From NCBI GenBank assembly GCA_017163975.1, contig JAFFSR010000249.1, forward strand, positions 7,774,001-7,838,000: DNA of 64,000 nt, in the 5' to 3' direction. Shown one piece after another: positions 1 through 64,000 of the stretch (the stretch's first letter is position 1; each line of letters opens with the position of its first letter). This DNA is from Anastatus disparis (lineage: Eukaryota > Arthropoda > Insecta > Hymenoptera > Eupelmidae). Below the pieces are notes generated by a model, which made no database searches, was not told the origin of the DNA, and worked only from the letters and a program-made list of their open reading frames with translations. A program made the position numbers and the translations under genes.

Positions 1-1
1 A

Positions 2-895
2 AAGAAATGGCATACCTTAAAGAAAGACAGTGCAGAGGACATGCACACTCATATTTCAACAATTGAAGATTTAGCATATCGCATTAAAATAATGGGAGAA
101 AATGTAGATAATAAAATGTTAATTTCAAAAATATTAATCACTTTACCTGTTGAGTACAACCACTTTCATAGTGCTTGGGAATCTACTCCAGAAGAGCAAA
201 GAACAAAAGCTAACCTTATATCAAGATTAATAGCTGAAGAATCTCGTTTGAGTCCAGAAAAGGAATCCAAAGATAACCAGGCATTAACTTGTCAGAAAAT
301 GCATAAAGGTAAATATAAAGACAATCATAATAATAGAACAAATAAAAATCAAAAGAGACCTGGTTTATGTCACATTTGTAAAAGGCCAAATCATTGGGCT
401 CGTGACTGTCGTTATAATAAATGGAATAAAAATAAAAATGATAATTCAAATGAAACACATGGTGAAGGATTAATGTGTGAAGCCTTAATCACTATAACAC
501 AACCAAGTGATTATACTACAGATTGGTATAAAGATAGTGGCGCAAGTGATCATATGTCTCATAACAGAGAATGGTTTATAAACTATAAGACAATAGAAAC
601 ACCAAGCTTTGTAAGAATTGGTAGTGGTGAGTTGTTAAAAATACATGATAGAGGAGACATAAATATACTCACTTATAATGGTCAAGAATGGACCAAAAAT
701 CATCTCAAAAATGTTCTATATGTACCAAAAATAAAGTTCAATTTATTTTCTGAAATTGCTGCATTAGATAAAAGTTTAAAACATGAATCATACTCTAATA
801 TGTGTAAATTCATCAAAGATAAAAAGGTGTTAGCAATAGGTTACAGAGAATCTAAAGAACTCTTTCAAATGCAATTTAAAGTGAAAGCACAATAA
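2..895 (+). CDS. copia Gag C-terminal part with zinc knuckle and aspartic protease (partial)
   Basis: The frame is open from base 2, so the true start is upstream. Numbered from the Met at 41, residues 1-70 fit the C-terminal half of copia Gag. A CCHC zinc knuckle (C-x2-C-x4-H-x4-C) lies at residues 110-123, followed by a basic Asn/Lys-rich stretch. The aspartic protease active site DSGAS is at about 165-169. Gag packages the element RNA, the knuckle binds it, and the protease matures the polyprotein. In an intact element this would read on into integrase. Here a TAA at 893-895 ends it, although the same frame stays open beyond to about 1165. Confidence 0.9.
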   Translation, partial: KKWHTLKKDSAEDMHTHISTIEDLAYRIKIMGENVDNKMLISKILITLPVEYNHFHSAWESTPEEQRTKANLISRLIAEESRLSPEKESKDNQALTCQKMHKGKYKDNHNNRTNKNQKRPGLCHICKRPNHWARDCRYNKWNKNKNDNSNETHGEGLMCEALITITQPSDYTTDWYKDSGASDHMSHNREWFINYKTIETPSFVRIGSGELLKIHDRGDINILTYNGQEWTKNHLKNVLYVPKIKFNLFSEIAALDKSLKHESYSNMCKFIKDKKVLAIGYRESKELFQMQFKVKAQ

Positions 896-3384
896 TGTGA
901 TCTAGAAGTACCAAACAAGACAAAAGCTTATATTTCAGAATCTTTGAATATATGGCATGAAAAATTGGTACATCAAAATTCTACAAAAGTTAAAAGTATA
1001 CTAAACAATCATGATATAAAGCTATCAAGTAATGATTGGTCTTTTTGTGATGCATGTGCAATAGGAAAAGCACATAGATTACCCTTTCCAAAAGGTGAAT
1101 CTAAGTCGAGTAAAATAGGTGAACTTATACATGTAGATGTCTGTGGAGCAATACAAGAAAATCCTTAAGTGGATCAAGATACTTCTTACTTTTTAAGGAT
1201 GATTATTCACATTATAAATCAATCTATTTTATAAAACAAAAACCAGATGTTACAGCTTGTATGGAAGAATACATTCCCAGTCAAAAAAGGTTAGCTATAA
1301 AATATAGCTAAAAAAATAGTTAAATATATAGCTATATCGAGCTGTTTTTACAGCTATATCGATGTGTTTTTTTAGCTGTTTTGTACAGTTAAAAATGTAC
1401 TTAATTTTATAGTTAATAATTTCATTATCTACCGAAAATATTAATAGCTACCTTTTCAACTATATTTTATAGCTATTATTATGGTTAAAAAAAACACTTA
1501 AATTTTTAGTGTATTTATTACAATATATTAATAGCTAGATATTTAACTATACTTTATAGCTGAAAATAAATGGTTTTTTAGATATTCTTTATAGTTATCA
1601 ATATACCTAAATTTTTAATTGATAATTTGGTTATTACTCATAGATATTTAGCTGAAAAAACATGAATATTGCTATAATATAAATGAATATAGCTGTATTT
1701 TACTTATATTGTTAGCTGTTTATATAGATGTTTTTTTGACCGAGAACAGCTGAAAATATAACTGTAATTTCAGCTGTATTTTTAGCTGTTTTTTAGCTAT
1801 ATTTTTAACAATTTTTCTAGCTGAACATTATTAGAGTAGCTTTCAGATATACTCGAGTTTATTTATATTGTCCTTCCCTTCCTTCGCTGTAAATTGATTA
1901 ACCTATGCATACACTAAATCTAAGTAATAATGTCGCAGGGGTCGCTAGAAAACACGCGCGCATTTTTTAGTAACGGTTAGATGGATCGGTCTTATATACA
2001 AAGTGTACTCAACTCTCACCACTTGTGGGAGTTGGACACAAATTTCAACGAGTCAAAACAGCTATATTTTAAGCTTAATTTTTAGCTAATTTTTTTAGCT
2101 AAACGTTTTTGACGCGTTGAAATTTGTGTCCAACTCCCGCAAGTGGTGAGAGTTGAGTACACTTTGTATATAAGACCGATCCATCTTACCGTTACTAAAA
2201 AAAGCGCGCGTGTTTTCTAGCGACCCCTGCGACATTATTACTTAGATTTAGTGTATGTATGGGTTAATCAATTTACAGCGAAGGTAGGGAAGGACAATAT
2301 AAATAAACTCGAGTATATCTGAAAGCTACTCTAATAATGTTCAGCTAGAAAAATTGTTAAAAATATAGCTAAACAACAGCTAAAAATACAGCTGAAATTA
2401 CAGTTATATTTTCAGCTGTTCTCCGTCAAAAAAAACATCTATATAAACAGCTAAAAATATAAGTAAAATACAGCTATATTCATTTATATTATAGCAATAT
2501 TCATGTTTTTTCAGCTAAATATCTATGAGTAATAACCAAATTATCAATTAAAAATTTAGGTATATTGATAACTATAAAGAATATCTAAAAAACCATTTAT
2601 TTTCAGCTATAAAGTATAGTTAAATATCTAGCTATTAATATATTGTAATAAATACACTAAAAATTTAAGTGTTTTTTTTAACTATAATAATAGCTATAAA
2701 ATATAGTTGAAAAGGTAGCTATTAATATTTTCGGTAGATAATGAAATTATTAACTATAAAATTAAGTACATTTTTAACTATAAAAAACAGCTAAAAAAAC
2801 ACATCGATATAGCTGTAAAAACAGCTCGGTACAGCTATATATTTAACTATTTTTTTAGCTATATTTTATAGCTAACCTTTTTTGACCGGGTTAAGAAAAC
2901 TGAGAAGCATTGTACTCAAGGAATAAAAGTAATAAGAACCGATAATGGGTTAGAGTTCATAAACGAAAAAGTATCCAATATTTTGAAGAAATTTGGTATT
3001 ACACACCAACGTACAGTTGCTTATTGTCCAGAACAAAATGGTTCAGCAGAAAGAGAAAATAGAACCATAATAGAAGCAGCACGTACAATTTTGTATTCAA
3101 CAAATTTTAAGTTAAAATTTTGGGCAGAAGCAGTAAATACTGTTACATATGTATTAAACCTTACAGGAAACAATTCAATAAAAGATAAAACTCCTTATGA
3201 GTTATGGAACAACAGTAAAGGAAAAATAAACCATTTACATGTTTTTGGTGAATTAGTTTATGCTCACATTCCCAAGATTAAACGTCAAAAACTAGATAAA
3301 AAATCTGAACTTGGATATTTCATTGGATATGCTGAAAATACAAAAGGATATCGCATATGGTTTCCACATTCAAATAAAGTCTAA
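896..3384 (+). pseudogene. copia integrase, interrupted by a palindromic element
   Basis: The GAG-pre-integrase zinc-binding region (His pair in HEKLVHQ, Cys pair in CDAC) lies in 944-1100. The first catalytic Asp of the DDE core is in HVDVCG near 1135. A frameshift near 1165-1168 moves the reading into another frame, which runs to 1275. Element A then intervenes, and the frame resumes at 2893 with the second Asp (RTDNG, about 2937-2951) and the Glu (NGSAERENR, about 3038-3064). A TAA at 3382-3384 ends the open stretch but the same frame continues into RT. The integrase would insert the cDNA; this copy is dead. Confidence 0.92.
1276..2890. mobile_element. Palindromic element A (AGCT-type arms), 1615 bp, inside copia integrase
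   Basis: The ends are CCCAGTCAAAAAAGGTTAGC on the left and its near-perfect inverse on the right (GCTAACCTTTTTTGACCGGG). TT at 1274-1275 and 2891-2892 is a 2-bp target duplication: without the element and one TT, the integrase frame runs straight through. Both arms (about 600 bp) repeat AGCT-centred words such as TAGCTATAAAATATAGCT and TAGCTGTTTTT. The core (about 1860-2320) is a separate inverted repeat with higher GC, containing GCAGGGGTCGCTAG and its inverse. No ORF of note. It belongs to the CCC/GGG group also found at 10830, 12437, 14781, 37436, 41309, 46729 and 60112. Confidence 0.9.
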
Positions 3385-5310
3385 ATAAGAAGAGACATTA
3401 TTTTTAAAAACAAAGTTGAACCAATTAAAGAAAATGGTAATGAATCTGGTACGTTGCTTTTCTTACCTGAGAAAGAATCTGAAGATTATATAATCTCTCA
3501 AGAGCAAAACAAAGATGATCAAGAGCCTAGAAGAAATAACTTGCCTGAAGAAAAAGTTGTTGCCAATGATGAGATAGAAGAACCTAACCTGCAAGAGGAA
3601 ATAAACCAAGAAGCTGATGAAATACAAGAGAATATACCCAACGTAATCGATGTTGAACCAGTAAGTGAAAACAGTCAACGAACCTTGCGTAATCGAACAC
3701 AATTGAAACCGCCAAAAAGGTATTCTGACTTTGTAAATATAGAGCAATGTTTAATTTCAGAAGGTTGTGAACCTTTGAATTATAAAGAAGCAATAAATGG
3801 AGAAAATGCCGAAAAATGGAAATCAGCCATGAAAGATGAGATGACATCACTCAAGAAAAATCATGCCTGGACGCTTGTGCAACCACAAGCTGATGCAAAC
3901 ATCATGGGATGCAGATGGGTTTTTAAAATCAAAAGAAATGAAGAAGGTAAACCAATACGTTATAAAGCTAGATTAGTAGCAAAAGGCTATAATCAAATTC
4001 AAGGAATTGATTATACAGAGACTTTTAGTCCTGTAATAAGATACAATTCTATAAGATTATTAGTATCCATAGCAGCTCAAGAAAATCTATTAATAAATTT
4101 ATTTGATGTAAAGACTGCTTTTCTCAATAGTGATATTCAAGAAGACATCTATATCAAGCAACCTGAAGGTTTCTCAAATGACGTAAATAAAGTCTGTAAG
4201 TTACAAAAAAGTTTGTATGGACTTAAACAATCTTCCAGATGTTGGAACCAAAGATTTACAAATCTTCTTCAAAGGAATGGATTAAAACAAACAAAGGCTG
4301 ATCCTTGCATTTTTATAAATAATGATAACAGCAACAAAATTATACTCGGCATTTATGTCGATGATGGAATTATTTTAGCTGAAAATAAATATAATGTTGA
4401 TTGTTTACTTGATATACTCAGAAAAGAGTTTGAAATAACAACTGATAATTTTTCTACCTTCCTAGGATTACAAATTATTAAACATAGTGATGGATCTATA
4501 ACATTACATCAAACCGCATATGCTAAAAAGATAATAGAAAGATTTAGAATGACAGATGCTAATCCTGTCACTATTCCAGCGGACGTTACTCAACAGATGA
4601 GTTCAAATGAAAAGGAGACTGTTAATGTACCATATAGAGAAGCAGTTGGAAGTCTGTTATATTTATCCAATGGAACAAGACCAGATTTAGCATTTGCAGT
4701 TAACAGAGCAAGTAGATATTTAGAAAATCCTACCAAAGAAAATTGGAATGCTGTTAAACGTATTTTAAAATATCTCAAAGGAACAATTAACCTTGGATTG
4801 AAATTTAAAAGGAAAACTGATTATCACTAAAAAGTCTATAGTGACTCAGATTTTGCTAACGACATATGTACAAGAAGATCAATATCAGGATATATTGTCA
4901 AAATAGGAACAAACGTTATTAGTTGGAATTCTCAACGTCAAGCTACAGTGGCATTATCTACTACTGATGCTGAATACATTGCAGCATGTCAAATTATTAA
5001 GGAAATTGTATGGTTAATCATGTTAATAGAAGAAATGAAGATTTTAGATAATATCTATACAACACTATACTTAGGTAACATGAGCACAATTCAACTAATA
5101 AAGAATCCTATATATCATAAGAGAACCAAACATATTGATATTAAATATCACTATATTCGAGAGAAGTATAAAGAAAGGGTATTCGACTTGCAATATATCA
5201 ACACGAACGACATGCCAGCAGACATACTCACAAAACCTTTCTTTTTAGCAAGACCACAATTTGTGAAGCATCGTCTATCCTTGTGTCAAGAAATTGAAGA
5301 AAACAAATAA
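3385..5310 (+). pseudogene. copia reverse transcriptase and RNase H
   Basis: The open stretch at 3454-4830 starts with an acidic linker (residues 1-75) and then shows the copia RT: WVFKIKRNEEGKPIRYKARLVAKGY at its start (about 3916-3990), the DVKTAFL motif near 4105 and the catalytic YVDD near 4354. TAA at 4828-4830 interrupts the RT/RNase H junction. The same frame continues in 4948-5310 with the RNase H segment (ALSTTDAEYIAA and the HIDIKYHYIRE region). RT copies the RNA and RNase H removes the template. The frame matches that of 2893-3384, so only single stops separate the pieces. Confidence 0.94.
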
Positions 5311-5435
5311 TAAATAGTGATTTGTTAATAAGTAAATGATATGTATGAAACTAGTTGAAATCTAGAAAGATATAATTTTGTTAAATCATAAATGTTAATG
5401 AATCATTTGATGTAAAATATTTTTTTTTGTAATAC

Positions 5436-5449
5436 ATAAACAGGGAGAG
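5436..5449 (+). other. Polypurine tract of copia element
   Basis: A purine-rich stretch ending ACAGGGAGAG lies immediately 5' of the TGTTAAG that begins the 3' LTR. This is the usual priming site for plus-strand DNA in LTR retrotransposons. Confidence 0.7.
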
Positions 5450-5713
5450 TGTTAAGAAAACAAGTATGTATGGGTTTATGAATTACATGTATAATTGAGA
5501 TTGTATGAACATTTAATGAATGTAGTTGTAGTAAGGATGGGAAACCTATAAATAATTGTTTAAGTTGGTACCACTCACTAAGCATAACTACGATATATAT
5601 ATACTTCACAAGTCGTTGTATGTTTAAGCTACTATGTACTCTATAAGTTTTGCTAATTCAATAAAACATAAATCTGTTTTATAATAAATGATCCTTTATT
5701 CATCTTTATTACA
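5450..5713 (+). repeat. 3' LTR of copia element (about 264 bp)
   Basis: It begins TGTTAAGAAAACAAG right after the polypurine tract and appears to end ...TTATTACA. It contains a TATA-like TATATATATA near 5593 and an AATAAA poly(A) signal near 5660. The partner LTR is outside the window, so the right boundary rests only on the TG...CA rule and no target duplication can be checked. Confidence 0.65.
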
Positions 5714-6714
5714 AGTTCCATAATTCAATAAGTACTATATAAAATTATTTTAATAAAGATTAAAAATTCGGGAAACTGCAATATCGGTTACTATGTATTA
5801 AACATGTACCTTGTTACATCACCTTAAGGGTATGGTTTCACGCTACTTTACCGATCGAAAATTATAATTTTATATAATTACAATTTTTGAAAAAACTATA
5901 CATCGGAATGAGTTTTCCTTTTATAGATCACTTCATTTAATTTCGATGAAGGGCGGAAACTCTAAAAATTAGCGGAAAAAAGCGTTAATCGAAGATAATT
6001 AGAAAAACAAATTTCTCAGTTCGAAAAAATCAAATTTCTCAAAACCCGTGTTTCGTAGGGAAATTTCCTATTCAGGATCATTTTATCTTTGAAAAATGAA
6101 GGGCGGAAACTTGGTTTGATAAATCATATCGTAAAAAAGCAAAATTACATTTTTCTAAAAAGATGCGATCAGCTGTAAGAATACAATGGCCGTGCAAGAA
6201 GCCATGTTTCATAGTTGGCATCAATGCTAATGTATAGTTTGGTACGCGCCAACTTCAAATTCGAATTTTAAATGTAAATTGAATTTGTTTTATGTACAAT
6301 TTCTACAAATGAACACTTTTTCAACATAAAACTGTTTTATTTTATTTGAAACATAAATATGTAAAAAATTTAATATTATAAGAGAGAACGATATAGTTTA
6401 CATCATTTGCGAACTCATTATTTTTTTTTAATTTTCATTATAGCAAAATAAGTAATCTATTCGTTTCTTTGTTTGAAACAAAATATTTTTTGAATGACTT
6501 TATTGAATTAGCGAAACTTTGGCATATCCTAACCTTTTTAGAATGAAAATATGTTTTGAAAAGCGAATGATAAGGATTACTTAATTTTATTGCTAATATA
6601 ATTTTATTATATAATATAATCTCATCAAATATTATTTTATATTATCGTTCTTTAAAAATAAACAGTTGTAAATAATTTTATTAAGATAAGCCCATATGGA
6701 AAAAATTTCTGGAA
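5714..6714. other. Non-coding AT-rich stretch
   Basis: No credible ORF. The phrase GAAGGGCGGAAACT occurs twice (near 5947 and 6100). I see nothing else assignable. Confidence 0.5.
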
Positions 6715-7170
6715 ATAATTGAAATTATGAAATTATTTCTTTAGTTAAATTTAAAACCAATACGAGGGTACAAATTAAAAATTATGGATTTTTGAATAGT
6801 ACAAATTGAAACGAAGCTACCTGTATTTTAATTTTTTTTTAAATCAAAAACTTTCTTGCCAACAGTATAGGTTTTCCGAAATTTCGGTATTTTAAATTTT
6901 TTTTACTTTCACGGGGGGTGCAAAATTTGCAATAGTGATTTTAAAGTAGTACAAATAAAAACGGAGCTAATTAAACATTGTTCACTAAGAAAACTAATTA
7001 TTATCGTGCCAGAGTTACCCCGGTCCTATACTGTTGGCACAAAAGTTTTTGATTTTAAAAAAAAATTAAAATACAGGTAGCTTCGTTTCAATTTGTACTA
7101 TTCAAAAATCCATAATTTTTAATTTGTACCCTCGTATTGGTTTTAAATTTAACTAAAGAAATAATTTCTC
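6715..7170. repeat. Palindromic repeat of about 455 bp
   Basis: The left arm (about 6715-6868) reads TTGAAATTATGAAATTATTT and on to CCAACAGTATAGG. The inverted right arm (about 7024-7170) runs from CCTATACTGTTGGCA to GAAATAATTTC. The loop between them is the unit repeated again at 7637-7800. Confidence 0.8.
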
Positions 7171-7800
7171 TCTATTTTCAAATCAATCACAGTTCACACA
7201 ATTGAAAATCAATAAGAGAAGGGTATTTGTGTTTTTGGGTTATTCGATAATATAAAGAGAAATTATTTCTTTAATTAAATGCTAAAATCAGGATTTCCCA
7301 CTGCGCATGCGCAGATGATATGATCATTAGAACAAATGGGCTGCACTGCGAAAATCTTATTTTTCTCAATTTCCACAGGGGTACAAATAAAAAATAATGG
7401 ATGTTTGAATGTTACAAATTGAAAAGAAGCTACCTGTAATTTTATTTTTTTGAAATTCAAAAACTTTCGTGCTAAGAGCATAGATTTTGCGAGATCTCGG
7501 TATTTTCAAATTTTTTTACTTTCCTAGGGGGTGCAAAATATGTAATAGTAATTTTACGATGGTACAAATCTAAACGAAGCTAATTAGATGTTATTGATTA
7601 AGAAAAGTAATTATTATTGTGTCAGAGTCATCCCGGTCAGTATAGGTTTTCCGAAATTTCGGTATTTTAAATTTTTTTTACTTTCACGGGGGGTGCAAAA
7701 TTTGCAATAGTGATTTTAAAGTAGTACAAATGAAAACGGAGCTAATTAAACATTGTTCACTAAGAAAACTAATTATTATCGTGCCAGAGTTACCCCGGTC
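6865..7800. repeat. Direct repeat units of about 160 bp (two close copies, one diverged)
   Basis: The unit starts near GTATAGGTTTTCCGAAATTT, contains CACGGGGGGTGCAAAATTTG and ends GAGTTACCCCGGTC. It occurs at about 6865-7024 and again, nearly identical, at about 7638-7800. A diverged copy lies at about 7470-7637, directly abutting the second. They flank inverted copies of a neighbouring sequence, which suggests nested insertions of one small repeat family. Confidence 0.8.
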
Positions 7801-8888
7801 ATTTACATTATAATTCTGCTATTTGAAGATATAATAATTTAAAATGGAAATAATATAAAATTTGAAGATGAATATTTCGAAAATAAGAGCAATAATTTAA
7901 TCTAGTTTGATTAAAAGTTATTTCAACTTTCTGACAGCCGGCATTTTTCCCACTAAAAAAGTGTAACTTTCTCGAAATTTTCCATATAAATGTTTAAGTA
8001 AAAGTATATGTGGGCCGATCATGGAATGACGCCATATGGCGTCATCCCGGCTGTCAGAAAATTAAATTATAGAAAAATGTTTCCTTTTATTTATTATAAA
8101 TAATAATAAATTTATTTATTTTTCACATCGTATTTCTTCTTTCATATTATCCGTTTAAAACTCCTAATTTTCAAATAAAGGCTCTAGGGGGATAAGCATG
8201 TAAAAATTGCCCACAGCGATTTTGATAAACGGATTTTCCACTCGAAAGGTCATATAAAAAAAACTCCTTAGCCAAATTTTTAGACCTCTAGACCCCTCTT
8301 TTCACTATGTAACCTCAAAAACGTGATTTTTCGATTTTTTTTAATTTCTGACGCAATATTGCTTAAAACGATCTGAAAATTTGCATGCGGGAGTTTTTAT
8401 AGACTCCGAATATTCCTAATTTTTTTCAAACTCTCTCGTTAAAAAATGAGCTTTTGCGACCTCGTTTTATGTTTCATTATTCGGGATCTATTTCGTAAAT
8501 TTATTTGGCTAAACTTTCAAACAATTTTTTTTTTGAATTTTTTTCCGCTCTTTTGAATGACGGAATCAGAATTATGAATTTTAAGGTGCGTCATACTCAA
8601 AAGTTGAAAAAAACGATTTTCATTGCATTTTTCACTATATTTGGGGACTTGACCGCAAAAAACAGTGAATGTGTAGGCGAAAAATAGTTTTTTACACATC
8701 GAAATGTGTTTTCAGATGCATTTGGATGCAGATCAAGTGCTTTAAAAATTACTATTATTTTATTTATGACCATAACAGACAGTATATTATTTTGAACCCC
8801 AGATTCTGCTTCCTTGGTGGGTACTTGTTTGCTAAAGTATAAAAATATAAGAAATCCGGGAAGAATAATAAAAATATTGGTTACAACC

Positions 8889-9114
8889 TTAGAGCATATA
8901 CTACTGGAGGAAGCACGCCTGAATAAAAAGTGTAGATGATATTGAGAGAGAGGGCAATAGTTTGGGTAACCGTTTTCATTTAGAAAGAAGTGGCGTCAAC
9001 CAATCATATGCCTGCATGAGAGAGAAAGGTGTTACCCAAACTGTCTCTCTTTCTCTTGCTCGTTCGTCTACACTTTTTCCATAAACGTGCTTTCTCCAGT
9101 AGTACATGCTCTAA
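8889..9114. mobile_element. 226-bp MITE with 10-bp target duplication
   Basis: The inverted ends are TTAGAGCATATACTACTGGA and (inverse) TTAGAGCATGTACTACTGGA, with arms pairing over about 65 bp. The flanks GGTTACAACC at 8879-8888 and 9115-9124 are identical. A 9-11-bp duplication is typical of Mutator-like elements, but the ends alone do not settle the family. Confidence 0.85.
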
Positions 9115-9305
9115 GGTTACAACCTTTAAGAGGAGGCTACGTATCTTTGTCCTTTTCTAATCAAAGGATTAAGTTTTTGCAAAAACAAATAACTTAATCG
9201 AAAATTGAAGAGAAAGCCCCATCGCGTATTAAAAAAAGTTATCTTGCTTATGCAATCTTCTATGTAGTGATATCAGCGGGGTTGGGGTCCTTCGTATTGT
9301 GTACG

Positions 9306-9410
9306 TTGGTTATGAAGCATGTGACACGTAACAATCATTACTTGAGTTGGGTCCATAAATTCAACCTTTAGGTTCGTGTTCATAAATGTAACGCAAGTAA
9401 TGATTGTCTC
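9306..9410. repeat. Small imperfect inverted repeat
   Basis: ACAATCATTACTTGAGTTG at about 9330 pairs with GCAAGTAATGATTGT at about 9389, across a short centre containing TCAACCTTTAGGTTCG. It is probably a small MITE or a secondary-structure element. Boundaries are uncertain. Confidence 0.5.
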
Positions 9411-9964
9411 ATTGGTCTATTTTTCTTATAAAAGAGATAAAGACAGAATAAGATTTAAACTTAATAACCTCACAGCATAATTATAAAATATTAAGCATTA
9501 AATCGATGCTCTAATTTGTAACAAAGCTACTAATTACAGTTAGGGTGCCAGAAGCTTTAGCGTTTCAGGATTCGTGAGAAAGGGTAATTGGAACAAAGAA
9601 AGCATATAATTAAGATAACAAATTGATATATTCTTAAGTAAAATAACAAAAGTGGAAAATAAAGTGAAGTTAATATTCAATATAAATAAAGTAGTCTTCA
9701 ATTAACTGCTTTATCAGGACTCGGCAGTCTAAAACAAACGGAAAATAACGTTGTTTTTAGTTTTACACTTAAACAGGCTTTAATACGCATTTACGCATCA
9801 AGTTTACATATTTCTTTCTGTTCTTTATCAATCAAGTTACCATAATCTGGCTAGTTTCTATTCTTTACAGGTTAAGTTACAATAATCTGGCTAATTTCTA
9901 TCTCGGTTCAAGCAAATCATGAACGCGTATGCGTAGGACAAGGAGTGCATTTCGTATACTTGCT

Positions 9965-10335
9965 TACTGCACCTTGAGCAATCCCCTGGCACAGAGCGCA
10001 ATCAACGGTTTCTAGCCCGACTCGTTTTACAGTCACGCGCAATCACCTGACTGCAATCCGAGTACAAACTCTATGCAGGACAACTAGGATATTACCTAGA
10101 CAATCATACGACAACGAGCAATCCCCTGGTTTGTACAATCATCGTCGGCAGGTAAACAGGAAATGGGGGGGGGGTTCGGGTTGTAACACGTATGCTACAA
10201 CCTTCAACCTTACTGTACGGTTTCTCACACAGGCCACGAGCAATCCCCTAACAGGTGGTTGAAACTCAACAGCTCCCCCTAGGAAGTGGTCTAGTCGTAC
10301 CAGCTTATCACCACGAGCAATCCCCTGGTGATGAG
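9965..10335 (+). repeat. Five dispersed copies of GAGCAATCCCC, some as hairpin loops
   Basis: The motif (C)GAGCAATCCCC or a close variant occurs at about 9976, 10038 (CGCGCAATCACC), 10115, 10237 and 10314. In two copies it is exactly the 12-nt loop of a perfect hairpin whose stem sequence differs: stem CAGTCA/TGACTG at 10030-10053 and stem ATCACCA/TGGTGAT at 10307-10332. The other copies have weaker stems. The region is much richer in G and C than its surroundings. No convincing ORF runs through it. Confidence 0.7.
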
Positions 10336-10829
10336 AGGCATAACACATCTTTCGACCACTGCGCCCAATAACCCAGTGATTGGTTAAAGTGAAGCCTGTC
10401 AACAGTGGAGCAAGACTCGACTCAACTAGCATTCGTAAGGCCTTATATACTAGTGGTCAGCAGTTCCATGGATGTTCCACCGGAACGGGAACGGACCGCT
10501 CACACATCAAGCCTTATATTTTTGACATCTTTTACTTATACGTCTTTACAAAGTATAGTATAAACAAAAACGTAGCAGACGTATCCTGTTACAAATTAAA
10601 AAAGATTTCTTTCAAGTATACCATATAATTATAAAATAACTTAAAATATTTGTCTAGAATCAGCTTACAACATAAATATGATTGAGGCTCAAGTTCATGG
10701 ACCCAATGTATATACACATGTATTAGTAAAAATACTGAATGTAGTCAACAGATTTAATTTGTGCAAAATGGATTTATTTTTTAATTCATTATAAAATTTT
10801 TTTAATTATAATTGCAACATCAAAAACTA

Positions 10830-11200
10830 CCCTACTAAAAAATCTCAGGTGAGAAATCACCTGATTTCTCAGGTGATTAATCATGCCAAAATCTCATGTG
10901 ATGATTTTTTTGGTTTTTACACGTTTCAAAGCATACTTAGTCAATTGCGAACTATTTTTGAAAATTTTTGAAAAATTAAACTTAGAAAATTTTTTGTAAA
11001 ATGAGTCAAAATTTTTTCTAAGACCAAATTTTCAAAAAATTTTCTAAGTTAAAATTTTTCAAAAATTTTCAAAAATAGTTCGCAATCGACTAAGTATGCT
11101 TTAAAACGTGTAAAACCCAAAAAAATCGTCACATGAGATTTTGGCATGATTAATCACCTGAGAAATCAGGTGATTTCTCACCTGAGATTTTTTAGTAGGG
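10830..11200. mobile_element. Palindromic element B1 (TCAGGTGA type), 371 bp
   Basis: It begins CCCTACTAAAAAATCTCAGG and ends with the inverse, flanked by TA at 10828-10829 and 11201-11202. The arms contain CACCTGA/TCAGGTGA words, and the middle is a near-perfect long palindrome around AAAATGAGTCAAAATTTTTTC. Related copies are B2 (12607) and B3 (14422). Confidence 0.9.
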
Positions 11201-11202
11201 TA

Positions 11203-12103
11203 AATATATGTATATATAATGGTTTTACGATTGGTTAACTTATAATTGTAAGTAATAAAAACTAATATATATATTTAATATTACTCCAATAACACATTCT
11301 TTTATACAATAGAATAATAAATAAAGAGTTTTAATTGTATGTTTAAATAACATTTAACAAAATAAATGCGTTTATTCATATACTTTCATTTTTATAAATG
11401 TCATTTATGAAATGTAGATTAAATGTTTTTGTACACTGTCACAATTGCGATCAAGTATATCTTAACAATTAAAAGGTACAAGCTGAATTTAACTTCAAAA
11501 CTTACAACTGAAAACATATTTTTAGGTCAAAATTTTATCTTTTAAAACTAATGAAACAGTTAATCTATTTTCTAGATATTTATTATTGTAAACATATCTA
11601 AAGTATTAATAGTCAATATTCACATTCGCTCAAAGGTCATAAATTATGACTATGGAGAAATAATTATAATTAACTTATACTAACAAGCAATATACCAACT
11701 GATACCTTCTGTATTTTCTATGCGTTTGTAAATATTAACTATAAACAATGTAAGCGAATATGTATTTTATAAAATAGTAATAATAAATGTTTAGAATGTA
11801 AATAAATGTTTGATTAATGTTTTCAAAAATATATTCCTAGATATAATTATTATTTATACATACACACATGTATATGTACATGTTGAATAAAATAAAAATT
11901 TTCTTTATATTTACTTGGAATAATCTTGTGCAAATATTTCATTATTTTAGAAATTGCACGTAACATAATTACATTGTAAAGATATGCTTAATCACAAGTT
12001 CATACTGTAACTGAAAACTTATATTTTCAAATCAATAATTCTTCTTATAATTGTTATGAAACAGATAATTCTCTTCTATATAATTTTTATCATAATTTTA
12101 ACA

Positions 12104-12164
<61 letters not shown>

Positions 12165-12232
12165 GTGTATGTGTGTAGAAAAAAAAATTATAATTTATAA
12201 ATATCCTTAATATTTTTATATTTTTAATTTCA
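11203..12232. other. AT-rich, probable upstream intron of the DDE/SWIM gene; (AT)n run
   Basis: No credible ORF. A long (AT)n run lies at about 12107-12158. The stretch ends TTTTTAATTTCAG at 12220-12232, a good 3' splice site just before the first coding segment at 12233. Confidence 0.5.
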
Positions 12233-12436
12233 GTATCTCCTTTAATGATGGATGATCACAATATAACCGATAAATGCTCCAAATGCCTCCGTAATCTAAG
12301 AAAACTGTCAACTCAAGTAAAAATTATTTATGCGGTACATGAGGTTGAAGCTGTTAGTGATCAGTTAAACATTAGTGTTGATGTTGGTTATAAACTTTGT
12401 GGCAGGTGTAGGAGACTTGTTTTTTTTTGGTACAAA

Positions 12437-13439
12437 CCCATATGGAAAAAATTTTTGGATATAATTGTAAATAACTGTTAATAACTGTAAATAAATGTAA
12501 ATAAATATAAATAACTGTAAATAACTGTAAAAAAGTGTTAAAAAATGTGGGAATTGAGACATAAATAACACTTATTTACAATTATTTACAATTATTTACA
12601 GTTATTTCCTACTAAAAAATCTCAGGTGAGAAATCACCTGATTTCTCAGGTGATTAATCATGCCAAAATCTCATGTGACGATTTTTTTGGTTTTTACACG
12701 TTTCAAAGCATACTTAGTCAATTGCAAACTATTTTTGAAAATTTTCCACATGTACCACATGAACCAAAAAAATCGTCACATGAGATTTTGGCATGATTAA
12801 TCACCTGAGAAATCAGGTGATTTCTCACCTGAGATTTTTTAGTAGGGATTTACACTTATTTACAATTATTAACTGTTATTTACACTTATTAACTGTTATT
12901 TACACTTATTTACAGTTATTTATATTTATTTACAGTTATTTAAATTTATTCACTTTTTTCACAATTATTCATAGTTATTTACGATTATTTATAGTTTTTT
13001 ACAATTATTTGCAGTTATTTACATTTTCGAAAATATTCACGAATTTATTCAATAATTTTATATATAGGCGAAAATTTTTAAAAATGTGAATAACTGTAAA
13101 TAATTGTAAAAAACTATGGAATTATTAATAACATTAAATTATTCCCTAATTCAAAAATTTTTGAAAATGTAAATAACTAAATAATTATGAATAATTGTAA
13201 ATAATTATAAAAAACTGCAAATAATTGTAAATAATTGTAAATAATTGTAAATGACTGTAAATAACTGTAAATAACAGTTAATAATTGTAAATAACTGTAA
13301 ATAATAGTAATTAATAGTAAATAATAGTAAATAACTGTAAATAACTATTATTTATGTCTCAATTCTGACATTTTTTAACAGTTATTTACAATTATTTACT
13401 ATTATTTACAGTTTTTCACATAAATTATTTCCATATGGG
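12437..13439. mobile_element. Palindromic element F (TGTAAATAACTG arms), 1003 bp
   Basis: The ends are CCCATATGGAAAAAATT and the inverse ...ATTTCCATATGGG, with AA duplicated at 12435-12436 and 13440-13441. The left arm repeats GTAAATAACTG/GTAAATAATTG units; the right part has the inverse TTATTTACAGTTATTTACA units. Element B2 is inserted at 12607. Removing F and one AA leaves the transposase frame in phase across the site. Confidence 0.87.
12607..12847. mobile_element. Palindromic element B2, 241 bp, inside F
   Basis: It has the same ends as B1 (left TCCTACTAAAAAATCTC, one base changed; right inverse ending GTAGGG). It lacks most of the central palindrome of B1 and B3. The target duplication is unclear because the left end is mutated. 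Confidence 0.82.
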
Positions 13440-14421
13440 AAAGAAACTCTTACTGCGGATGCAATAGAACCTTCAACTAATGAACAGATTGAAAATCACC
13501 CTATGAGTTTGCAATCATCTTCATAATCTTCCAGCCTATCTCAAAGTTCAGGAAGTGTTTTTGAGGTAGTTTTGAATGAACCTAAAGAACAAGAATATAC
13601 CATTGAGCTGTTAATTAAAAGAACTATTTCCACGCATCGATTATGTTGTATTTGCAAAGGAAAACATAATTTAACTATTATTCCAATAGATGCTAGATTA
13701 CAGTGCTTCAATGAATTGCGTATTTTTATTCCTAGTGGAAATCGAGTATGCAACAGTCACTTAATCAAGAAACGATTTTATGAAGATTAGTTGAAGTTGA
13801 TACAAGTATACAGTAGCACAAATTTTTTAACTAAAGATGAAATATATTTATTTTCAACTAAAATAGCAGAATCAGCTTCAAAAACGTTTTTAGATAAAGT
13901 TAAATCTTTAGAGCTTAGCGATAAACAAATATTTACTTTGACAAGTTTTATGAATGATCAATTATAAGAGATAAGGTCATTACTAGTTTCAATGAGAACA
14001 TCAAGCTCCAGAAATGCAATGCAGGCTCTAGTTATATTTCTATTTAAATTACGAACTGCATCATCAAATAATTTTATTGCATCAATTTTCGAAATTGATT
14101 ATGAAATTCAAGTATCACATTTTTGTGAGTCAGTGTTAAATTCATTTGCAAAAGACGTCTTACCTTGTCACTTTGGAGTAAAGAATCTTGTGAGAGAGGA
14201 TCTTATTGATAATCATACCTCTATTTATGCAAAAAAAACTTTTTAATTTAACTAACGAGCTTGCTTTGGTTTTTAATGGAACTTATCTTCGCCATGAGAA
14301 AAGCAGAAATAATGATTATCAACGAAAGTCGTATTCAGGTTTGTAATGTAATTTTTAATTTTAATAACTGCTTAATCATTATTGGATATAAACTTAAAAT
14401 CATAAATAATTAGGCTATTTA

Positions 14422-14766
14422 CCCTACTAAAAAATCTCAGGTGAGAAATCACCTGATTTCTCAGGTGATTAATCATGCCAAAATCTCATGTGACGATTTT
14501 TTTGGTTTTTACACGTTTCAAAGCATACTTAGTCAATTGCAAACTATTTTTGAAAATTTTTCAAAAATTGAACTTAGAAAATTTTTTGTAAAATGAGTCA
14601 AAATTTTTTCTAAGTTCAAATTTTTCAAAAATTTTCAAAAATAGTTTGCAATTGACTAAGTATGCTTTGAAACGTGTAAAAACCAAAAAAATCGTCACAT
14701 GAGATTTTGGCATGATTAATCACCTGAGAAATCAGGTGATTTCTCACCTGAGATTTTTTAGTAGGG
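14422..14766. mobile_element. Palindromic element B3, 345 bp
   Basis: Close copy of B1, with ends CCCTACTAAAAAATCTCAGG and its inverse. TA is duplicated at 14420-14421 and 14767-14768. Only 14 bp separate it from element C. Confidence 0.92.
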
Positions 14767-14780
14767 TAAATATAAATATT

Positions 14781-16123
14781 CCCTGTTGAAAATGATAACG
14801 TTATTTAATGACGTCATTTAATAACGTCATTTCATCAAATGACGTTGCAAATTGAGACATTTCGCGACGTCATTTATGCAAATAACGTCATTGTTCAAGT
14901 GAGCTTTGATGGCCTATTAAATTAAAAAAAGACGTTATTTTATATTTCAAAATGACGTCGTTGTTTCCAAACGACGTCATTTATTTTGATGACATGATTT
15001 TTAGAGATGACGTTACTCGTTATCAAAAACACGGGGGTTATAGTGGGAAATGACGTAACTTTTTCAAATGACATGATTTTCTGAAATAACGTTATTCGTT
15101 ACCGAGACAGATCTGTAGAATGACGTCATTTTTATAATACTAATAACGTCATTTCATTACGTTATTTTCCCTGTTGAAAATAATGACGTCTTTCTAAGAC
15201 GTCATTTTCTCCAAATTTAGGAAAAATAACGTCATTTTTCATGAATTATGACATTGAAAAATGACTACATAATAATCATTTCTCATTTAAAGGAAAAAAC
15301 AAAAACGAGGTAAATCTCGTAGTTTCAACTTTTCAAAAAACAAAGAGCATTTGCGATTAAACTGAAAACGTTCTGGCCTTATATATCTGCGTCTTTGAAA
15401 TTTGTATAAGAGATCGCAAAACTTCAAAATCGCCACCTGGTGATTTAAAATTAAATTAACGCAATCGACTATCAATTCGACTGTAAGTCACTAGGTGGCG
15501 TTTTTTTAAATTTTCTGATCCTTGATGCAAATTTCGAAGATGCAGATATATAAGGCCAGAATGATCTCAGCTTAATCACAAATGCTCTTCGTTTTTCGAA
15601 GAGTTGAAACTACGAGGCTTACCTCTTTTTTGTTTTTTCCTTTAAATGGAAAATGATTATCATGTAAAGTCATTTTTCAATGAAATAATTCATGAAAAAT
15701 GACGTTGATTTTCTGAAATAACGTTATTTCATAAAATCATGTCATTTGAAAAAATTATTTATTATTAGTCATTTCCCACTATAAATCACATTGTTTTGAT
15801 TACGAATAACGTCATTTGTGAAAATCATGTCATTAAAAAAAATAACGTCATTTTCCCACTATAAATATCACGTCTTTTTGATAACAAATAACGTCATCTC
15901 TAAAAATCATATCATCAAAATAAATGACGTCGTTTGGAAACGACGACGTTATTTTGAAATAACGTCCTTTTCTTAATTTAATAAAAGCTCACTTGAACAA
16001 TGATATTATTTGCATAAATGACGTCACGAAATGTCTCAATTTGCAACGTCATTTGATGAAATGACGTCATTAAATGACGTTATTAAATGACGTCATTAAT
16101 TAACGTTATCATTTTCAACAGGG
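14781..16123. mobile_element. Palindromic element C (TGACGTCA arms), 1343 bp
   Basis: The ends are CCCTGTTGAAAATGATAACG and (right) CGTTATCATTTTCAACAGGG, with TT at 14779-14780 and 16124-16125. Both arms are crowded with ATGACGTCAT and ATAACGTTAT words, each a palindrome. The core, about 15280-15650, is a different inverted repeat containing ACGAGGTAAATCTCGTAG and CACTAGGTGGCG; it is homologous to the core of element E. A second internal CCCTGTTGAAAATAATGACG near 15169 suggests an earlier partial insertion. Confidence 0.9.
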
Positions 16124-16179
16124 TTCATATATAAATATTATCTTTTTAAAATAATATGTTATTCTTTCTTCAATTACAT

Positions 16180-16506
16180 CCTATATGAAAATAATTTCTG
16201 TGAATATCTGTAAATAACTGTAGATGATTGTTGAAAAATTTTAGAATTGAGACATAAATAGCAGTTACAGTTATTTAGTATTATTTACAGCTATTTTCAA
16301 TTTTTTACAGTTATTTACAATTATTTACTACTATTAACATTTTTAAAATCATAAATTCGTAAATAATTTATTTTTATTTATAGGTATTTATAATTATTTA
16401 TAATTATTTATAATTATTTTCAATTTTTTACACTACAGTACTTTACAGTTCTTAACAGTAATTTAATGTTATTGGCAATTATTTATAAAAATCATTTCTA
16501 TATGGG
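16180..16506. mobile_element. Palindromic element F2, 327 bp
   Basis: The left end CCTATATGAAAATAATTT and right end AAAATCATTTCTATATGGG resemble the ends of F. AT flanks both sides (16178-16179, 16507-16508). Inside are TGTAAATAACTG and TTTACAGTTATTT units and the phrase GAATTGAGACATAAATA, also present in F. Confidence 0.75.
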
Positions 16507-17689
16507 ATAATCAAAAATCGGTATTAGTCGTACGAGTGATAATAAAATTTCAAATTTTTCTCAAACACTAATAATTAAACGCAAATATTTCGCCACCATT
16601 TTGTGCAATTTTTTATCAATGAAACTATGAAAATACATATTTAAGTTTTTCAGGTCATAAAAATTATCATTTATGTAAGCCATTCACCATTTGTACTACA
16701 GATGGTTATATCGTAGATCTTCCTAGTCCATTTTTAGCCACTGAAAATGATGCAAGCATTATGAAGAAAGTGATGAATGACCCTAATGGAATAAGGAGTA
16801 TTATGAAGAAAGGTGATATTTGTATTGTAGATAGAGGATTTAGGGACGTAGTTCCTTATTTAGAAGAACTTGGTTTCAAGGTTCTTATGCCTGCCTTAAA
16901 AGGACAGAGACCTAACTTCACTACATCTGAGGCGAATCTATCTCGTTACGTTACGAAATTAAGGTGGGTAGTAGAAGCCATTCATGGAATCTTGAAAAAA
17001 AATATAAGCTTCTCCATCATCAAATTGATAACAAACTTTTACCAAAAATTGGTTTGTATTGCAGAATTGCGTGTTTTCTTAATAATCGATTTGGTAAACA
17101 ATTAAACTGCAATCAAAATGAAGATGGATTACAAGATATAATCATTGACAGAATGTTGAATTCTAATAAACAGGAAAATGCCTTAGCAGTTGAAGCAGAG
17201 TCAGCGAGATGGTCTAGACGTAGCTCTACAACCACTAAGCTAACCTCTCAAGAAATCATCGATTTTCCAGAGATGACAGAAAGAGATCTTAAAATTTTTT
17301 TTTCAGGAACTTATCAGTTAGGTCAAGCCATATGTTATTTGGCTGAGTTATTAGATGATTCAGATAATATTAATTTAGAGTATATGAAACTGACTCCTAA
17401 TATAATTAAAGTCTTAGTAAGATCAAGAAATAAAAACAAAAAAACTTATAAATGTTATATAGAATACAAACCTAACTCAATTGGCTATGGAGACATTTTG
17501 CGCCATACCTGCGACTGTGCTAATGGTTTTCGGACAGTCGGCTCCTGTTCTCACATAGCAGCCGTTATTTATTACCTCAGTTATGCTAGATATAAATCAA
17601 GAATAATTAAACCAGCGACAATTCTTTCTGAAATATTTTCTACTTCAGACATTGATCCAGTCATAGACGAAAACAGTGATGAAGATTGA

Positions 17690-18373
17690 AATTATTTCGT
17701 ATATTTAAACAAATTATAATTATAAGCTTCTTCAAAACTTCTCAGTTTAATTTAACAATTATCAATTAATAAATACATAATTCAATATTTTAATAAAAAA
17801 AAGATTTAATTTTTTTAATGGATTCAATGTTATTTTCATTTCCTTTTTACGAATACTTATCTATCTTCGGCAAATAATGTAATTTTATAGCACTGAGTAG
17901 CATCGATCTGCATTTATGTCACGCCTAGCCGTGTCATAAGTAGTCCATTATTTCACCGTGCTTATCAGCCTTGCTACGCTCGGCAATAACCACACGGTGC
18001 ATAATTACACTGCTAATGCTACGGACAGGCGTAACAGCGGATTTATGCTAATAAGTGTTCTAAAAAATCGTATGATACTCGTAGTATGAATTGCCTATAT
18101 TGCACGACGTGAATTATCACCCTCGCTTCACTCAGGTGCTAATACACTTCGTGCCATGATAGGCAATTTGTCACTTGCATCATAATGTACTAATATTTGT
18201 TCTCATACGTCTAGATCTTCATAAAATCCATTATAATACTTTTCAATCTATCTGCTTTCCAAAAAGATCATTATTTATTAACTTTTCAGGTAACATCCCC
18301 AATAAGAAGCAAAAACTTTTAAAAAAAAGATTTTTTTCTACTTTTGACTGCTACGCATCTAAACATGCATTAA
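17690..18373. repeat. Two long imperfect hairpins in a non-coding stretch
   Basis: Hairpin 1 (17921-18032) pairs ACGCCTAGCCGTGTCATAAG with its imperfect inverse around TTGCTACGCTCGG. Hairpin 2 (18091-18166) pairs TTGCCTATATTGCACGACGT with its imperfect inverse around CTCGCTTCACTC. Stems are about 36-50 nt with scattered mismatches. The rest of the stretch shows nothing recognisable. Confidence 0.65.
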
Positions 18374-19199
18374 GGTGGTTCTTGCGAGTACAGCTAAGGT
18401 CAAAGTCAATAAAAAAGTGAATATAGATATTTATATATATATTTATTTTTGAAAATTAAATAATTATTTTTTACGTTTAAATGTATTATGAACATTGCAT
18501 TTTTTTGCACGTTACGCACTTAGAATGTAAATAAATTATCATGAATTCGATCGCGTAGTACAATGCATACATATATATATATGTATGTAACATGACGTCT
18601 GTGACCGGTTTCTACTTTTAGGTTAAGTTTGCTTATTTTTATTTTAATATTTTGATAATAATATAATAAAATTTAAAGAAATAATGTTAAAATAGCAGAA
18701 ATAGAATAGTTTCTCATAAAATAATTTCAAATAAAATAATGTATATTTACACATAATATTATTAATTTTATTTCGTTATAAGAATTTAAAACTTTCGAAA
18801 TTCGCGCACTTTTCTTGTCGCTGTTGAGTGATGCGAAAAACATGGCTTCTCTTGATCCGGTCGCAAAGACGTTTATTAACTTTAACGTGTAATATCTCAA
18901 TATTTACCACGGCAATGAGTAATTTACTAGATATCATTTGAAAGAGGAAACTTTCTTTTAGACATTTGTTCATCTGTCTGTTTTTCAGAAAATCACTCCC
19001 TGCTTTGCAAATACTCAATTTTGATATATTTTATTCACAGTCCCATAAGAGCCTGTACAAAAAAGTTCAAACTTTAAGTTCTGATTTTATTAAATTTTGC
19101 ACGGCAAGCCCATAAATTAAGCATACGATCGGATTCAGGACATTTTAAATAATAAGAAACTTTATTGTGTAATCTCAGAATTTTCATGCAAGAACCTCC
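18374..19199. mobile_element. Possible TTAA-site MITE, 826 bp
   Basis: GGTGGTTCTTGC at the left pairs with GCAAGAACCTCC at the right, and TTAA flanks both ends (18370-18373 and 19200-19203). TTAA duplications are made by piggyBac and Kolobok elements. The inverted repeat is only about 12 bp and the interior is not palindromic. Confidence 0.45.
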
Positions 19200-20335
19200 T
19201 TAAATGAAAGTATATAAAAGTTTCTCATCATAACACAGCCTTTCTATCAAACAATCAATATTTAAAAAAATGTTTTCAATGCGATTACAAATTTTTTAAA
19301 TGTATTGAATAATAATTCAATATGAAGTATCTCTGGGTTCAAAGTAATATGCTGCCTGTTATGGTCATAAGTAAAATAATAGTAATTTTTAAAGCACTTG
19401 ATCTGCATCCAAATGCTTTTGAAAACACATTTCAATGTGTAAAAAACTATTTTTCTCCTACATAGTCACTGTTTTTTGCGGTCAAGTCCCCAAATATAGT
19501 GAAAAATGCAATATAAATCGTTTTTTTCAACTTTTGAGTATGATGCACCTTGAAATTCATAATTCTGATTCCGTCATTCGAAAGAGCGGAAAAAAATTCG
19601 AAAAAAAAAATTGTTTGAAAGTTTAGCCAAATAAGTTTACGAAATAGATCCCGAATAATGAAACATAAAACGAGGTCGCAAAAGCTCATTTTTTAACGAG
19701 AGAGTTTGAAAAAAATTAGGAATATTCGGAGTCTATAAAAACTCCCGCATGCAAATTTTCAGATCGTTTTAAACAATATTGCGTCAGAAATAAAAAAAAA
19801 ATCGAAAAATCACGTTTTTGAGGTTACATAGTGAAAAGAGGGGTCTAGAGGTCTAAAAATTTGGCTAAGGAGTTTTTTTTATATGACCTTTCGAGTGGAA
19901 AAGCATGTTTATCAAAACCGCTGTGGGCAATTTTTACATGCTTATCCCCCTAGAGCCTTTATTTGAAAATTAGGAGTTCCAAACGGATAATATGAAAGAA
20001 GAAATATGATGTAAAAAATAAATAAATTTATTATTATTTATAATAAATAAAAGGAAACATTTTTCTATAATTTAATTTTCTGACAGCCGGGATGACGCCA
20101 TATGGCGTCATTCCATGATCGGCCCACATATACTTTTACTTAAACATTTATATGGAAAATTTCGAGAAAGTTACAATTTTTTAGTGGGAAAAATGCCGGC
20201 TGTCAGAAGGTTAAGATAACTTTTAATCAAACTAGATTAAATTATTGCTCTTATTTTCGAAATATTCATCTTCAAATTTTATATTATTTCCATTTTAAAT
20301 TATTATATCTTCAAATAGCAGAATTATAATGTAAA

Positions 20336-21207
20336 AAATAAATAAAGTGACCATCGCATGCTTGAGTATTTACTTAAGATTCACTCAGATGTTAAAGTTA
20401 TAATGTATTTCGAAAATAAATAAAAATAAAAGACTCAGCTAAAGCTTGATCATAGCTATAATATAAGATATATATAATAAAAGATAAAATGGCATGAGAT
20501 CAAGCACTTTTTATGTAAAATAGACAAATAAATGTTTTAAAAAATACATATTTTTCATCTCATGATTTAAAGTTATGTTAATATAACAAATTATACGCAC
20601 AATTAATTATTTATCATAAAATATTTGAATTCCTTGACTTCTAGCACATAGATTAAAAAAAAAAGACCAAAATCGGACCAGTAGAAGCCGAGATAATCGC
20701 ATTTTTAGAGCACGCTGTAGTTTTTAGATCTTGATTTCACTTTTCAATCAGCTTGCTTCATCACGTGACACACTTTTCGAGTGATCAGAGTAATTTTAAT
20801 CGATACTTTTTATGTCTTTCCAAAGAGCGCATGTTTTGAAAACTTTTACCTAAAAAGTACTTGGACAAATAAAGCTAATGACGCTTTAATTGACTTTCTA
20901 TTGTTTATTGTTTAATAATAAACACAAGTTAACTTTGGTGAGTCATAGCTTAAAAACTATCGAGCGGAATTTGACTTTTCTTTTTTTAAAATGAGCGCCT
21001 TTCAGAGTATTTTCAAACAAAAGTTTTTGGGTTTCATTTAATTCAAAATTGAAAAAGATATTCAATTTGTTTATAAGCATAAATTTAACTATATTTTTTA
21101 AAAACTTCCCAAGACTCTCCTAATTAACCACTTTTAATTTTTCAAAGTACATTTGAAAGCTTTAATAGTCTGCTATATATAAAAAAATCAGCACCCATCT
21201 GAAAGCA
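20336..21207. other. AT-rich non-coding stretch
   Basis: No credible ORF, repeat pair or RNA gene seen. Confidence 0.5.
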
Positions 21208-22321
21208 TTATTTTATTTGCAATGAAGTTTTGAAATTTTTGCATTTTTTTGCGGGACCCTTAATTGTTAAATTATTGTGAAGCAATGAATAAACCGATTC
21301 TAATGAAATTTGCTGGGCTGTTTTATCATAACAAAAATTAATAGTAATTAATAGTACGAACTGCTCTAATTCGAATAACAAATTCTTTTTTAAATCATCC
21401 TTATAAATGTTTAAAAGTTTATTTGCTTTAATTTTTATTTCTTTTATATCCATGATTGGAACTTCAGAAAGAAAACCAAATAATTGAATTATATAACTAT
21501 AGGCTTCACTTCGTTTATGTAATTCTGGTTTAAGTTTAGGGTAGTGACACCAGTTGTTACGAGTGATCCACTTATGACGAAATCGAATTATATATTGCAA
21601 TATTAAATTTATTTTATGATATGCAGATCTCTAATAAATAATTTCAATTAATTTAATGTATTAGTTATTATATTCCACCTACAAATAGCTTCATATTTAA
21701 ATTATAAAATAAATAATCCAATTTAAAAATTGTCCCTATGATAGAATGAACGATTCGCGTATAAAAATTTCATTTTCGCATATTTTTGTTATTTTGAAAA
21801 TCATATTTTGATTTATATTTTATTAACAAATTTAATATAAACAATACCTATTAAAAAGGCCTCCACATGCCGATTTTGAGAACACCTTTAAATTTGAATA
21901 ATAATAATTTTAAAAAATGTAATTAAGAAAGTAATGACTGGTACACTTGTACGCATCTAAACCCAGTTCTTACGAATCCTGAAAGAGGTAATTTAACCTA
22001 AAAGATTGCGTATATATCAGTGCTACCGGTGAAATTATTGAAGCAACAAGCGCTGTACATACTTAAGTATTTAAATACTCTCAATAAGATATTAATTGAA
22101 TTAAAATGAAGAGAAAAAGGCAGGGTGAATTAAATACAAAAGAAAATTTTGTTAAAGTTAAAAATGTGAGATTATAGTATCGTCTGACTGACGTTATTTA
22201 TTGATAATAAATAAGTGCCTGAATTTTCTTTTTTAAACTACAAATACATTGATTTTGAAAAATCAATAATCAATTTTAAAGATATTGAAATCTAGAAAAG
22301 AAAAAATATACATTTATCGTT

Positions 22322-22327
22322 CAGACG

Positions 22328-22395
<68 letters not shown>
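22322..22395. repeat. (TA)n microsatellite
   Basis: An uninterrupted TA run of roughly 70 bases. Confidence 0.97.
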
Positions 22396-22398
<3 letters not shown>

Positions 22399-22440
22399 CA
22401 TATATACAAAAGAAACTATGGAATAGGTTACACGTGGATG

Positions 22441-22578
22441 CTCTGTGACAGCGTCAAGAAAATTTGTGATGAATTGAAAAAGGCGATTCCTTTTGTAAAT
22501 AACAGACCTGGAAGAAAAGCGTTTCAGTCATTCTTAAATCGACATTTAGAAATAAGTAAAAGATTGCCTGAAATCTAA
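22441..22578 (+). pseudogene. Helix-turn-helix fragment of a pogo/CENPB-type transposase
   Basis: A short frame ending TAA at about 22576-22578 reads NNRPGRKAFQSFLNRHLEIS followed by KRLPE. This matches the second HTH of pogo/Tigger/CENPB-type proteins, where a Pro-Gly is followed by an aromatic-rich helix and an R-x-P-E end. Nothing of the DDE core is nearby. It interrupts the minus-strand hAT-like pseudogene region. Confidence 0.5.
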
Positions 22579-23038
22579 ATAGAGTCGTAAATAATAGTAC
22601 TGTTATTGAAACATAACCTCGAAACTGTCAGTTAAATTGTCGTAATGTTTGGGTTGTAATAACTGGTGTGTTCGTAATAAACTGGGTCATAAAAATTGGA
22701 TTGAGTTCGTAACAATAGGTTAAAAAAAATATTATTTTAAATTTAATATTAGTTGAATAATTTACTATTTTAGTATACTTTTTTGTTATACAATTTTTAA
22801 TTATGTTATGAATAATACGTTTCAAACATTTTCTGGTTAAAAATTGTACTTATATCTAAGATTCAATCGATTGAACTGACAAAGTCTACCAAGACTCGTG
22901 ATAACTGGTGTCATTACCCTATCAATGATAACATTAAATGTTTCAATACGAAATTTATCAGAACCATGAAAATTTTCGCTTTGTCTTCCACCATCTCTAA
23001 GTTTATGAATGATTTTTCTTTTTTTTTAATCTGAATTG

Positions 23039-23612
23039 GGAAATATGACACCATATTTATAGCTAACCAAGATGGCGTTTAGTAATCGGGAAATAACATA
23101 GAGCCTTATGTAGCCTCGAAGCATTTTTACTATTTTAAATAGTATTTCACATCTTTGCTGTACAAAGTTGATGAAAATAAATAAGTATATGAATAACTAA
23201 TAAATTTGATGAAAGTTTATAATTATGCAAGTTATATTTAAATTATTATGTACTATGAAATCAAAATTGTGGTTGAGTACGATCAGCTGTCGATGTTATG
23301 TTTACACAGACCGCTCATACGAACATAGATTCTCTTTTAATGTGTTACGGTTTCTCACGCGACGATGCTATCTTAACCTCACTTTTTTCATATTTTTCAC
23401 TTCCCCGTCACAAAATATAACGTGCGAAGTTTCTAAAATATTTTCATCTTCGGAAATTTTCTTTTCTTATTTATTTTTATCAACTTTGTACAGCAAATAT
23501 GTTAATTACTATTTAAAATAGTAAAAATGCTTTGAGTCTACATAAGGCTCTATGTTATTTCCCGATCACTAAACGCCATATTGGTTAGCTATATATATGG
23601 TGTCATATTTCC
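23039..23612. mobile_element. Foldback MITE of about 574 bp
   Basis: GGAAATATGACACCATATTT at the left is inverted at the right (ATGGTGTCATATTTCC). The arms pair over about 150 bp, including GATGGCGTTTAGTAATCGGG and TAGTATTTCACATCTTTGCTG. It sits inside the hAT-like pseudogene. The target duplication is not clear. Confidence 0.78.
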
Positions 23613-24988
23613 TAATAATCTTGTTCAATTAAATGACTGAGTGATTTGGCTTCATTTTCTATTTTTGAAAAATCATTGCGTAAATTTTCAGCAAAATCAG
23701 TTAATGAAAAAAGCATCTGACTAGCAGTATTTAAATCTATTTCAACTTTTTGTAAAAATTTATTTGTAGAATCAAAGCGATTTAAAATCTTATGTCAAAA
23801 TACTGCCATAAACGCATTTTCTAATTTTATTAATTTATTTAATAAAGACTGAGCCTCGAGTTTAGTGTCTGATTTTTGAGATTCGTCTACAGCTAAATCA
23901 TGAAGTGCGTTGTAAACACTATTTAAATTGTTTATTAAATTGTTGATGGTATCGACTCTGCATGACCATCGGGTCTTTGACAAGCTTGTTAATTGACTAT
24001 TTTCATGATTTTTTAATACGTTTCATCGATGCGTAGAGGCGCTAAAGAAAGAAAATAAACGTTGTAATAAACCAAAAAAGTTAAGTGCTTGAATGCATTC
24101 ATTTACGCTATTTTCTCCAACTAAATTTATAGAGTGTCCAATGCAAGGGACATAATGTACTAGTGGATTTTTTTCTTTTATATATGCCTGTAAGCCTGTG
24201 TACTTGCCTGATATGCTGCTAGCATTATCATAAGCTTGAGCTCCTACAATTTTTTAATTCGATAGAATGTTTTTCTAATAATTCTTCAACATCAATGCTT
24301 AATGATTCGCCTTTATGGCTTTTTATTTGTAAAAAGCAAAAGAAACGCTCATAAACCTGTCCATTTAAAAAATAACGGAAAATAATCGATAACTGATCAA
24401 TATGACTAATGTCTGGTGTAGAATCTACAATAAGAGTCCAGTATTTAGCTTCTTTGATTTCCTCTTTTATTTTATTCAAAATTTTTGTTCCCATTAAATC
24501 AATAAATTCTTCATAAATTGTTTTTGATAGGTACGAAACGCAGCCTTTGTTTGCATATTCTTTAATATGTGTTTTTAAAAAAGGATCAAACTCCGCGAGC
24601 AACTCAATAATTCCTAAAAAATTACCATTATGGGATGATCCAATCACTTCATGGGTGCCGCGAAATGCAAGACCTCTTTCAGCTAAAATACGAACAACTG
24701 CTACGACTCTTTTCAAAACCTTGCTCCAGTGTGTAATTTCACCATTCATTATTTTGTTTAGATTGTAATCAATATGCATGTTTATATTCATGTAATCATT
24801 CCACGCAAGCATACATCTGCAATGTTCTACGCTATTTTCATGACTGGTTATAATTTCTTCACCTTTTTTCTAATTAGAAAATCTATCTTGCACAAAAATA
24901 TTGCTACGGTTTGTTGAAAATAGCTTACAAACGTAACAAAATGTGTTGCCACTAGATTCTGAGTAAAGCAACTATTTTCTTTCACGTA

Positions 24989-25936
24989 CACTGCTGACTG
25001 GTTGTTTTTGCCCACCCTAGAGTAAAATTAATTAAAATAAAAAGTTTTATATCGCTGGAACTAATGATCGCATCTTCAAAATCCAAACGGCGTTTGAAAG
25101 ATTAGTCAAAAATCTTTAAAATAAAGTAAGTCCGGTATAAAAAAAGTCATTTTTTAATTGCTTATAGCAATGTAAAAAAAAATTATTTTTACTAATTTTT
25201 TTTTGCCCACATAAAAATGAATGCTATTTTTATGGAAATTATGATATCGAAAAAAAACTAAATGGGTTTGAAAACTCTAATAGTCTCTTTTAAAATGAGC
25301 TAAGTAAAATGTTTCTATGACTTTTTGAACCACAGTTATGGTGATTTTTCGAAAAAAAAGACCTATTTTTTCAACCATGATTATCTCATAAACTGAGAAA
25401 GATAGAAAATTTTGTATTGAAGAAAAAATGTTTCATTTTTAGTCTAGAATACATATATTTAGTGACCAATAAGTTTCGGGAAAAAATTTTTTTTTTTACT
25501 AATTTTTTTAGGGCAATTTCATGAAAAATTAGTAAAAAGTTTTAATTAAACGAGTAAAAAAAAAAAATTTTTTTTCGAAAAATCACCATAACTCTGGTTT
25601 AAAAAGTCATAGAAACATTTTACCTAGCTCATTTTAAAGAGGACTATTAGAGTTTCAAAACCCATTTAGTTTTTTATCGATATCATAATTTCCATAAAAA
25701 TGGCATTCATTTTTATGTGGGCAAAAAAAATTAATAGAAAAAATTTTTTTTTACATTGCTATAAGCAATAAAAAAATGACTTTTTCATACCGGACTTACT
25801 TTATTTTAAAGATTTTTGACTAATCTTTCAAACGCCGTTTGGATTTTGAAGATGCGATTATTAGTTCCAGAGATATAAAATTTTTTATTTTAATTAATTT
25901 AACTCTAGGGTGGGCAAAAGCAACCGGACGGCAGTG
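24989..25936. mobile_element. Tc1/mariner-type foldback MITE, 948 bp
   Basis: The ends are CACTGCTGACTGGTTGTTTT and (inverse) CACTGCCGTCCGGTTGCTTT, with TA at 24987-24988 and 25937-25938. It is palindromic for almost its whole length, with a central run of A and T. TA duplication and CACTG ends fit Tc1/mariner. No transposase inside. Confidence 0.85.
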
Positions 25937-26325
25937 TATTTCTCCATTATTTATTTCTAATGGTGTATATATCAATAAAAATTAAAATAAATAAATATTA
26001 TTATTGTTCTATGACCTTTAAAAAATAATACATATTAAAAATACACAAAAAATATTAAAATCATACCGCAAATGACAGAAGAATTTGATTCTGTAAAATC
26101 TTCACTCTCATGATTTTCGGATTCAGTCGATTGCTGTGTATCATGAACACTTTTACTTGTATCTATGCTAATATTATTTTCACTAGTATTTTCAGTCTCA
26201 CAAGCACTTGTACTTGGTTGATTATTTGAAAAATATTTCGTCACCTTTGGGAGTTTACCTTCGAATAATTCTTTTTCTTTTTTTAGTTTTCTTTTATGCG
26301 CACCACTTTCATATTTTCGCTGCAT

Positions 26326-26989
26326 ATTTCTTTAAAAAAAATATTTTATAAAAATATTTCAATAATTTTGTTTATAAATATATAGATTCACCATTCAACG
26401 TCAAGTGGAGCTGAATAAGACAAAAGTATACGTCTAAAATACGTATCAACACGTCTTGAACTACAACATGCAATGACGATGATCCATCAAGTGAATATCA
26501 TCGACTTGTTTTTCTTTGTTTTTTCCACGAATTCGAAATAGCACGCAGTATACGCAACACAGTATAGACCACTGAATAATCGGAAATTGTGCTTTTTACA
26601 AAAATATATTTTGCTTTTGGGAATTTTTAAATTTAAGAAAAAGAGCACTCGAAGAATATGTTTTCGACAAGTTTGCATCACATGATAATTCAAATTTTGT
26701 TTTTGATTTTTTTTCTTTATTAATAAAAATAAAACTTTTATTTTATTTATTTCAAAAAGTTATTCAAAATTGATGAATAAGATGTCGATATTTTTTTATT
26801 TTATGTTGTAAAAGTGTGCAAAACATACTTTAGATAAGATGAAATTCATCACGACAGTTCTTAGTGAAACGAGACAAGATCATTCTTTGTATCGATCAAA
26901 TCGAGAATATGACTATATTTTAAGAATTATGATCGAAATCGAGAAATTTTTTTTCTTAAGGTAATGTAATAGAGTATATGATTCATATA
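26326..26989. other. AT-rich non-coding stretch
   Basis: A short minus-strand ORF at 26487-26693 has no recognisable features. Nothing else seen. Confidence 0.45.
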
Positions 26990-29026
26990 CACTGAAAAAA
27001 AACCCGAATCCAGCGCTGCGAAGTTGATCGTATTAGCGGGATGCGAACAACACTCGAAGCATAAGTATACATAAAATCGTAGTAGGTTCATGCGTGACTA
27101 TACCGCAGTCAATCATTGCGACCGTCTGTACAGTATAGTAACGCGAATCCGAATGGAGCGCTGCGACTGCATTGCCGAGTCAATCGCTTCGACTCGTCGG
27201 CATCATCCATGCCGACAGCCGAAATCGGGCACAACTTTTAGCGTTGCGTGGTTGCTTGCTTCGACTCGTCGGCGTCTCGCTTGCCGCAAGCCGAGACCGA
27301 GCACAGAGACAACATTGCGAGTTCGTATACTTCGACTTTCTAGATTATAGTACTGCGAAAGTCGATATTAATACTTTACGTCAATTTAAATTATGTGTTA
27401 ATTTAATTTTCATTCAAAAAGTATTTATATGATTATTAAACAAGTAAATGTTTTAATTCCTTAATATTATTTAGATTAAATTTTATTTATTAACATATTA
27501 TATGAAACGTTTATTAAATTAAATAAGAACTAATGTTTCGTTATACTTTAATATTTACTCGAATTTTAAAAATTAGATATCTTGTTTAAGTATATTCATG
27601 AATTATTTATAATAAAATGAAGTTGATCAATATTTTACATGAAAATATTTACTAAGTCGACTTAATCAGTTAATATAATTTAATGAATATCTATCTATCT
27701 ATCTAAATGATATCTGATAAAAAATGTATTCGTATATTTTCTTCAAAATTAAGGAGAGAAAAAAGATCTTATAATCAATTATAATGTTATTATATGAATA
27801 TTTTTCTGACTCTTTTGCAAATTAAGAAGTTTACAGTTATTTCCCCGTTGAAAATGAGAAAATTAATCAGGCAAGTTTCCTATTAAGTTTTTTTATAACC
27901 TTTCGACAATCAGATAAGCTAAAAAATGTACATATTGTAATTTTCAAAAATTAAATTACATCCTATATTTTATTTATGAAAAAAATGATTCTATTAAATT
28001 TTTACTTTGGTTCGATAGTTTTGAATAAAAAATTCATTAAAGCATTAATTAAAAAAAGATTTAGAGCTCTAAAATTTATTTTTTCTATTTTGGGATCCAA
28101 TTGTAACTTATTCCCTCAATTTTATCAATTTTTATTTTTTAACTGTGTCACTGAACATGAAATATTTCATATACATATATACAAATGTATTATTTTATTA
28201 AAAATCCATTAAATATGATAAAAGAATATTTGAATAAAATTTAATTCAAATAGGATTCAAAGATTTAAAAATAAATTTTTAAACGTTTTAACTTCGTATG
28301 CAACTTTTTTGAACCAATTTTCAAATATTTACCATTCTTTCACATTAAAAAATACACAATTGTGTTTGCGAATAAATTGTCCGTTTCGAAAATAATAAAC
28401 AAAATTCATGTATCGAGTTTATATGGAAACATTTTGTAATTATGACAGCTTTCAAATCAATAATATCAAATGATTTTTCATTCCATAAATATGCTAATGG
28501 ATGAGAAATTTATGAATTTTTATTTTTGTTTTGAATCATACTTTATAAAATTATGTAAGAATCTTTTCTAATTTCAAACAAATATTTTATTAAAACTTTA
28601 TTTCATGAATATAATACTCTCCTAGTAAATTTATTTAAAAATTAAATCCATGCACAAGTATATGAGATATTACTTTCATTGAATATATCCTATATACAAT
28701 TATTAAAAAAAAGAATTATATCGTCATGTAATTAACTTAAAGAGACGTATAAATTACTGTTTAGTCAAATAAATGACATTGAACATTCAATTAAAAATAT
28801 AGGTTATTATACAGTGCTAAATATTTATTACATTTGAAAAAATATTATTTATTTATAATTTTAATAAAATAACATTAATTTGGATACATAAGTTTTAATT
28901 TAAAATCATTGGTACCTTAAATTTAAAAATATTAATTTATAATTACATTCATGAAATAAAGTTTTGATAAAATATTTGTTTGAAATTAGAAAAGAATTCT
29001 TACATAATTTTATAAAGTATGATTCA

Positions 29027-29267
29027 TGTTAAATAATTAATAAATGCAGAGCACGATTTATATTAAATAAAAAGTCTTTATTTGATCTATACAAAATGAA
29101 TTAATTTAAATGATCTCTCTATAATAATGAAATACAAGTTCTGGCTTTAACAGACGGACTTGAACTGAACTGAACGACGACGAGACGCAACTTGATTCTC
29201 TTCAACTGTCTACTAAAATATTCTCAATAGGTGGCGACACCTAGTATGAGTGTGTATATTTTCAACA
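29027..29267 (-). repeat. 3' LTR of minus-strand copia element
   Basis: On the minus strand it begins TGTTGAAAATATACACACTC and ends ATTAATTATTTAACA. It contains an AATAAA-type region. 240 of 241 bases match the other LTR. Confidence 0.95.
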
Positions 29268-29282
29268 CTCCCTCCCACACTC
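29268..29282 (-). other. Polypurine tract
   Basis: On the minus strand GAGTGTGGGAGGGAG lies directly before the 3' LTR. Confidence 0.75.
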
Positions 29283-29522
29283 ATACATATTTTAATTAAA
29301 GGAGTTGTAGCATATCTCTCGTTTTTATTGTTTCTCTTCTGATCGTTCATTTAGTTCCTGTAATATAGAGAAAAAGTTTGTTAATAACTTAACTAAAATA
29401 CATATCAGAAATATAATCAGTTAATGTTATCAGTCGTTAAATATTTGTTTGGTCAGTCGTTCATGTAATTCAAATGACAAAGGTTTTGTAAATACATCAG
29501 TTATCTGACTTTTAGAGGAAAT

Positions 29523-30740
29523 TCAACTGACATTAATTAAACCTCTAGTTACACATTCCTTTACATAATGTTCTTTTATTTCGGTCATATGTCTTAATTT
29601 GTTTTCACCTCCAGTCTTAACGCTTGCTTCTGCTGCCTTGTTATCACACCATAATAGAATTGGTGCTAATTCTTGTTTTAACAATCTTTTAAAATTTGAT
29701 ATGAGGATATCAATTCTTGAGTGCATTGGTTTATAGAAACATATTTCTGTCTGTGAGTTCTTCAGGATGTTGTGTCTTCGAAAAACTTGATCACATAGCT
29801 ACTGGTCGTAAGAGAATTTTTGCAGTCGTCAAAACTTGCATCTGAAAATCCTTGTAAACAGTCGTTCTGTCCTTTATATCTAAGTTCAAAGTCTTTTGTT
29901 CTTCTTAATTATTCAAATACTCTTTCAATCTTCTACCAGTCATTTTTCAGTAAAGTTGATTTGGTGTCTGCATAGAGTATTTACCTCATATGCAATTTCT
30001 GGCCTGCTTGCATTGGTTTCTCCTTTTTTTCACGCTGTCTTTTCTTCTTATTGGCTACCTGATTGATTACCATAGGTGTTCGTTGGGCGAGTGATTGATC
30101 CAAACTAAACTTCTTTAGCATTTTGTTTATTTATTGTTCTTGCTTAATGCTCAGTATCCTTTTTTTTTCCGTCTTATTTTATTTCTGAGCCTAAAGAACT
30201 TTTAGTCTCACCAGTTTCTGTCATTTAGAATTTTTTTTTTTTTCTTTACATTTGTTACAAACTAGCAGAATGTCATCTGCATACTAAATCAAGATAAGAA
30301 ATCCGTCTTTTTCTTGCTGAGTAAATAGACAAGACTCATTGTTGAATGATCTAAGTCCACATTTCCTTACTGTCTTTTTAAGTCTTTCATTCCAACATTT
30401 TAAACTGACTTTCAGATCGTATAAAGCATTTTCCAATACACACATCTTGTTTTGTTTGATCCTTTCATAAGCAGTCATCCCTTCAGGTATTTCCATATAT
30501 ATCTCATTGTTTCAATATCCATTTACAAAAGCTGTCTTCGCGTCCATCTGACATATTTTTAAATCCAATTTGTTTGCCATTGCCAGTATAGATCTGATTA
30601 AATGTAATCGTGAATCCGGTGCATATGTTTCTTGCATGTCATACTCATTTCTGTCTTTAAAACTACGAATTACTAATCTCGCTTTATATCTTATTTTACT
30701 GTCTTCTTTCTTTTAAATACCCATCTTGAATGTATAATGT
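29523..30740 (-). pseudogene. copia reverse transcriptase and RNase H remnants
   Basis: Read leftwards: KIRYKARLVIRSF and the QMDAKTAFVNGY motif (about 30690-30520), then EIPEGMTAYERIKQNKMCVL and LYDLKVSLKCWNERL (30496-30300), then the catalytic YADD (about 30270) just after a TAG. RNase H follows at 29726-29523, with LLWCDNKAAEASVKTGGENK and the HMTEIKEHYVKE segment. Stops and frameshifts lie between the pieces. The motif order is that of copia. Confidence 0.88.
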
Positions 30741-31301
30741 TTGATCTTTTTCTGTCATTCATTACTATTGAACTGTCAACTAATTTTCATACATTATTCT
30801 TATACATACATTCTAATTCTTCAATAATAGTTTTGGTCCATTTTTTTTTTTTTTTTTTTTTGTTTATCTTTTGACTTCATGGCTTCCAAGTTTGTACTCA
30901 GGTCATTATTTATTTCTGCTAATAAAACATGAGTTTCTTCATCTATCTTATTTTCTGTACTTGTTTGTGTTTCCATTGGTAATTAAATCTGTCGTTTTGT
31001 TTTCTCTCCCTCCGATTTTTGCACTTCATATTCAGTATTTTTCTTAACTTTTGTCGGTCGTTCTACTAATTTTATTTTCTCTCCCTCCAATCCTTGTTAC
31101 TTTTATCAGTCTTATTATTTTCGTTTTTCGGTCGTCTAACTGTATTAGTGTTTCATTTTCTTTGTCTTCTAATACAAAATTCACAAACCATGTATCTTTA
31201 TCTTTTCATCAATTTGTTTCCAGTCTTGTATATCAGTTGCTGCATATCTGTCCTTGTAGACTAATTTTTTGTTGAATCGTACATCTCTGCTTTCGTATAG
31301 T

Positions 31302-31526
31302 TCACATAAAACCCATTGTGTCTGAATTCATTATTTGCAAAGGTTCAATTGTTCTATGCTTGACTGTCTTAAATGGCAATTTGTTAAACTTTGCAATCAT
31401 ACACACTTCACAGTCTTTCAACGTATCATCAAATACAGCCTGTTTTAAAGTTTTGATATTAGGAAATTTTAATTGTAATTTTCTTAAATAATCAACTGAT
31501 GCATGGCCCATTCGAAAATACCACAA
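31302..31526 (-). pseudogene. copia GAG-pre-integrase and integrase start
   Basis: Residues include WYFRMGHASVDYLRKL and CEVCMIAKFNKLPF, the zinc-binding H/C pattern of the pre-integrase domain. The first catalytic Asp region follows as NSDTMGFM. The rest of the integrase core to its right-hand neighbours is too broken to trace as one frame. Confidence 0.82.
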
Positions 31527-32143
31527 ATTAGCGTAGTTGTTTGTATTTATTTTCTCTGTCGCTTTTGTATTTTCAATCTCACATTGAGATTCTTCACTGA
31601 CTTTAATCTGATGTGATTTATAAATATTTCTGTCTGCAATCTAAATATTTTTCTTCTTTGACTGTCTGAGTTTTTTTTTTCTTTTTATTAAATTGTTTAT
31701 TTTCTTCAATATTCTGTTCTTCGTTCATTCTACTTGTCGTTACATATACTAGAACCTGTCTTTGTTTTAAATTATTTTCTGTCGCATCTCATTCAAATTC
31801 AATCAACAAATATTGCTGATTATATATTGGTAAGGATAATAAGTCTAAAATAATAAATTTTCCATCAGTCGTATTTGTTTGCACGCTTCCTTCTCCCTTA
31901 GATTTAAGATTTACGCTGCAGTCTTTATTTGCGCATTGGATTCCGTCTGGTTATTCAATAAATGTCCTGAAAATCAACTTTGAATTTGTCAAACGTTCTG
32001 TCGCACCACTGTCAGCACTCGGTTCGTTAGTCTTCTTGTTTCTAGATTCTAATTGGTTAAAAACTGCCTCCTTTTTAATATTTTCCTCTGTTATATTTTA
32101 CATAATTTTCTTGTCTTCTTTTATTGACAGATTTTGCTCGTAT

Positions 32144-33271
32144 TTAATTGACATTATTAATTAGATTAGCTATCTTACTTGTGAATGCTGTCCGACCTGT
32201 ACTTTCTTTACTTTTATTATTATAATATTTTGATTCATACCTTTTTCTGTTTTTCTGTCTCGAGTGTCCCTGACACTTTTGACGTGTTGAGATCACATGG
32301 TCACGGGTAAATCTCTGACAAAAGTAACACTTCTTTATGCTATTTCTCTGTCGTGGGCAGTCGCTGGCACAGTACCCATAACTGTCGCATTCAAAACATC
32401 GCACTTTCTGTATCGCCCTTGATTTGACCGTCATAGCTGTCGTTTGATGGCTTTTAACCTGTATAATAAGTAACTTTAGTTTATCATAAGATAACCCTTT
32501 CACTGTAACACTTTCTGTCATAAAACTTATTCCTTCTACTTGATGTACTTTGCTTATGATAGCATTATAAAAGAAATCTCTTTCGTCTTCTTCAGGCAAC
32601 GATTTAACTTTTAGCATGTCATTATAACCTCTTACTATTTCTTCAAATCTGTCTATAAAATTAACTGCCTTTTCTTTCGCTGGATTATACTGTATGTTGT
32701 ATTTTTTTTTTTTTTTTAATAATACTAGATGAAGTTACATTTACCTCGCTTCAATTTAATTATTTCGCTTTAAATTCTTTAATTCTGTTCAACAATTCAA
32801 CTAAATCTTTAATTTTCATAACTCTAGCATGATAGTCTTTATCTGTTCTATTTATTAAAATATCACGAACTTTTATTTGCTACAATAGTACTATCTACAA
32901 CATACAATAAGTCCAGCAAACTTAATTCAGACATAAAATAATCCAAAGTTTTCAAATTTAATTTGAGTCGTTAATTTATAATAGCGTTTTACTGGTCCGT
33001 CTTTTCTAGTTAGTCCGGTTTTAATAATTTCTGTCAATTGTTTAAAAACGTCTAAAATACTGTCATTTTCTTTATTAAGTCTTTTATCAACCTTTATTTG
33101 TATACGCGATATTTTCAATTTATTTACTAGTCCTAAGTATTCGTTCAAGACTGTCGAGTTCCCTAAACCTTCTGCGTTAAGTGTATAATTTTCAAAATCA
33201 TTGTTTACCTTATATGTCGTTTTGCTGTCTTTAGATTTATCTGTCCTTTCTGACTCGTTACCTGTAGTCAT
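32144..33271 (-). pseudogene. copia Gag remnants
   Basis: The N-terminal piece 33271-32927 starts MTTGNESERTDKSKDSKTTY. The C-terminal piece 32617-32144 contains LPEEDERDFFYNAI and VKGLSYDKLKLLII, typical of copia Gag, then the zinc knuckle CFECDSYGYCASDC. There the expected His is Tyr (C-x2-C-x4-Y-x4-C), so zinc binding would be lost. A second Cys-rich motif CYFCQRFTRDHV follows. Stops and a frameshift lie between 32927 and 32617. Confidence 0.82.
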
Positions 33272-33837
33272 CCTCCTTTCACGGAAAAAGGAAAATACCT
33301 GAAAAGAATGTACTAATTTGAGTCAGTACTAGAAAGAATATTACCAGTCGTTTTTTAATTGATACTCAGTATATATTTTAAAACGACCTATATAAGTACA
33401 TTTTTTAACGCGACTCGTCCCAAGAATTGTGTGGTATAGTACCGAATTTTTCCGTACTACGGGACTAAATTATCTTTTACTAACATAGTATACATAAAAA
33501 GTTATATACAAACTTACGATGTATAGTATTTCGAGGTTAGGTTTGTCAAGCTTGATCTAACTTTCAATCCAAGTTTATAAAAGAAATAAATTCAAATGAC
33601 TTTTTATTTTAACAAAAATAATTGTACTAACATAGCTATAGCGCGGATAAGTTAGAATATTTGTTTGATTAATGAATTTAAAAAGATGTCAACAAAATAA
33701 AAAAAGCAAAAATCGATTCTAACAGCTCTGACATCCTGTTAAGTTGAAAACTAATTATTAGTAATTTAAAAGGGTTATATATTATAAAAATGATTTTAGA
33801 ATCATCAATTTTTAATTCTAGTATGGGAAAATCAGTT

Positions 33838-34720
33838 CTATATATAGCAATTATATTCTCTGCAAAATTTTACCCCTGGATCGGATAGGTGAAATATCAG
33901 TCCTAGTACCGAAAAAATAGGTACTACGTAGCGGAAATTCATGCACTCAGTTCGTAATATAGTTATGCCAGCATTAGTAGTTAAAATTTGAAGTATAGTA
34001 TTGATTAAAATTATACTATTACATTTTTTTTTCAATACTTTATCACAGAAATAATACATACTACGTGTAGTATTGATTTTAATGGTATTTACCTTTTTCC
34101 GTGTTCCCTGTTCAAATTCGTCCCTCATCGCATCCAGAGCCTGGCCGCCAAAGACCCGCATGGTGCTTCCCTCCTTCACCATCAAAGCCAACAAATCGTC
34201 ATCCCCTTTTTTTTCGTCTCTCTTGCTCTTTGCCATTTCTGCCTTAACTGTATTGAGTTTATCCATTATCTTGTCCAATTTGTCAGATAGGTCTGCCAAT
34301 TTTGCTTCAGTCATTTCATTCATTCTGTTTTCTGTCTCCGTCTTTATTTCTACCGTTTCAGTCGTATTGTAATGCCTATCTGTCTCTTCTCTGTCTTTAG
34401 CTCCGTCTTCGTTCTTATTTTCATCTGTTTTTTTTTTTGTCGTATACATATTTTTCCAACACATAATTCAATTCTACTGTCAAACCTTTGATTTGTTTTT
34501 ATCTTTCTTTATCTGTCGCTATTTGACCTCCTGCAGTTACTTTAACTACAGTTTTCACAGAGCCGTCTTCAAAACCGTCACTTTATTCTACTTTCTGTTC
34601 TGTCTCGTTATATAGCCCTTCCGTCTTCTCAGTCTCATTGCTGTCGTTAATTCTGTCTTTTCTCTCTTTCTTATCAGTCATAGTGTGGCCACCTGTCGTA
34701 CAATAGGGCATATATAATCT
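33838..34720 (-). CDS. Hydrophilic coiled-coil ORFs in the copia leader
   Basis: A 208-codon frame (34464-33838) is rich in Lys, Glu, Asp and Thr, and contains LADLSDKLDKIMDKLNTVKA, a probable coiled coil, near residues 55-75. A second short frame starts MTDKKERKDRINDSNETEKT near 34680 and ends at a stop after about 33 codons. Both lie between the 5' LTR and Gag, where copia elements normally have only a short leader. I do not recognise them. They may be captured sequence, an extra Gag-like product, or chance frames in biased DNA. Confidence 0.35.
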
Positions 34721-34829
34721 GTCTTCACTCTGTCTTCATCTCTGTGACTGTCCTTATCACCAGGTCAAATTCTTCACTCATAACGTACTTGTCAACTATA
34801 TAGGAATAGTAGACCAATATAAATAAAAT

Positions 34830-34878
34830 TCATATAATTTTGCCGAACACAAGCAAAACTAGAAAATTTACGTTAGAG

Positions 34879-34941
<63 letters not shown>

Positions 34942-36546
34942 GAGCTTATTAGACCGAACACAAGCCCTTCAAGCTCAATATATCTATCAAAATAAAGTGA
35001 ATCAACCTAGTATGCCGTACACAAGCAATATTAGGTCATTCATATTTATGACAATTTAAGAGAATCAATCTAACATGCCGAACACAAGCAATGTTAAATC
35101 AATCAAATTTGCCAGTTATTTATGTATATTTTTATATTTATAATTATACATATGTGCTATTATTCCCATACACAATATACTGAACACAAGTATTATTATG
35201 TATGTGAAAGCAGTAACTATGATCGATCAATATTATTTTTTAAATTATTTTTAAAAACCATGGATATATTTATTAAAAAAATATTTTTATATACGTACGT
35301 TCAAGCTTAATAAAATAAAATTTTTAATTTGAAATAGTCATTATTCATTATCTAATTTGTATTCAATCTGTCATAATTTTGAATACAATGCTGCCTTCAA
35401 CAACTGTCATATACATATTCTCATGAGGATGTTTTGTGAAGTTGCAATAAACTTCTTTCCTCTGTATAATGATAATTTCAATTAATTAAACATTCTTAAA
35501 TATATTTTTCTTAAAGTCGTTCTTTTCTGTCTTTTTCTAATTGCGCGCGCACATCTTCACGGTCTTTTTATTGTACACGGCGTCGACATCTTTTCATCAA
35601 CTCGACTTGGGCCTATGGCCGCCATGTTTGTGTGCATTATTCTCTTTCAGTTTGCAGAAGTCAGGCCAATGCCTTTCTTCCTTCAAGCAATCATACTTAG
35701 TATTTCAACATAAAAACGCGTCCGTTTTTACATTTATTTTTAATTATAGCGAAATTTAACCAAATCTAAGCGGCATTTTTGCAAATATTAGTTTTTAACC
35801 GGTTTTCATTTATTTCTGTCTATACCGTCATAAATCTGTTCAGACCTCGCGCGTGCATCCATTATACATACATATATATACACACATACACATATATATA
35901 TATATATATATATACATATACACACATACACATATATATATACATATACACACATACACATATATATATACATATACACACATACACATACATAAAAACC
36001 TTCTTTACTTCGTGTTGTCGTTTATTCAGTCTATCAATTTTATTTTGTGCGTGCATGGTCTTTTCTCTCGTTCTAGATACATACACACACACGCACACAC
36101 AAAGCATAAAAAAAATAATTTTTCTCGTGCACGCATGAATTTGTCATACTCAAACACATTGCGTCATTTTACCCAACATGGCGACTCATTTTATTTCTCT
36201 CTCACTTTCTCTCTCTATAGATTAGCGCACGACGCTATCTATTCTCTGTCCTTTTCTTTCTTTCTATAAGCGTGCATGCGACGCCATTTCTGTCTTATAG
36301 AATTGAGAGAGAATAAAGACAAATTCTTACCCGGAGTCAACTCCTTTTTCTCCCTTCACTGTCCTTCGCCCTGTCTCTTTTTTTTTTATTTGTTCCTTGA
36401 CTCGCCATCTCTGACGCTTCCACCAGGAGATAAAGAACAATAAAACAATTCACCAAACAGACTGACGCACGCTCCAAACCACACAAACCTCTTTCTCAAT
36501 TTTATTAAATAAAACGCGCAGTTTAAAGCACTCTGGGCCCATAACC
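34830..36546. repeat. copia 5' leader: dispersed motif and microsatellites
   Basis: CCGAACACAAGC or a close variant occurs at about 34843, 34953, 35012, 35077 and 35172. An (AT)n run lies at 34881-34940, and a compound TA/CA repeat at about 35869-35996. No credible gene; the ORFs across the TA/CA repeat are produced by the repeat itself. Confidence 0.75.
36526..36546 (-). other. Primer binding site, initiator-tRNA-Met half type
   Basis: Immediately inside the 5' LTR the minus strand reads GGTTATGGGCCCAGAG. This is complementary to the anticodon arm of initiator methionine tRNA, the half-tRNA primer known for Drosophila copia. Confidence 0.85.
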
Positions 36547-36787
36547 TGTTAAATAATTAATAAATGCAGAGTACGATTTATATTAAATAAAAAGTCTTTA
36601 TTTGATCTATACAAAATGAATTAATTTAAATGATCTCTCTATAATAATGAAATACAAGTTCTGGCTTTAACAGACGGACTTGAACTGAACTGAACGACGA
36701 CGAGACGCAACTTGATTCTCTTCAACTGTCTACTAAAATATTCTCAATAGGTGGCGACACCTAGTATGAGTGTGTATATTTTCAACA
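36547..36787 (-). repeat. 5' LTR of minus-strand copia element
   Basis: Same 241-bp sequence as 29027-29267 with one difference. It is followed by ATTCA, the target duplication. Confidence 0.95.
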
Positions 36788-37435
36788 ATTCAAAACAAAA
36801 ATAAAAATTCATAAATTTCTCATCCATTAGCATATTTATGGAATGAAAAATCATTTGATATTATTGATTTGAAAGCTGTCATAATTACAAAATGTTTCCA
36901 TATAAACTCCATATATGAATTTTGTTTATTATTTTCGAAACGGACAATTTATTCGCAAACACAGTTGTGTATTTTTTAATGTGAGAGAATGGTAACTATT
37001 TGAAAATTGTTTCAAAAAAGTTGCATACGAAGTTAGAACGTTTAAAAATTTATTTTTAAATCTTTGAATCCTATTTGAATTAAATTTTATTCAAATATTC
37101 TTTTATCATATTTAATGGATTTTTAATAAAATAATACATTTGTATATATGCATATGAAATATTTCATGTTCAGTGACACAGTTAAAAAATAAAAATTGAT
37201 AAAATTGAGGGAATAAGTTACAATTGGATCCCAAAATAAAAAAAATAAATTTTAGAGCTCTAAATCTTTTTTTTAATTAATGCTTTAATGAATTTTTTAT
37301 TCAAAACTATCGAACCAAAGTAAAAATTTAATAGAATCATTTTTTTCATAAATAAAATATAGGATGTAATTGAATTTTTGAAAATTACAATATGTACATT
37401 TTTTAGCTTATCTGATTGGTGAAAGGTTATTATTC

Positions 37436-38623
37436 CCCTGTTAAAAAAGTCCAGGTGGATTTCCACGTGGAAAATCCACGTGGAATTCCACGTGGATTTT
37501 CAGTCTGATTTCTCGGATTTTCAGGGTGATTTACTTGGATTTTCAGGGTGAAAATCAGGGTGGAATTCCAGGTGGATTTTCAGGGTGAAAATCAGGTTAG
37601 AATTTTAAGGGGATTTTCAGTCTGAATTACTTGGATTTTCATAGTGAAAATCCACTCTGATTTTGAGTCTGAAAATCCACTCTGATTTTCATAGTGAAAA
37701 TCCACTCTGATTTTCAGTCTGAAAATCCACCCTGATTTTCATAGTGAAAATCCACTCTGATTTTCAGTCTGAAAATCCACCCTGATTGTGGATATTTTTA
37801 AGCATTCAAAAAAATATTTTTATCAAATTAAATTTATTTATGTTTTTCATTGCAACCACAAAAATATCTCTGCTCACTTAATAGAATAGAACGTGAGAAA
37901 GTAGGCCGAATGATCGTCGTTTTAGACAAAATTAAACTGTTAGTTTATAAGCTCTAAAGTCTTTTATTCTTTTCATGCGCGTTGGCTTGCCATAAGAAAG
38001 TCAATACATAAAAAGCGTGGTAGCCCCCTAGTGGTTAGTTATTGAATATGAATATACACATGTATATAATAGTACTGATGATTAACCGTTAGGGGGATGC
38101 TCCGCTTTCTACCTATTGACTTTCTTATGGCAAGCGAACGCGCAACGAAAAGAATAAAAGACTTTAGAGCTTATAAACTAACAGTTTAATTTTGTCTAAA
38201 ACGACGATCATTCGCCCTACTTTCTCACGTTCTATTCTATTAAGTGAACAGAGATATTTTTGTGGTTGCAATGAAAAACATAAATAAATTTAATTTTATA
38301 AAAATATTTTTTTGATTGCTTAAAAATATCCACAATCAGGGTGGATTTTCAGACTGAAAATCAGAGTGGATTTTCACTATGAAAATCAGAGTGGATTTTT
38401 AGACTCAAAATCAGAGTGGATTTTCAAGTAATTCAGACTGAAAATCCCCTTAAAATTCCAACCTGATTTTCACCCTGAAAATCTACCTGGAATTCCACCC
38501 TGATTTTCACCCTGAAAATCCAAGTAAATCACCCTGAAAATCCAAGTAAATCAGACTGAAAATCCACGTGGAATTCCACGTGGATTTTCCACGTGGAAAT
38601 CCACCTGGACTTTTTTAACAGGG
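37436..38623. mobile_element. Palindromic element D (CCACGTGG/AATCCAC arms), 1188 bp
   Basis: The ends are CCCTGTTAAAAAAGTCCAGG and (inverse) CCTGGACTTTTTTAACAGGG, with TC at 37434-37435 and 38624-38625. The arms repeat words such as GAAAATCCACTCTGATTTTC and TCCACGTGGA. The core (about 37785-38340) is another inverted repeat around ATAGAATAGAACGTGAGAAAG. It is inserted in the right arm of K. Confidence 0.92.
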
Positions 38624-39530
38624 TCAATATACAAAAAAACTTAATAGGAAACTTGCCTGATTAATTTTCTCATTTTCAACGGGGAAATAACTGAAAACTT
38701 CTTAATTTGCAAAAGAGTCAGAAAAATATTCATATTATAATTGATTATAAGATCTTTTTTCTCTCCAATTTTGAAGAAAATATACGAATACATTTTTTAT
38801 CAGATATCATTTAGATAGATAGATAGATATTCATTAAATTATATTAACTGATTAAGTCGACTTAGTAAATATTTTCATGTAAAATATTGATCAACTTCAT
38901 TTTATTATAAATAATTCATGAATATACTTAAACAAGATATCTAATTTTTAAAATTCGAGTAAATATTAAAGTATAACGAAACATTAGTTCTTATTTAATT
39001 TAATAAACGTTTCATATAATATGTTAATAAATAAAATTTAATCTAAATAATATTAAGGAATTAAAACATTTACTTGTTTAATAATCATATAAATACTTTT
39101 TGAATGAAAATTAAATTAACACATAATTTAAATTGACGTAAAGTATTAATATCGACTTTCGCAGTACTAGAATCTAGAAAGTCGAAGTATACGAACTCGC
39201 AACGTTGTCTCTGTGCTCGGTCTCGACTTGCGGCAAGCAAGACGCCGACGAGTCGAAGCAAGCAACCACGCAACGCTAAAAGTTGTGCCCGATTTCGGCT
39301 GTCGGCATGGATGATGCCGACGAGTCGAAGCGATTGACTCGGCAATGCAGTCGCAGTGCTCCATTCGGATTCGCGTTACTATTCTGTACAGACGGTCGCA
39401 ATGATTGACTGCGGTATAGTCACGCATAAACCTACTACGATTTTATGTATACTTATGCTTCGAGTGTTGTTCGCATCCCTCTAATACGATCAACTTCGCA
39501 GCGCTGGATTCGGGTTTTTTTTCCAGTGTA

Positions 39531-40126
39531 TAGTTACTGACATTGCAGTTTCCTAAATTCTTAGTTATTATTCAAAATTTTCCAAAATTTTTCTATATTA
39601 TGCTTTTTATTAGTTAAAATGGAAGACTTTAATATAGAAATGTTTTAAAAAATTTTAGATTAAGAATTGAAAGTTTCAAAAACTGTAATGTCGGTATTTT
39701 ACATTCCCTTAAAACGAGACGAAAAATTTCTGGACTCGCTTATTCTTAACATATAAGATACCGAAAAATCTCTTGGATTTCGTTGGAAATGACCCCCTTG
39801 AGGACACGACCAAAGATGTCTTCAAAGACGTTTTTCAAAGACGTCTTAAAATGACATCATTATTTTCAACATAGTATTTTTTTCACTATTAACTCTAAAT
39901 TTTATAATTAATATATCATTATGAACCATTATTTACTTAATGTATATTTTTAAAAATGTATCAAATACAAAAAAAACCATTATGAAATTAGAGGGCGGGA
40001 CTCAACTATGCGGCGCCGATTGTATAACGCGCCTGTTTAAGTTCTCATGCTTACACTACTATCCTTTCTAAACACATCGGCGCTCACATGGTACTAAAGA
40101 TCTTGGCGGTATCCCAACTTACTATA
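39531..40126. other. Non-coding stretch with a short remnant of a C-type element
   Basis: CAAAGACGTCTTAAAATGACATCATTATTTTCAACA near 39836-39870 (shown here only by its ends, CAAAGACGTCTT and TTTTCAACA) resembles one end of element C. The stretch ends in the first copy of the SINE target duplication. No gene seen. Confidence 0.45.
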
Positions 40127-40488
40127 AGAGCGCGGTGGCGTAATGGATAGAGCTCTTGCCTTCAACGTGGAGGGCATGGGTTCGAATCCTGGCCAGGTAC
40201 CTCTAACTTTTTTTTCGAAAGAAAATTAGTGTATGTGCCATTTATATCGCGACTCTTTAAAAAATCCGACCTCATTGGGTATCGGTTAATTGTTGGTTAT
40301 AAAAGTGGCTGACCATCCATCGGTAGTCAAAGTTTTCGGTATGGTGGGTCTGACAGTCCTAGCCTGATATAATGTGTTAAACAGATACCGGGCGGGGGAC
40401 TCCCTCGACTTCACCATATAAAAAGGTTAATCATATAGAGGACAATATCCTTTATATATTAATCTTTTCAAAAAAAAAAAAAAAAAAA
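40127..40488 (+). mobile_element. tRNA-derived SINE, complete, with 16-bp target duplication
   Basis: ATCCCAACTTACTATA occurs at 40111-40126 and again at 40488-40503. Between them lies a tRNA-like head with A box TGGCGTAATGGATAGAGC and B box GGGTTCGAATCC (about 40135-40203), a unique body of about 240 bp, and a poly(A) tail (about 40470-40488). Pol III would transcribe it and a LINE would supply the reverse transcriptase. The second copy is at 46621. The head does not fold into a clean tRNA, so it is not a tRNA gene. Confidence 0.92.
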
Positions 40489-40503
40489 TCCCAACTTACT
40501 ATA

Positions 40504-41308
40504 GCATATTGAGTATTTCCCGAGGATATACTTTTTCTTTATATATCTCCGGAGACATAAGCTGACAGGAAATATACTTTAGTACAAAATATCAGAAATA
40601 AAATATAGCGACGCTGCGAGCAGATTTATGAAGAGACCTCTATACCCATTTGACTAGCCTACTATAGCATAAATATATAGCTTACAACAGCATAAATATA
40701 TATTTTTGTAATAGTATGTCGTATTCGGTATAATACCCATGGAGCTAGCTAAATGGGTATTGGGATGTCATACCGCCCTGCTCATAGTAAGAGTATATTC
40801 AATTAGCAATACACTATACAATGGAATATACAACTTTAAAATACTCAATAGTATCGAATATTATTGCATACGCTTCACTACATGGAAAAATCGGAGTACC
40901 ATAAAACCTTATACTAAAATCAAAAAGTCAGTCAAATTACTATTCCAGTAGTGTTTTTAACGGTCTCAGTACGTATATTACATCTACTTGTCTAAGTATC
41001 TTTAAAATAAGGGATACGTAGTAAATTTACAAATACCGTTACTTGTTTAAAACTTACTATAGTACCTGTTTTTCGTACACTATCTAAAATATCCAAAAAA
41101 CGCGGGATATAGTCGCAATTACGCATTCCTGTTTTTTAAACTAAAAATTTAGTTCAAATAAACTTTTGATATGACTGATTTTGTGAATAAAATTTTAGAA
41201 AATTAGGAGTTAAGCCAATTAAGCAGTTTATTTAAGTATATCTATATATTATTATATATTATTATTACATTAATTTAATTTCTTGCAGTAAAAAAAGAGA
41301 TTATATTA
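40504..41308. other. AT-rich non-coding stretch
   Basis: Nothing recognisable. A 70-codon ORF at 40739-40951 has no features that support it. Confidence 0.5.
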
Positions 41309-42546
41309 CCCTACTGAAAAAATCCACCTGGATTTCCACGTGGATTACCTATGTAGAAATCCATATGGATTTTGGATGGATCCCATGTGGGTTCGCATAG
41401 GAATCACCCACGTGGATTACCCACGTAGATTTCCACGTAAAAAATCCATGTGGATTTTATGAAAGCCATGTTGATTTTATAAAACCCTCGTGGACTGTTA
41501 AAGAATCCATATGGGTTTTCTGAAATCTATGTAGACTTTCAAGGAACCCGCATGGATTTTATAAAATCTATGTTAATTTTATGTACTCCTCGTGGATTTT
41601 TAAAAAATCCATATGAATTTTATGAAATCCATGTGGATTTTTAGGTAATCTACGTAGATTTCTTTACTTGAATATCCACGTAAATTTGAATGAAAATCTG
41701 TGTTAATTTTATGTACTCCTCGTGAATTTTTAGGTAATCTACATAGATTTTTTACTTGAATATCCACGTGGATTTAAATGAAAATCTACGTAAAAATACA
41801 CGTGGATATTTTGAATAGGAAATAACTCAATATTTATTTCGCATTCAAAGTAAAAACCAAAAACGAGGTAAACCTCGTAGTTTGAAGATTTTTCTTTGAA
41901 ATTTGTATGAGGGATCACAAAACTTAGAAAAACGCCACCTATAGATTCAAAATAGAATCGATGTAATCAATCATCAATTCGACAGTAAGTCACAAGGTGG
42001 CGTTCCTCTAAGTTTTGTAATCCATCATATGAATTTCGAAGTCGCAGATATATATGACCAGAATACTCTCAGTTGAATCGTAGAAGCTTTCTGATCTTCA
42101 AAGAGCTGAAATTACGAAGTTTACGTTGTTTTTGGTTTTTACTTTAAATGCGAAATAAATATCGTGTTATTTCCTATTCAAAATATCCATGTAGATTTCC
42201 ACGCGAATTTTCATTTGAATTCACGTGGATATCCATTAAATAATTTACGTTAATTATCTAAATATCCACATGGATTTCACAAAATCTAGATGGGTTTCTT
42301 AAAAATCCATGCGGGTTCCTTGAAAATCCACATAGATTTCATAAAATCCATATGGATTCTTTAACAGTCCACAACAGTTTTATAAAATCAATATAGCTTT
42401 CATAAAATCTACATGGATTTTTTTACGTGGAAATCCATGAAGGTAATCCGCGTGGATTCCTATACGAATTCACATAGAATCCATGTGAAATCCACGTGGA
42501 TTTCCACATGAGTAATCCACGTGGAAATCCAGGTAGATGTTTTCAA

Positions 42547-43242
42547 CAGGGCCGGTCTAACACTACCTGGGGCCCGGGGCTACAAAATCATGGGGGCCCA
42601 TCATGATCATGAAATAAGGGTGCTATTTCATTATAAATTACGAAAAATGGGCATTTCTTCATATAGAATTTTATAATTTTTTATATGTATATATAATAAT
42701 TTTTTTAATTCCTATTAATAATTTACAAAAAAATTATTGCTTACATAAAGAAAAGTAAATACAAAATTATAAAAGATATAAAAAAAAGTACGAAGTTATT
42801 AGATCAATACTTTAAATTTTTTATACTTTATGATTTAGGATATGTAAAATACATTTCAATGATTATTGAAAGTGTAGAATTATAAATATAGTATTTATTG
42901 TTACTTTATTAATTTTATAAAATAATTATGAAATATAATATTCTTATTTTTATAAAAAAATAATAAAAAATGAATTCAAAGAATTATAAAATAATTAAAA
43001 GAATTGATAACTTTGAATATAGAAATAAATATTTTAATTTAATATTAAAATTATTTTCTAAACAAAAAAGTTTCCATATTTTTAATAAATGTGATGATAA
43101 GTAGATTACAATTATAAAATATAAAATTCATTATACCGATATCTTAATAAGTGAAGAAATACATGTAAAGCTAGGACACTTAACATTGAAAAAAATTCGA
43201 GTTTTTTCTAGTATTATTAAAAAAATCCTATTATTGTGTAAT

Positions 43243-43296
<54 letters not shown>

Positions 43297-44155
43297 TCAG
43301 CTTAGAAATAATTTTGATGATGTTTATAAAAAATAATAAAAATAATAAGAAAACAATACTTTGATTAAGATTAAATATTTATCATAATTAAATTTTTTAT
43401 TTCACAAAGAATAAAAAGATTATTTTTTTTTAAATATCAAAATTGTTTCAGCGGTGCCCCTGAATCAGTGGGGTCCGGGGCTTCAGCCCCCCCTAGCCCC
43501 CCCGTTAGGGTGAAATCAGATGGAGCGGAAAATAGACGACGGAACGTCACAAAACATTCATTCCGTCGCCTTGTTTTCCGTCAAATTTTTTCCCTATATT
43601 CACATGGCGCGGAATGTAGCTGAAAAATTGTTAAAAATAGCATACAAATGTATCCGCGAATTTTAAATTAACAACAAAAATGTTAAAAAAGTTGGAAATA
43701 ATCACCTATTGTTATTGTAATGAGATTCTTTTTTTATAAAAATAAAATATAGTTTGTTATTATAACCAAATATTTCAATTAACATCATTATTTTTTAATT
43801 ATAAAATTGCTAATCAACGTCACAGAACTTCTATTCCGCTCCATGTGAATATAGGGAAACAAATTTGACGGGATAATAGAAGCGTCACAGACTTTTTGAA
43901 ATTGTTTAAACAAATAGTTAACCAAAATAGAATTTAAAAGTTTGATTGAAATTAAAAGTACAGCTATGGAAAGCAAATTAAAAATATTTCGTGAGGTTAT
44001 TGAAGCACTAATAATTTTTTTAAACAAAAAAATTGATGTCGTCGATTACGTCGTCTTTACTCCGTTGGCGGAATACAAAGATGCGGAATTGAGGTTCTGT
44101 GACGTTCCGTCGCCTATTTTCCGCTCCATCTGATTTCACCCTTAGTCAGGGCCTG
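42547..44155. mobile_element. hAT-type MITE with 8-bp target duplication, inside E
   Basis: It begins CAGGGCCGGTCTAACACTAC and ends with a degenerate inverse (GTTAGTCAGGGCCTG, itself split by a further insertion). GTTTTCAA is duplicated at 42539-42546 and 44156-44163. GGGGCCCGGGGCTAC near the left end and GGGGTCCGGGGCTTC near the right are typical of such MITEs. An (AAT)n run lies at about 43244-43296. No transposase. Confidence 0.9.
43508..44141. mobile_element. Harbinger/Tourist-type MITE with TTA duplication, inside the hAT MITE
   Basis: The ends GGGTGAAATCAGATGGAGCG and its exact inverse are flanked by TTA at 43505-43507 and 44142-44144. A 3-bp TTA/TWA duplication with GGG ends fits PIF/Harbinger. 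A second inner inverted pair (TTCCCTATATTCACATG.. near 43588 and CATGTGAATATAGGGAA near 43842) makes it a double palindrome. The 634 bp are non-coding. Confidence 0.9.
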
Positions 44156-44256
44156 GTTTTCAATAGGGTAGAATCAAGAAAAGAAAAAAAATTTAATTTA
44201 ATCTTAGCCGATCTTATATTACCATGTACAGTGATTTAGTTTCTAAAATTTTGTGA

Positions 44257-46575
44257 TTGCTCTTTATTTCATATTGATTACTGAAAAAGAATGAGTCGTA
44301 AGAATAAATAAATATAAATACTGTAGAAAATAAATACTGTAGAAAATAAATACTGTACATAAAAATAAAAGTACTTATAGTAATATCTGAATTTCTAGTA
44401 CTTAGTACATTAGTGAGTGTTTTATCACCGATTATAGTAACTTTTGTTGGATGGTTAGTAGCCATCATAGGAAAATCTAGTAATTTTTATTTCAAGCTAT
44501 AAAGCGATCATGAAATAAATCAATAAACGGTTGAAAACATCTTGATAAATTTTATTCTTATATCTTCTTTTTCATCAAAGCATAAGATAAATTTGTTTAT
44601 CGATGTATTATAAGGATGGTCTTATAAATATATATTTTAATTTAATTCATATTTAATTTGCTCTTTATTTCATATTGATTACTGAAAAAGAATAAGTCGT
44701 AAGAATAAATAAATATAAATACTGTAGAAAATAAATACTGTACATAAAAATAAAAGTACTTATAGTAATATCTGAATTTCTAGTACTTAGTACATTAGTG
44801 AGTGTTTTATCACCGATTATAGTAACTTTTGTTGGATGGTTAGTAGCCATCATAGGAAAATCTCGTAATTTTTATTTCAAGCTATAAAGCGATCATGAAA
44901 TAAATCAATAAACGGCTGAAAACACCTTGATAAATTTTATTTTTATATCTTCTTTTTTATCAAAGCATAAGATAAATTTGTTTATCGATGTATTATAAGA
45001 ATGGTCTTATAAATATATATTTTAATTTAATTCATATTTAATTTGCTCTTTATTTCATATTGATTACTGAAAAAGAATGAGTCGTAAGAATAAATAAATA
45101 TAAATACTGTATAAAATAAATACTGTACATAAAAATAAAAATACTTATAGTAGTATCTGAATTTCTAGTACTTAGTACATTAGCGAATATGTTATCACCG
45201 ATTATAGTAACTTTTGTAGGATGGTTAGTAGCCATCATAGAAAAATCTCGTAATTTTTATTTCAAGCTATAAAACGATTATGAAATAAATCAATAAACGG
45301 CTGAAAACACCTTGATAAATTTTATTTTTATATCTTCTTTTTTATCAAAGCATAAGATAAATTTGTTTATCGATGTATTATATGAATGGTCTTATAAATA
45401 TATATTTTAATTTAATTCATATTTAATTTGCTCTTTATTTCATATTGATTACTGAAAAAGAATGAGTCGTAAGAATAAATAAATATAAATACTGTATAAA
45501 ATAAATACTGTACATAAAAATAAAAGTGCTTATAATAATATCTGAATTTCTAGTACTTAGTACATTAGTGAGTATTTTATCACCGATTATAGTAACTTTT
45601 GTAGGATGGTTAGTAGCCATCATAGGAAAATCTCGTAATTTTTATTTCAAGCTATAAAGCGATCATGAAATAAATCAATAAACGGCTGAAAACACCTTGA
45701 TAAATTTTATTTTTATATCTTCTTTTTTATCAAAGCATAAGATAAATTTGTTTATCGATGTATTATAAGAATGGTCTTATAAATATATATTTTAATTTAA
45801 TTCATATTTAATTTGCTCTTTATTTCATATTGATTACTGAAAAAGAATGAGTCGTAAGAATAAATAAATATAAATACTGTATAAAATAAATACTGTACAT
45901 AAAAATAAAAATACTTATAGTAGTATCTGAATTTCTAGTACTTAGTACATTAGCGAATATGTTATCACCGATTATAGTAACTTTTGTAGGATGGTTAGTA
46001 GCCATCATAGAAAAATCTCGTAATTTTTATTTCAAGCTATAAAACGATTATGAAATAAATCAATAAACGGCTGAAAACACCTTGATAAATTTTATTTTTA
46101 TATCTTCTTTTTTATCAAAGCATAAGATAAATTTGTTTATCGATGTATTATAAGAATGGTCTTATAAATATATATTTTAATTTAATTCATATTTAATTTG
46201 CTCTTTATTTCATATTGATTACTGAAAAAGAATGAGTCGTAAGAATAAATAAATATAAATACTGTATAAAATAAATACTGTACATAAAAATAAAAATACT
46301 TATAGTAGTATCTGAATTTCTAGTACTTAGTACATTAGCGAGTATGTTATCACCGATTATAGTAACTTTTGTAGGATGGTTAGTAGCCATCATAGAAAAA
46401 TCTCGTAATTTTTATTTCAAGCTATAAAGCGATCATGAAATAAATCAATAAACGGTTGAAAACATACCTTGATAAATTTTATTTTTATATCTTATTTTTT
46501 ATCAAAGCATAGGATAAATTTGTTTATCGATGTATTATAAGAATGGTCTTATACATATATATTTTAATTTAATTT
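44257..46575. repeat. Satellite array: six 385-bp monomers
   Basis: Landmarks recur exactly every 385 bp, for example the methionine codons of a 62-codon minus-strand frame ending at 44468, 44853, 45238, 45623, 46008 and 46393. Each monomer begins near GCTCTTTATTTCATATTGAT. The first monomer has a 17-bp internal duplication of ACTGTAGAAAATAAAT. Monomers 3 and 5 encode identical peptides, which hints at a two-monomer higher-order unit. The frame is open in all six but looks like a by-product of low divergence. Confidence 0.95.
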
Positions 46576-46620
46576 TTATTTATAAATTATTTATTTATAT
46601 TTTAATGTAATTTATACAAG

Positions 46621-46728
46621 AGAGCCCGGTGGCGTAACGGATAGAGCTCTTGCCTTCAACGCGATGGGCAGGGGTTCAATCCTGGCCAGGTACCTCTGAC
46701 TTTTTTTTCAAAAGAAAAATTAGTGTAT
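46621..46728 (+). mobile_element. Second SINE copy (5' part), split by element G
   Basis: AGAGCCCGGTGGCGTAACGG and the B box GGGGTTCAATCCTG match the SINE at 40127, including the following run of T and AAAGAAAAATTAGTGTAT. The body resumes after element G as GTGCTAATAATATCGCG (50184 on), where the intact SINE has GTGCCATTTATATCGCG. Homology fades soon after. Confidence 0.85.
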
Positions 46729-48267
46729 CCCCAGCGGAAAAAATAAACGAAAGTAATTGAAAATTTCTGAAAGAAACTGAAAGAAACTGAAAGAAACGGA
46801 AAGTTCTTGTGAAAATTGGGACGAAACAATTGGTACATTTTAAACTGTTTCAGAAATTTTCGGAAGTTTTCTGAATATCTCATTTTATATCATTTTCTAA
46901 GTGGATATAGAAAAATCAGCTGTCATAATCATTTTGGCTCATTTTATTTTTTTTTAATTTATTTTAATTTTTTTAGTTTCATTCTTTTGGTTTCAGTTTC
47001 TTTCTATTCGTTTTCATTTCTCTCGTTTTCTTTCATTTAATTTCAGTTTGTTTCATTTTATTTCATTTTTCCTTAAACCAATTCAGTTTTTTTCTGAATA
47101 TTTCCAAAACTCTTGTAATTAATCAGATTATTTCATTTTAAATTTGGAAATAAGTAATGAATTGTGAAAACTGAAACAAAATGAAACATACGGAAAATTT
47201 TTGTAAAATTATAAAATAATTGGAACATTTTGAATTTGTTTTAAAATTATTACAAGTTTTCGGTATTTTTCATTTTATTCAATGTTAAAAGTAAATATGG
47301 AAAAAATTAGATTTCATACAAATTCCGATTTTTTCAGTTTGTCTCTATCTGTTTCGGTTTTATTACAAAGTTTTATTACACAGCAAATTCTAACTTTATT
47401 TAAAAGAGGGGGTTAAAGTTTTCAGATATGCTATTGTGGACGTTAAAAAACATAAATTTAAGTTAAAAAACAAAAATTTCATTTTTTATGTATGTATAAA
47501 CAAAACTTTATTTGTAAAATTAATTTATAATAAAAATAATTTTCTAGATCATAGTTTTGTGATATGTTTGTTTAACAAAAAAATGTCTGTTGAAATAGTT
47601 GAGTATTAACGATTTCCCAGTCTACAATTTCAAGCTCGATTCCTTTTTTAAGTGGGCTCAAAATCGAGTTTTTAGCTTGAAATTTTTGATTAAGTCGAAT
47701 TTCAAATACTGAAATATTAAATTATTTAACAGGTTAAGTACACTGAGAGAAAATTCATGCCAATAGAGCATGTAGTCTACGTATCCAAAGTTAGTAAGTA
47801 ATATCCTATGCTTTAATAACAGCGCCATCTACTCTTACGAGGTTTGTGCTATCCAAAAACTGTTTGTTTACATGCTTTAGTAGCTCCCCACTCTAATATC
47901 CTTCGATAGCTAGCGCTGTATCCTCTCATGGGACGTGAAGGAAGTAAACGTGGCTTGTCCACTATTCTTTCTTTACTGCTAACTATGGCATTCTTCTATT
48001 GCTCAAGTCGCCTCCTCTTTTGGGTGGCGACGCGAGCAAACACGGCTGGTCTATATCCAAAATCATGTTGCAAATTTCGTTAACGTATTTTCGTAGCGTG
48101 AATCTTTTATTTCTTTTCTTTTCTTTTTTTATGAAGGGAGATACGTTATAAATATAACCTGTTAAACTTTTTAACTTTAAATAATTAATTTTTAATTTAA
48201 AATTTAATTATTTTAAACCGCTGGGGGGCAGATGAGCATGTACGATTTTACGCCAGAGATATTTCGA

Positions 48268-48343
48268 AGTAACGTTGGTCTAGTGCGTAACGTTCACGCT
48301 TTTCCTTTTGAGTACGCGAGTTCAATTCTCGGCTAGGGTCTTT
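48268..48343 (+). other. tRNA-like segment (one of an inverted pair)
   Basis: GTTGGTCTAGTGCGTAAC resembles a pol III A box and D arm, and GCGAGTTCAATTCTCGG a B box and T arm with a good stem. A TTTTTTT terminator follows. The acceptor stem does not pair, so this is a tRNA relic, perhaps the head of a SINE. Its inverted partner is at about 48912-48987. Confidence 0.65.
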
Positions 48344-48911
48344 TTTTTAATTTTTTTTTTATTATTTCGATAGTTTTTATTGCTTTTTTTTATTTATATT
48401 TTTTTTATTTTCTATTTTTTTATTAATTTTAAAATCTATTTTTTCACAAGTTACTTAAAATATGCTCGTTTTTTTTATTAATATTTTTAAATAAATTATT
48501 TCATATGGGAAATAATTTAAAATATTAATAAATAAATAATAGTGATATTTACAATACTATAGTTCAGTTTTGTCTTTATAAACATATTTCAATATACAAT
48601 ATATATTATAACATAAATAATAATAACTCAGTTTTATTTATTTATTGTAATTTATTGTAAATTTTATAAACTAAATTATAAATAAATTAAACTATACTAT
48701 TATAAAATAAACATCACTATTATTTATTTATCAATATTTGTAATTACTACCTATAAAGAATAATTTATTTTTAAAAATTTCCATTGAAAAAACAAGCGTA
48801 CTTGTGAAAAATTAAATTTTAAAATTATTAAAAAAATACAAAATCTAAAAAAAAATAAATATAAAAAGGAATAAAAAATATTAAAACAATAAAAAAAAAA
48901 TTTTTTAAAAA

Positions 48912-48987
48912 GTGACCCTAGCCAAGAGTTGAACTCGCGTACTCAAAAGGAAAAGCGTGAACGTTAGGCACCAGACCAACGCTACTC
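48912..48987 (-). other. tRNA-like segment, inverted partner
   Basis: Minus-strand copy of the segment at 48268-48343, with GTTGGTCTGGTGCCTAAC and GAGTTCAACTCTTGG. It lies in the opposite arm of the foldback element and likewise runs into a T-rich stretch. Confidence 0.65.
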
Positions 48988-50183
48988 CGAAATATCTCTG
49001 GCGTGAAATCGTACATGCTCATCTGCCCCCCAGCGGTTTAAAATAATTAAATTTTAATGTAAAAATTAATTATTTAAAGTTAAAAAGTTTAACAGGTTAT
49101 ATTTATAACGTATCTCCCTTCATAAAAAAAGAAAAGAAAAGAAATAAAAGATTCACGCTACGAAAATACGTTAAAGAAATTTGCAACATAATTTTGGGTA
49201 TAGACCAGCCGTGTTTGCTTGCGTCGCCACCCAAAAGAGGAGGCGACTCAAGCAAACATAGGATATGAGAGTGGGGAGTCATCGAAGTATACCACGCGTG
49301 TCGTCAGTGAATGCCGTTCATGCTTTAGTTACTCTCCATACCATCTTTTTTAGTTTAAGGTAATCCAATACTAATAGAGCTTCTCACGGCCTGTCATATT
49401 TGTATCAATGTTTTATATGCTCGCATAGATGGCAGTTCGCATGCTCTATTAGCATGAATTTTCTCTCAGTGTATATATTTCAAATTATTATTATCAATAA
49501 ATGTTATTTTCTAATATTATTCGTAAAATTTAAAAAGTTTTGGTAAGATTCGGAATGCTTTCGAATTTTTCCGAAAATTTCTGAAAATTTCCGAGTGTTT
49601 TCGAGAGTTTCTGAGAATTTCTAACAATTTCTTTACAAATTTTTTAATAATCTAATTAAAACACTTAAATAATTGGAATAAATCCAAAAACTTAAAAAAA
49701 ATAGGGAAAACTTTTGGAAAAATTTGAAAAGTTTGGAAAAAATTAGAAATTAATTAAAATACTCTAAAATATTCTGATTATTTCAATTAATATTCTAAAA
49801 GATTCTGGAAAAATATGAAAAAATTCATAAAGTTCTAAGAAAAATTGAAAACTTCTGAGAAATTTTGAAAAATTTTGAAGCCATCCGAAAATTTCCGAGA
49901 GACTCCGAAATATTCTGAATATTTATAGAAAATAAATGTTTAATTATGGAAAGAATCTAAGATATTTTGTAAAAAAATGAAAAGAAATGAAAATAAATGA
50001 AATATACCGAAAAAAGCGGAAACAAACTTGAATACTTTGAATGTCTCGTCCCAATTTTACCAAAGTCTCTCCAACCGATTTCAATTCTTACTGTTTCTTT
50101 CAGTTTCCCTCATTTTCTTTCTGATTATTTCTAAAACTTTTCGAATGATTTCAAGTGTTTCATTTATTTTTCCCGCTGGGGAT

Positions 50184-50470
50184 GTGCTAATAATATCGCG
50201 CGGAGTAGGTAAGCAATGGGGATTCTGGCTCCCCCCACCACCACTCCCTCGACTCACCTGTGCGACTAGCGAACAGGTGCAAATCGTGACTCAGCACTTA
50301 TGACGTCACAACCCGCAGCCCACCCACCACCCACCACCCACAGCTGACGTCACCACCCACAGGTGTGAATTATGACGTCATCACCCACCTGTGCCGATGC
50401 ACGAGCAGCAGCCGACTCCCCGATCCCCGATCCCCGATCCTAAAGTTAAAGCTGAGAGAGAGATAGAGAA
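50184..50470. other. GC-rich block with TGACGTCA sites and short tandem repeats
   Basis: Unlike everything around it, this block is GC-rich. It holds three TGACGTCA sites (about 50302, 50344, 50374), CCCACCACCCACCACCCA repeats and CCCCGATC repeated three times (about 50418-50441). It may be the terminal or regulatory part of the Polinton, but I cannot show that. Confidence 0.5.
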
Positions 50471-50944
50471 AGACCTTGGTAAAATAACTGCGCAATTTCA
50501 TATGCGCATCGGGGAATCCCTGATCGGAAATAAAGGATCGGGTTGCATTGACAATTGATGAATAACTTAGTCATGAGTGACCTTGGTAAAATAAAATAAC
50601 TGTGCAATGTATTCATCATAAAAGAAAGAGCTTTCTAGAAGTTTTATTCTCAACGTACAATAATTTAAGCTAATACTTTGTAGACTGCAATAGATCTTTC
50701 TAGAATAAATTTACAATTCTTAGTATCATAAGGTTTGAATGAAAAAAAAAAAAATTTATATGTGAGTAAACAATTACATGGGGTGATTAATGTAAACAAT
50801 TGATGAATAACTTAGTCATGAGTGACCTTGGTAAAATAACTGCGCAATTTATTCATCATAAAAGAGCTTTCTAGAAGTTTTATTCTCAACGTAAAGAGCT
50901 TTCTAGCAGTTTTATTCTCAAGGTATAATAATTTAAGCTATATA
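50471..50944. repeat. Dispersed repeat units (GACCTTGGTAAAATAACTGCGCAATTT), several copies
   Basis: The core phrase CTTGGTAAAATAACTGCGCA appears near 50474, 50580 and 50823. It is followed by TTCATCATAAAAGAGCTTTCTAGAAG, TTTTATTCTCAACG and AATAATTTAAGCT in the longer copies. A further copy at about 54735-54870 lies to the right of the Tc1-type element, inside the Polinton region. The gap suggests that the Tc1-type element landed within the repeated zone. (Phrases are split here to keep them short.). Confidence 0.75.
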
Positions 50945-51459
50945 CAGGGTGTCCCATTTTAACTTGGACACGTCAATAACTCTGAAAATATAGACTTTTG
51001 AAAAAAATGTTTCAAATGAAAGTTGTAGGGTTTCAAGGGGGGCATCCAATGGTAACCTTGATCGTGACCTTGACCATGACCTTCAAGGTTATTTGAAGGT
51101 CAAGTCGGTTTTCTTAAATAGAAAGTCATAATTTTGATACCGAAAATGGAAAGAGCGGAAAATTTTACGTCCAAATATGACCTTGACCATGACCTTCAAG
51201 GTCATTAGAACGTCGAGTCGATTTTTTAAATGGAAACCCACGATCTTCAAGGTCATCTTAAGTTTAAGGCGAATTTTTAAGTGGAACCCTAGATTTTTGA
51301 CTCCGCTATGAAAGGTACTGAAAATATTAAAGCTGAATAAGTCCTTGACCATTTACAAAATTTGACCTTCTAAGGTCATGATTGACGTTAAATAACTTAT
51401 TAAATTTGATAATTAATTTCGGTAAGAAATAGCTCGATACTAACTAGTAAGAGTAAGGA

Positions 51460-51775
51460 CTAAGCGTTCCCAACCAGTTAAGGTCAGGAATAAGGTTCCC
51501 AACCAGTTAAGGTAAGGAATAAAGGTTCCCAACCAGTTAAGGTAAGAAATAAAGGTTCCTAACCAGTTAAGGTAAGGACTAAGCGTTCCCAACCAGTTAA
51601 GGTCAGGAATAAGGTTCCCAACCAGTTAAGGTAAGGAATAAAGGTTCCCAACCAGTTAAGGTAAGGAATAAAGGTTCCCAACCAGTTAAGGTCAGGAATA
51701 AAGGTTCCCAACCAGTTAAGGTAAGGACTAAGCGTTCCCAACCAGTTAAGGTCAGGAATAAAGGTTCCCAACGCT
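51460..51775. repeat. Minisatellite of about 30-bp units
   Basis: About ten units of the type GGTTCCCAACCAGTTAAGGT plus AAGGAATAAA, with alternating length variants (AAGGACTAAGC, CAGGAATAA). It lies between the transposase stop and the left inverted repeat. The ORF across it is a repeat artefact. Confidence 0.95.
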
Positions 51776-51811
51776 TTTATGTACATTTGATAAAATAAAT
51801 ATTTATCTTAC

Positions 51812-52894
51812 TTAATCGTCATTGGCGTTACCTCTTGGTATGAGGTGTTCAAAGTGTCCACCCTGATTTTCTAAACATAATGTTAGTCTCCTCCTAAAGT
51901 TACGCATAACACGTTGCAAAGTTTCTTGCGTTACCGATTGACAAGCTTCTATTATTCTCTGCATCATGTTTTCTCTCGTTGTTGGAGCTTCCTGGTAGAC
52001 AGCATCTTTAGCAAATCCCCAAAAGTATGAGTCAAGAGGATTCAAGTCCGGAGATCTTGGAGGCCATGGCACTGGACCATTGCGGATGATAAGCCGTTCA
52101 TGATATTGTTGCCGAAGAAACGTTGTCACAATTCCAGCGTGGTGAGCAGGAGCGCCATCTTGTTGAAACCACATTCTTTGTCGAACATCTAATGGGATGT
52201 CTTCCAAATAACCAGGTAGATGATTTTGAAGAAAATCTAAATACATCATACCATTAATAGTTCTTTCAAAGAAATGTGGTCCAATCATAGATCCATTAAC
52301 TATCCCTGCCCATACATGTAAACTCCATCGATGCTGATTTAATACCTCTCTATACCAGTGAGGATTAACTGGCGACCAATAGTGACTGTTATGGCGATTA
52401 AGGCTGCCGTTACTATGAAATGTGGCTTCATCACAGAAACAAACAGACCAGAAGAAATCTGGATCTTGATCTAATTCATTAAGTGCCCATGTGCAAAAGT
52501 TTACTCTTAATATACAATCGTTGTCATTTAATTCTTGAACAAGAGTAATATGGTAAGGATGATATCTGACTAATTGGAGCAGTCGATGTGCTGTTGCTCT
52601 AGGAATACCCAATTCTCGTTCAATCTGACGGAGACTGATATGTGGATTTATATGAATCATACCCAATATAGCGAGTAGACGAGGGTCGTTATTGTTCAGG
52701 ACTCGATTTTGTCGCCTATGACGATGTAGTGCATTTGAACGCGATCTTCTTTCAATGTTTATAATTTGTTGTGGTCCTGGATGTCGACGATCAGGATAAC
52801 GTTGACGGTAAAGCTGAGAAGCATTTCTGTAATTTCTGTGACATTCCCAAGAACTAAAAGAATATCAACCACATCATTTGCTAAATAATTAGCC
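51812..52894 (-). pseudogene. Tc1/mariner transposase, one frameshift near the N-terminus
   Basis: The 284-codon frame (52666-51812) is open and extends upstream without a stop to about 52850. A likely start ATG at 52892-52894 is in another frame, so one small indel separates the first about 15 codons. HTH: ISLRQIERELGIPRATAHRL. The catalytic Asp residues are in FCDEATFH, FQQDGAPAHH and LNPLDSYFW; by hand count 41 residues separate the last two, i.e. DD41D rather than the DD34D of mariner. The protein would cut and paste the element using the TIRs. Apart from the indel it looks well preserved. Confidence 0.88.
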
Positions 52895-54171
52895 ATTTTT
52901 TATGAAACTTTTAAAACAACTTTCGATAATTTTCTAATTTTAAGAGAAATAATTTTAGAAGTAAAGCTGTAAACTAATAAGTATTTAGTAGTCTTATTAT
53001 TGAATAAATTTTGGAATCACAGGCAAATCTACAGCGACAAAGTATCTCAATTCTGAGACGCAGAAAAATATCTGAAATGTATAATAATATCTGAAAGCTC
53101 AAATTTGTAGAAATGAACGATGTGACTTTTTTTTTTAATTACTATTTTTTATTTATTTAGCACGTCGCCGCGACTACTGCACATCTCGCCTAAAATGCTG
53201 AGTTGCGGCTATCGCTGCTTCGTTCTTGTGCTTCGACTATGCGTGCGAAGCTATCACCCGTAACACATTTAATTTAATGGGTTTTTGAGGTTGCTTATTA
53301 AGAATTGGAAATGTTTCGCTTGGACAAGATTTTCAAAAAATCAAAAACTTACGGCCATGGTTGAGGCTGAAGTTAATTACCGTTAGATATTTTGAAAAAA
53401 CCTTACAATTATTCTAGACACATTTATAATAATTTTTATTTAGTTATTCTACCGTTCCGATGTTCAAAGTGTAGGTTTCCATTAAAAATTTGACTTGACC
53501 TCAAGGTCACCTTAAAGGTCATGGTCAAGGTCATTGTCAACGTCATATGTGGATGTAAAATTTTCCGCACTTTCCATTTACGGGATCAAAATTATGGCTT
53601 TCCATTTAAGAAAATCGACTTGACCTTGAAATGACCTTGAAGGTCATAATAAAGATTATCGCCAAGGTCATATTTGGACGTAAAATTTTCCGCTCTTTCC
53701 ATTTTCGGTATCAAAATTATGACTTTCCATTTAAGAAAACCGACTTGACCTTCAAATAACCTTGAAGGTCATGGTCAAGGTCACGATCAAGGTCACCATT
53801 GGATGCCCCCCTTGAAACCCTACAACTTTCATTTGAAACATTTTTTTCAAAAGTCTATATTTTCAGAGTTATTGACGTGTCCAAGTTAAAATGGGACACC
53901 CTGTATATATATACAAAATAAAATTAAGAAGAAAAAAATTCCAAAATGGCGGAAATTTTTTATATATTTATGTATATACTTTAACATCTATTTCATATAA
54001 TTAATTTAATGGTAAAGTTCTTGAAATAAATAAACATAATATACATATAAAGATCTTTCATTTATTTGCATTTTTTTTCCAACAATAAATACAATGTATA
54101 CTTAATATATAATAGAAAAAATATTATTGTACGAATTCAATATTTTGATTTTTGATTAATAACAATAATTC

Positions 54172-54417
54172 TCATTTATTCACTTTATCCATAACATCGT
54201 TTAAAAAATCTTCATTTTCAATTAAAGTTTTTGATACCCGATTGGGTATAAAAATTTGAAAATCGTCTTCTAAACCAACAATAATTTTTTCACCGTATCT
54301 TGTGTTAACTTTTTTTAGTCGGGTGATCAGATATATGGTATTATCCTCTATATCAATTATTTTTTTTGTTGGTAGGAATTTATTTAGCGAAATTTTATTC
54401 AATTTTTCAAGATCCAT
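54172..54417 (-). CDS. Small OB-fold-like protein of Polinton type (possibly truncated)
   Basis: 81 codons. The middle reads YLITRLKKVNTRYGEKIIVG followed by LEDDFQIFIPNRVSK: alternating strands with a basic turn, like single-strand-DNA-binding OB folds. I recall similar short proteins near insect Mavericks, usually longer at the C-terminus, so the stop after DVMDKVNK may be premature. It may bind DNA during element replication, which is inference. It lies between the Tc1-type element and the repeat copy at 54735. Confidence 0.5.
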   Translation of the reverse strand: MDLEKLNKISLNKFLPTKKIIDIEDNTIYLITRLKKVNTRYGEKIIVGLEDDFQIFIPNRVSKTLIENEDFLNDVMDKVNK

Positions 54418-55008
54418 CTGGAATATGATAATAAATATATATATATTTTTTTAATACAAAACAAATAAGAAATTCTCAATTTGTACCTTATTGCTGTATT
54501 TTTTAATAATTTTTTATTTATTTAATATCATAGAATCAGAGATGTTTCTCTAAGTGCTGCTTCCAGTAAACTGATCTAGAACATGCTCTTTACCGTCTTT
54601 ATAGCAAGCTAGCACGTTTACAAACGTATAGAAAATTCTAAAAATTTCATTTTATGATGTAATCCTAAGAAATATTGCGCAGTGAAACCTTTTTTTCATT
54701 TGAAAAGTAAACAATAACATCCGGTGATTGGTGTAAACAATTGATAAATAACTGCGCAATTTCTTTATCATAAGAGAACTTTATAGAAGTTTTATTTATC
54801 AATGCAAAATAATTTAAGCTTATATACTGCAATAGATCTTTCTAGAATAAATTTACAATTCTTGGAAATCATTTCAAAGACTTTGAGTATTATTAAAAAT
54901 TAATATATATGCATATCTATATATTTTTATCTTATTATTTAAATGGAACGAGGATTGATAAATAAAAACACACATAATTAAATATTAATTTTCATTTATT
55001 TTTTTTTT
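54418..55008. other. Intergenic, with one dispersed repeat copy
   Basis: Contains the 54735-54870 copy of the repeat also found at 50580-50944 (TAACTGCGCAATTTCTTTATC, then GCAATAGATCTTTCTAGAAT). No gene seen. Confidence 0.6.
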
Positions 55009-55197
55009 TTAAATAATCAGCATATTTTTTTTGAGTACAGGATCAATAATATTTCTCATTCGTTCTATACGCATCTTGAAACGCTCGTGATCATGTGCAA
55101 TTTGTTCCCATTCTCCATGGCGAGCCGCCTGACTCGTGAACCTCCACACGTACATTACGTGTATTTCAGGCTGTTCCTTGAAATGTACTTTTTTCAT
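55009..55197 (-). CDS. PPP1R15/GADD34-like minimal PP1-eIF2alpha regulator (candidate)
   Basis: 62 codons, intact. Residues 3-6 (KVHF) fit the RVxF-type docking motif for protein phosphatase 1. A hydrophobic patch follows (VMYVW, 14-18), then ARHGEWEQIAHDHERF at 25-40 and RI at 43-44. This order and spacing (docking motif, aromatic patch, A-R-x-G-x-W-E, D-x-x-R-F, R-I) is that of the C-terminal domain of PPP1R15 proteins, which bring PP1 to phosphorylated eIF2alpha. Small viral proteins of herpesviruses and African swine fever virus share it. The start lies 6 bp after the stop of the 55204 gene, on the same strand, so they are probably co-transcribed. Function is inferred only from the motif. 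Confidence 0.7.
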   Translation of the reverse strand: MKKVHFKEQPEIHVMYVWRFTSQAARHGEWEQIAHDHERFKMRIERMRNIIDPVLKKNMLII

Positions 55198-55203
55198 TTT
55201 TTT

Positions 55204-55410
55204 TCAAGTATTCTCAACACACTCTATACAATCTCTTTTCAGAGGGGGAAATGAGCCCTGCTCTGTGTGTTCACGACAACGCAAACAAGCCTGAATTTCA
55301 GGATCACGTTTCAACTGTTCAGGAATTTTATCCCAGGCCTGTTCAATACTTTTTGCTCCAAAAGTCGTGAGAAAAGATTTGGGTAGGTAAGCTATGTCAG
55401 CAGGGCTCAT
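55204..55410 (-). CDS. Small Cys-rich protein in the Polinton left block
   Basis: 68 codons. A helical N-terminal half (FLTTFGAKSIEQAWDKIPEQ) is followed by a Cys cluster CLRCREH...C-x2-C that may bind zinc (residues about 43-65). It sits 18 bp downstream of the 170-codon gene and just upstream of the PPP1R15-like gene, on the same strand. I do not recognise a named family. The compact three-gene run suggests a shared transcript. Confidence 0.55.
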   Translation of the reverse strand: MSPADIAYLPKSFLTTFGAKSIEQAWDKIPEQLKRDPEIQACLRCREHTEQGSFPPLKRDCIECVENT

Positions 55411-55428
55411 GAATGACAGATGCTCCGT

Positions 55429-55941
55429 TTAAAAGAATTTTCTGAGTGATCGCTCAAGCGACGGTGTATTATCGAGAAAGTATTTCTTTAACAGAAGCAC
55501 GTTACGATGAGCACAGTGTACTTTGAAGGAAAACTTATGATGTGGACATAACTTTTCCAATATATTATATTTTAGTTTTTGTAATGATGGAAAACCAAGA
55601 GTTTCGAGGTCACATACGTGAAAGCCAAACTGTTCGAGCCACTGTTTTTTCTCACTACCCTTGACGTATACAATTTGCGCATCACTCAATATTTCTCGTA
55701 GAACATTCTCGAGTTCTTCGTATGGCAATTCATTTGAAGTCCAAGACAATCCGTGGTAATTTCGCTCCAACCACAAGTTCGTAGATTTATATTTAGCAGA
55801 AAGTCTACACCAAGGTTGTGGTGATTTAAACATAAATACCAATGTTCTCGAATTTTCGCGGAGTGGAATTATTGCCAATTCTTTCACAACAAAATCGTTG
55901 ACAGGCTGCTTAAAACCTTGTACATCCAACACGTACTCCAT
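55429..55941 (-). CDS. 170-aa Polinton-associated protein, possibly RNase H-fold
   Basis: The frame starts MEYVLDVQGFKQPVNDFVVK and is open for 170 codons. The pattern of a strand with Asp near the start (YVLDVQGF), a distant VYVKGSEKKQWLEQF, an Asp-Leu-Glu (CDLETLG, about 112-117) and a Cys/His cluster (CPHHKF, CAHRNV) resembles proteins widespread in arthropod genomes next to Mavericks. The acidic residues are compatible with an RNase H/exonuclease fold, but I cannot show catalytic residues. It has its own promoter region facing the capsid gene, now occupied by a MITE. Confidence 0.6.
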   Translation of the reverse strand: MEYVLDVQGFKQPVNDFVVKELAIIPLRENSRTLVFMFKSPQPWCRLSAKYKSTNLWLERNYHGLSWTSNELPYEELENVLREILSDAQIVYVKGSEKKQWLEQFGFHVCDLETLGFPSLQKLKYNILEKLCPHHKFSFKVHCAHRNVLLLKKYFLDNTPSLERSLRKFF

Positions 55942-56026
55942 TGTGACTGACTACTGCTGCAGCTTCACGTCTTAATTTATACTGATCCCCCACCTCTAGA
56001 TAAGTTTATTAACATCCCCACTTATA

Positions 56027-56326
56027 CACTGAAAAATAAGTGGGAAAGAAGCACTACCATCGGTAACGAAACTATACTCTTTTCGTTTCGTGCGCACAGA
56101 GTGCCACTGCGGGAAAACAGTGGTGCCACTGTGGGACGAGAGGAGTACTTCGCATGACGCCAAAAGAAATCCCACGTGAGTGGGAATACACATGCACAAC
56201 AAAAAGAGCTGTTAGCTTCGACAGTGGGGCGTCACGTTCCCCACGAGAGAAAGCATTAGCATTCTTACGGTTTCGTGGAGCAGAAGTACTTCGAGGGACT
56301 CCTGGACTACCACTTATTTTTCAGTG
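56027..56326. mobile_element. 300-bp MITE at the 3' end of the capsid gene
   Basis: The ends CACTGAAAAATAAGTGG and the exact inverse are flanked by TA at 56025-56026 and 56327-56328. The interior is not palindromic. The ends resemble those of foldback element K (CACTGAAAAAAA). The insertion lies in the last codons of the capsid gene, so the present stop codon comes from the MITE. The original frame would have run about eight codons further. Confidence 0.9.
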
Positions 56327-57530
56327 TAGAATTATATTCAACAATACGATCGTGTAAAATCAAACAGTAGGCTGAAGTTCCAGCTGGAAAGTCTTGTTTA
56401 ACCTCAAATTCAAGACGCACGTCCACTGGAGCCTGCTTCAATGACTCATTCTGTTTGGAGCAATCTATGACGATAAGAGAAGCGTGAGTTAAGAATTCAT
56501 TCTTTTTGAGTAAGGGTTCTGCTTCCTTATTGTAGTATACACTTTGGAAATTCATATACATATCATACAGTAGAGCGTATTGATTACGAGCAACATCAAG
56601 ATTCAAATTTCCATAAGGATAATACTGAGAGTTGAGAAAGAGTTTGACGTTGCTTATATTGCAATGATCAAAACGACTTGCATTGGCACTTCTCTGTCCT
56701 TTACGATTGGTCTGAAAACCTATAATGACAAAACGTGGCTTTTCCAGCTGATTCGATGTTTTTACAGACCAAACGTGCTTTGTAGTGCTTGGGAGTAGTG
56801 GATATTCATATAGCTCCCATGAGCGAAAACTCATAGCAATAGGTTTATCTTTCTCCAAATACTTGAGTAACTGTATCTTAGACTTGTCCGATACAATTAC
56901 ATAAGGCATCAGCCACTCTATTTTAATCAAGTCAATCTTGAAATTCTCGAAATTTAGTTGACCAGTTAGCAATGTTTGTATAACGGAATTGACATCGTCC
57001 CTCGATCTAGTGAGAATGAGTTCATGCTTAGTGTTCACTACAATTTTTCGATGATCTTCGGTAAAGCCTAAAATCATACTCAGAGGTATCGATACATCAA
57101 AGTATCCCTCATCATCTGTAAGCTGTTGATTCTCTTCGATATCAAGCCAGCCAGCATTCTCCAAAAGATGGCTCTGACTAGGATTGAATGACACCAGACC
57201 TTTCATAATACTCGTCAAACCCACATTCTTACATCGATCAATTTCAATTGCATTTATTTCATATCGAATCTCTTCAAAGAGATGACAGATGGCGTTATTC
57301 ACTAATTTTGTATTCGCGACAGCAGTATTGTTAGTTTTACACAGTCTTCCACGAACGTGTAAGGAGCTGCGAGATGGTAGAAGACTGAGATCTTGATGTT
57401 GTATTGATATGCGAATCTCATCGCTATTGTTATACGCTGATGGAGTATACGGTTGATGAGCATGAATCTCGTAATGTATCACAGACTCATCGAAATTAAT
57501 AGGTGATTGTATGTTTAGTATTTCCGCCAT
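56307..57530 (-). CDS. Polinton major capsid protein candidate (double jelly-roll)
   Basis: I take the Met at 57530 (MAEILNIQSPINF) as start; nine upstream codons are open but look like leader. The protein is about 407 residues, rich in strands, and includes YEIHAHQPYTPSAYNN, LSLLPSRSSLHVRGRL and NVKLFLNSQYYPYGNLNL. It resembles the conserved Polinton protein that arthropod annotations call F54H12.2-like, which structural work on Polintons identifies as the double jelly-roll major capsid protein. It would build the virion shell. The frame is intact except that a MITE replaces the last few codons. Next to the penton-like gene, as in other Polintons. Confidence 0.75.
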   Translation of the reverse strand: MAEILNIQSPINFDESVIHYEIHAHQPYTPSAYNNSDEIRISIQHQDLSLLPSRSSLHVRGRLCKTNNTAVANTKLVNNAICHLFEEIRYEINAIEIDRCKNVGLTSIMKGLVSFNPSQSHLLENAGWLDIEENQQLTDDEGYFDVSIPLSMILGFTEDHRKIVVNTKHELILTRSRDDVNSVIQTLLTGQLNFENFKIDLIKIEWLMPYVIVSDKSKIQLLKYLEKDKPIAMSFRSWELYEYPLLPSTTKHVWSVKTSNQLEKPRFVIIGFQTNRKGQRSANASRFDHCNISNVKLFLNSQYYPYGNLNLDVARNQYALLYDMYMNFQSVYYNKEAEPLLKKNEFLTHASLIVIDCSKQNESLKQAPVDVRLEFEVKQDFPAGTSAYCLILHDRIVEYNSTLKNKW

Positions 57531-57560
57531 TTTTTTTAGCACAGCAAAAGAATGCACAAA

Positions 57561-57722
57561 TTACTTTTTTCCAGGAATGACTCTTAGACCGAGACTTTTG
57601 AGAAACTGGATGTTTTGACGTGTTAGTGCTTTGAGAACTCGATGACGACTGACTACTCGCTGACATGGTGTACTGTTTATATAACCTCTACCAACTTTTG
57701 TATTATTATATACGATACCCAT
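57561..57722 (-). CDS. 53-aa conserved-looking small protein between capsid genes
   Basis: Starts MGIVYNNTKVGRGYINSTPC and ends with LTRQNIQFLKSLGLRVIPGK. It lies 2 bp downstream of the penton-like gene and 30 bp upstream of the capsid start. The end of the form L-T-x-x-N-I-x-F-L-x-S-L-G-L is one I associate with small Polinton proteins at this position. Basic and probably a minor virion or core component (inference). Short, but intact and in the right context. Confidence 0.55.
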   Translation of the reverse strand: MGIVYNNTKVGRGYINSTPCQRVVSRHRVLKALTRQNIQFLKSLGLRVIPGKK

Positions 57723-57724
57723 GT

Positions 57725-58414
57725 TTATGATGCGGGTTTAATGTGTAGTCTGATCGTTATAATTTCACAACGAAAATTAACCAAATCTCCGTCTTGATCT
57801 ACGATACGTAGCTGTATATGATCTATACGATTGTTGCTGATTGGAAGATAAATGACTTGCGATGGTACTTCAATGATTTTATAGCTTGGAGGTACAGCTG
57901 GGAAAAATTCGTGTATAGTGTGTACTTTATGCTCGTTTATATATGCGCCAGCAGTAATATTACATTCAATGCGTAAAGCGTTCACCTTTAGAATGGCTAC
58001 AGGTAAATCAGAATGGTGAACTACGTTTGCAGCTAGAATGCGCTGAGTGAAACCCAACAGTCTGCCGATAGAGTCTTGTGGTTGAAAATCAATCGTGTGA
58101 CTACACTTTATTCTACTACGAAGAGTACTATTATTTGGTTTGAGACTGATATTAATACCTTTTGGTTGAAGAATTTCTTGCAAATAACTCTCGATATCTT
58201 CAATTTCGTAACTACCAGTCGGCAAAGCGATTACTTCCTTACCGACATAAAACTTGTTGTTTCCTGAATCAATGTTGGGTATTGAGTTGAAAGTTAACAG
58301 CTCCACCAATCCAAGAACGTAATTTTTACTCTGTGAAAGTTCAATTCATGGAAAATACTGAGCTTCCAGTATCGATGACGTTCCCGATAAACTCAGAGTC
58401 AATGAATCTTCCAT
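57725..58414 (-). pseudogene. Penton/minor capsid protein (single jelly-roll type), one in-frame stop
   Basis: The natural start is the ATG at 58412-58414 (MEDSLTLSLSG). A TGA at 58346-58348 interrupts after 22 codons, then the same frame is open to 57725 (194 codons from the next Met). Features include LVELLTFNSIPNIDSGNNKF, an LP-x-GSYEIEDIE strand-helix, SIGRLLGF and YINEHKVHTIHEFFP. These match the conserved minor capsid (penton) protein of insect Polintons. It would form the capsid vertices. With the stop it is probably non-functional unless the shorter form works. Confidence 0.72.
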
Positions 58415-58459
58415 GACTGCTCGAACGCTACTGACGTTGATTCACCAATGTACACTCAT

Positions 58460-59085
58460 TTATAAGTTTCTACTTAGAAATTGTAAACATAGATGTCCAC
58501 ATTCGTAAGTATCATAATTTTGATATCTCTCATGATTATACTTAATATTCTTAACTTTGAGGTATTTCATAAGATCTGAGGGTGGTTGTAAGTCCCCAAA
58601 GCTATCAAAGTACACGACATCGTTGCCACGTTTGCGGTAAGCTACCCAATGTGTGCCTGGTCCGCTCTCATCATCCAGATTGATTATTGCCGATTCTCGG
58701 TAATGTGGTCCACCAGTTGACAGTGCGTTTCGCATGAAAACTCCACGGAAATATGGAATTTTCAAGATTCTAGCGTATTTCATTAAATCAACATCAGTTA
58801 GAGCCCGGTTAGGAAGTTTTACATTGAAGCTTTTTTTTTTTTATTTATACGTCCCCCTTTGTAGGGCTTCAAATGAATACCACAGCCTTTTTTGTGTGGT
58901 TTCAAATAAAGACCTTTACCAAGAGCAATAGCCTCCATTGTTTTGTTATGACGTTGACTTTCTTCAAGTTGTCGTTTCGCGGCGCTAGCATCGTTCACAG
59001 CTTTTGCTATACCAGCAGCGCCACCTGCTAATGCGCCCGTAGCACTAATGGTAAAACTAATACATTGCTTACTCTTATCACACAC
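58460..59085 (-). pseudogene. Adenovirus-type maturation protease with hydrophobic N-terminal part, frameshifted
   Basis: The protease domain (58783-58460 and open upstream to about 58830) shows the His in GPGTHWVAY, an Asp/Asn-type residue in VYFDSFGDL and the Cys in YECGHLCLQF, the catalytic order of the Ulp1/adenain family that cleaves capsid precursors. Upstream, 59085-58819 encodes ISFTISATGALAGGAAGIAK (hydrophobic, small residues) and ALGKGLYLKPHKKG. Other Polintons appear to carry both on one protein. Here an A-run at about 58838-58850 puts them in different frames. The N-terminus abuts the broken ATPase, so its start may be lost. Confidence 0.75.
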
Positions 59086-59086
59086 G

Positions 59087-59613
59087 TAAATGGATTGAAA
59101 TTTGAAAACGTCTACGTATATTAAAAATCGCTTTATCAGCCAAAGTACAAGTTTCTCGAGGAACTTCTAGAGCCGGTAAAGGGTATACAATATTTTCCAT
59201 TCAGTGAGCACGAAGCCGTAGTAGCCCCCTAAGACGTTCTTCCAAATTCCATAATGGTGTTTGACGATGTGGCTTGTGAAAAGCAAGACAATATAAGAGC
59301 ATTTTTCTGCATGGGTAGACATAAAAATGTAGATTGTTTCTATCTTTGTCAGTCTTATGCTCATGTACCTAAACATTTAGTTCGAGACAATGTAAATTTA
59401 CTGGTAATATTTAGACAAGATGATATGAATCTCAAGCACATATACAATGATCACGTGAATTCTGATATGTCATATATACAATTCAAGGACTTGTGTTTGT
59501 CATGTTGGGGGGATTGTAAATATGCATTTCTCACAATTGACAAAGAACGTGAGCTAAATGCTGGTCGTTATCGAAGAGGTTTTGACTGTTTTCTAATAAA
59601 TATAGGAAGTTGA
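59087..59613 (+). pseudogene. Packaging ATPase (FtsK/HerA type), N-terminal half missing
   Basis: The C-terminal half is clear: VFDDVACEKQDNIRAFFCMG (Walker B) from 59257, YLCQSYAHVPKHLVRDN and a polar sensor region. Upstream in the same frame GLKFENVYVY and PKYKFLEELLEPVKGI are present but interrupted by TAA at 59122-59124 and 59230-59232. The Walker A part is absent; the sequence runs directly into the minus-strand protease gene. The ATPase would pump DNA into capsids. This copy is dead, with a deletion or rearrangement at about 59060-59095. Confidence 0.82.
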
Positions 59614-59655
59614 GTACAGATCAAGTAGTACTCTGTAGAACCTTGAACAGTCAAC

Positions 59656-61758
59656 ATGGCGAATTTTCAACGTGAAAAAAATATTCTCCATCAGATGGTA
59701 AAATCTAGAGAGGCAATCAAGCGTAAACATAAGCTATTGAAGCAGGGCAAAGCCGATTTCGAAAAAGCTTTCAGTGAAACATTCAAACCTGTTGTTGATC
59801 CACTTGAAAAACTTGTAAACATATCTGAAATAAATAAAAAAAATTTTGAATCGAAAGATAAAACAGAGCATGATTTATCCGAAAATGAGCACTCCTCTGA
59901 AGATGGATACATTTCCAATGATAGGCGAATTGTAAATGAAAATGTTGACGATACAATTCGTCCGGCTGAAACAAGTTTTGAGACAGCTGCAGAAAGTGAA
60001 ACTGACGACGATGATGACGACGATGATGGAAGCGAAACGGATCCGCTTACCAATAAATATCTTTGGATGTTTCAAAAAAATCAAAAATCATATCTAGATA
60101 ATATCTATGGACCCTAGCGGAAAAAAAATGCAGAAAACAGTAAATATCCGAAAATATCAAAAGAAAACAGAAGAAAACTGATAAAAACTGCAGAAAACGG
60201 AAATTAACTGTTGAAAAATGTCGAGATTGAGACAAAGACAACAGTTATCTTCTGATTTCTTCTGATTTCTTCAGTTTTTATCAGTTTTTTGCAGTTATCT
60301 GCAATTATCGACAGTTTTATTCATTTTTCAACGTTTTTCTTCATTTATAAATGCAAATTGAAAAGTGAAGAAATCCGGAAAAAACTGAAGACAACTGTTA
60401 TATTCTGAAAATAACTGTTGAAAAGTGAAGAAAACTGAAGAAAACAGTTATATTCTGAAAATAACTGTTGAAAAGTGAAGAAATCTGAAGAAAACAGTTA
60501 TATTCTGAAAATAACTGTTGAAAAGTGAAGAAAACTCAAGAAAACAGCTATATTCTGAACAAAACTGTAAAAAAGTGAAGAAATCTGAAGAAAAAAGGTA
60601 ATAACTGTTTAAAAATAAAGTAAAATGAAGAAAATTGGAAAAAAAATATTTTTTTACGAAAAAAGTGAAGAAAACAGAAAATAACTGAATAAAACTGATA
60701 ACATCGGCAGAAAACGGAAGAAAACAGTTAATAACTGTTGAAAAATGAAGAAAAGTGAAGAAAATTTAAAAAAAAAAATATTTTCGTACATAAAAAGTGA
60801 AGAAAACAGAAGATAACCAAAGAAAACTGATAATATCGGCAAAAAACTAAAGAAAACAGTTGATAACAGTTGAAAAACGAAAAAAAGTGAAGAAAATTGA
60901 AAAAAAAAAAAATTTTCTTATATAAAAAGTGAAGAAAACAGAAAATAACTGAAGAAAACTGATAATATCGGCAGAAAACTGAAGAAAACAGTTGATAACT
61001 GTTAAAAAACGAAGAAAAATGAAGAAAATTAAAAAAAAATTTTCATTTTTATATAATAAGTGAAGAAAACAGAAGATAACTGAAGAAAACTGATAATATC
61101 GGCAGAAAACTGAAGAAAACAGTTGATAACTGTTGTCTTTGTCTCAATTCCGACATTTTTCTGCCGTTATCTTCTGTTATAAACTGTTGTCTTCAATTTT
61201 CTTCAGTTTTCTCCTTTTTTTTCCGCTAGGGGAGTTCGTAAAATGGGTAGTATGATGATGATTGGTGATTCACCAATAAATTTCGAGAAAGACCATGTGG
61301 TCGTACTTGACACGCAATATCCAAAAACTGTAGGCTTACGAGAATTATTGTTTCGAAAACAGCCAGATAAAAAACTTATTACCGAAGATGATTTGAGAAA
61401 TTATCGAAAAATTGTTGAAATAACGAATGCATATAGAAAGAATTATCAAGCTGATGGATCACTTCGTAAACTAAATAGTAACAAATTTAAAAATTATATT
61501 GCTCCATTTTTCGATAAATCTCCAGCTCGAAAGAGGAAATCGTTTAGTGGAAGGGGTCTCTTACCATGACACAAAATTGCTTACTACAAAATTGCTCGTA
61601 AAGGTACACAAATGGACTACGTGTACTGGGATGACCCCAATGAACTAGTTGATCGCTTACGGCTATTGGTGGCAGAGATAGAAGCTGGAAATCCAAGTCA
61701 TACTAATGAGATTCATTCGATAATCGAAGAACTCCGTGAGGCCAACATTATATATTGA
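59656..61758 (+). pseudogene. Polinton conserved protein, split by element H and one stop
   Basis: The first part (59656-60111) has a helical N-terminus (MVKSREAIKRKHKLLKQGK), an acidic run of eight Asp at about residues 117-124 and a Y-L-x-M motif near the end. Element H interrupts at 60112. The frame resumes at 61234 in phase, with MIGDSPINFEKDHVVVLDTQ and YPKTVGLRELLF, a TGA at 61567-61569, then MDYVYWDDPNELVDRLRLLV and a final stop at 61756-61758. The same arrangement occurs as one protein in many insect Mavericks; its role is unknown to me (perhaps a virion or scaffold protein). Confidence 0.72.
60112..61231. mobile_element. Palindromic element H (GAAGAAAACTG arms), 1120 bp
   Basis: The ends are CCCTAGCGGAAAAAAAATGC and (right) TTTTTTTTCCGCTAGGG, with GA at 60110-60111 and 61232-61233. 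The left three quarters are purine-rich, with repeats of GAAAACTGAAGAAAACAGTT and AACTGTTGAAAAGTGAAG. The right end is the inverse. The insertion plus duplication is 1122 bp, a multiple of three, so the host frame is kept on both sides. Ends match G (CAGCGGAAAAAA) closely. Confidence 0.92.
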
Positions 61759-61790
61759 AAAGCACTGCTATTTCTCTAGTCAGTCGCAAG

Positions 61791-62270
61791 ATGAGTGTTG
61801 ACGTGTTCGGACGACAATTACAGCAGGCTGGTGGTCAACAGGGATATCCAGGTGTTGGGTATAAAATTACTGAAGATGGACAGTATGATGTACAAAATAA
61901 GAGGTTATGCAATGTTGCCACACCTCAGCAATCGAATGATGCAGTTAATTTACAAACTTTACAAAGCATGGTTGCGTCTGAAGTTCGAAGCATATACGTA
62001 GCCACTAGAGACTTAAGAGAAAACCTCGATGCATTAGAATTAGAAATAAAAGAGTCAAGGGACGAATATGACGAGAAAATTAGAAAAAATTTCGATGTAA
62101 ATATTCAAGAATTTATTGATGAATACGAAGAGAAATTTAAAAAAGTTGATACAAACATCCATGAATTACATGAGTTAATTATTTATCTTGCCCACTCACT
62201 TCAAGATGCTAAAATCCTGCCAGATATTCGGGATATAAAACACAAATTGCAGGAATATAAGAATCATTAA
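61791..62270 (+). CDS. Fibre-like coiled-coil protein of the Polinton
   Basis: I choose the Met at 61791 (MSVDVFGRQLQQ), since upstream codons overlap the end of the previous gene. 159 residues. NKRLCNVATPQQSNDAVN at about residues 36-53 is the neck motif common in phage tail fibres and other trimeric fibres (I/L-x-N-V-x-x-P...D-A-V-N). A long charged heptad region follows (about 60-158), probably a coiled coil. It sits between the conserved 59656 gene and the integrase. Attachment-fibre role is inference from this motif and context. Confidence 0.6.
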   Translation: MSVDVFGRQLQQAGGQQGYPGVGYKITEDGQYDVQNKRLCNVATPQQSNDAVNLQTLQSMVASEVRSIYVATRDLRENLDALELEIKESRDEYDEKIRKNFDVNIQEFIDEYEEKFKKVDTNIHELHELIIYLAHSLQDAKILPDIRDIKHKLQEYKNH

Positions 62271-62280
62271 GTCTACAGCC

Positions 62281-63195
62281 ATGGAGCACGAAAGACTCGT
62301 AGAAGAGCTGCATAAGCCTGCTAGACGTAATTATCCACGTCGTAAATTTATAATGCGCGGTTTAGATGAGACCTGGCAAGCTGATCTGGTTGATATGCAG
62401 CCTTATGCTCGAGAGAATAGTGGTTATAAGTACTTGCTCACTGTCATTGATATATTCTCAAAGTATGCATGGGCTGTACCAATAAAACGTAAAACTGGTG
62501 AAGACGTTACTGCAGCAATGAAATCTGTGTTCCATGAAGGTCGCATACCAAAAAATCTGCATACCGATCGGGGTAAAGAATTTTACAACTCTTCATTCGA
62601 GAATCTCATGAAGCATCATGGTATTAATTTGTATTCTACATATAGTAATCTAAAAGCATCCATCTGTGAACGTTTTAATCGTACACTGAAGAATAAAATG
62701 TGGATACAATTTAGTTTACGTGGCAATTACAAGTGGCTTGATATTTTACCGAAATTACTTATAACATACAATAATAGTGTACATCGTACAACTAGAATGC
62801 GACCTAAGGATATTACACATGCAAATGAGGCTAAAGTTCTCAAAACATTTAAGTACAAATACCATATTCCTCAAAGACCAAAGTTCCAAATTGGTGATAA
62901 AGTACGAGTGAGCAAGATCAAGCAAGTATTTGAAAAGGGTTATACACCTAATTGGTCAACGGAAATATTTACCATAAGTCAAATAAAACTTACCAATCCT
63001 ATAACATATAAACTGAAAGATTATAAAGATCAGCCTATAGCAGGCGGTTTCTACGAACAAGAGTTACTTATGGCTAAATATCCTGATATCTATCTAGTGG
63101 AAAAAGTTTTGAAAAAACGAGGAAATCAGATTTATGTAAAATGGTTAGGGTTTGATAATTCACATAATAGTTGGATAAATAAATCAAATTTGTAG
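62281..63195 (+). CDS. Polinton integrase (rve core plus chromodomain)
   Basis: 304 codons, intact. The retroviral-type DDE core has QADLVDM (Asp about 35), HTDRGKEF (Asp about 99) and SICERFNRTLK (Glu about 134). An SH3-like part (PKFQIGDKVRVSK) follows, then a C-terminal chromodomain (YLVEKVLKKRGNQIYVKWLG with NSHNSWINKSNL). The N-terminal HHCC zinc finger is not obvious in this frame, and the start may be internal. The enzyme inserts the Polinton DNA into the chromosome; the chromodomain likely guides it to modified histones. It is convergent with the polymerase gene. Confidence 0.92.
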   Translation: MEHERLVEELHKPARRNYPRRKFIMRGLDETWQADLVDMQPYARENSGYKYLLTVIDIFSKYAWAVPIKRKTGEDVTAAMKSVFHEGRIPKNLHTDRGKEFYNSSFENLMKHHGINLYSTYSNLKASICERFNRTLKNKMWIQFSLRGNYKWLDILPKLLITYNNSVHRTTRMRPKDITHANEAKVLKTFKYKYHIPQRPKFQIGDKVRVSKIKQVFEKGYTPNWSTEIFTISQIKLTNPITYKLKDYKDQPIAGGFYEQELLMAKYPDIYLVEKVLKKRGNQIYVKWLGFDNSHNSWINKSNL

Positions 63196-63309
63196 CATTG
63201 AGAAATAAATGTACACATATAACATATATTAAAAGTGTTTTTTTTTTATTTATTCCTTAAATTTAAACAATATAATTTAAACAATTATTTTTAATATATT
63301 AAAATTAAT
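63196..63309. terminator. Convergent 3' ends with poly(A) signals
   Basis: The gap between the integrase and polymerase stops holds AATAAA-type signals for both directions (GAGAAATAAATG after the integrase; TTTATTCC/ATTTATTC for the other strand). Confidence 0.5.
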
Positions 63310-64000
63310 TTATTCTAGAATTGACTTTATTGTATAATGACCCCAAGGTAAGGTATCTGTCTTGTCATCTTCTATGTATCTTTTATCATCATCTGGGCTT
63401 AATGTTAATTTCGTCTCAAATTCGCTATACACTTTATGCTTGTGAGAGCGAATAGTACGTTGTGTTCTGTATTTTGTTGTATTCTTTCGTAGACACTCTA
63501 AATAATCATCGAATGTAATGGTTTTTTCAATCACCGAGCTTCTTATACCTTTAGCTTTTTTAACTTTGTCTTCACCATCTATTCGTATACTGTACATTTT
63601 ACTGCGTAGTCCAACAAATTCAGTCATTATGTGCCCATTACACTCATCTTTCATTAATCCAACGACTTTTTTGTTCACTTGTGGTATATTAAAAACATTA
63701 TTAGCCGGATAGTCAGACGTGTCAAAGTTTTGAATATCACGTTTCATAATTGCATAAATATCTCTATCACGAACTTCATATATCAAACTATCCGTATCTG
63801 TATAAAGCAATTTACATAGATCATCAAATTCTTTTTTCATATAACTGCAGTGAAAATCATATACTAATGTCTTGGATAAGTCAAGAATACAAAGTCCAAT
63901 ATATATATAGGTTTATTCATGTAAACTTCAGTTTTCCCCAATTGTACAGCAACAAGATTTTTATCCAGAATAGTTTGACCATGAAAATTTGGTTGAGCGA
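63310..64000 (-). pseudogene. Protein-primed DNA polymerase B, C-terminal part, frameshifted; continues off the window
   Basis: The clear frame 63840-63310 holds motif C (LLYTDTDSLIYEV) and the thumb region (GHIMTEFVGLRSKMYSIRID, ...GIRSSVIEKTITFDDYLECL). To the right, VQLGKTEVYMNKPIYI (about 63945-63905) belongs to the same protein but in a different frame, shifted at a TATATATATA run near 63900. So the copy is broken there, unless the run is a sequencing error. The enzyme replicates the element from a terminal protein. Confidence 0.9.

Follow-up and report, generated by a model that had tools for sequence, protein, structure and literature searches.

The animal TRC elements ("Transposons Related to CACTA"; DeMarco 2006) have CCC termini, 2-bp target duplications and a Transposase_21 gene (PMC1636069). 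The Spongebob/EnSpm-4N1_HM elements of Hydra and insects, likewise with CCC ends and a 2-bp duplication, are filed as TRC/CACTA, being represented in insects by partial non-coding consensus sequences (PMC4298943). The CCC ends set the TRC branch apart from its CMC relatives, whose ends are mostly CA..TG (PMC12730594), and CMC duplications generally comprise 2–4 bp (PMC4482050). The window analyzed here, a 64,000-nt stretch of Anastatus disparis DNA, contained 11 small gene-less elements with CCC...GGG ends. These very probably belong, as non-autonomous MITE and fold-back forms, to the CACTA/EnSpm (CMC) superfamily and, within it, to the animal TRC branch. As in animal TRC (SmTRC1 of Schistosoma mansoni and the TRC of Tribolium and Aedes), the first three bases are CCC, the duplication is of 2 bp, the autonomous partner has Transposase_21 and insertions are found in other transposons (PMC1636069). 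Different from animal TRC are the long fold-back palindromes of elements A–E and the presence of 3-bp duplications in family B.

The presence of the CCC...GGG copies, already proposed from the sequence, was confirmed, and both end motifs are above the chance level: allowing at most one mismatch, CCCTRYTRAAAA matched 18 times in the window against 3.8 expected and CCCNNNNGGAAAAAA 8 times against 1.2. CCC stood at the ends of the terminal inverted repeats, with one mutated end each in B2 and F2. A script found exact 2-bp flank repeats in 9 of the 11 copies, a number reached in 0 of 20,000 flank permutations, and the flanks of all 11 can be read as a 2- or 3-bp duplication, those of F2 only with its start moved by one base. 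None of the 11 copies was assigned a strand. The duplications of A, B1, B3, C, D, G and H given below are those of the original prediction and were the same when recomputed.

Element A (1276..2890; 1615 bp), with CCC[A/G]GTCAAAAAAGG ends, a half-arm identity of 0.96 and the duplication TT, is located in Copia-like coding sequence. B1 (10830..11200), with CCCTACTAAAAA ends, and B3 (14422..14766) are palindromes of 371 and 345 bp, both with the duplication TA. B2 (12607..12847) is nested in F; its mutated left end, TCC, and its 3-bp duplication, ATT, are additions to the prediction, which listed no B2 duplication. C (14781..16123; 1343 bp) has CCCTGTTGAAAA ends, GACGTC arrays and the duplication TT, and D (37436..38623; 1188 bp) has CCCTGTTAAAAAAGTCC ends, CACGTG arrays with a 12/25 bp period and the duplication TC. 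A D-less paralogue (27780–28020, minus strand) was considered as an empty site; it is also without 12 further bp, and so is not clean. E (41309..44168), 1243 bp in length with CACGTG arrays and the ends CCCTACTGAAAA / CCCTATTGAAAA, is split by a hAT-like element (42547–44155) with the 8-bp duplication GTTTTCAA; since the right end of E is at 44168, past the nested element, its duplication is TA, as foreseen.

The elements with the second type of end include F (12437..13439), which measures 1003 bp including B2, has CCCATATGGAAA ends and 10-bp AACTG arrays, and lies upstream of a DDE_4 domain, within an open frame. The predicted duplication AA is readable, but AAA (3 bp) is the better reading, as the open frames flanking F match with no other. 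The claim that removal of the insertions leaves the host frame in phase held for A and H with 2 bp and for F only with 3 bp. F2 (16180..16506; 327 bp), with degraded ends CCTATATG / CCCATATAG and a 10-bp periodicity, has the proposed duplication AT when counted from 16180, where the left end reads CCT by eye, not CCC; with the start one base further left, the script gave no 2-bp repeat. G (46729..50181; 3453 bp; ends CCCCAGCGGAAAAA / CCCCAGCGGGAAAA; duplication AT) is periodic at 10 bp by both ends and contains a second palindrome (47963–49291). H (60112..61231; 1120 bp; CCCTAGCGGAAAAAA ends; duplication GA), with strong 10-bp AACTG arrays, is inserted in an open frame belonging to a Polinton-like element. 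A lone type-2 end, CCCATATGGAAAAAA, was located at 6691..6705 on the plus strand, and its partner was not found by eye.

Many copies of the elements are present throughout the 939-Mb genome, and the duplications were tabulated in samples of families B, D and H, those of A, C, E, F and G being known from the window copies only. Among 40 family B copies, window B1 included, the duplication was 2 bp in 33 and 3 bp in 7, and 26 of the 33 two-base duplications were TA. For family H, 20 loci of 40 scored were fetched, 17 of which had both ends; the duplication was 2 bp in 16 of these 17, with TA in 3/16. Ten family D copies of 40 scored gave 2 bp in nine (TA in 4/9). Taken together, the two-base duplications of the three samples were TA, TG or CA in 42 of 58, the sequence being variable. 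Thus, the expectation of a 2-bp duplication without a fixed sequence held as regards a short and variable duplication in all three families, but not as a strict 2-bp rule (7/40 in B), and TA was favored in B. Six places in the genome, the window copy among them, tied at 652 bits in the search with D; therefore, D probably moved recently. Near-identical copies of D occur genome-wide. The 40 scored copies of H, with the window's own excluded, matched at 97–98%, and both families look recent.

The original prediction held that the elements do not fit Tc1/mariner, piggyBac, hAT, Harbinger or Transib, which was right and agrees with the genome-wide samples of the three families. That they might nevertheless be MITEs of ISL2EU (PHIS), piggyBac or Tc1/mariner could be argued from the 2-bp duplication of ISL2EU, the often CC[C/T]T ends of piggyBac and the preference of B copies for TA; this possibility is negligible, as the duplications of the window and genome copies also include TT, TG, GA, CT, CA, GT, AC and 3-bp forms. 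F, B3, C and F2 are surrounded by a DDE_4 gene in which a weak SWIM signal is present, and this had suggested ISL2EU; that group was rejected because its duplications are AT only and its ends usually begin with GG (PMC4482050). Its transposase is also of another group. PiggyBac, with its TTAA duplication (PMC2872659), was rejected as TTAA was not found in the window copies or in the B, H and D samples, and Tc1/mariner as the duplications were not confined to TA.

The further suggestion that no named superfamily fits at all failed, since CACTA/EnSpm had been omitted from the comparison, and its animal TRC branch is described with CCC termini and 2-bp duplications (PMC1636069; PMC4298943). Agreement of the ends with a named superfamily, which had been proposed as the evidence against that suggestion, was thus found for the CCC and the duplication length. 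An origin outside the named superfamilies could draw on the absence of any single fixed target sequence and on the rarity of CCC termini in CMC, where CA..TG dominates (PMC12730594); it is highly improbable, as animal TRC elements are described in print with just this combination of CCC and 2 bp, and this very genome has Transposase_21 elements whose ends are of that kind. The view of the copies as a single kind of mobile element, with two types of CCC/GGG end, was judged right. Beyond the CCC, the likeness to published ends was confined to A: its left end CCCAGTCAAA agrees with the Aedes TRC end CCCAGTCAAC in 9/10 bases, a level reached by 2 of the 528 CCC words of the window, and with the Spongebob end CCCAGCCAACATTGAC in 8/10. 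The ends of B–H shared 5–7/10 bases with the three published TRC ends, about the same as the CCC words of the window generally, and window families other than A shared 4–6/10 with Spongebob. Viral contigs were also scanned with the 20-base B end; the two loci obtained, which from their translation we take to be inside DnaK-like genes, were both chance matches.

Larger autonomous relatives, for which the prediction had proposed a search, were found. The CACTA transposase domain PF02992 had 148 matches in the own genome and none in 14 control genomes. Two full-length families, of 13.4–14.1 kb and 6.4–7.4 kb, could be delimited, with CCC...GGG ends and a 2-bp duplication in 4/4 copies: C373 (13,411 bp; TA; ends 196/200 identical) and its sister C211 (14,055 bp; AG), and C263 (6,398 bp; TG; ends 195/200 identical) and its sister C276 (about 7.4 kb; TA). 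Their Transposase_21 stop-to-stop frames, of 765 and 794 aa, scored against the profile at E 1e-6 (28.6 bits; the Pfam cut-off itself) and 2.8e-10, respectively. Delimitation failed for a third transposase family (C269, C318). The first 14 bases of the C373/C211 end CCCTACTGAAAAAAATC are identical to the left end of E, which joins a type-1 non-autonomous element to an autonomous one by its terminal sequence; no autonomous copy with the exact ends of B, C or D was found. In the 13.4-kb element, the frames lying opposite the transposase had a BEN-domain-like look, but this identity was unsupported by Pfam and, among 4118 candidates in a set of 5.8 billion proteins, by any match at E ≤ 0.001. No transposase was found to be encoded by the window copies, and ten frames, eight of them within G and one each within C and E, gave no transposase remnant in Pfam, one match being below the cut-off (E 0.059). 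The window elements were presumably moved in trans, as judged from the shared ends.

Among 30 Transposase_21 loci taken with 1.5-kb flanks, which are too short for most element ends, none showed a pair of ends. Type-1 or A-like end motifs occurred at 3/30, two of them belonging to an A-type insertion located behind the gene. The type-2 ends of F, G and H were not linked to any transposase, as neither such an end nor a clear 10-bp array occurred at any of the 30 loci. The latter result, together with an array period of 10 bp in type 2 against about 12 bp in type 1 and with H targets less TA-biased than those of B, would be consistent with a convergent origin of the CCC ends, type 1 (A–E) being TRC/CACTA and type 2 (F, G, H; exact 10-bp arrays) belonging to a different superfamily that makes 2-bp duplications and is perhaps undescribed. 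Such a split is unlikely: the flanks would have missed most element ends, both types are alike in the CCC terminus, the A-rich step inward, the duplication length and the style of the subterminal array, and the array sequence is likewise strongly divergent among plant CACTA subfamilies (PMC2613891).

The internal structure of the copies is variable. The palindromic nature ascribed to the elements stood for A–E (half-arm identity 0.67–0.96), across much of their length, but not for G (0.53) and H (0.54) past their ends, ten random control segments giving 0.50–0.56; F reached 0.60 with B2 and 0.68 without it, and F2 0.62. A period of 10 was detected in F, F2, G and H (z = 6–17), and the top 25 windows for this period were all within or overlapping F, G or H. 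The array period was about 12 bp in A, B and D, and the arrays of C and E were less regular. E has its terminal 64 bp in common with D and its core in common with C, and the elements look modular in their arrays and cores. In plants, CACTA elements (En/Spm, Tgmt*) similarly have subterminal arrays of short motifs by conserved ends, the arrays diverging between subfamilies (PMC2613891); they differ in a CACTA core instead of CCC and in a 3-bp duplication, and the binding of TNPA is documented in plants.

As for the mechanism, a DDE-type transposase with the Transposase_21 domain, provided in trans, would recognize the CCC ends and cut the element out, and insertion would proceed via cuts with a stagger of two or, at times, three bases, preferentially at TA, TG or CA steps. 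The example of plant CACTA suggests that the short subterminal arrays, with a period of 10 bp in F/G/H and about 12 bp in A, B and D, may be sites for a second, element-specific DNA-binding protein. The long palindromic copies may have arisen by deletion and persisted because they retained both of the ends that bear arrays. A more speculative proposal, which we consider possible but doubtful, is that animal CACTA elements consist of three exchangeable modules: the CCC end, which the transposase reads, an array in helical phase, and a core. The array, with a period of exactly 10 bp in one class and of about 12 bp in elements of the other, would have its own reader, a separate DNA-binding protein that the element encodes.

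Overall, these are real elements, but their kind is already known: the supposed new superfamily is removed, and they are placed in TRC with CCC ends, a group easily overlooked when CACTA elements are expected to begin with CACTA. The 2- and 3-bp duplications side by side in family B bear on the rigidity of the staggered cut in the Transposase_21 group. With its long transposase frames and recent-looking families, this genome is a good test bed, and the two array periods connect array spacing with the DNA-binding partner in a concrete and testable way. If the modular proposal were true, one transposase could serve families sorted by differing array-binding partners.

The window (C246:7774001–7838000) is eukaryotic DNA rich in transposons, probably insect to judge by its repeats, in a genome that was examined as 399 contigs totalling 939 Mb. 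Eleven CCC...GGG-ended copies could be marked out in it (A, B1, F, B2, B3, C, F2, D, E, G and H), along with a lone end at 6691. The first end motif was found 18 times against 3.8 expected in the dinucleotide-shuffled window, and the second 8 times against 1.2, so that the group of CCC/GGG-ended elements predicted from the sequence is real. Its description as palindromic suits A–E, with a half-arm identity of 0.67–0.96, but not G and H, in which half-arm comparison found no palindromy beyond the ends.

With the ends as set by the script, an exact 2-bp direct repeat flanks nine of the 11 copies, a number that none of 20,000 flank permutations reached. Starting F2 at 16180, one base to the right of the script's choice, gives a tenth 2-bp repeat, the left end then reading CCT, and B2 is flanked by the 3-bp repeat ATT. 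The right end of E is at 44168, not at 42551, with TA on both sides; a hAT-like element nested in E (42547–44155, 8-bp duplication GTTTTCAA) separates its last 13 bases. Three copies (A, F and H) are situated inside open frames of other elements. For A and H, the flanking frames agree once the element and 2 bp are removed; for F, they agree only when 3 bp are removed, not 2, and its duplication is therefore better read as the 3-bp AAA. The original prediction was thus accurate in its duplications apart from F and B2, and the host frames do return into phase in all three cases, although in F at the cost of 3 bp.

Duplications were tabulated across the genome for B, D and H, while A, C, E, F and G were read in the window only. 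All 40 B copies that were scored out of 1257 first-look candidates, B1 of the window among them, were read with their flanks: the duplication was exactly 2 bp in 33 (TA 26, TT 3, and AT, CT, GA and CA) and, by the flank reading, exactly 3 bp in the remaining seven (TTA three times, ATA, TAA, ATT and TTC; copies L017, L023, L025, L026, L031, L037 and L041), making B one family with two stagger lengths. Both ends were present in 17 of 20 H copies fetched from 40 scored (672 candidates, the window's H among them), of which 16 had exactly 2 bp (TG 4, TA 3, TT 3, GA 2, AT, CA, GT and AC) and none had 3 bp. Ten of the 40 scored D copies (563 candidates) were read, all plus-strand and excluding the window's own, with exactly 2 bp in nine (TA 4, TG 3, GA and CT) and no duplication in one. 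Summed over the three samples, the pyrimidine-purine steps TA, TG or CA account for 42 of 58 two-base duplications. Therefore, the target sequence is not fixed, as had been proposed, yet it shows a bias that is strongest in B, and the length is not always 2 bp.

Internally, F, G and H have an exact 10-, 20- and 30-bp period (z 5.7–16.6; F2, z 4.1–8.2), and AACTG reaches 8–33 per kb in F, F2, the left part of G and H versus 2.0 elsewhere, with only 2.6 in the right part of G. The top 25 places of a 10-bp period scan in 700-bp windows were all within or overlapping F, G or H. Periods of 12 and 24/25 bp occur in A, B and D, C and E being less regular; the 12-bp scan signal was weak outside D and peaked in simple sequence (35401, with others at 22201 and 48301), and is therefore far less specific than the 10-bp signal. 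Thirteen of the 17 CACGTG occurrences in the window fall within D and E, and 11 of the 17 of GACGTC within C. The terminal 64 bp of element E are common to D (80%) and its core is common to C (77%); C and D themselves share no sequence at an E-value <= 0.001. In plant CACTA elements, as outlined in sections of PMC2613891, the ends are conserved and the subterminal arrays, bound by TNPA-like proteins, are divergent; by analogy, we infer that the window elements may follow the same pattern.

A genome search for the CACTA transposase domain Transposase_21 (PF02992) gave at least 148 matches among 150 scored of 245 candidates, all except the last listed exceeding the Pfam cut-off; 0 of 14 control genomes matched. 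The larger relative with the same ends and an open frame, whose search had been suggested, was recovered in part. Among 30 Transposase_21 loci with 1.5-kb flanks, end motifs were present in three and a complete end pair in none, but wider stretches allowed two families to be delimited. The first could be delimited because its sister copies diverge exactly at GGG: one copy (C373:8065679–8079089; 13,411 bp) has TA on both sides, ends identical at 196/200 positions and a 765-aa frame, and the other (C211:4538883–4552937; 14,055 bp) has the duplication AG. Its end CCCTACTGAAAAAAATC and the left end of the window's E, CCCTACTGAAAAAATCC, are identical in the first 14 bases. The second family was delimited by inverted ends and duplication, with one copy of 6,398 bp on C263 (TG; ends 195/200 identical; 794-aa frame) and one of ~7.4 kb by coordinates on C276 (TA; 607-aa frame). 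The 765- and 794-aa frames, measured like the other from stop to stop, gave Transposase_21 E-values of 1e-6 (28.6 bits, right on the cut-off) and 2.8e-10, respectively. A third pair, on C269 and C318, has the domain at E 2.1e-12; the element extends to the left past the stretch examined and to the right into an AT microsatellite, and its ends were not delimited. Both third-family copies (L073 and L074) carry an A-type element with CCCGGTCAAAAA and TAGCTA arrays ~175 bp beyond the transposase frame. Opposite the transposase of the 13.4-kb element, several open frames (L080:1683–4419, plus strand) could belong, as exons, to a second gene; we had presumed them to be BEN-like, an identity that found no support from Pfam or protein search.

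The published ends and duplications bear on the claim that the elements belong to no known superfamily. Animal Transposons Related to CACTA (TRC) have Transposase_21, and their termini begin with CCC in Schistosoma, Tribolium and Aedes, with a 2-bp duplication in 7 of 14 SmTRC1 copies in the portion consulted of DeMarco et al. (2006; PMC1636069). Spongebob, known from Hydra and insects, combines CCC with a 2-bp duplication in Hydra and is filed as TRC in the relevant passage of PMC4298943. The left end of A matches the Aedes TRC end at 9 of 10 bases, a score that 2 of the window's 528 CCC words attain, whereas the ends of the other families match published TRC ends at 5–7 of 10, which does not exceed the match of CCC words in general. 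In the excerpts concerned, ISL2EU duplicates AT and its ends are usually GG (PMC4482050), piggyBac duplicates TTAA (PMC2872659), CMC relatives have mostly CA..TG ends with 2–5 bp duplications (PMC12730594), and wasp polydnaviruses contain CACTA MITEs whose duplications are 2 bp but whose ends are CAC (PMC6004678); the parts consulted of PMC3706591, PMC4592977, PMC2884549 and PMC13155389 are not decisive for placement. Since CCC ends with a 2-bp duplication are those of published animal TRC, and Transposase_21 elements occur in the same genome, an unplaced superfamily was not upheld: the window elements, those of the 10-bp array class probably included, are non-autonomous TRC/CACTA elements.

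Several neighbors were recorded alongside them. An interrupted gene at 12240–17690 (plus strand) combines a DDE_4 transposase domain with a SWIM signal that stays below the cut-off. Its upstream open frame contains F; B3, C and F2 are located from 14340 to 16651, in what is, as judged by eye, probably an intron. Inverted repeats of 1 kb (7802–8799 and 19335–20335, 97% identical) are present in the surrounding segment. Inverted segments of ~1.5 kb (26986–39532; 98% identical; outer ends TATACACTG) enclose a Copia-like element whose direct repeats, 241 bp each, lie at 29027–29267 and 36547–36787. Compared with the D site (37330–38750), the inverted paralogue at 27780–28020 is without D, without one TC and without 12 more bases, which may reflect a deletion, an insertion or an excision scar. 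A 385-bp repeat is present at 44257–46582 in about six head-to-tail copies, 91–96% alike. The Tc1/mariner-like element at 50939–53909 contains a DDE_3 frame of 350 aa and has inverted repeats of ~300 bp. The element at ~54100–64000, which we take to be Polinton-like, has a double jelly-roll capsid protein (PF21738, E 1e-119) and an rve integrase, and H lies within one of its open frames.

The B copies differ from their own consensus by 4.0% on average (1.1–7.3%), and the 40 scored H copies match the window's H at 97–98%. For D, six places including the window's tie at the top score (652 bits over 361 bp), and recent movement is probable at least for this family.
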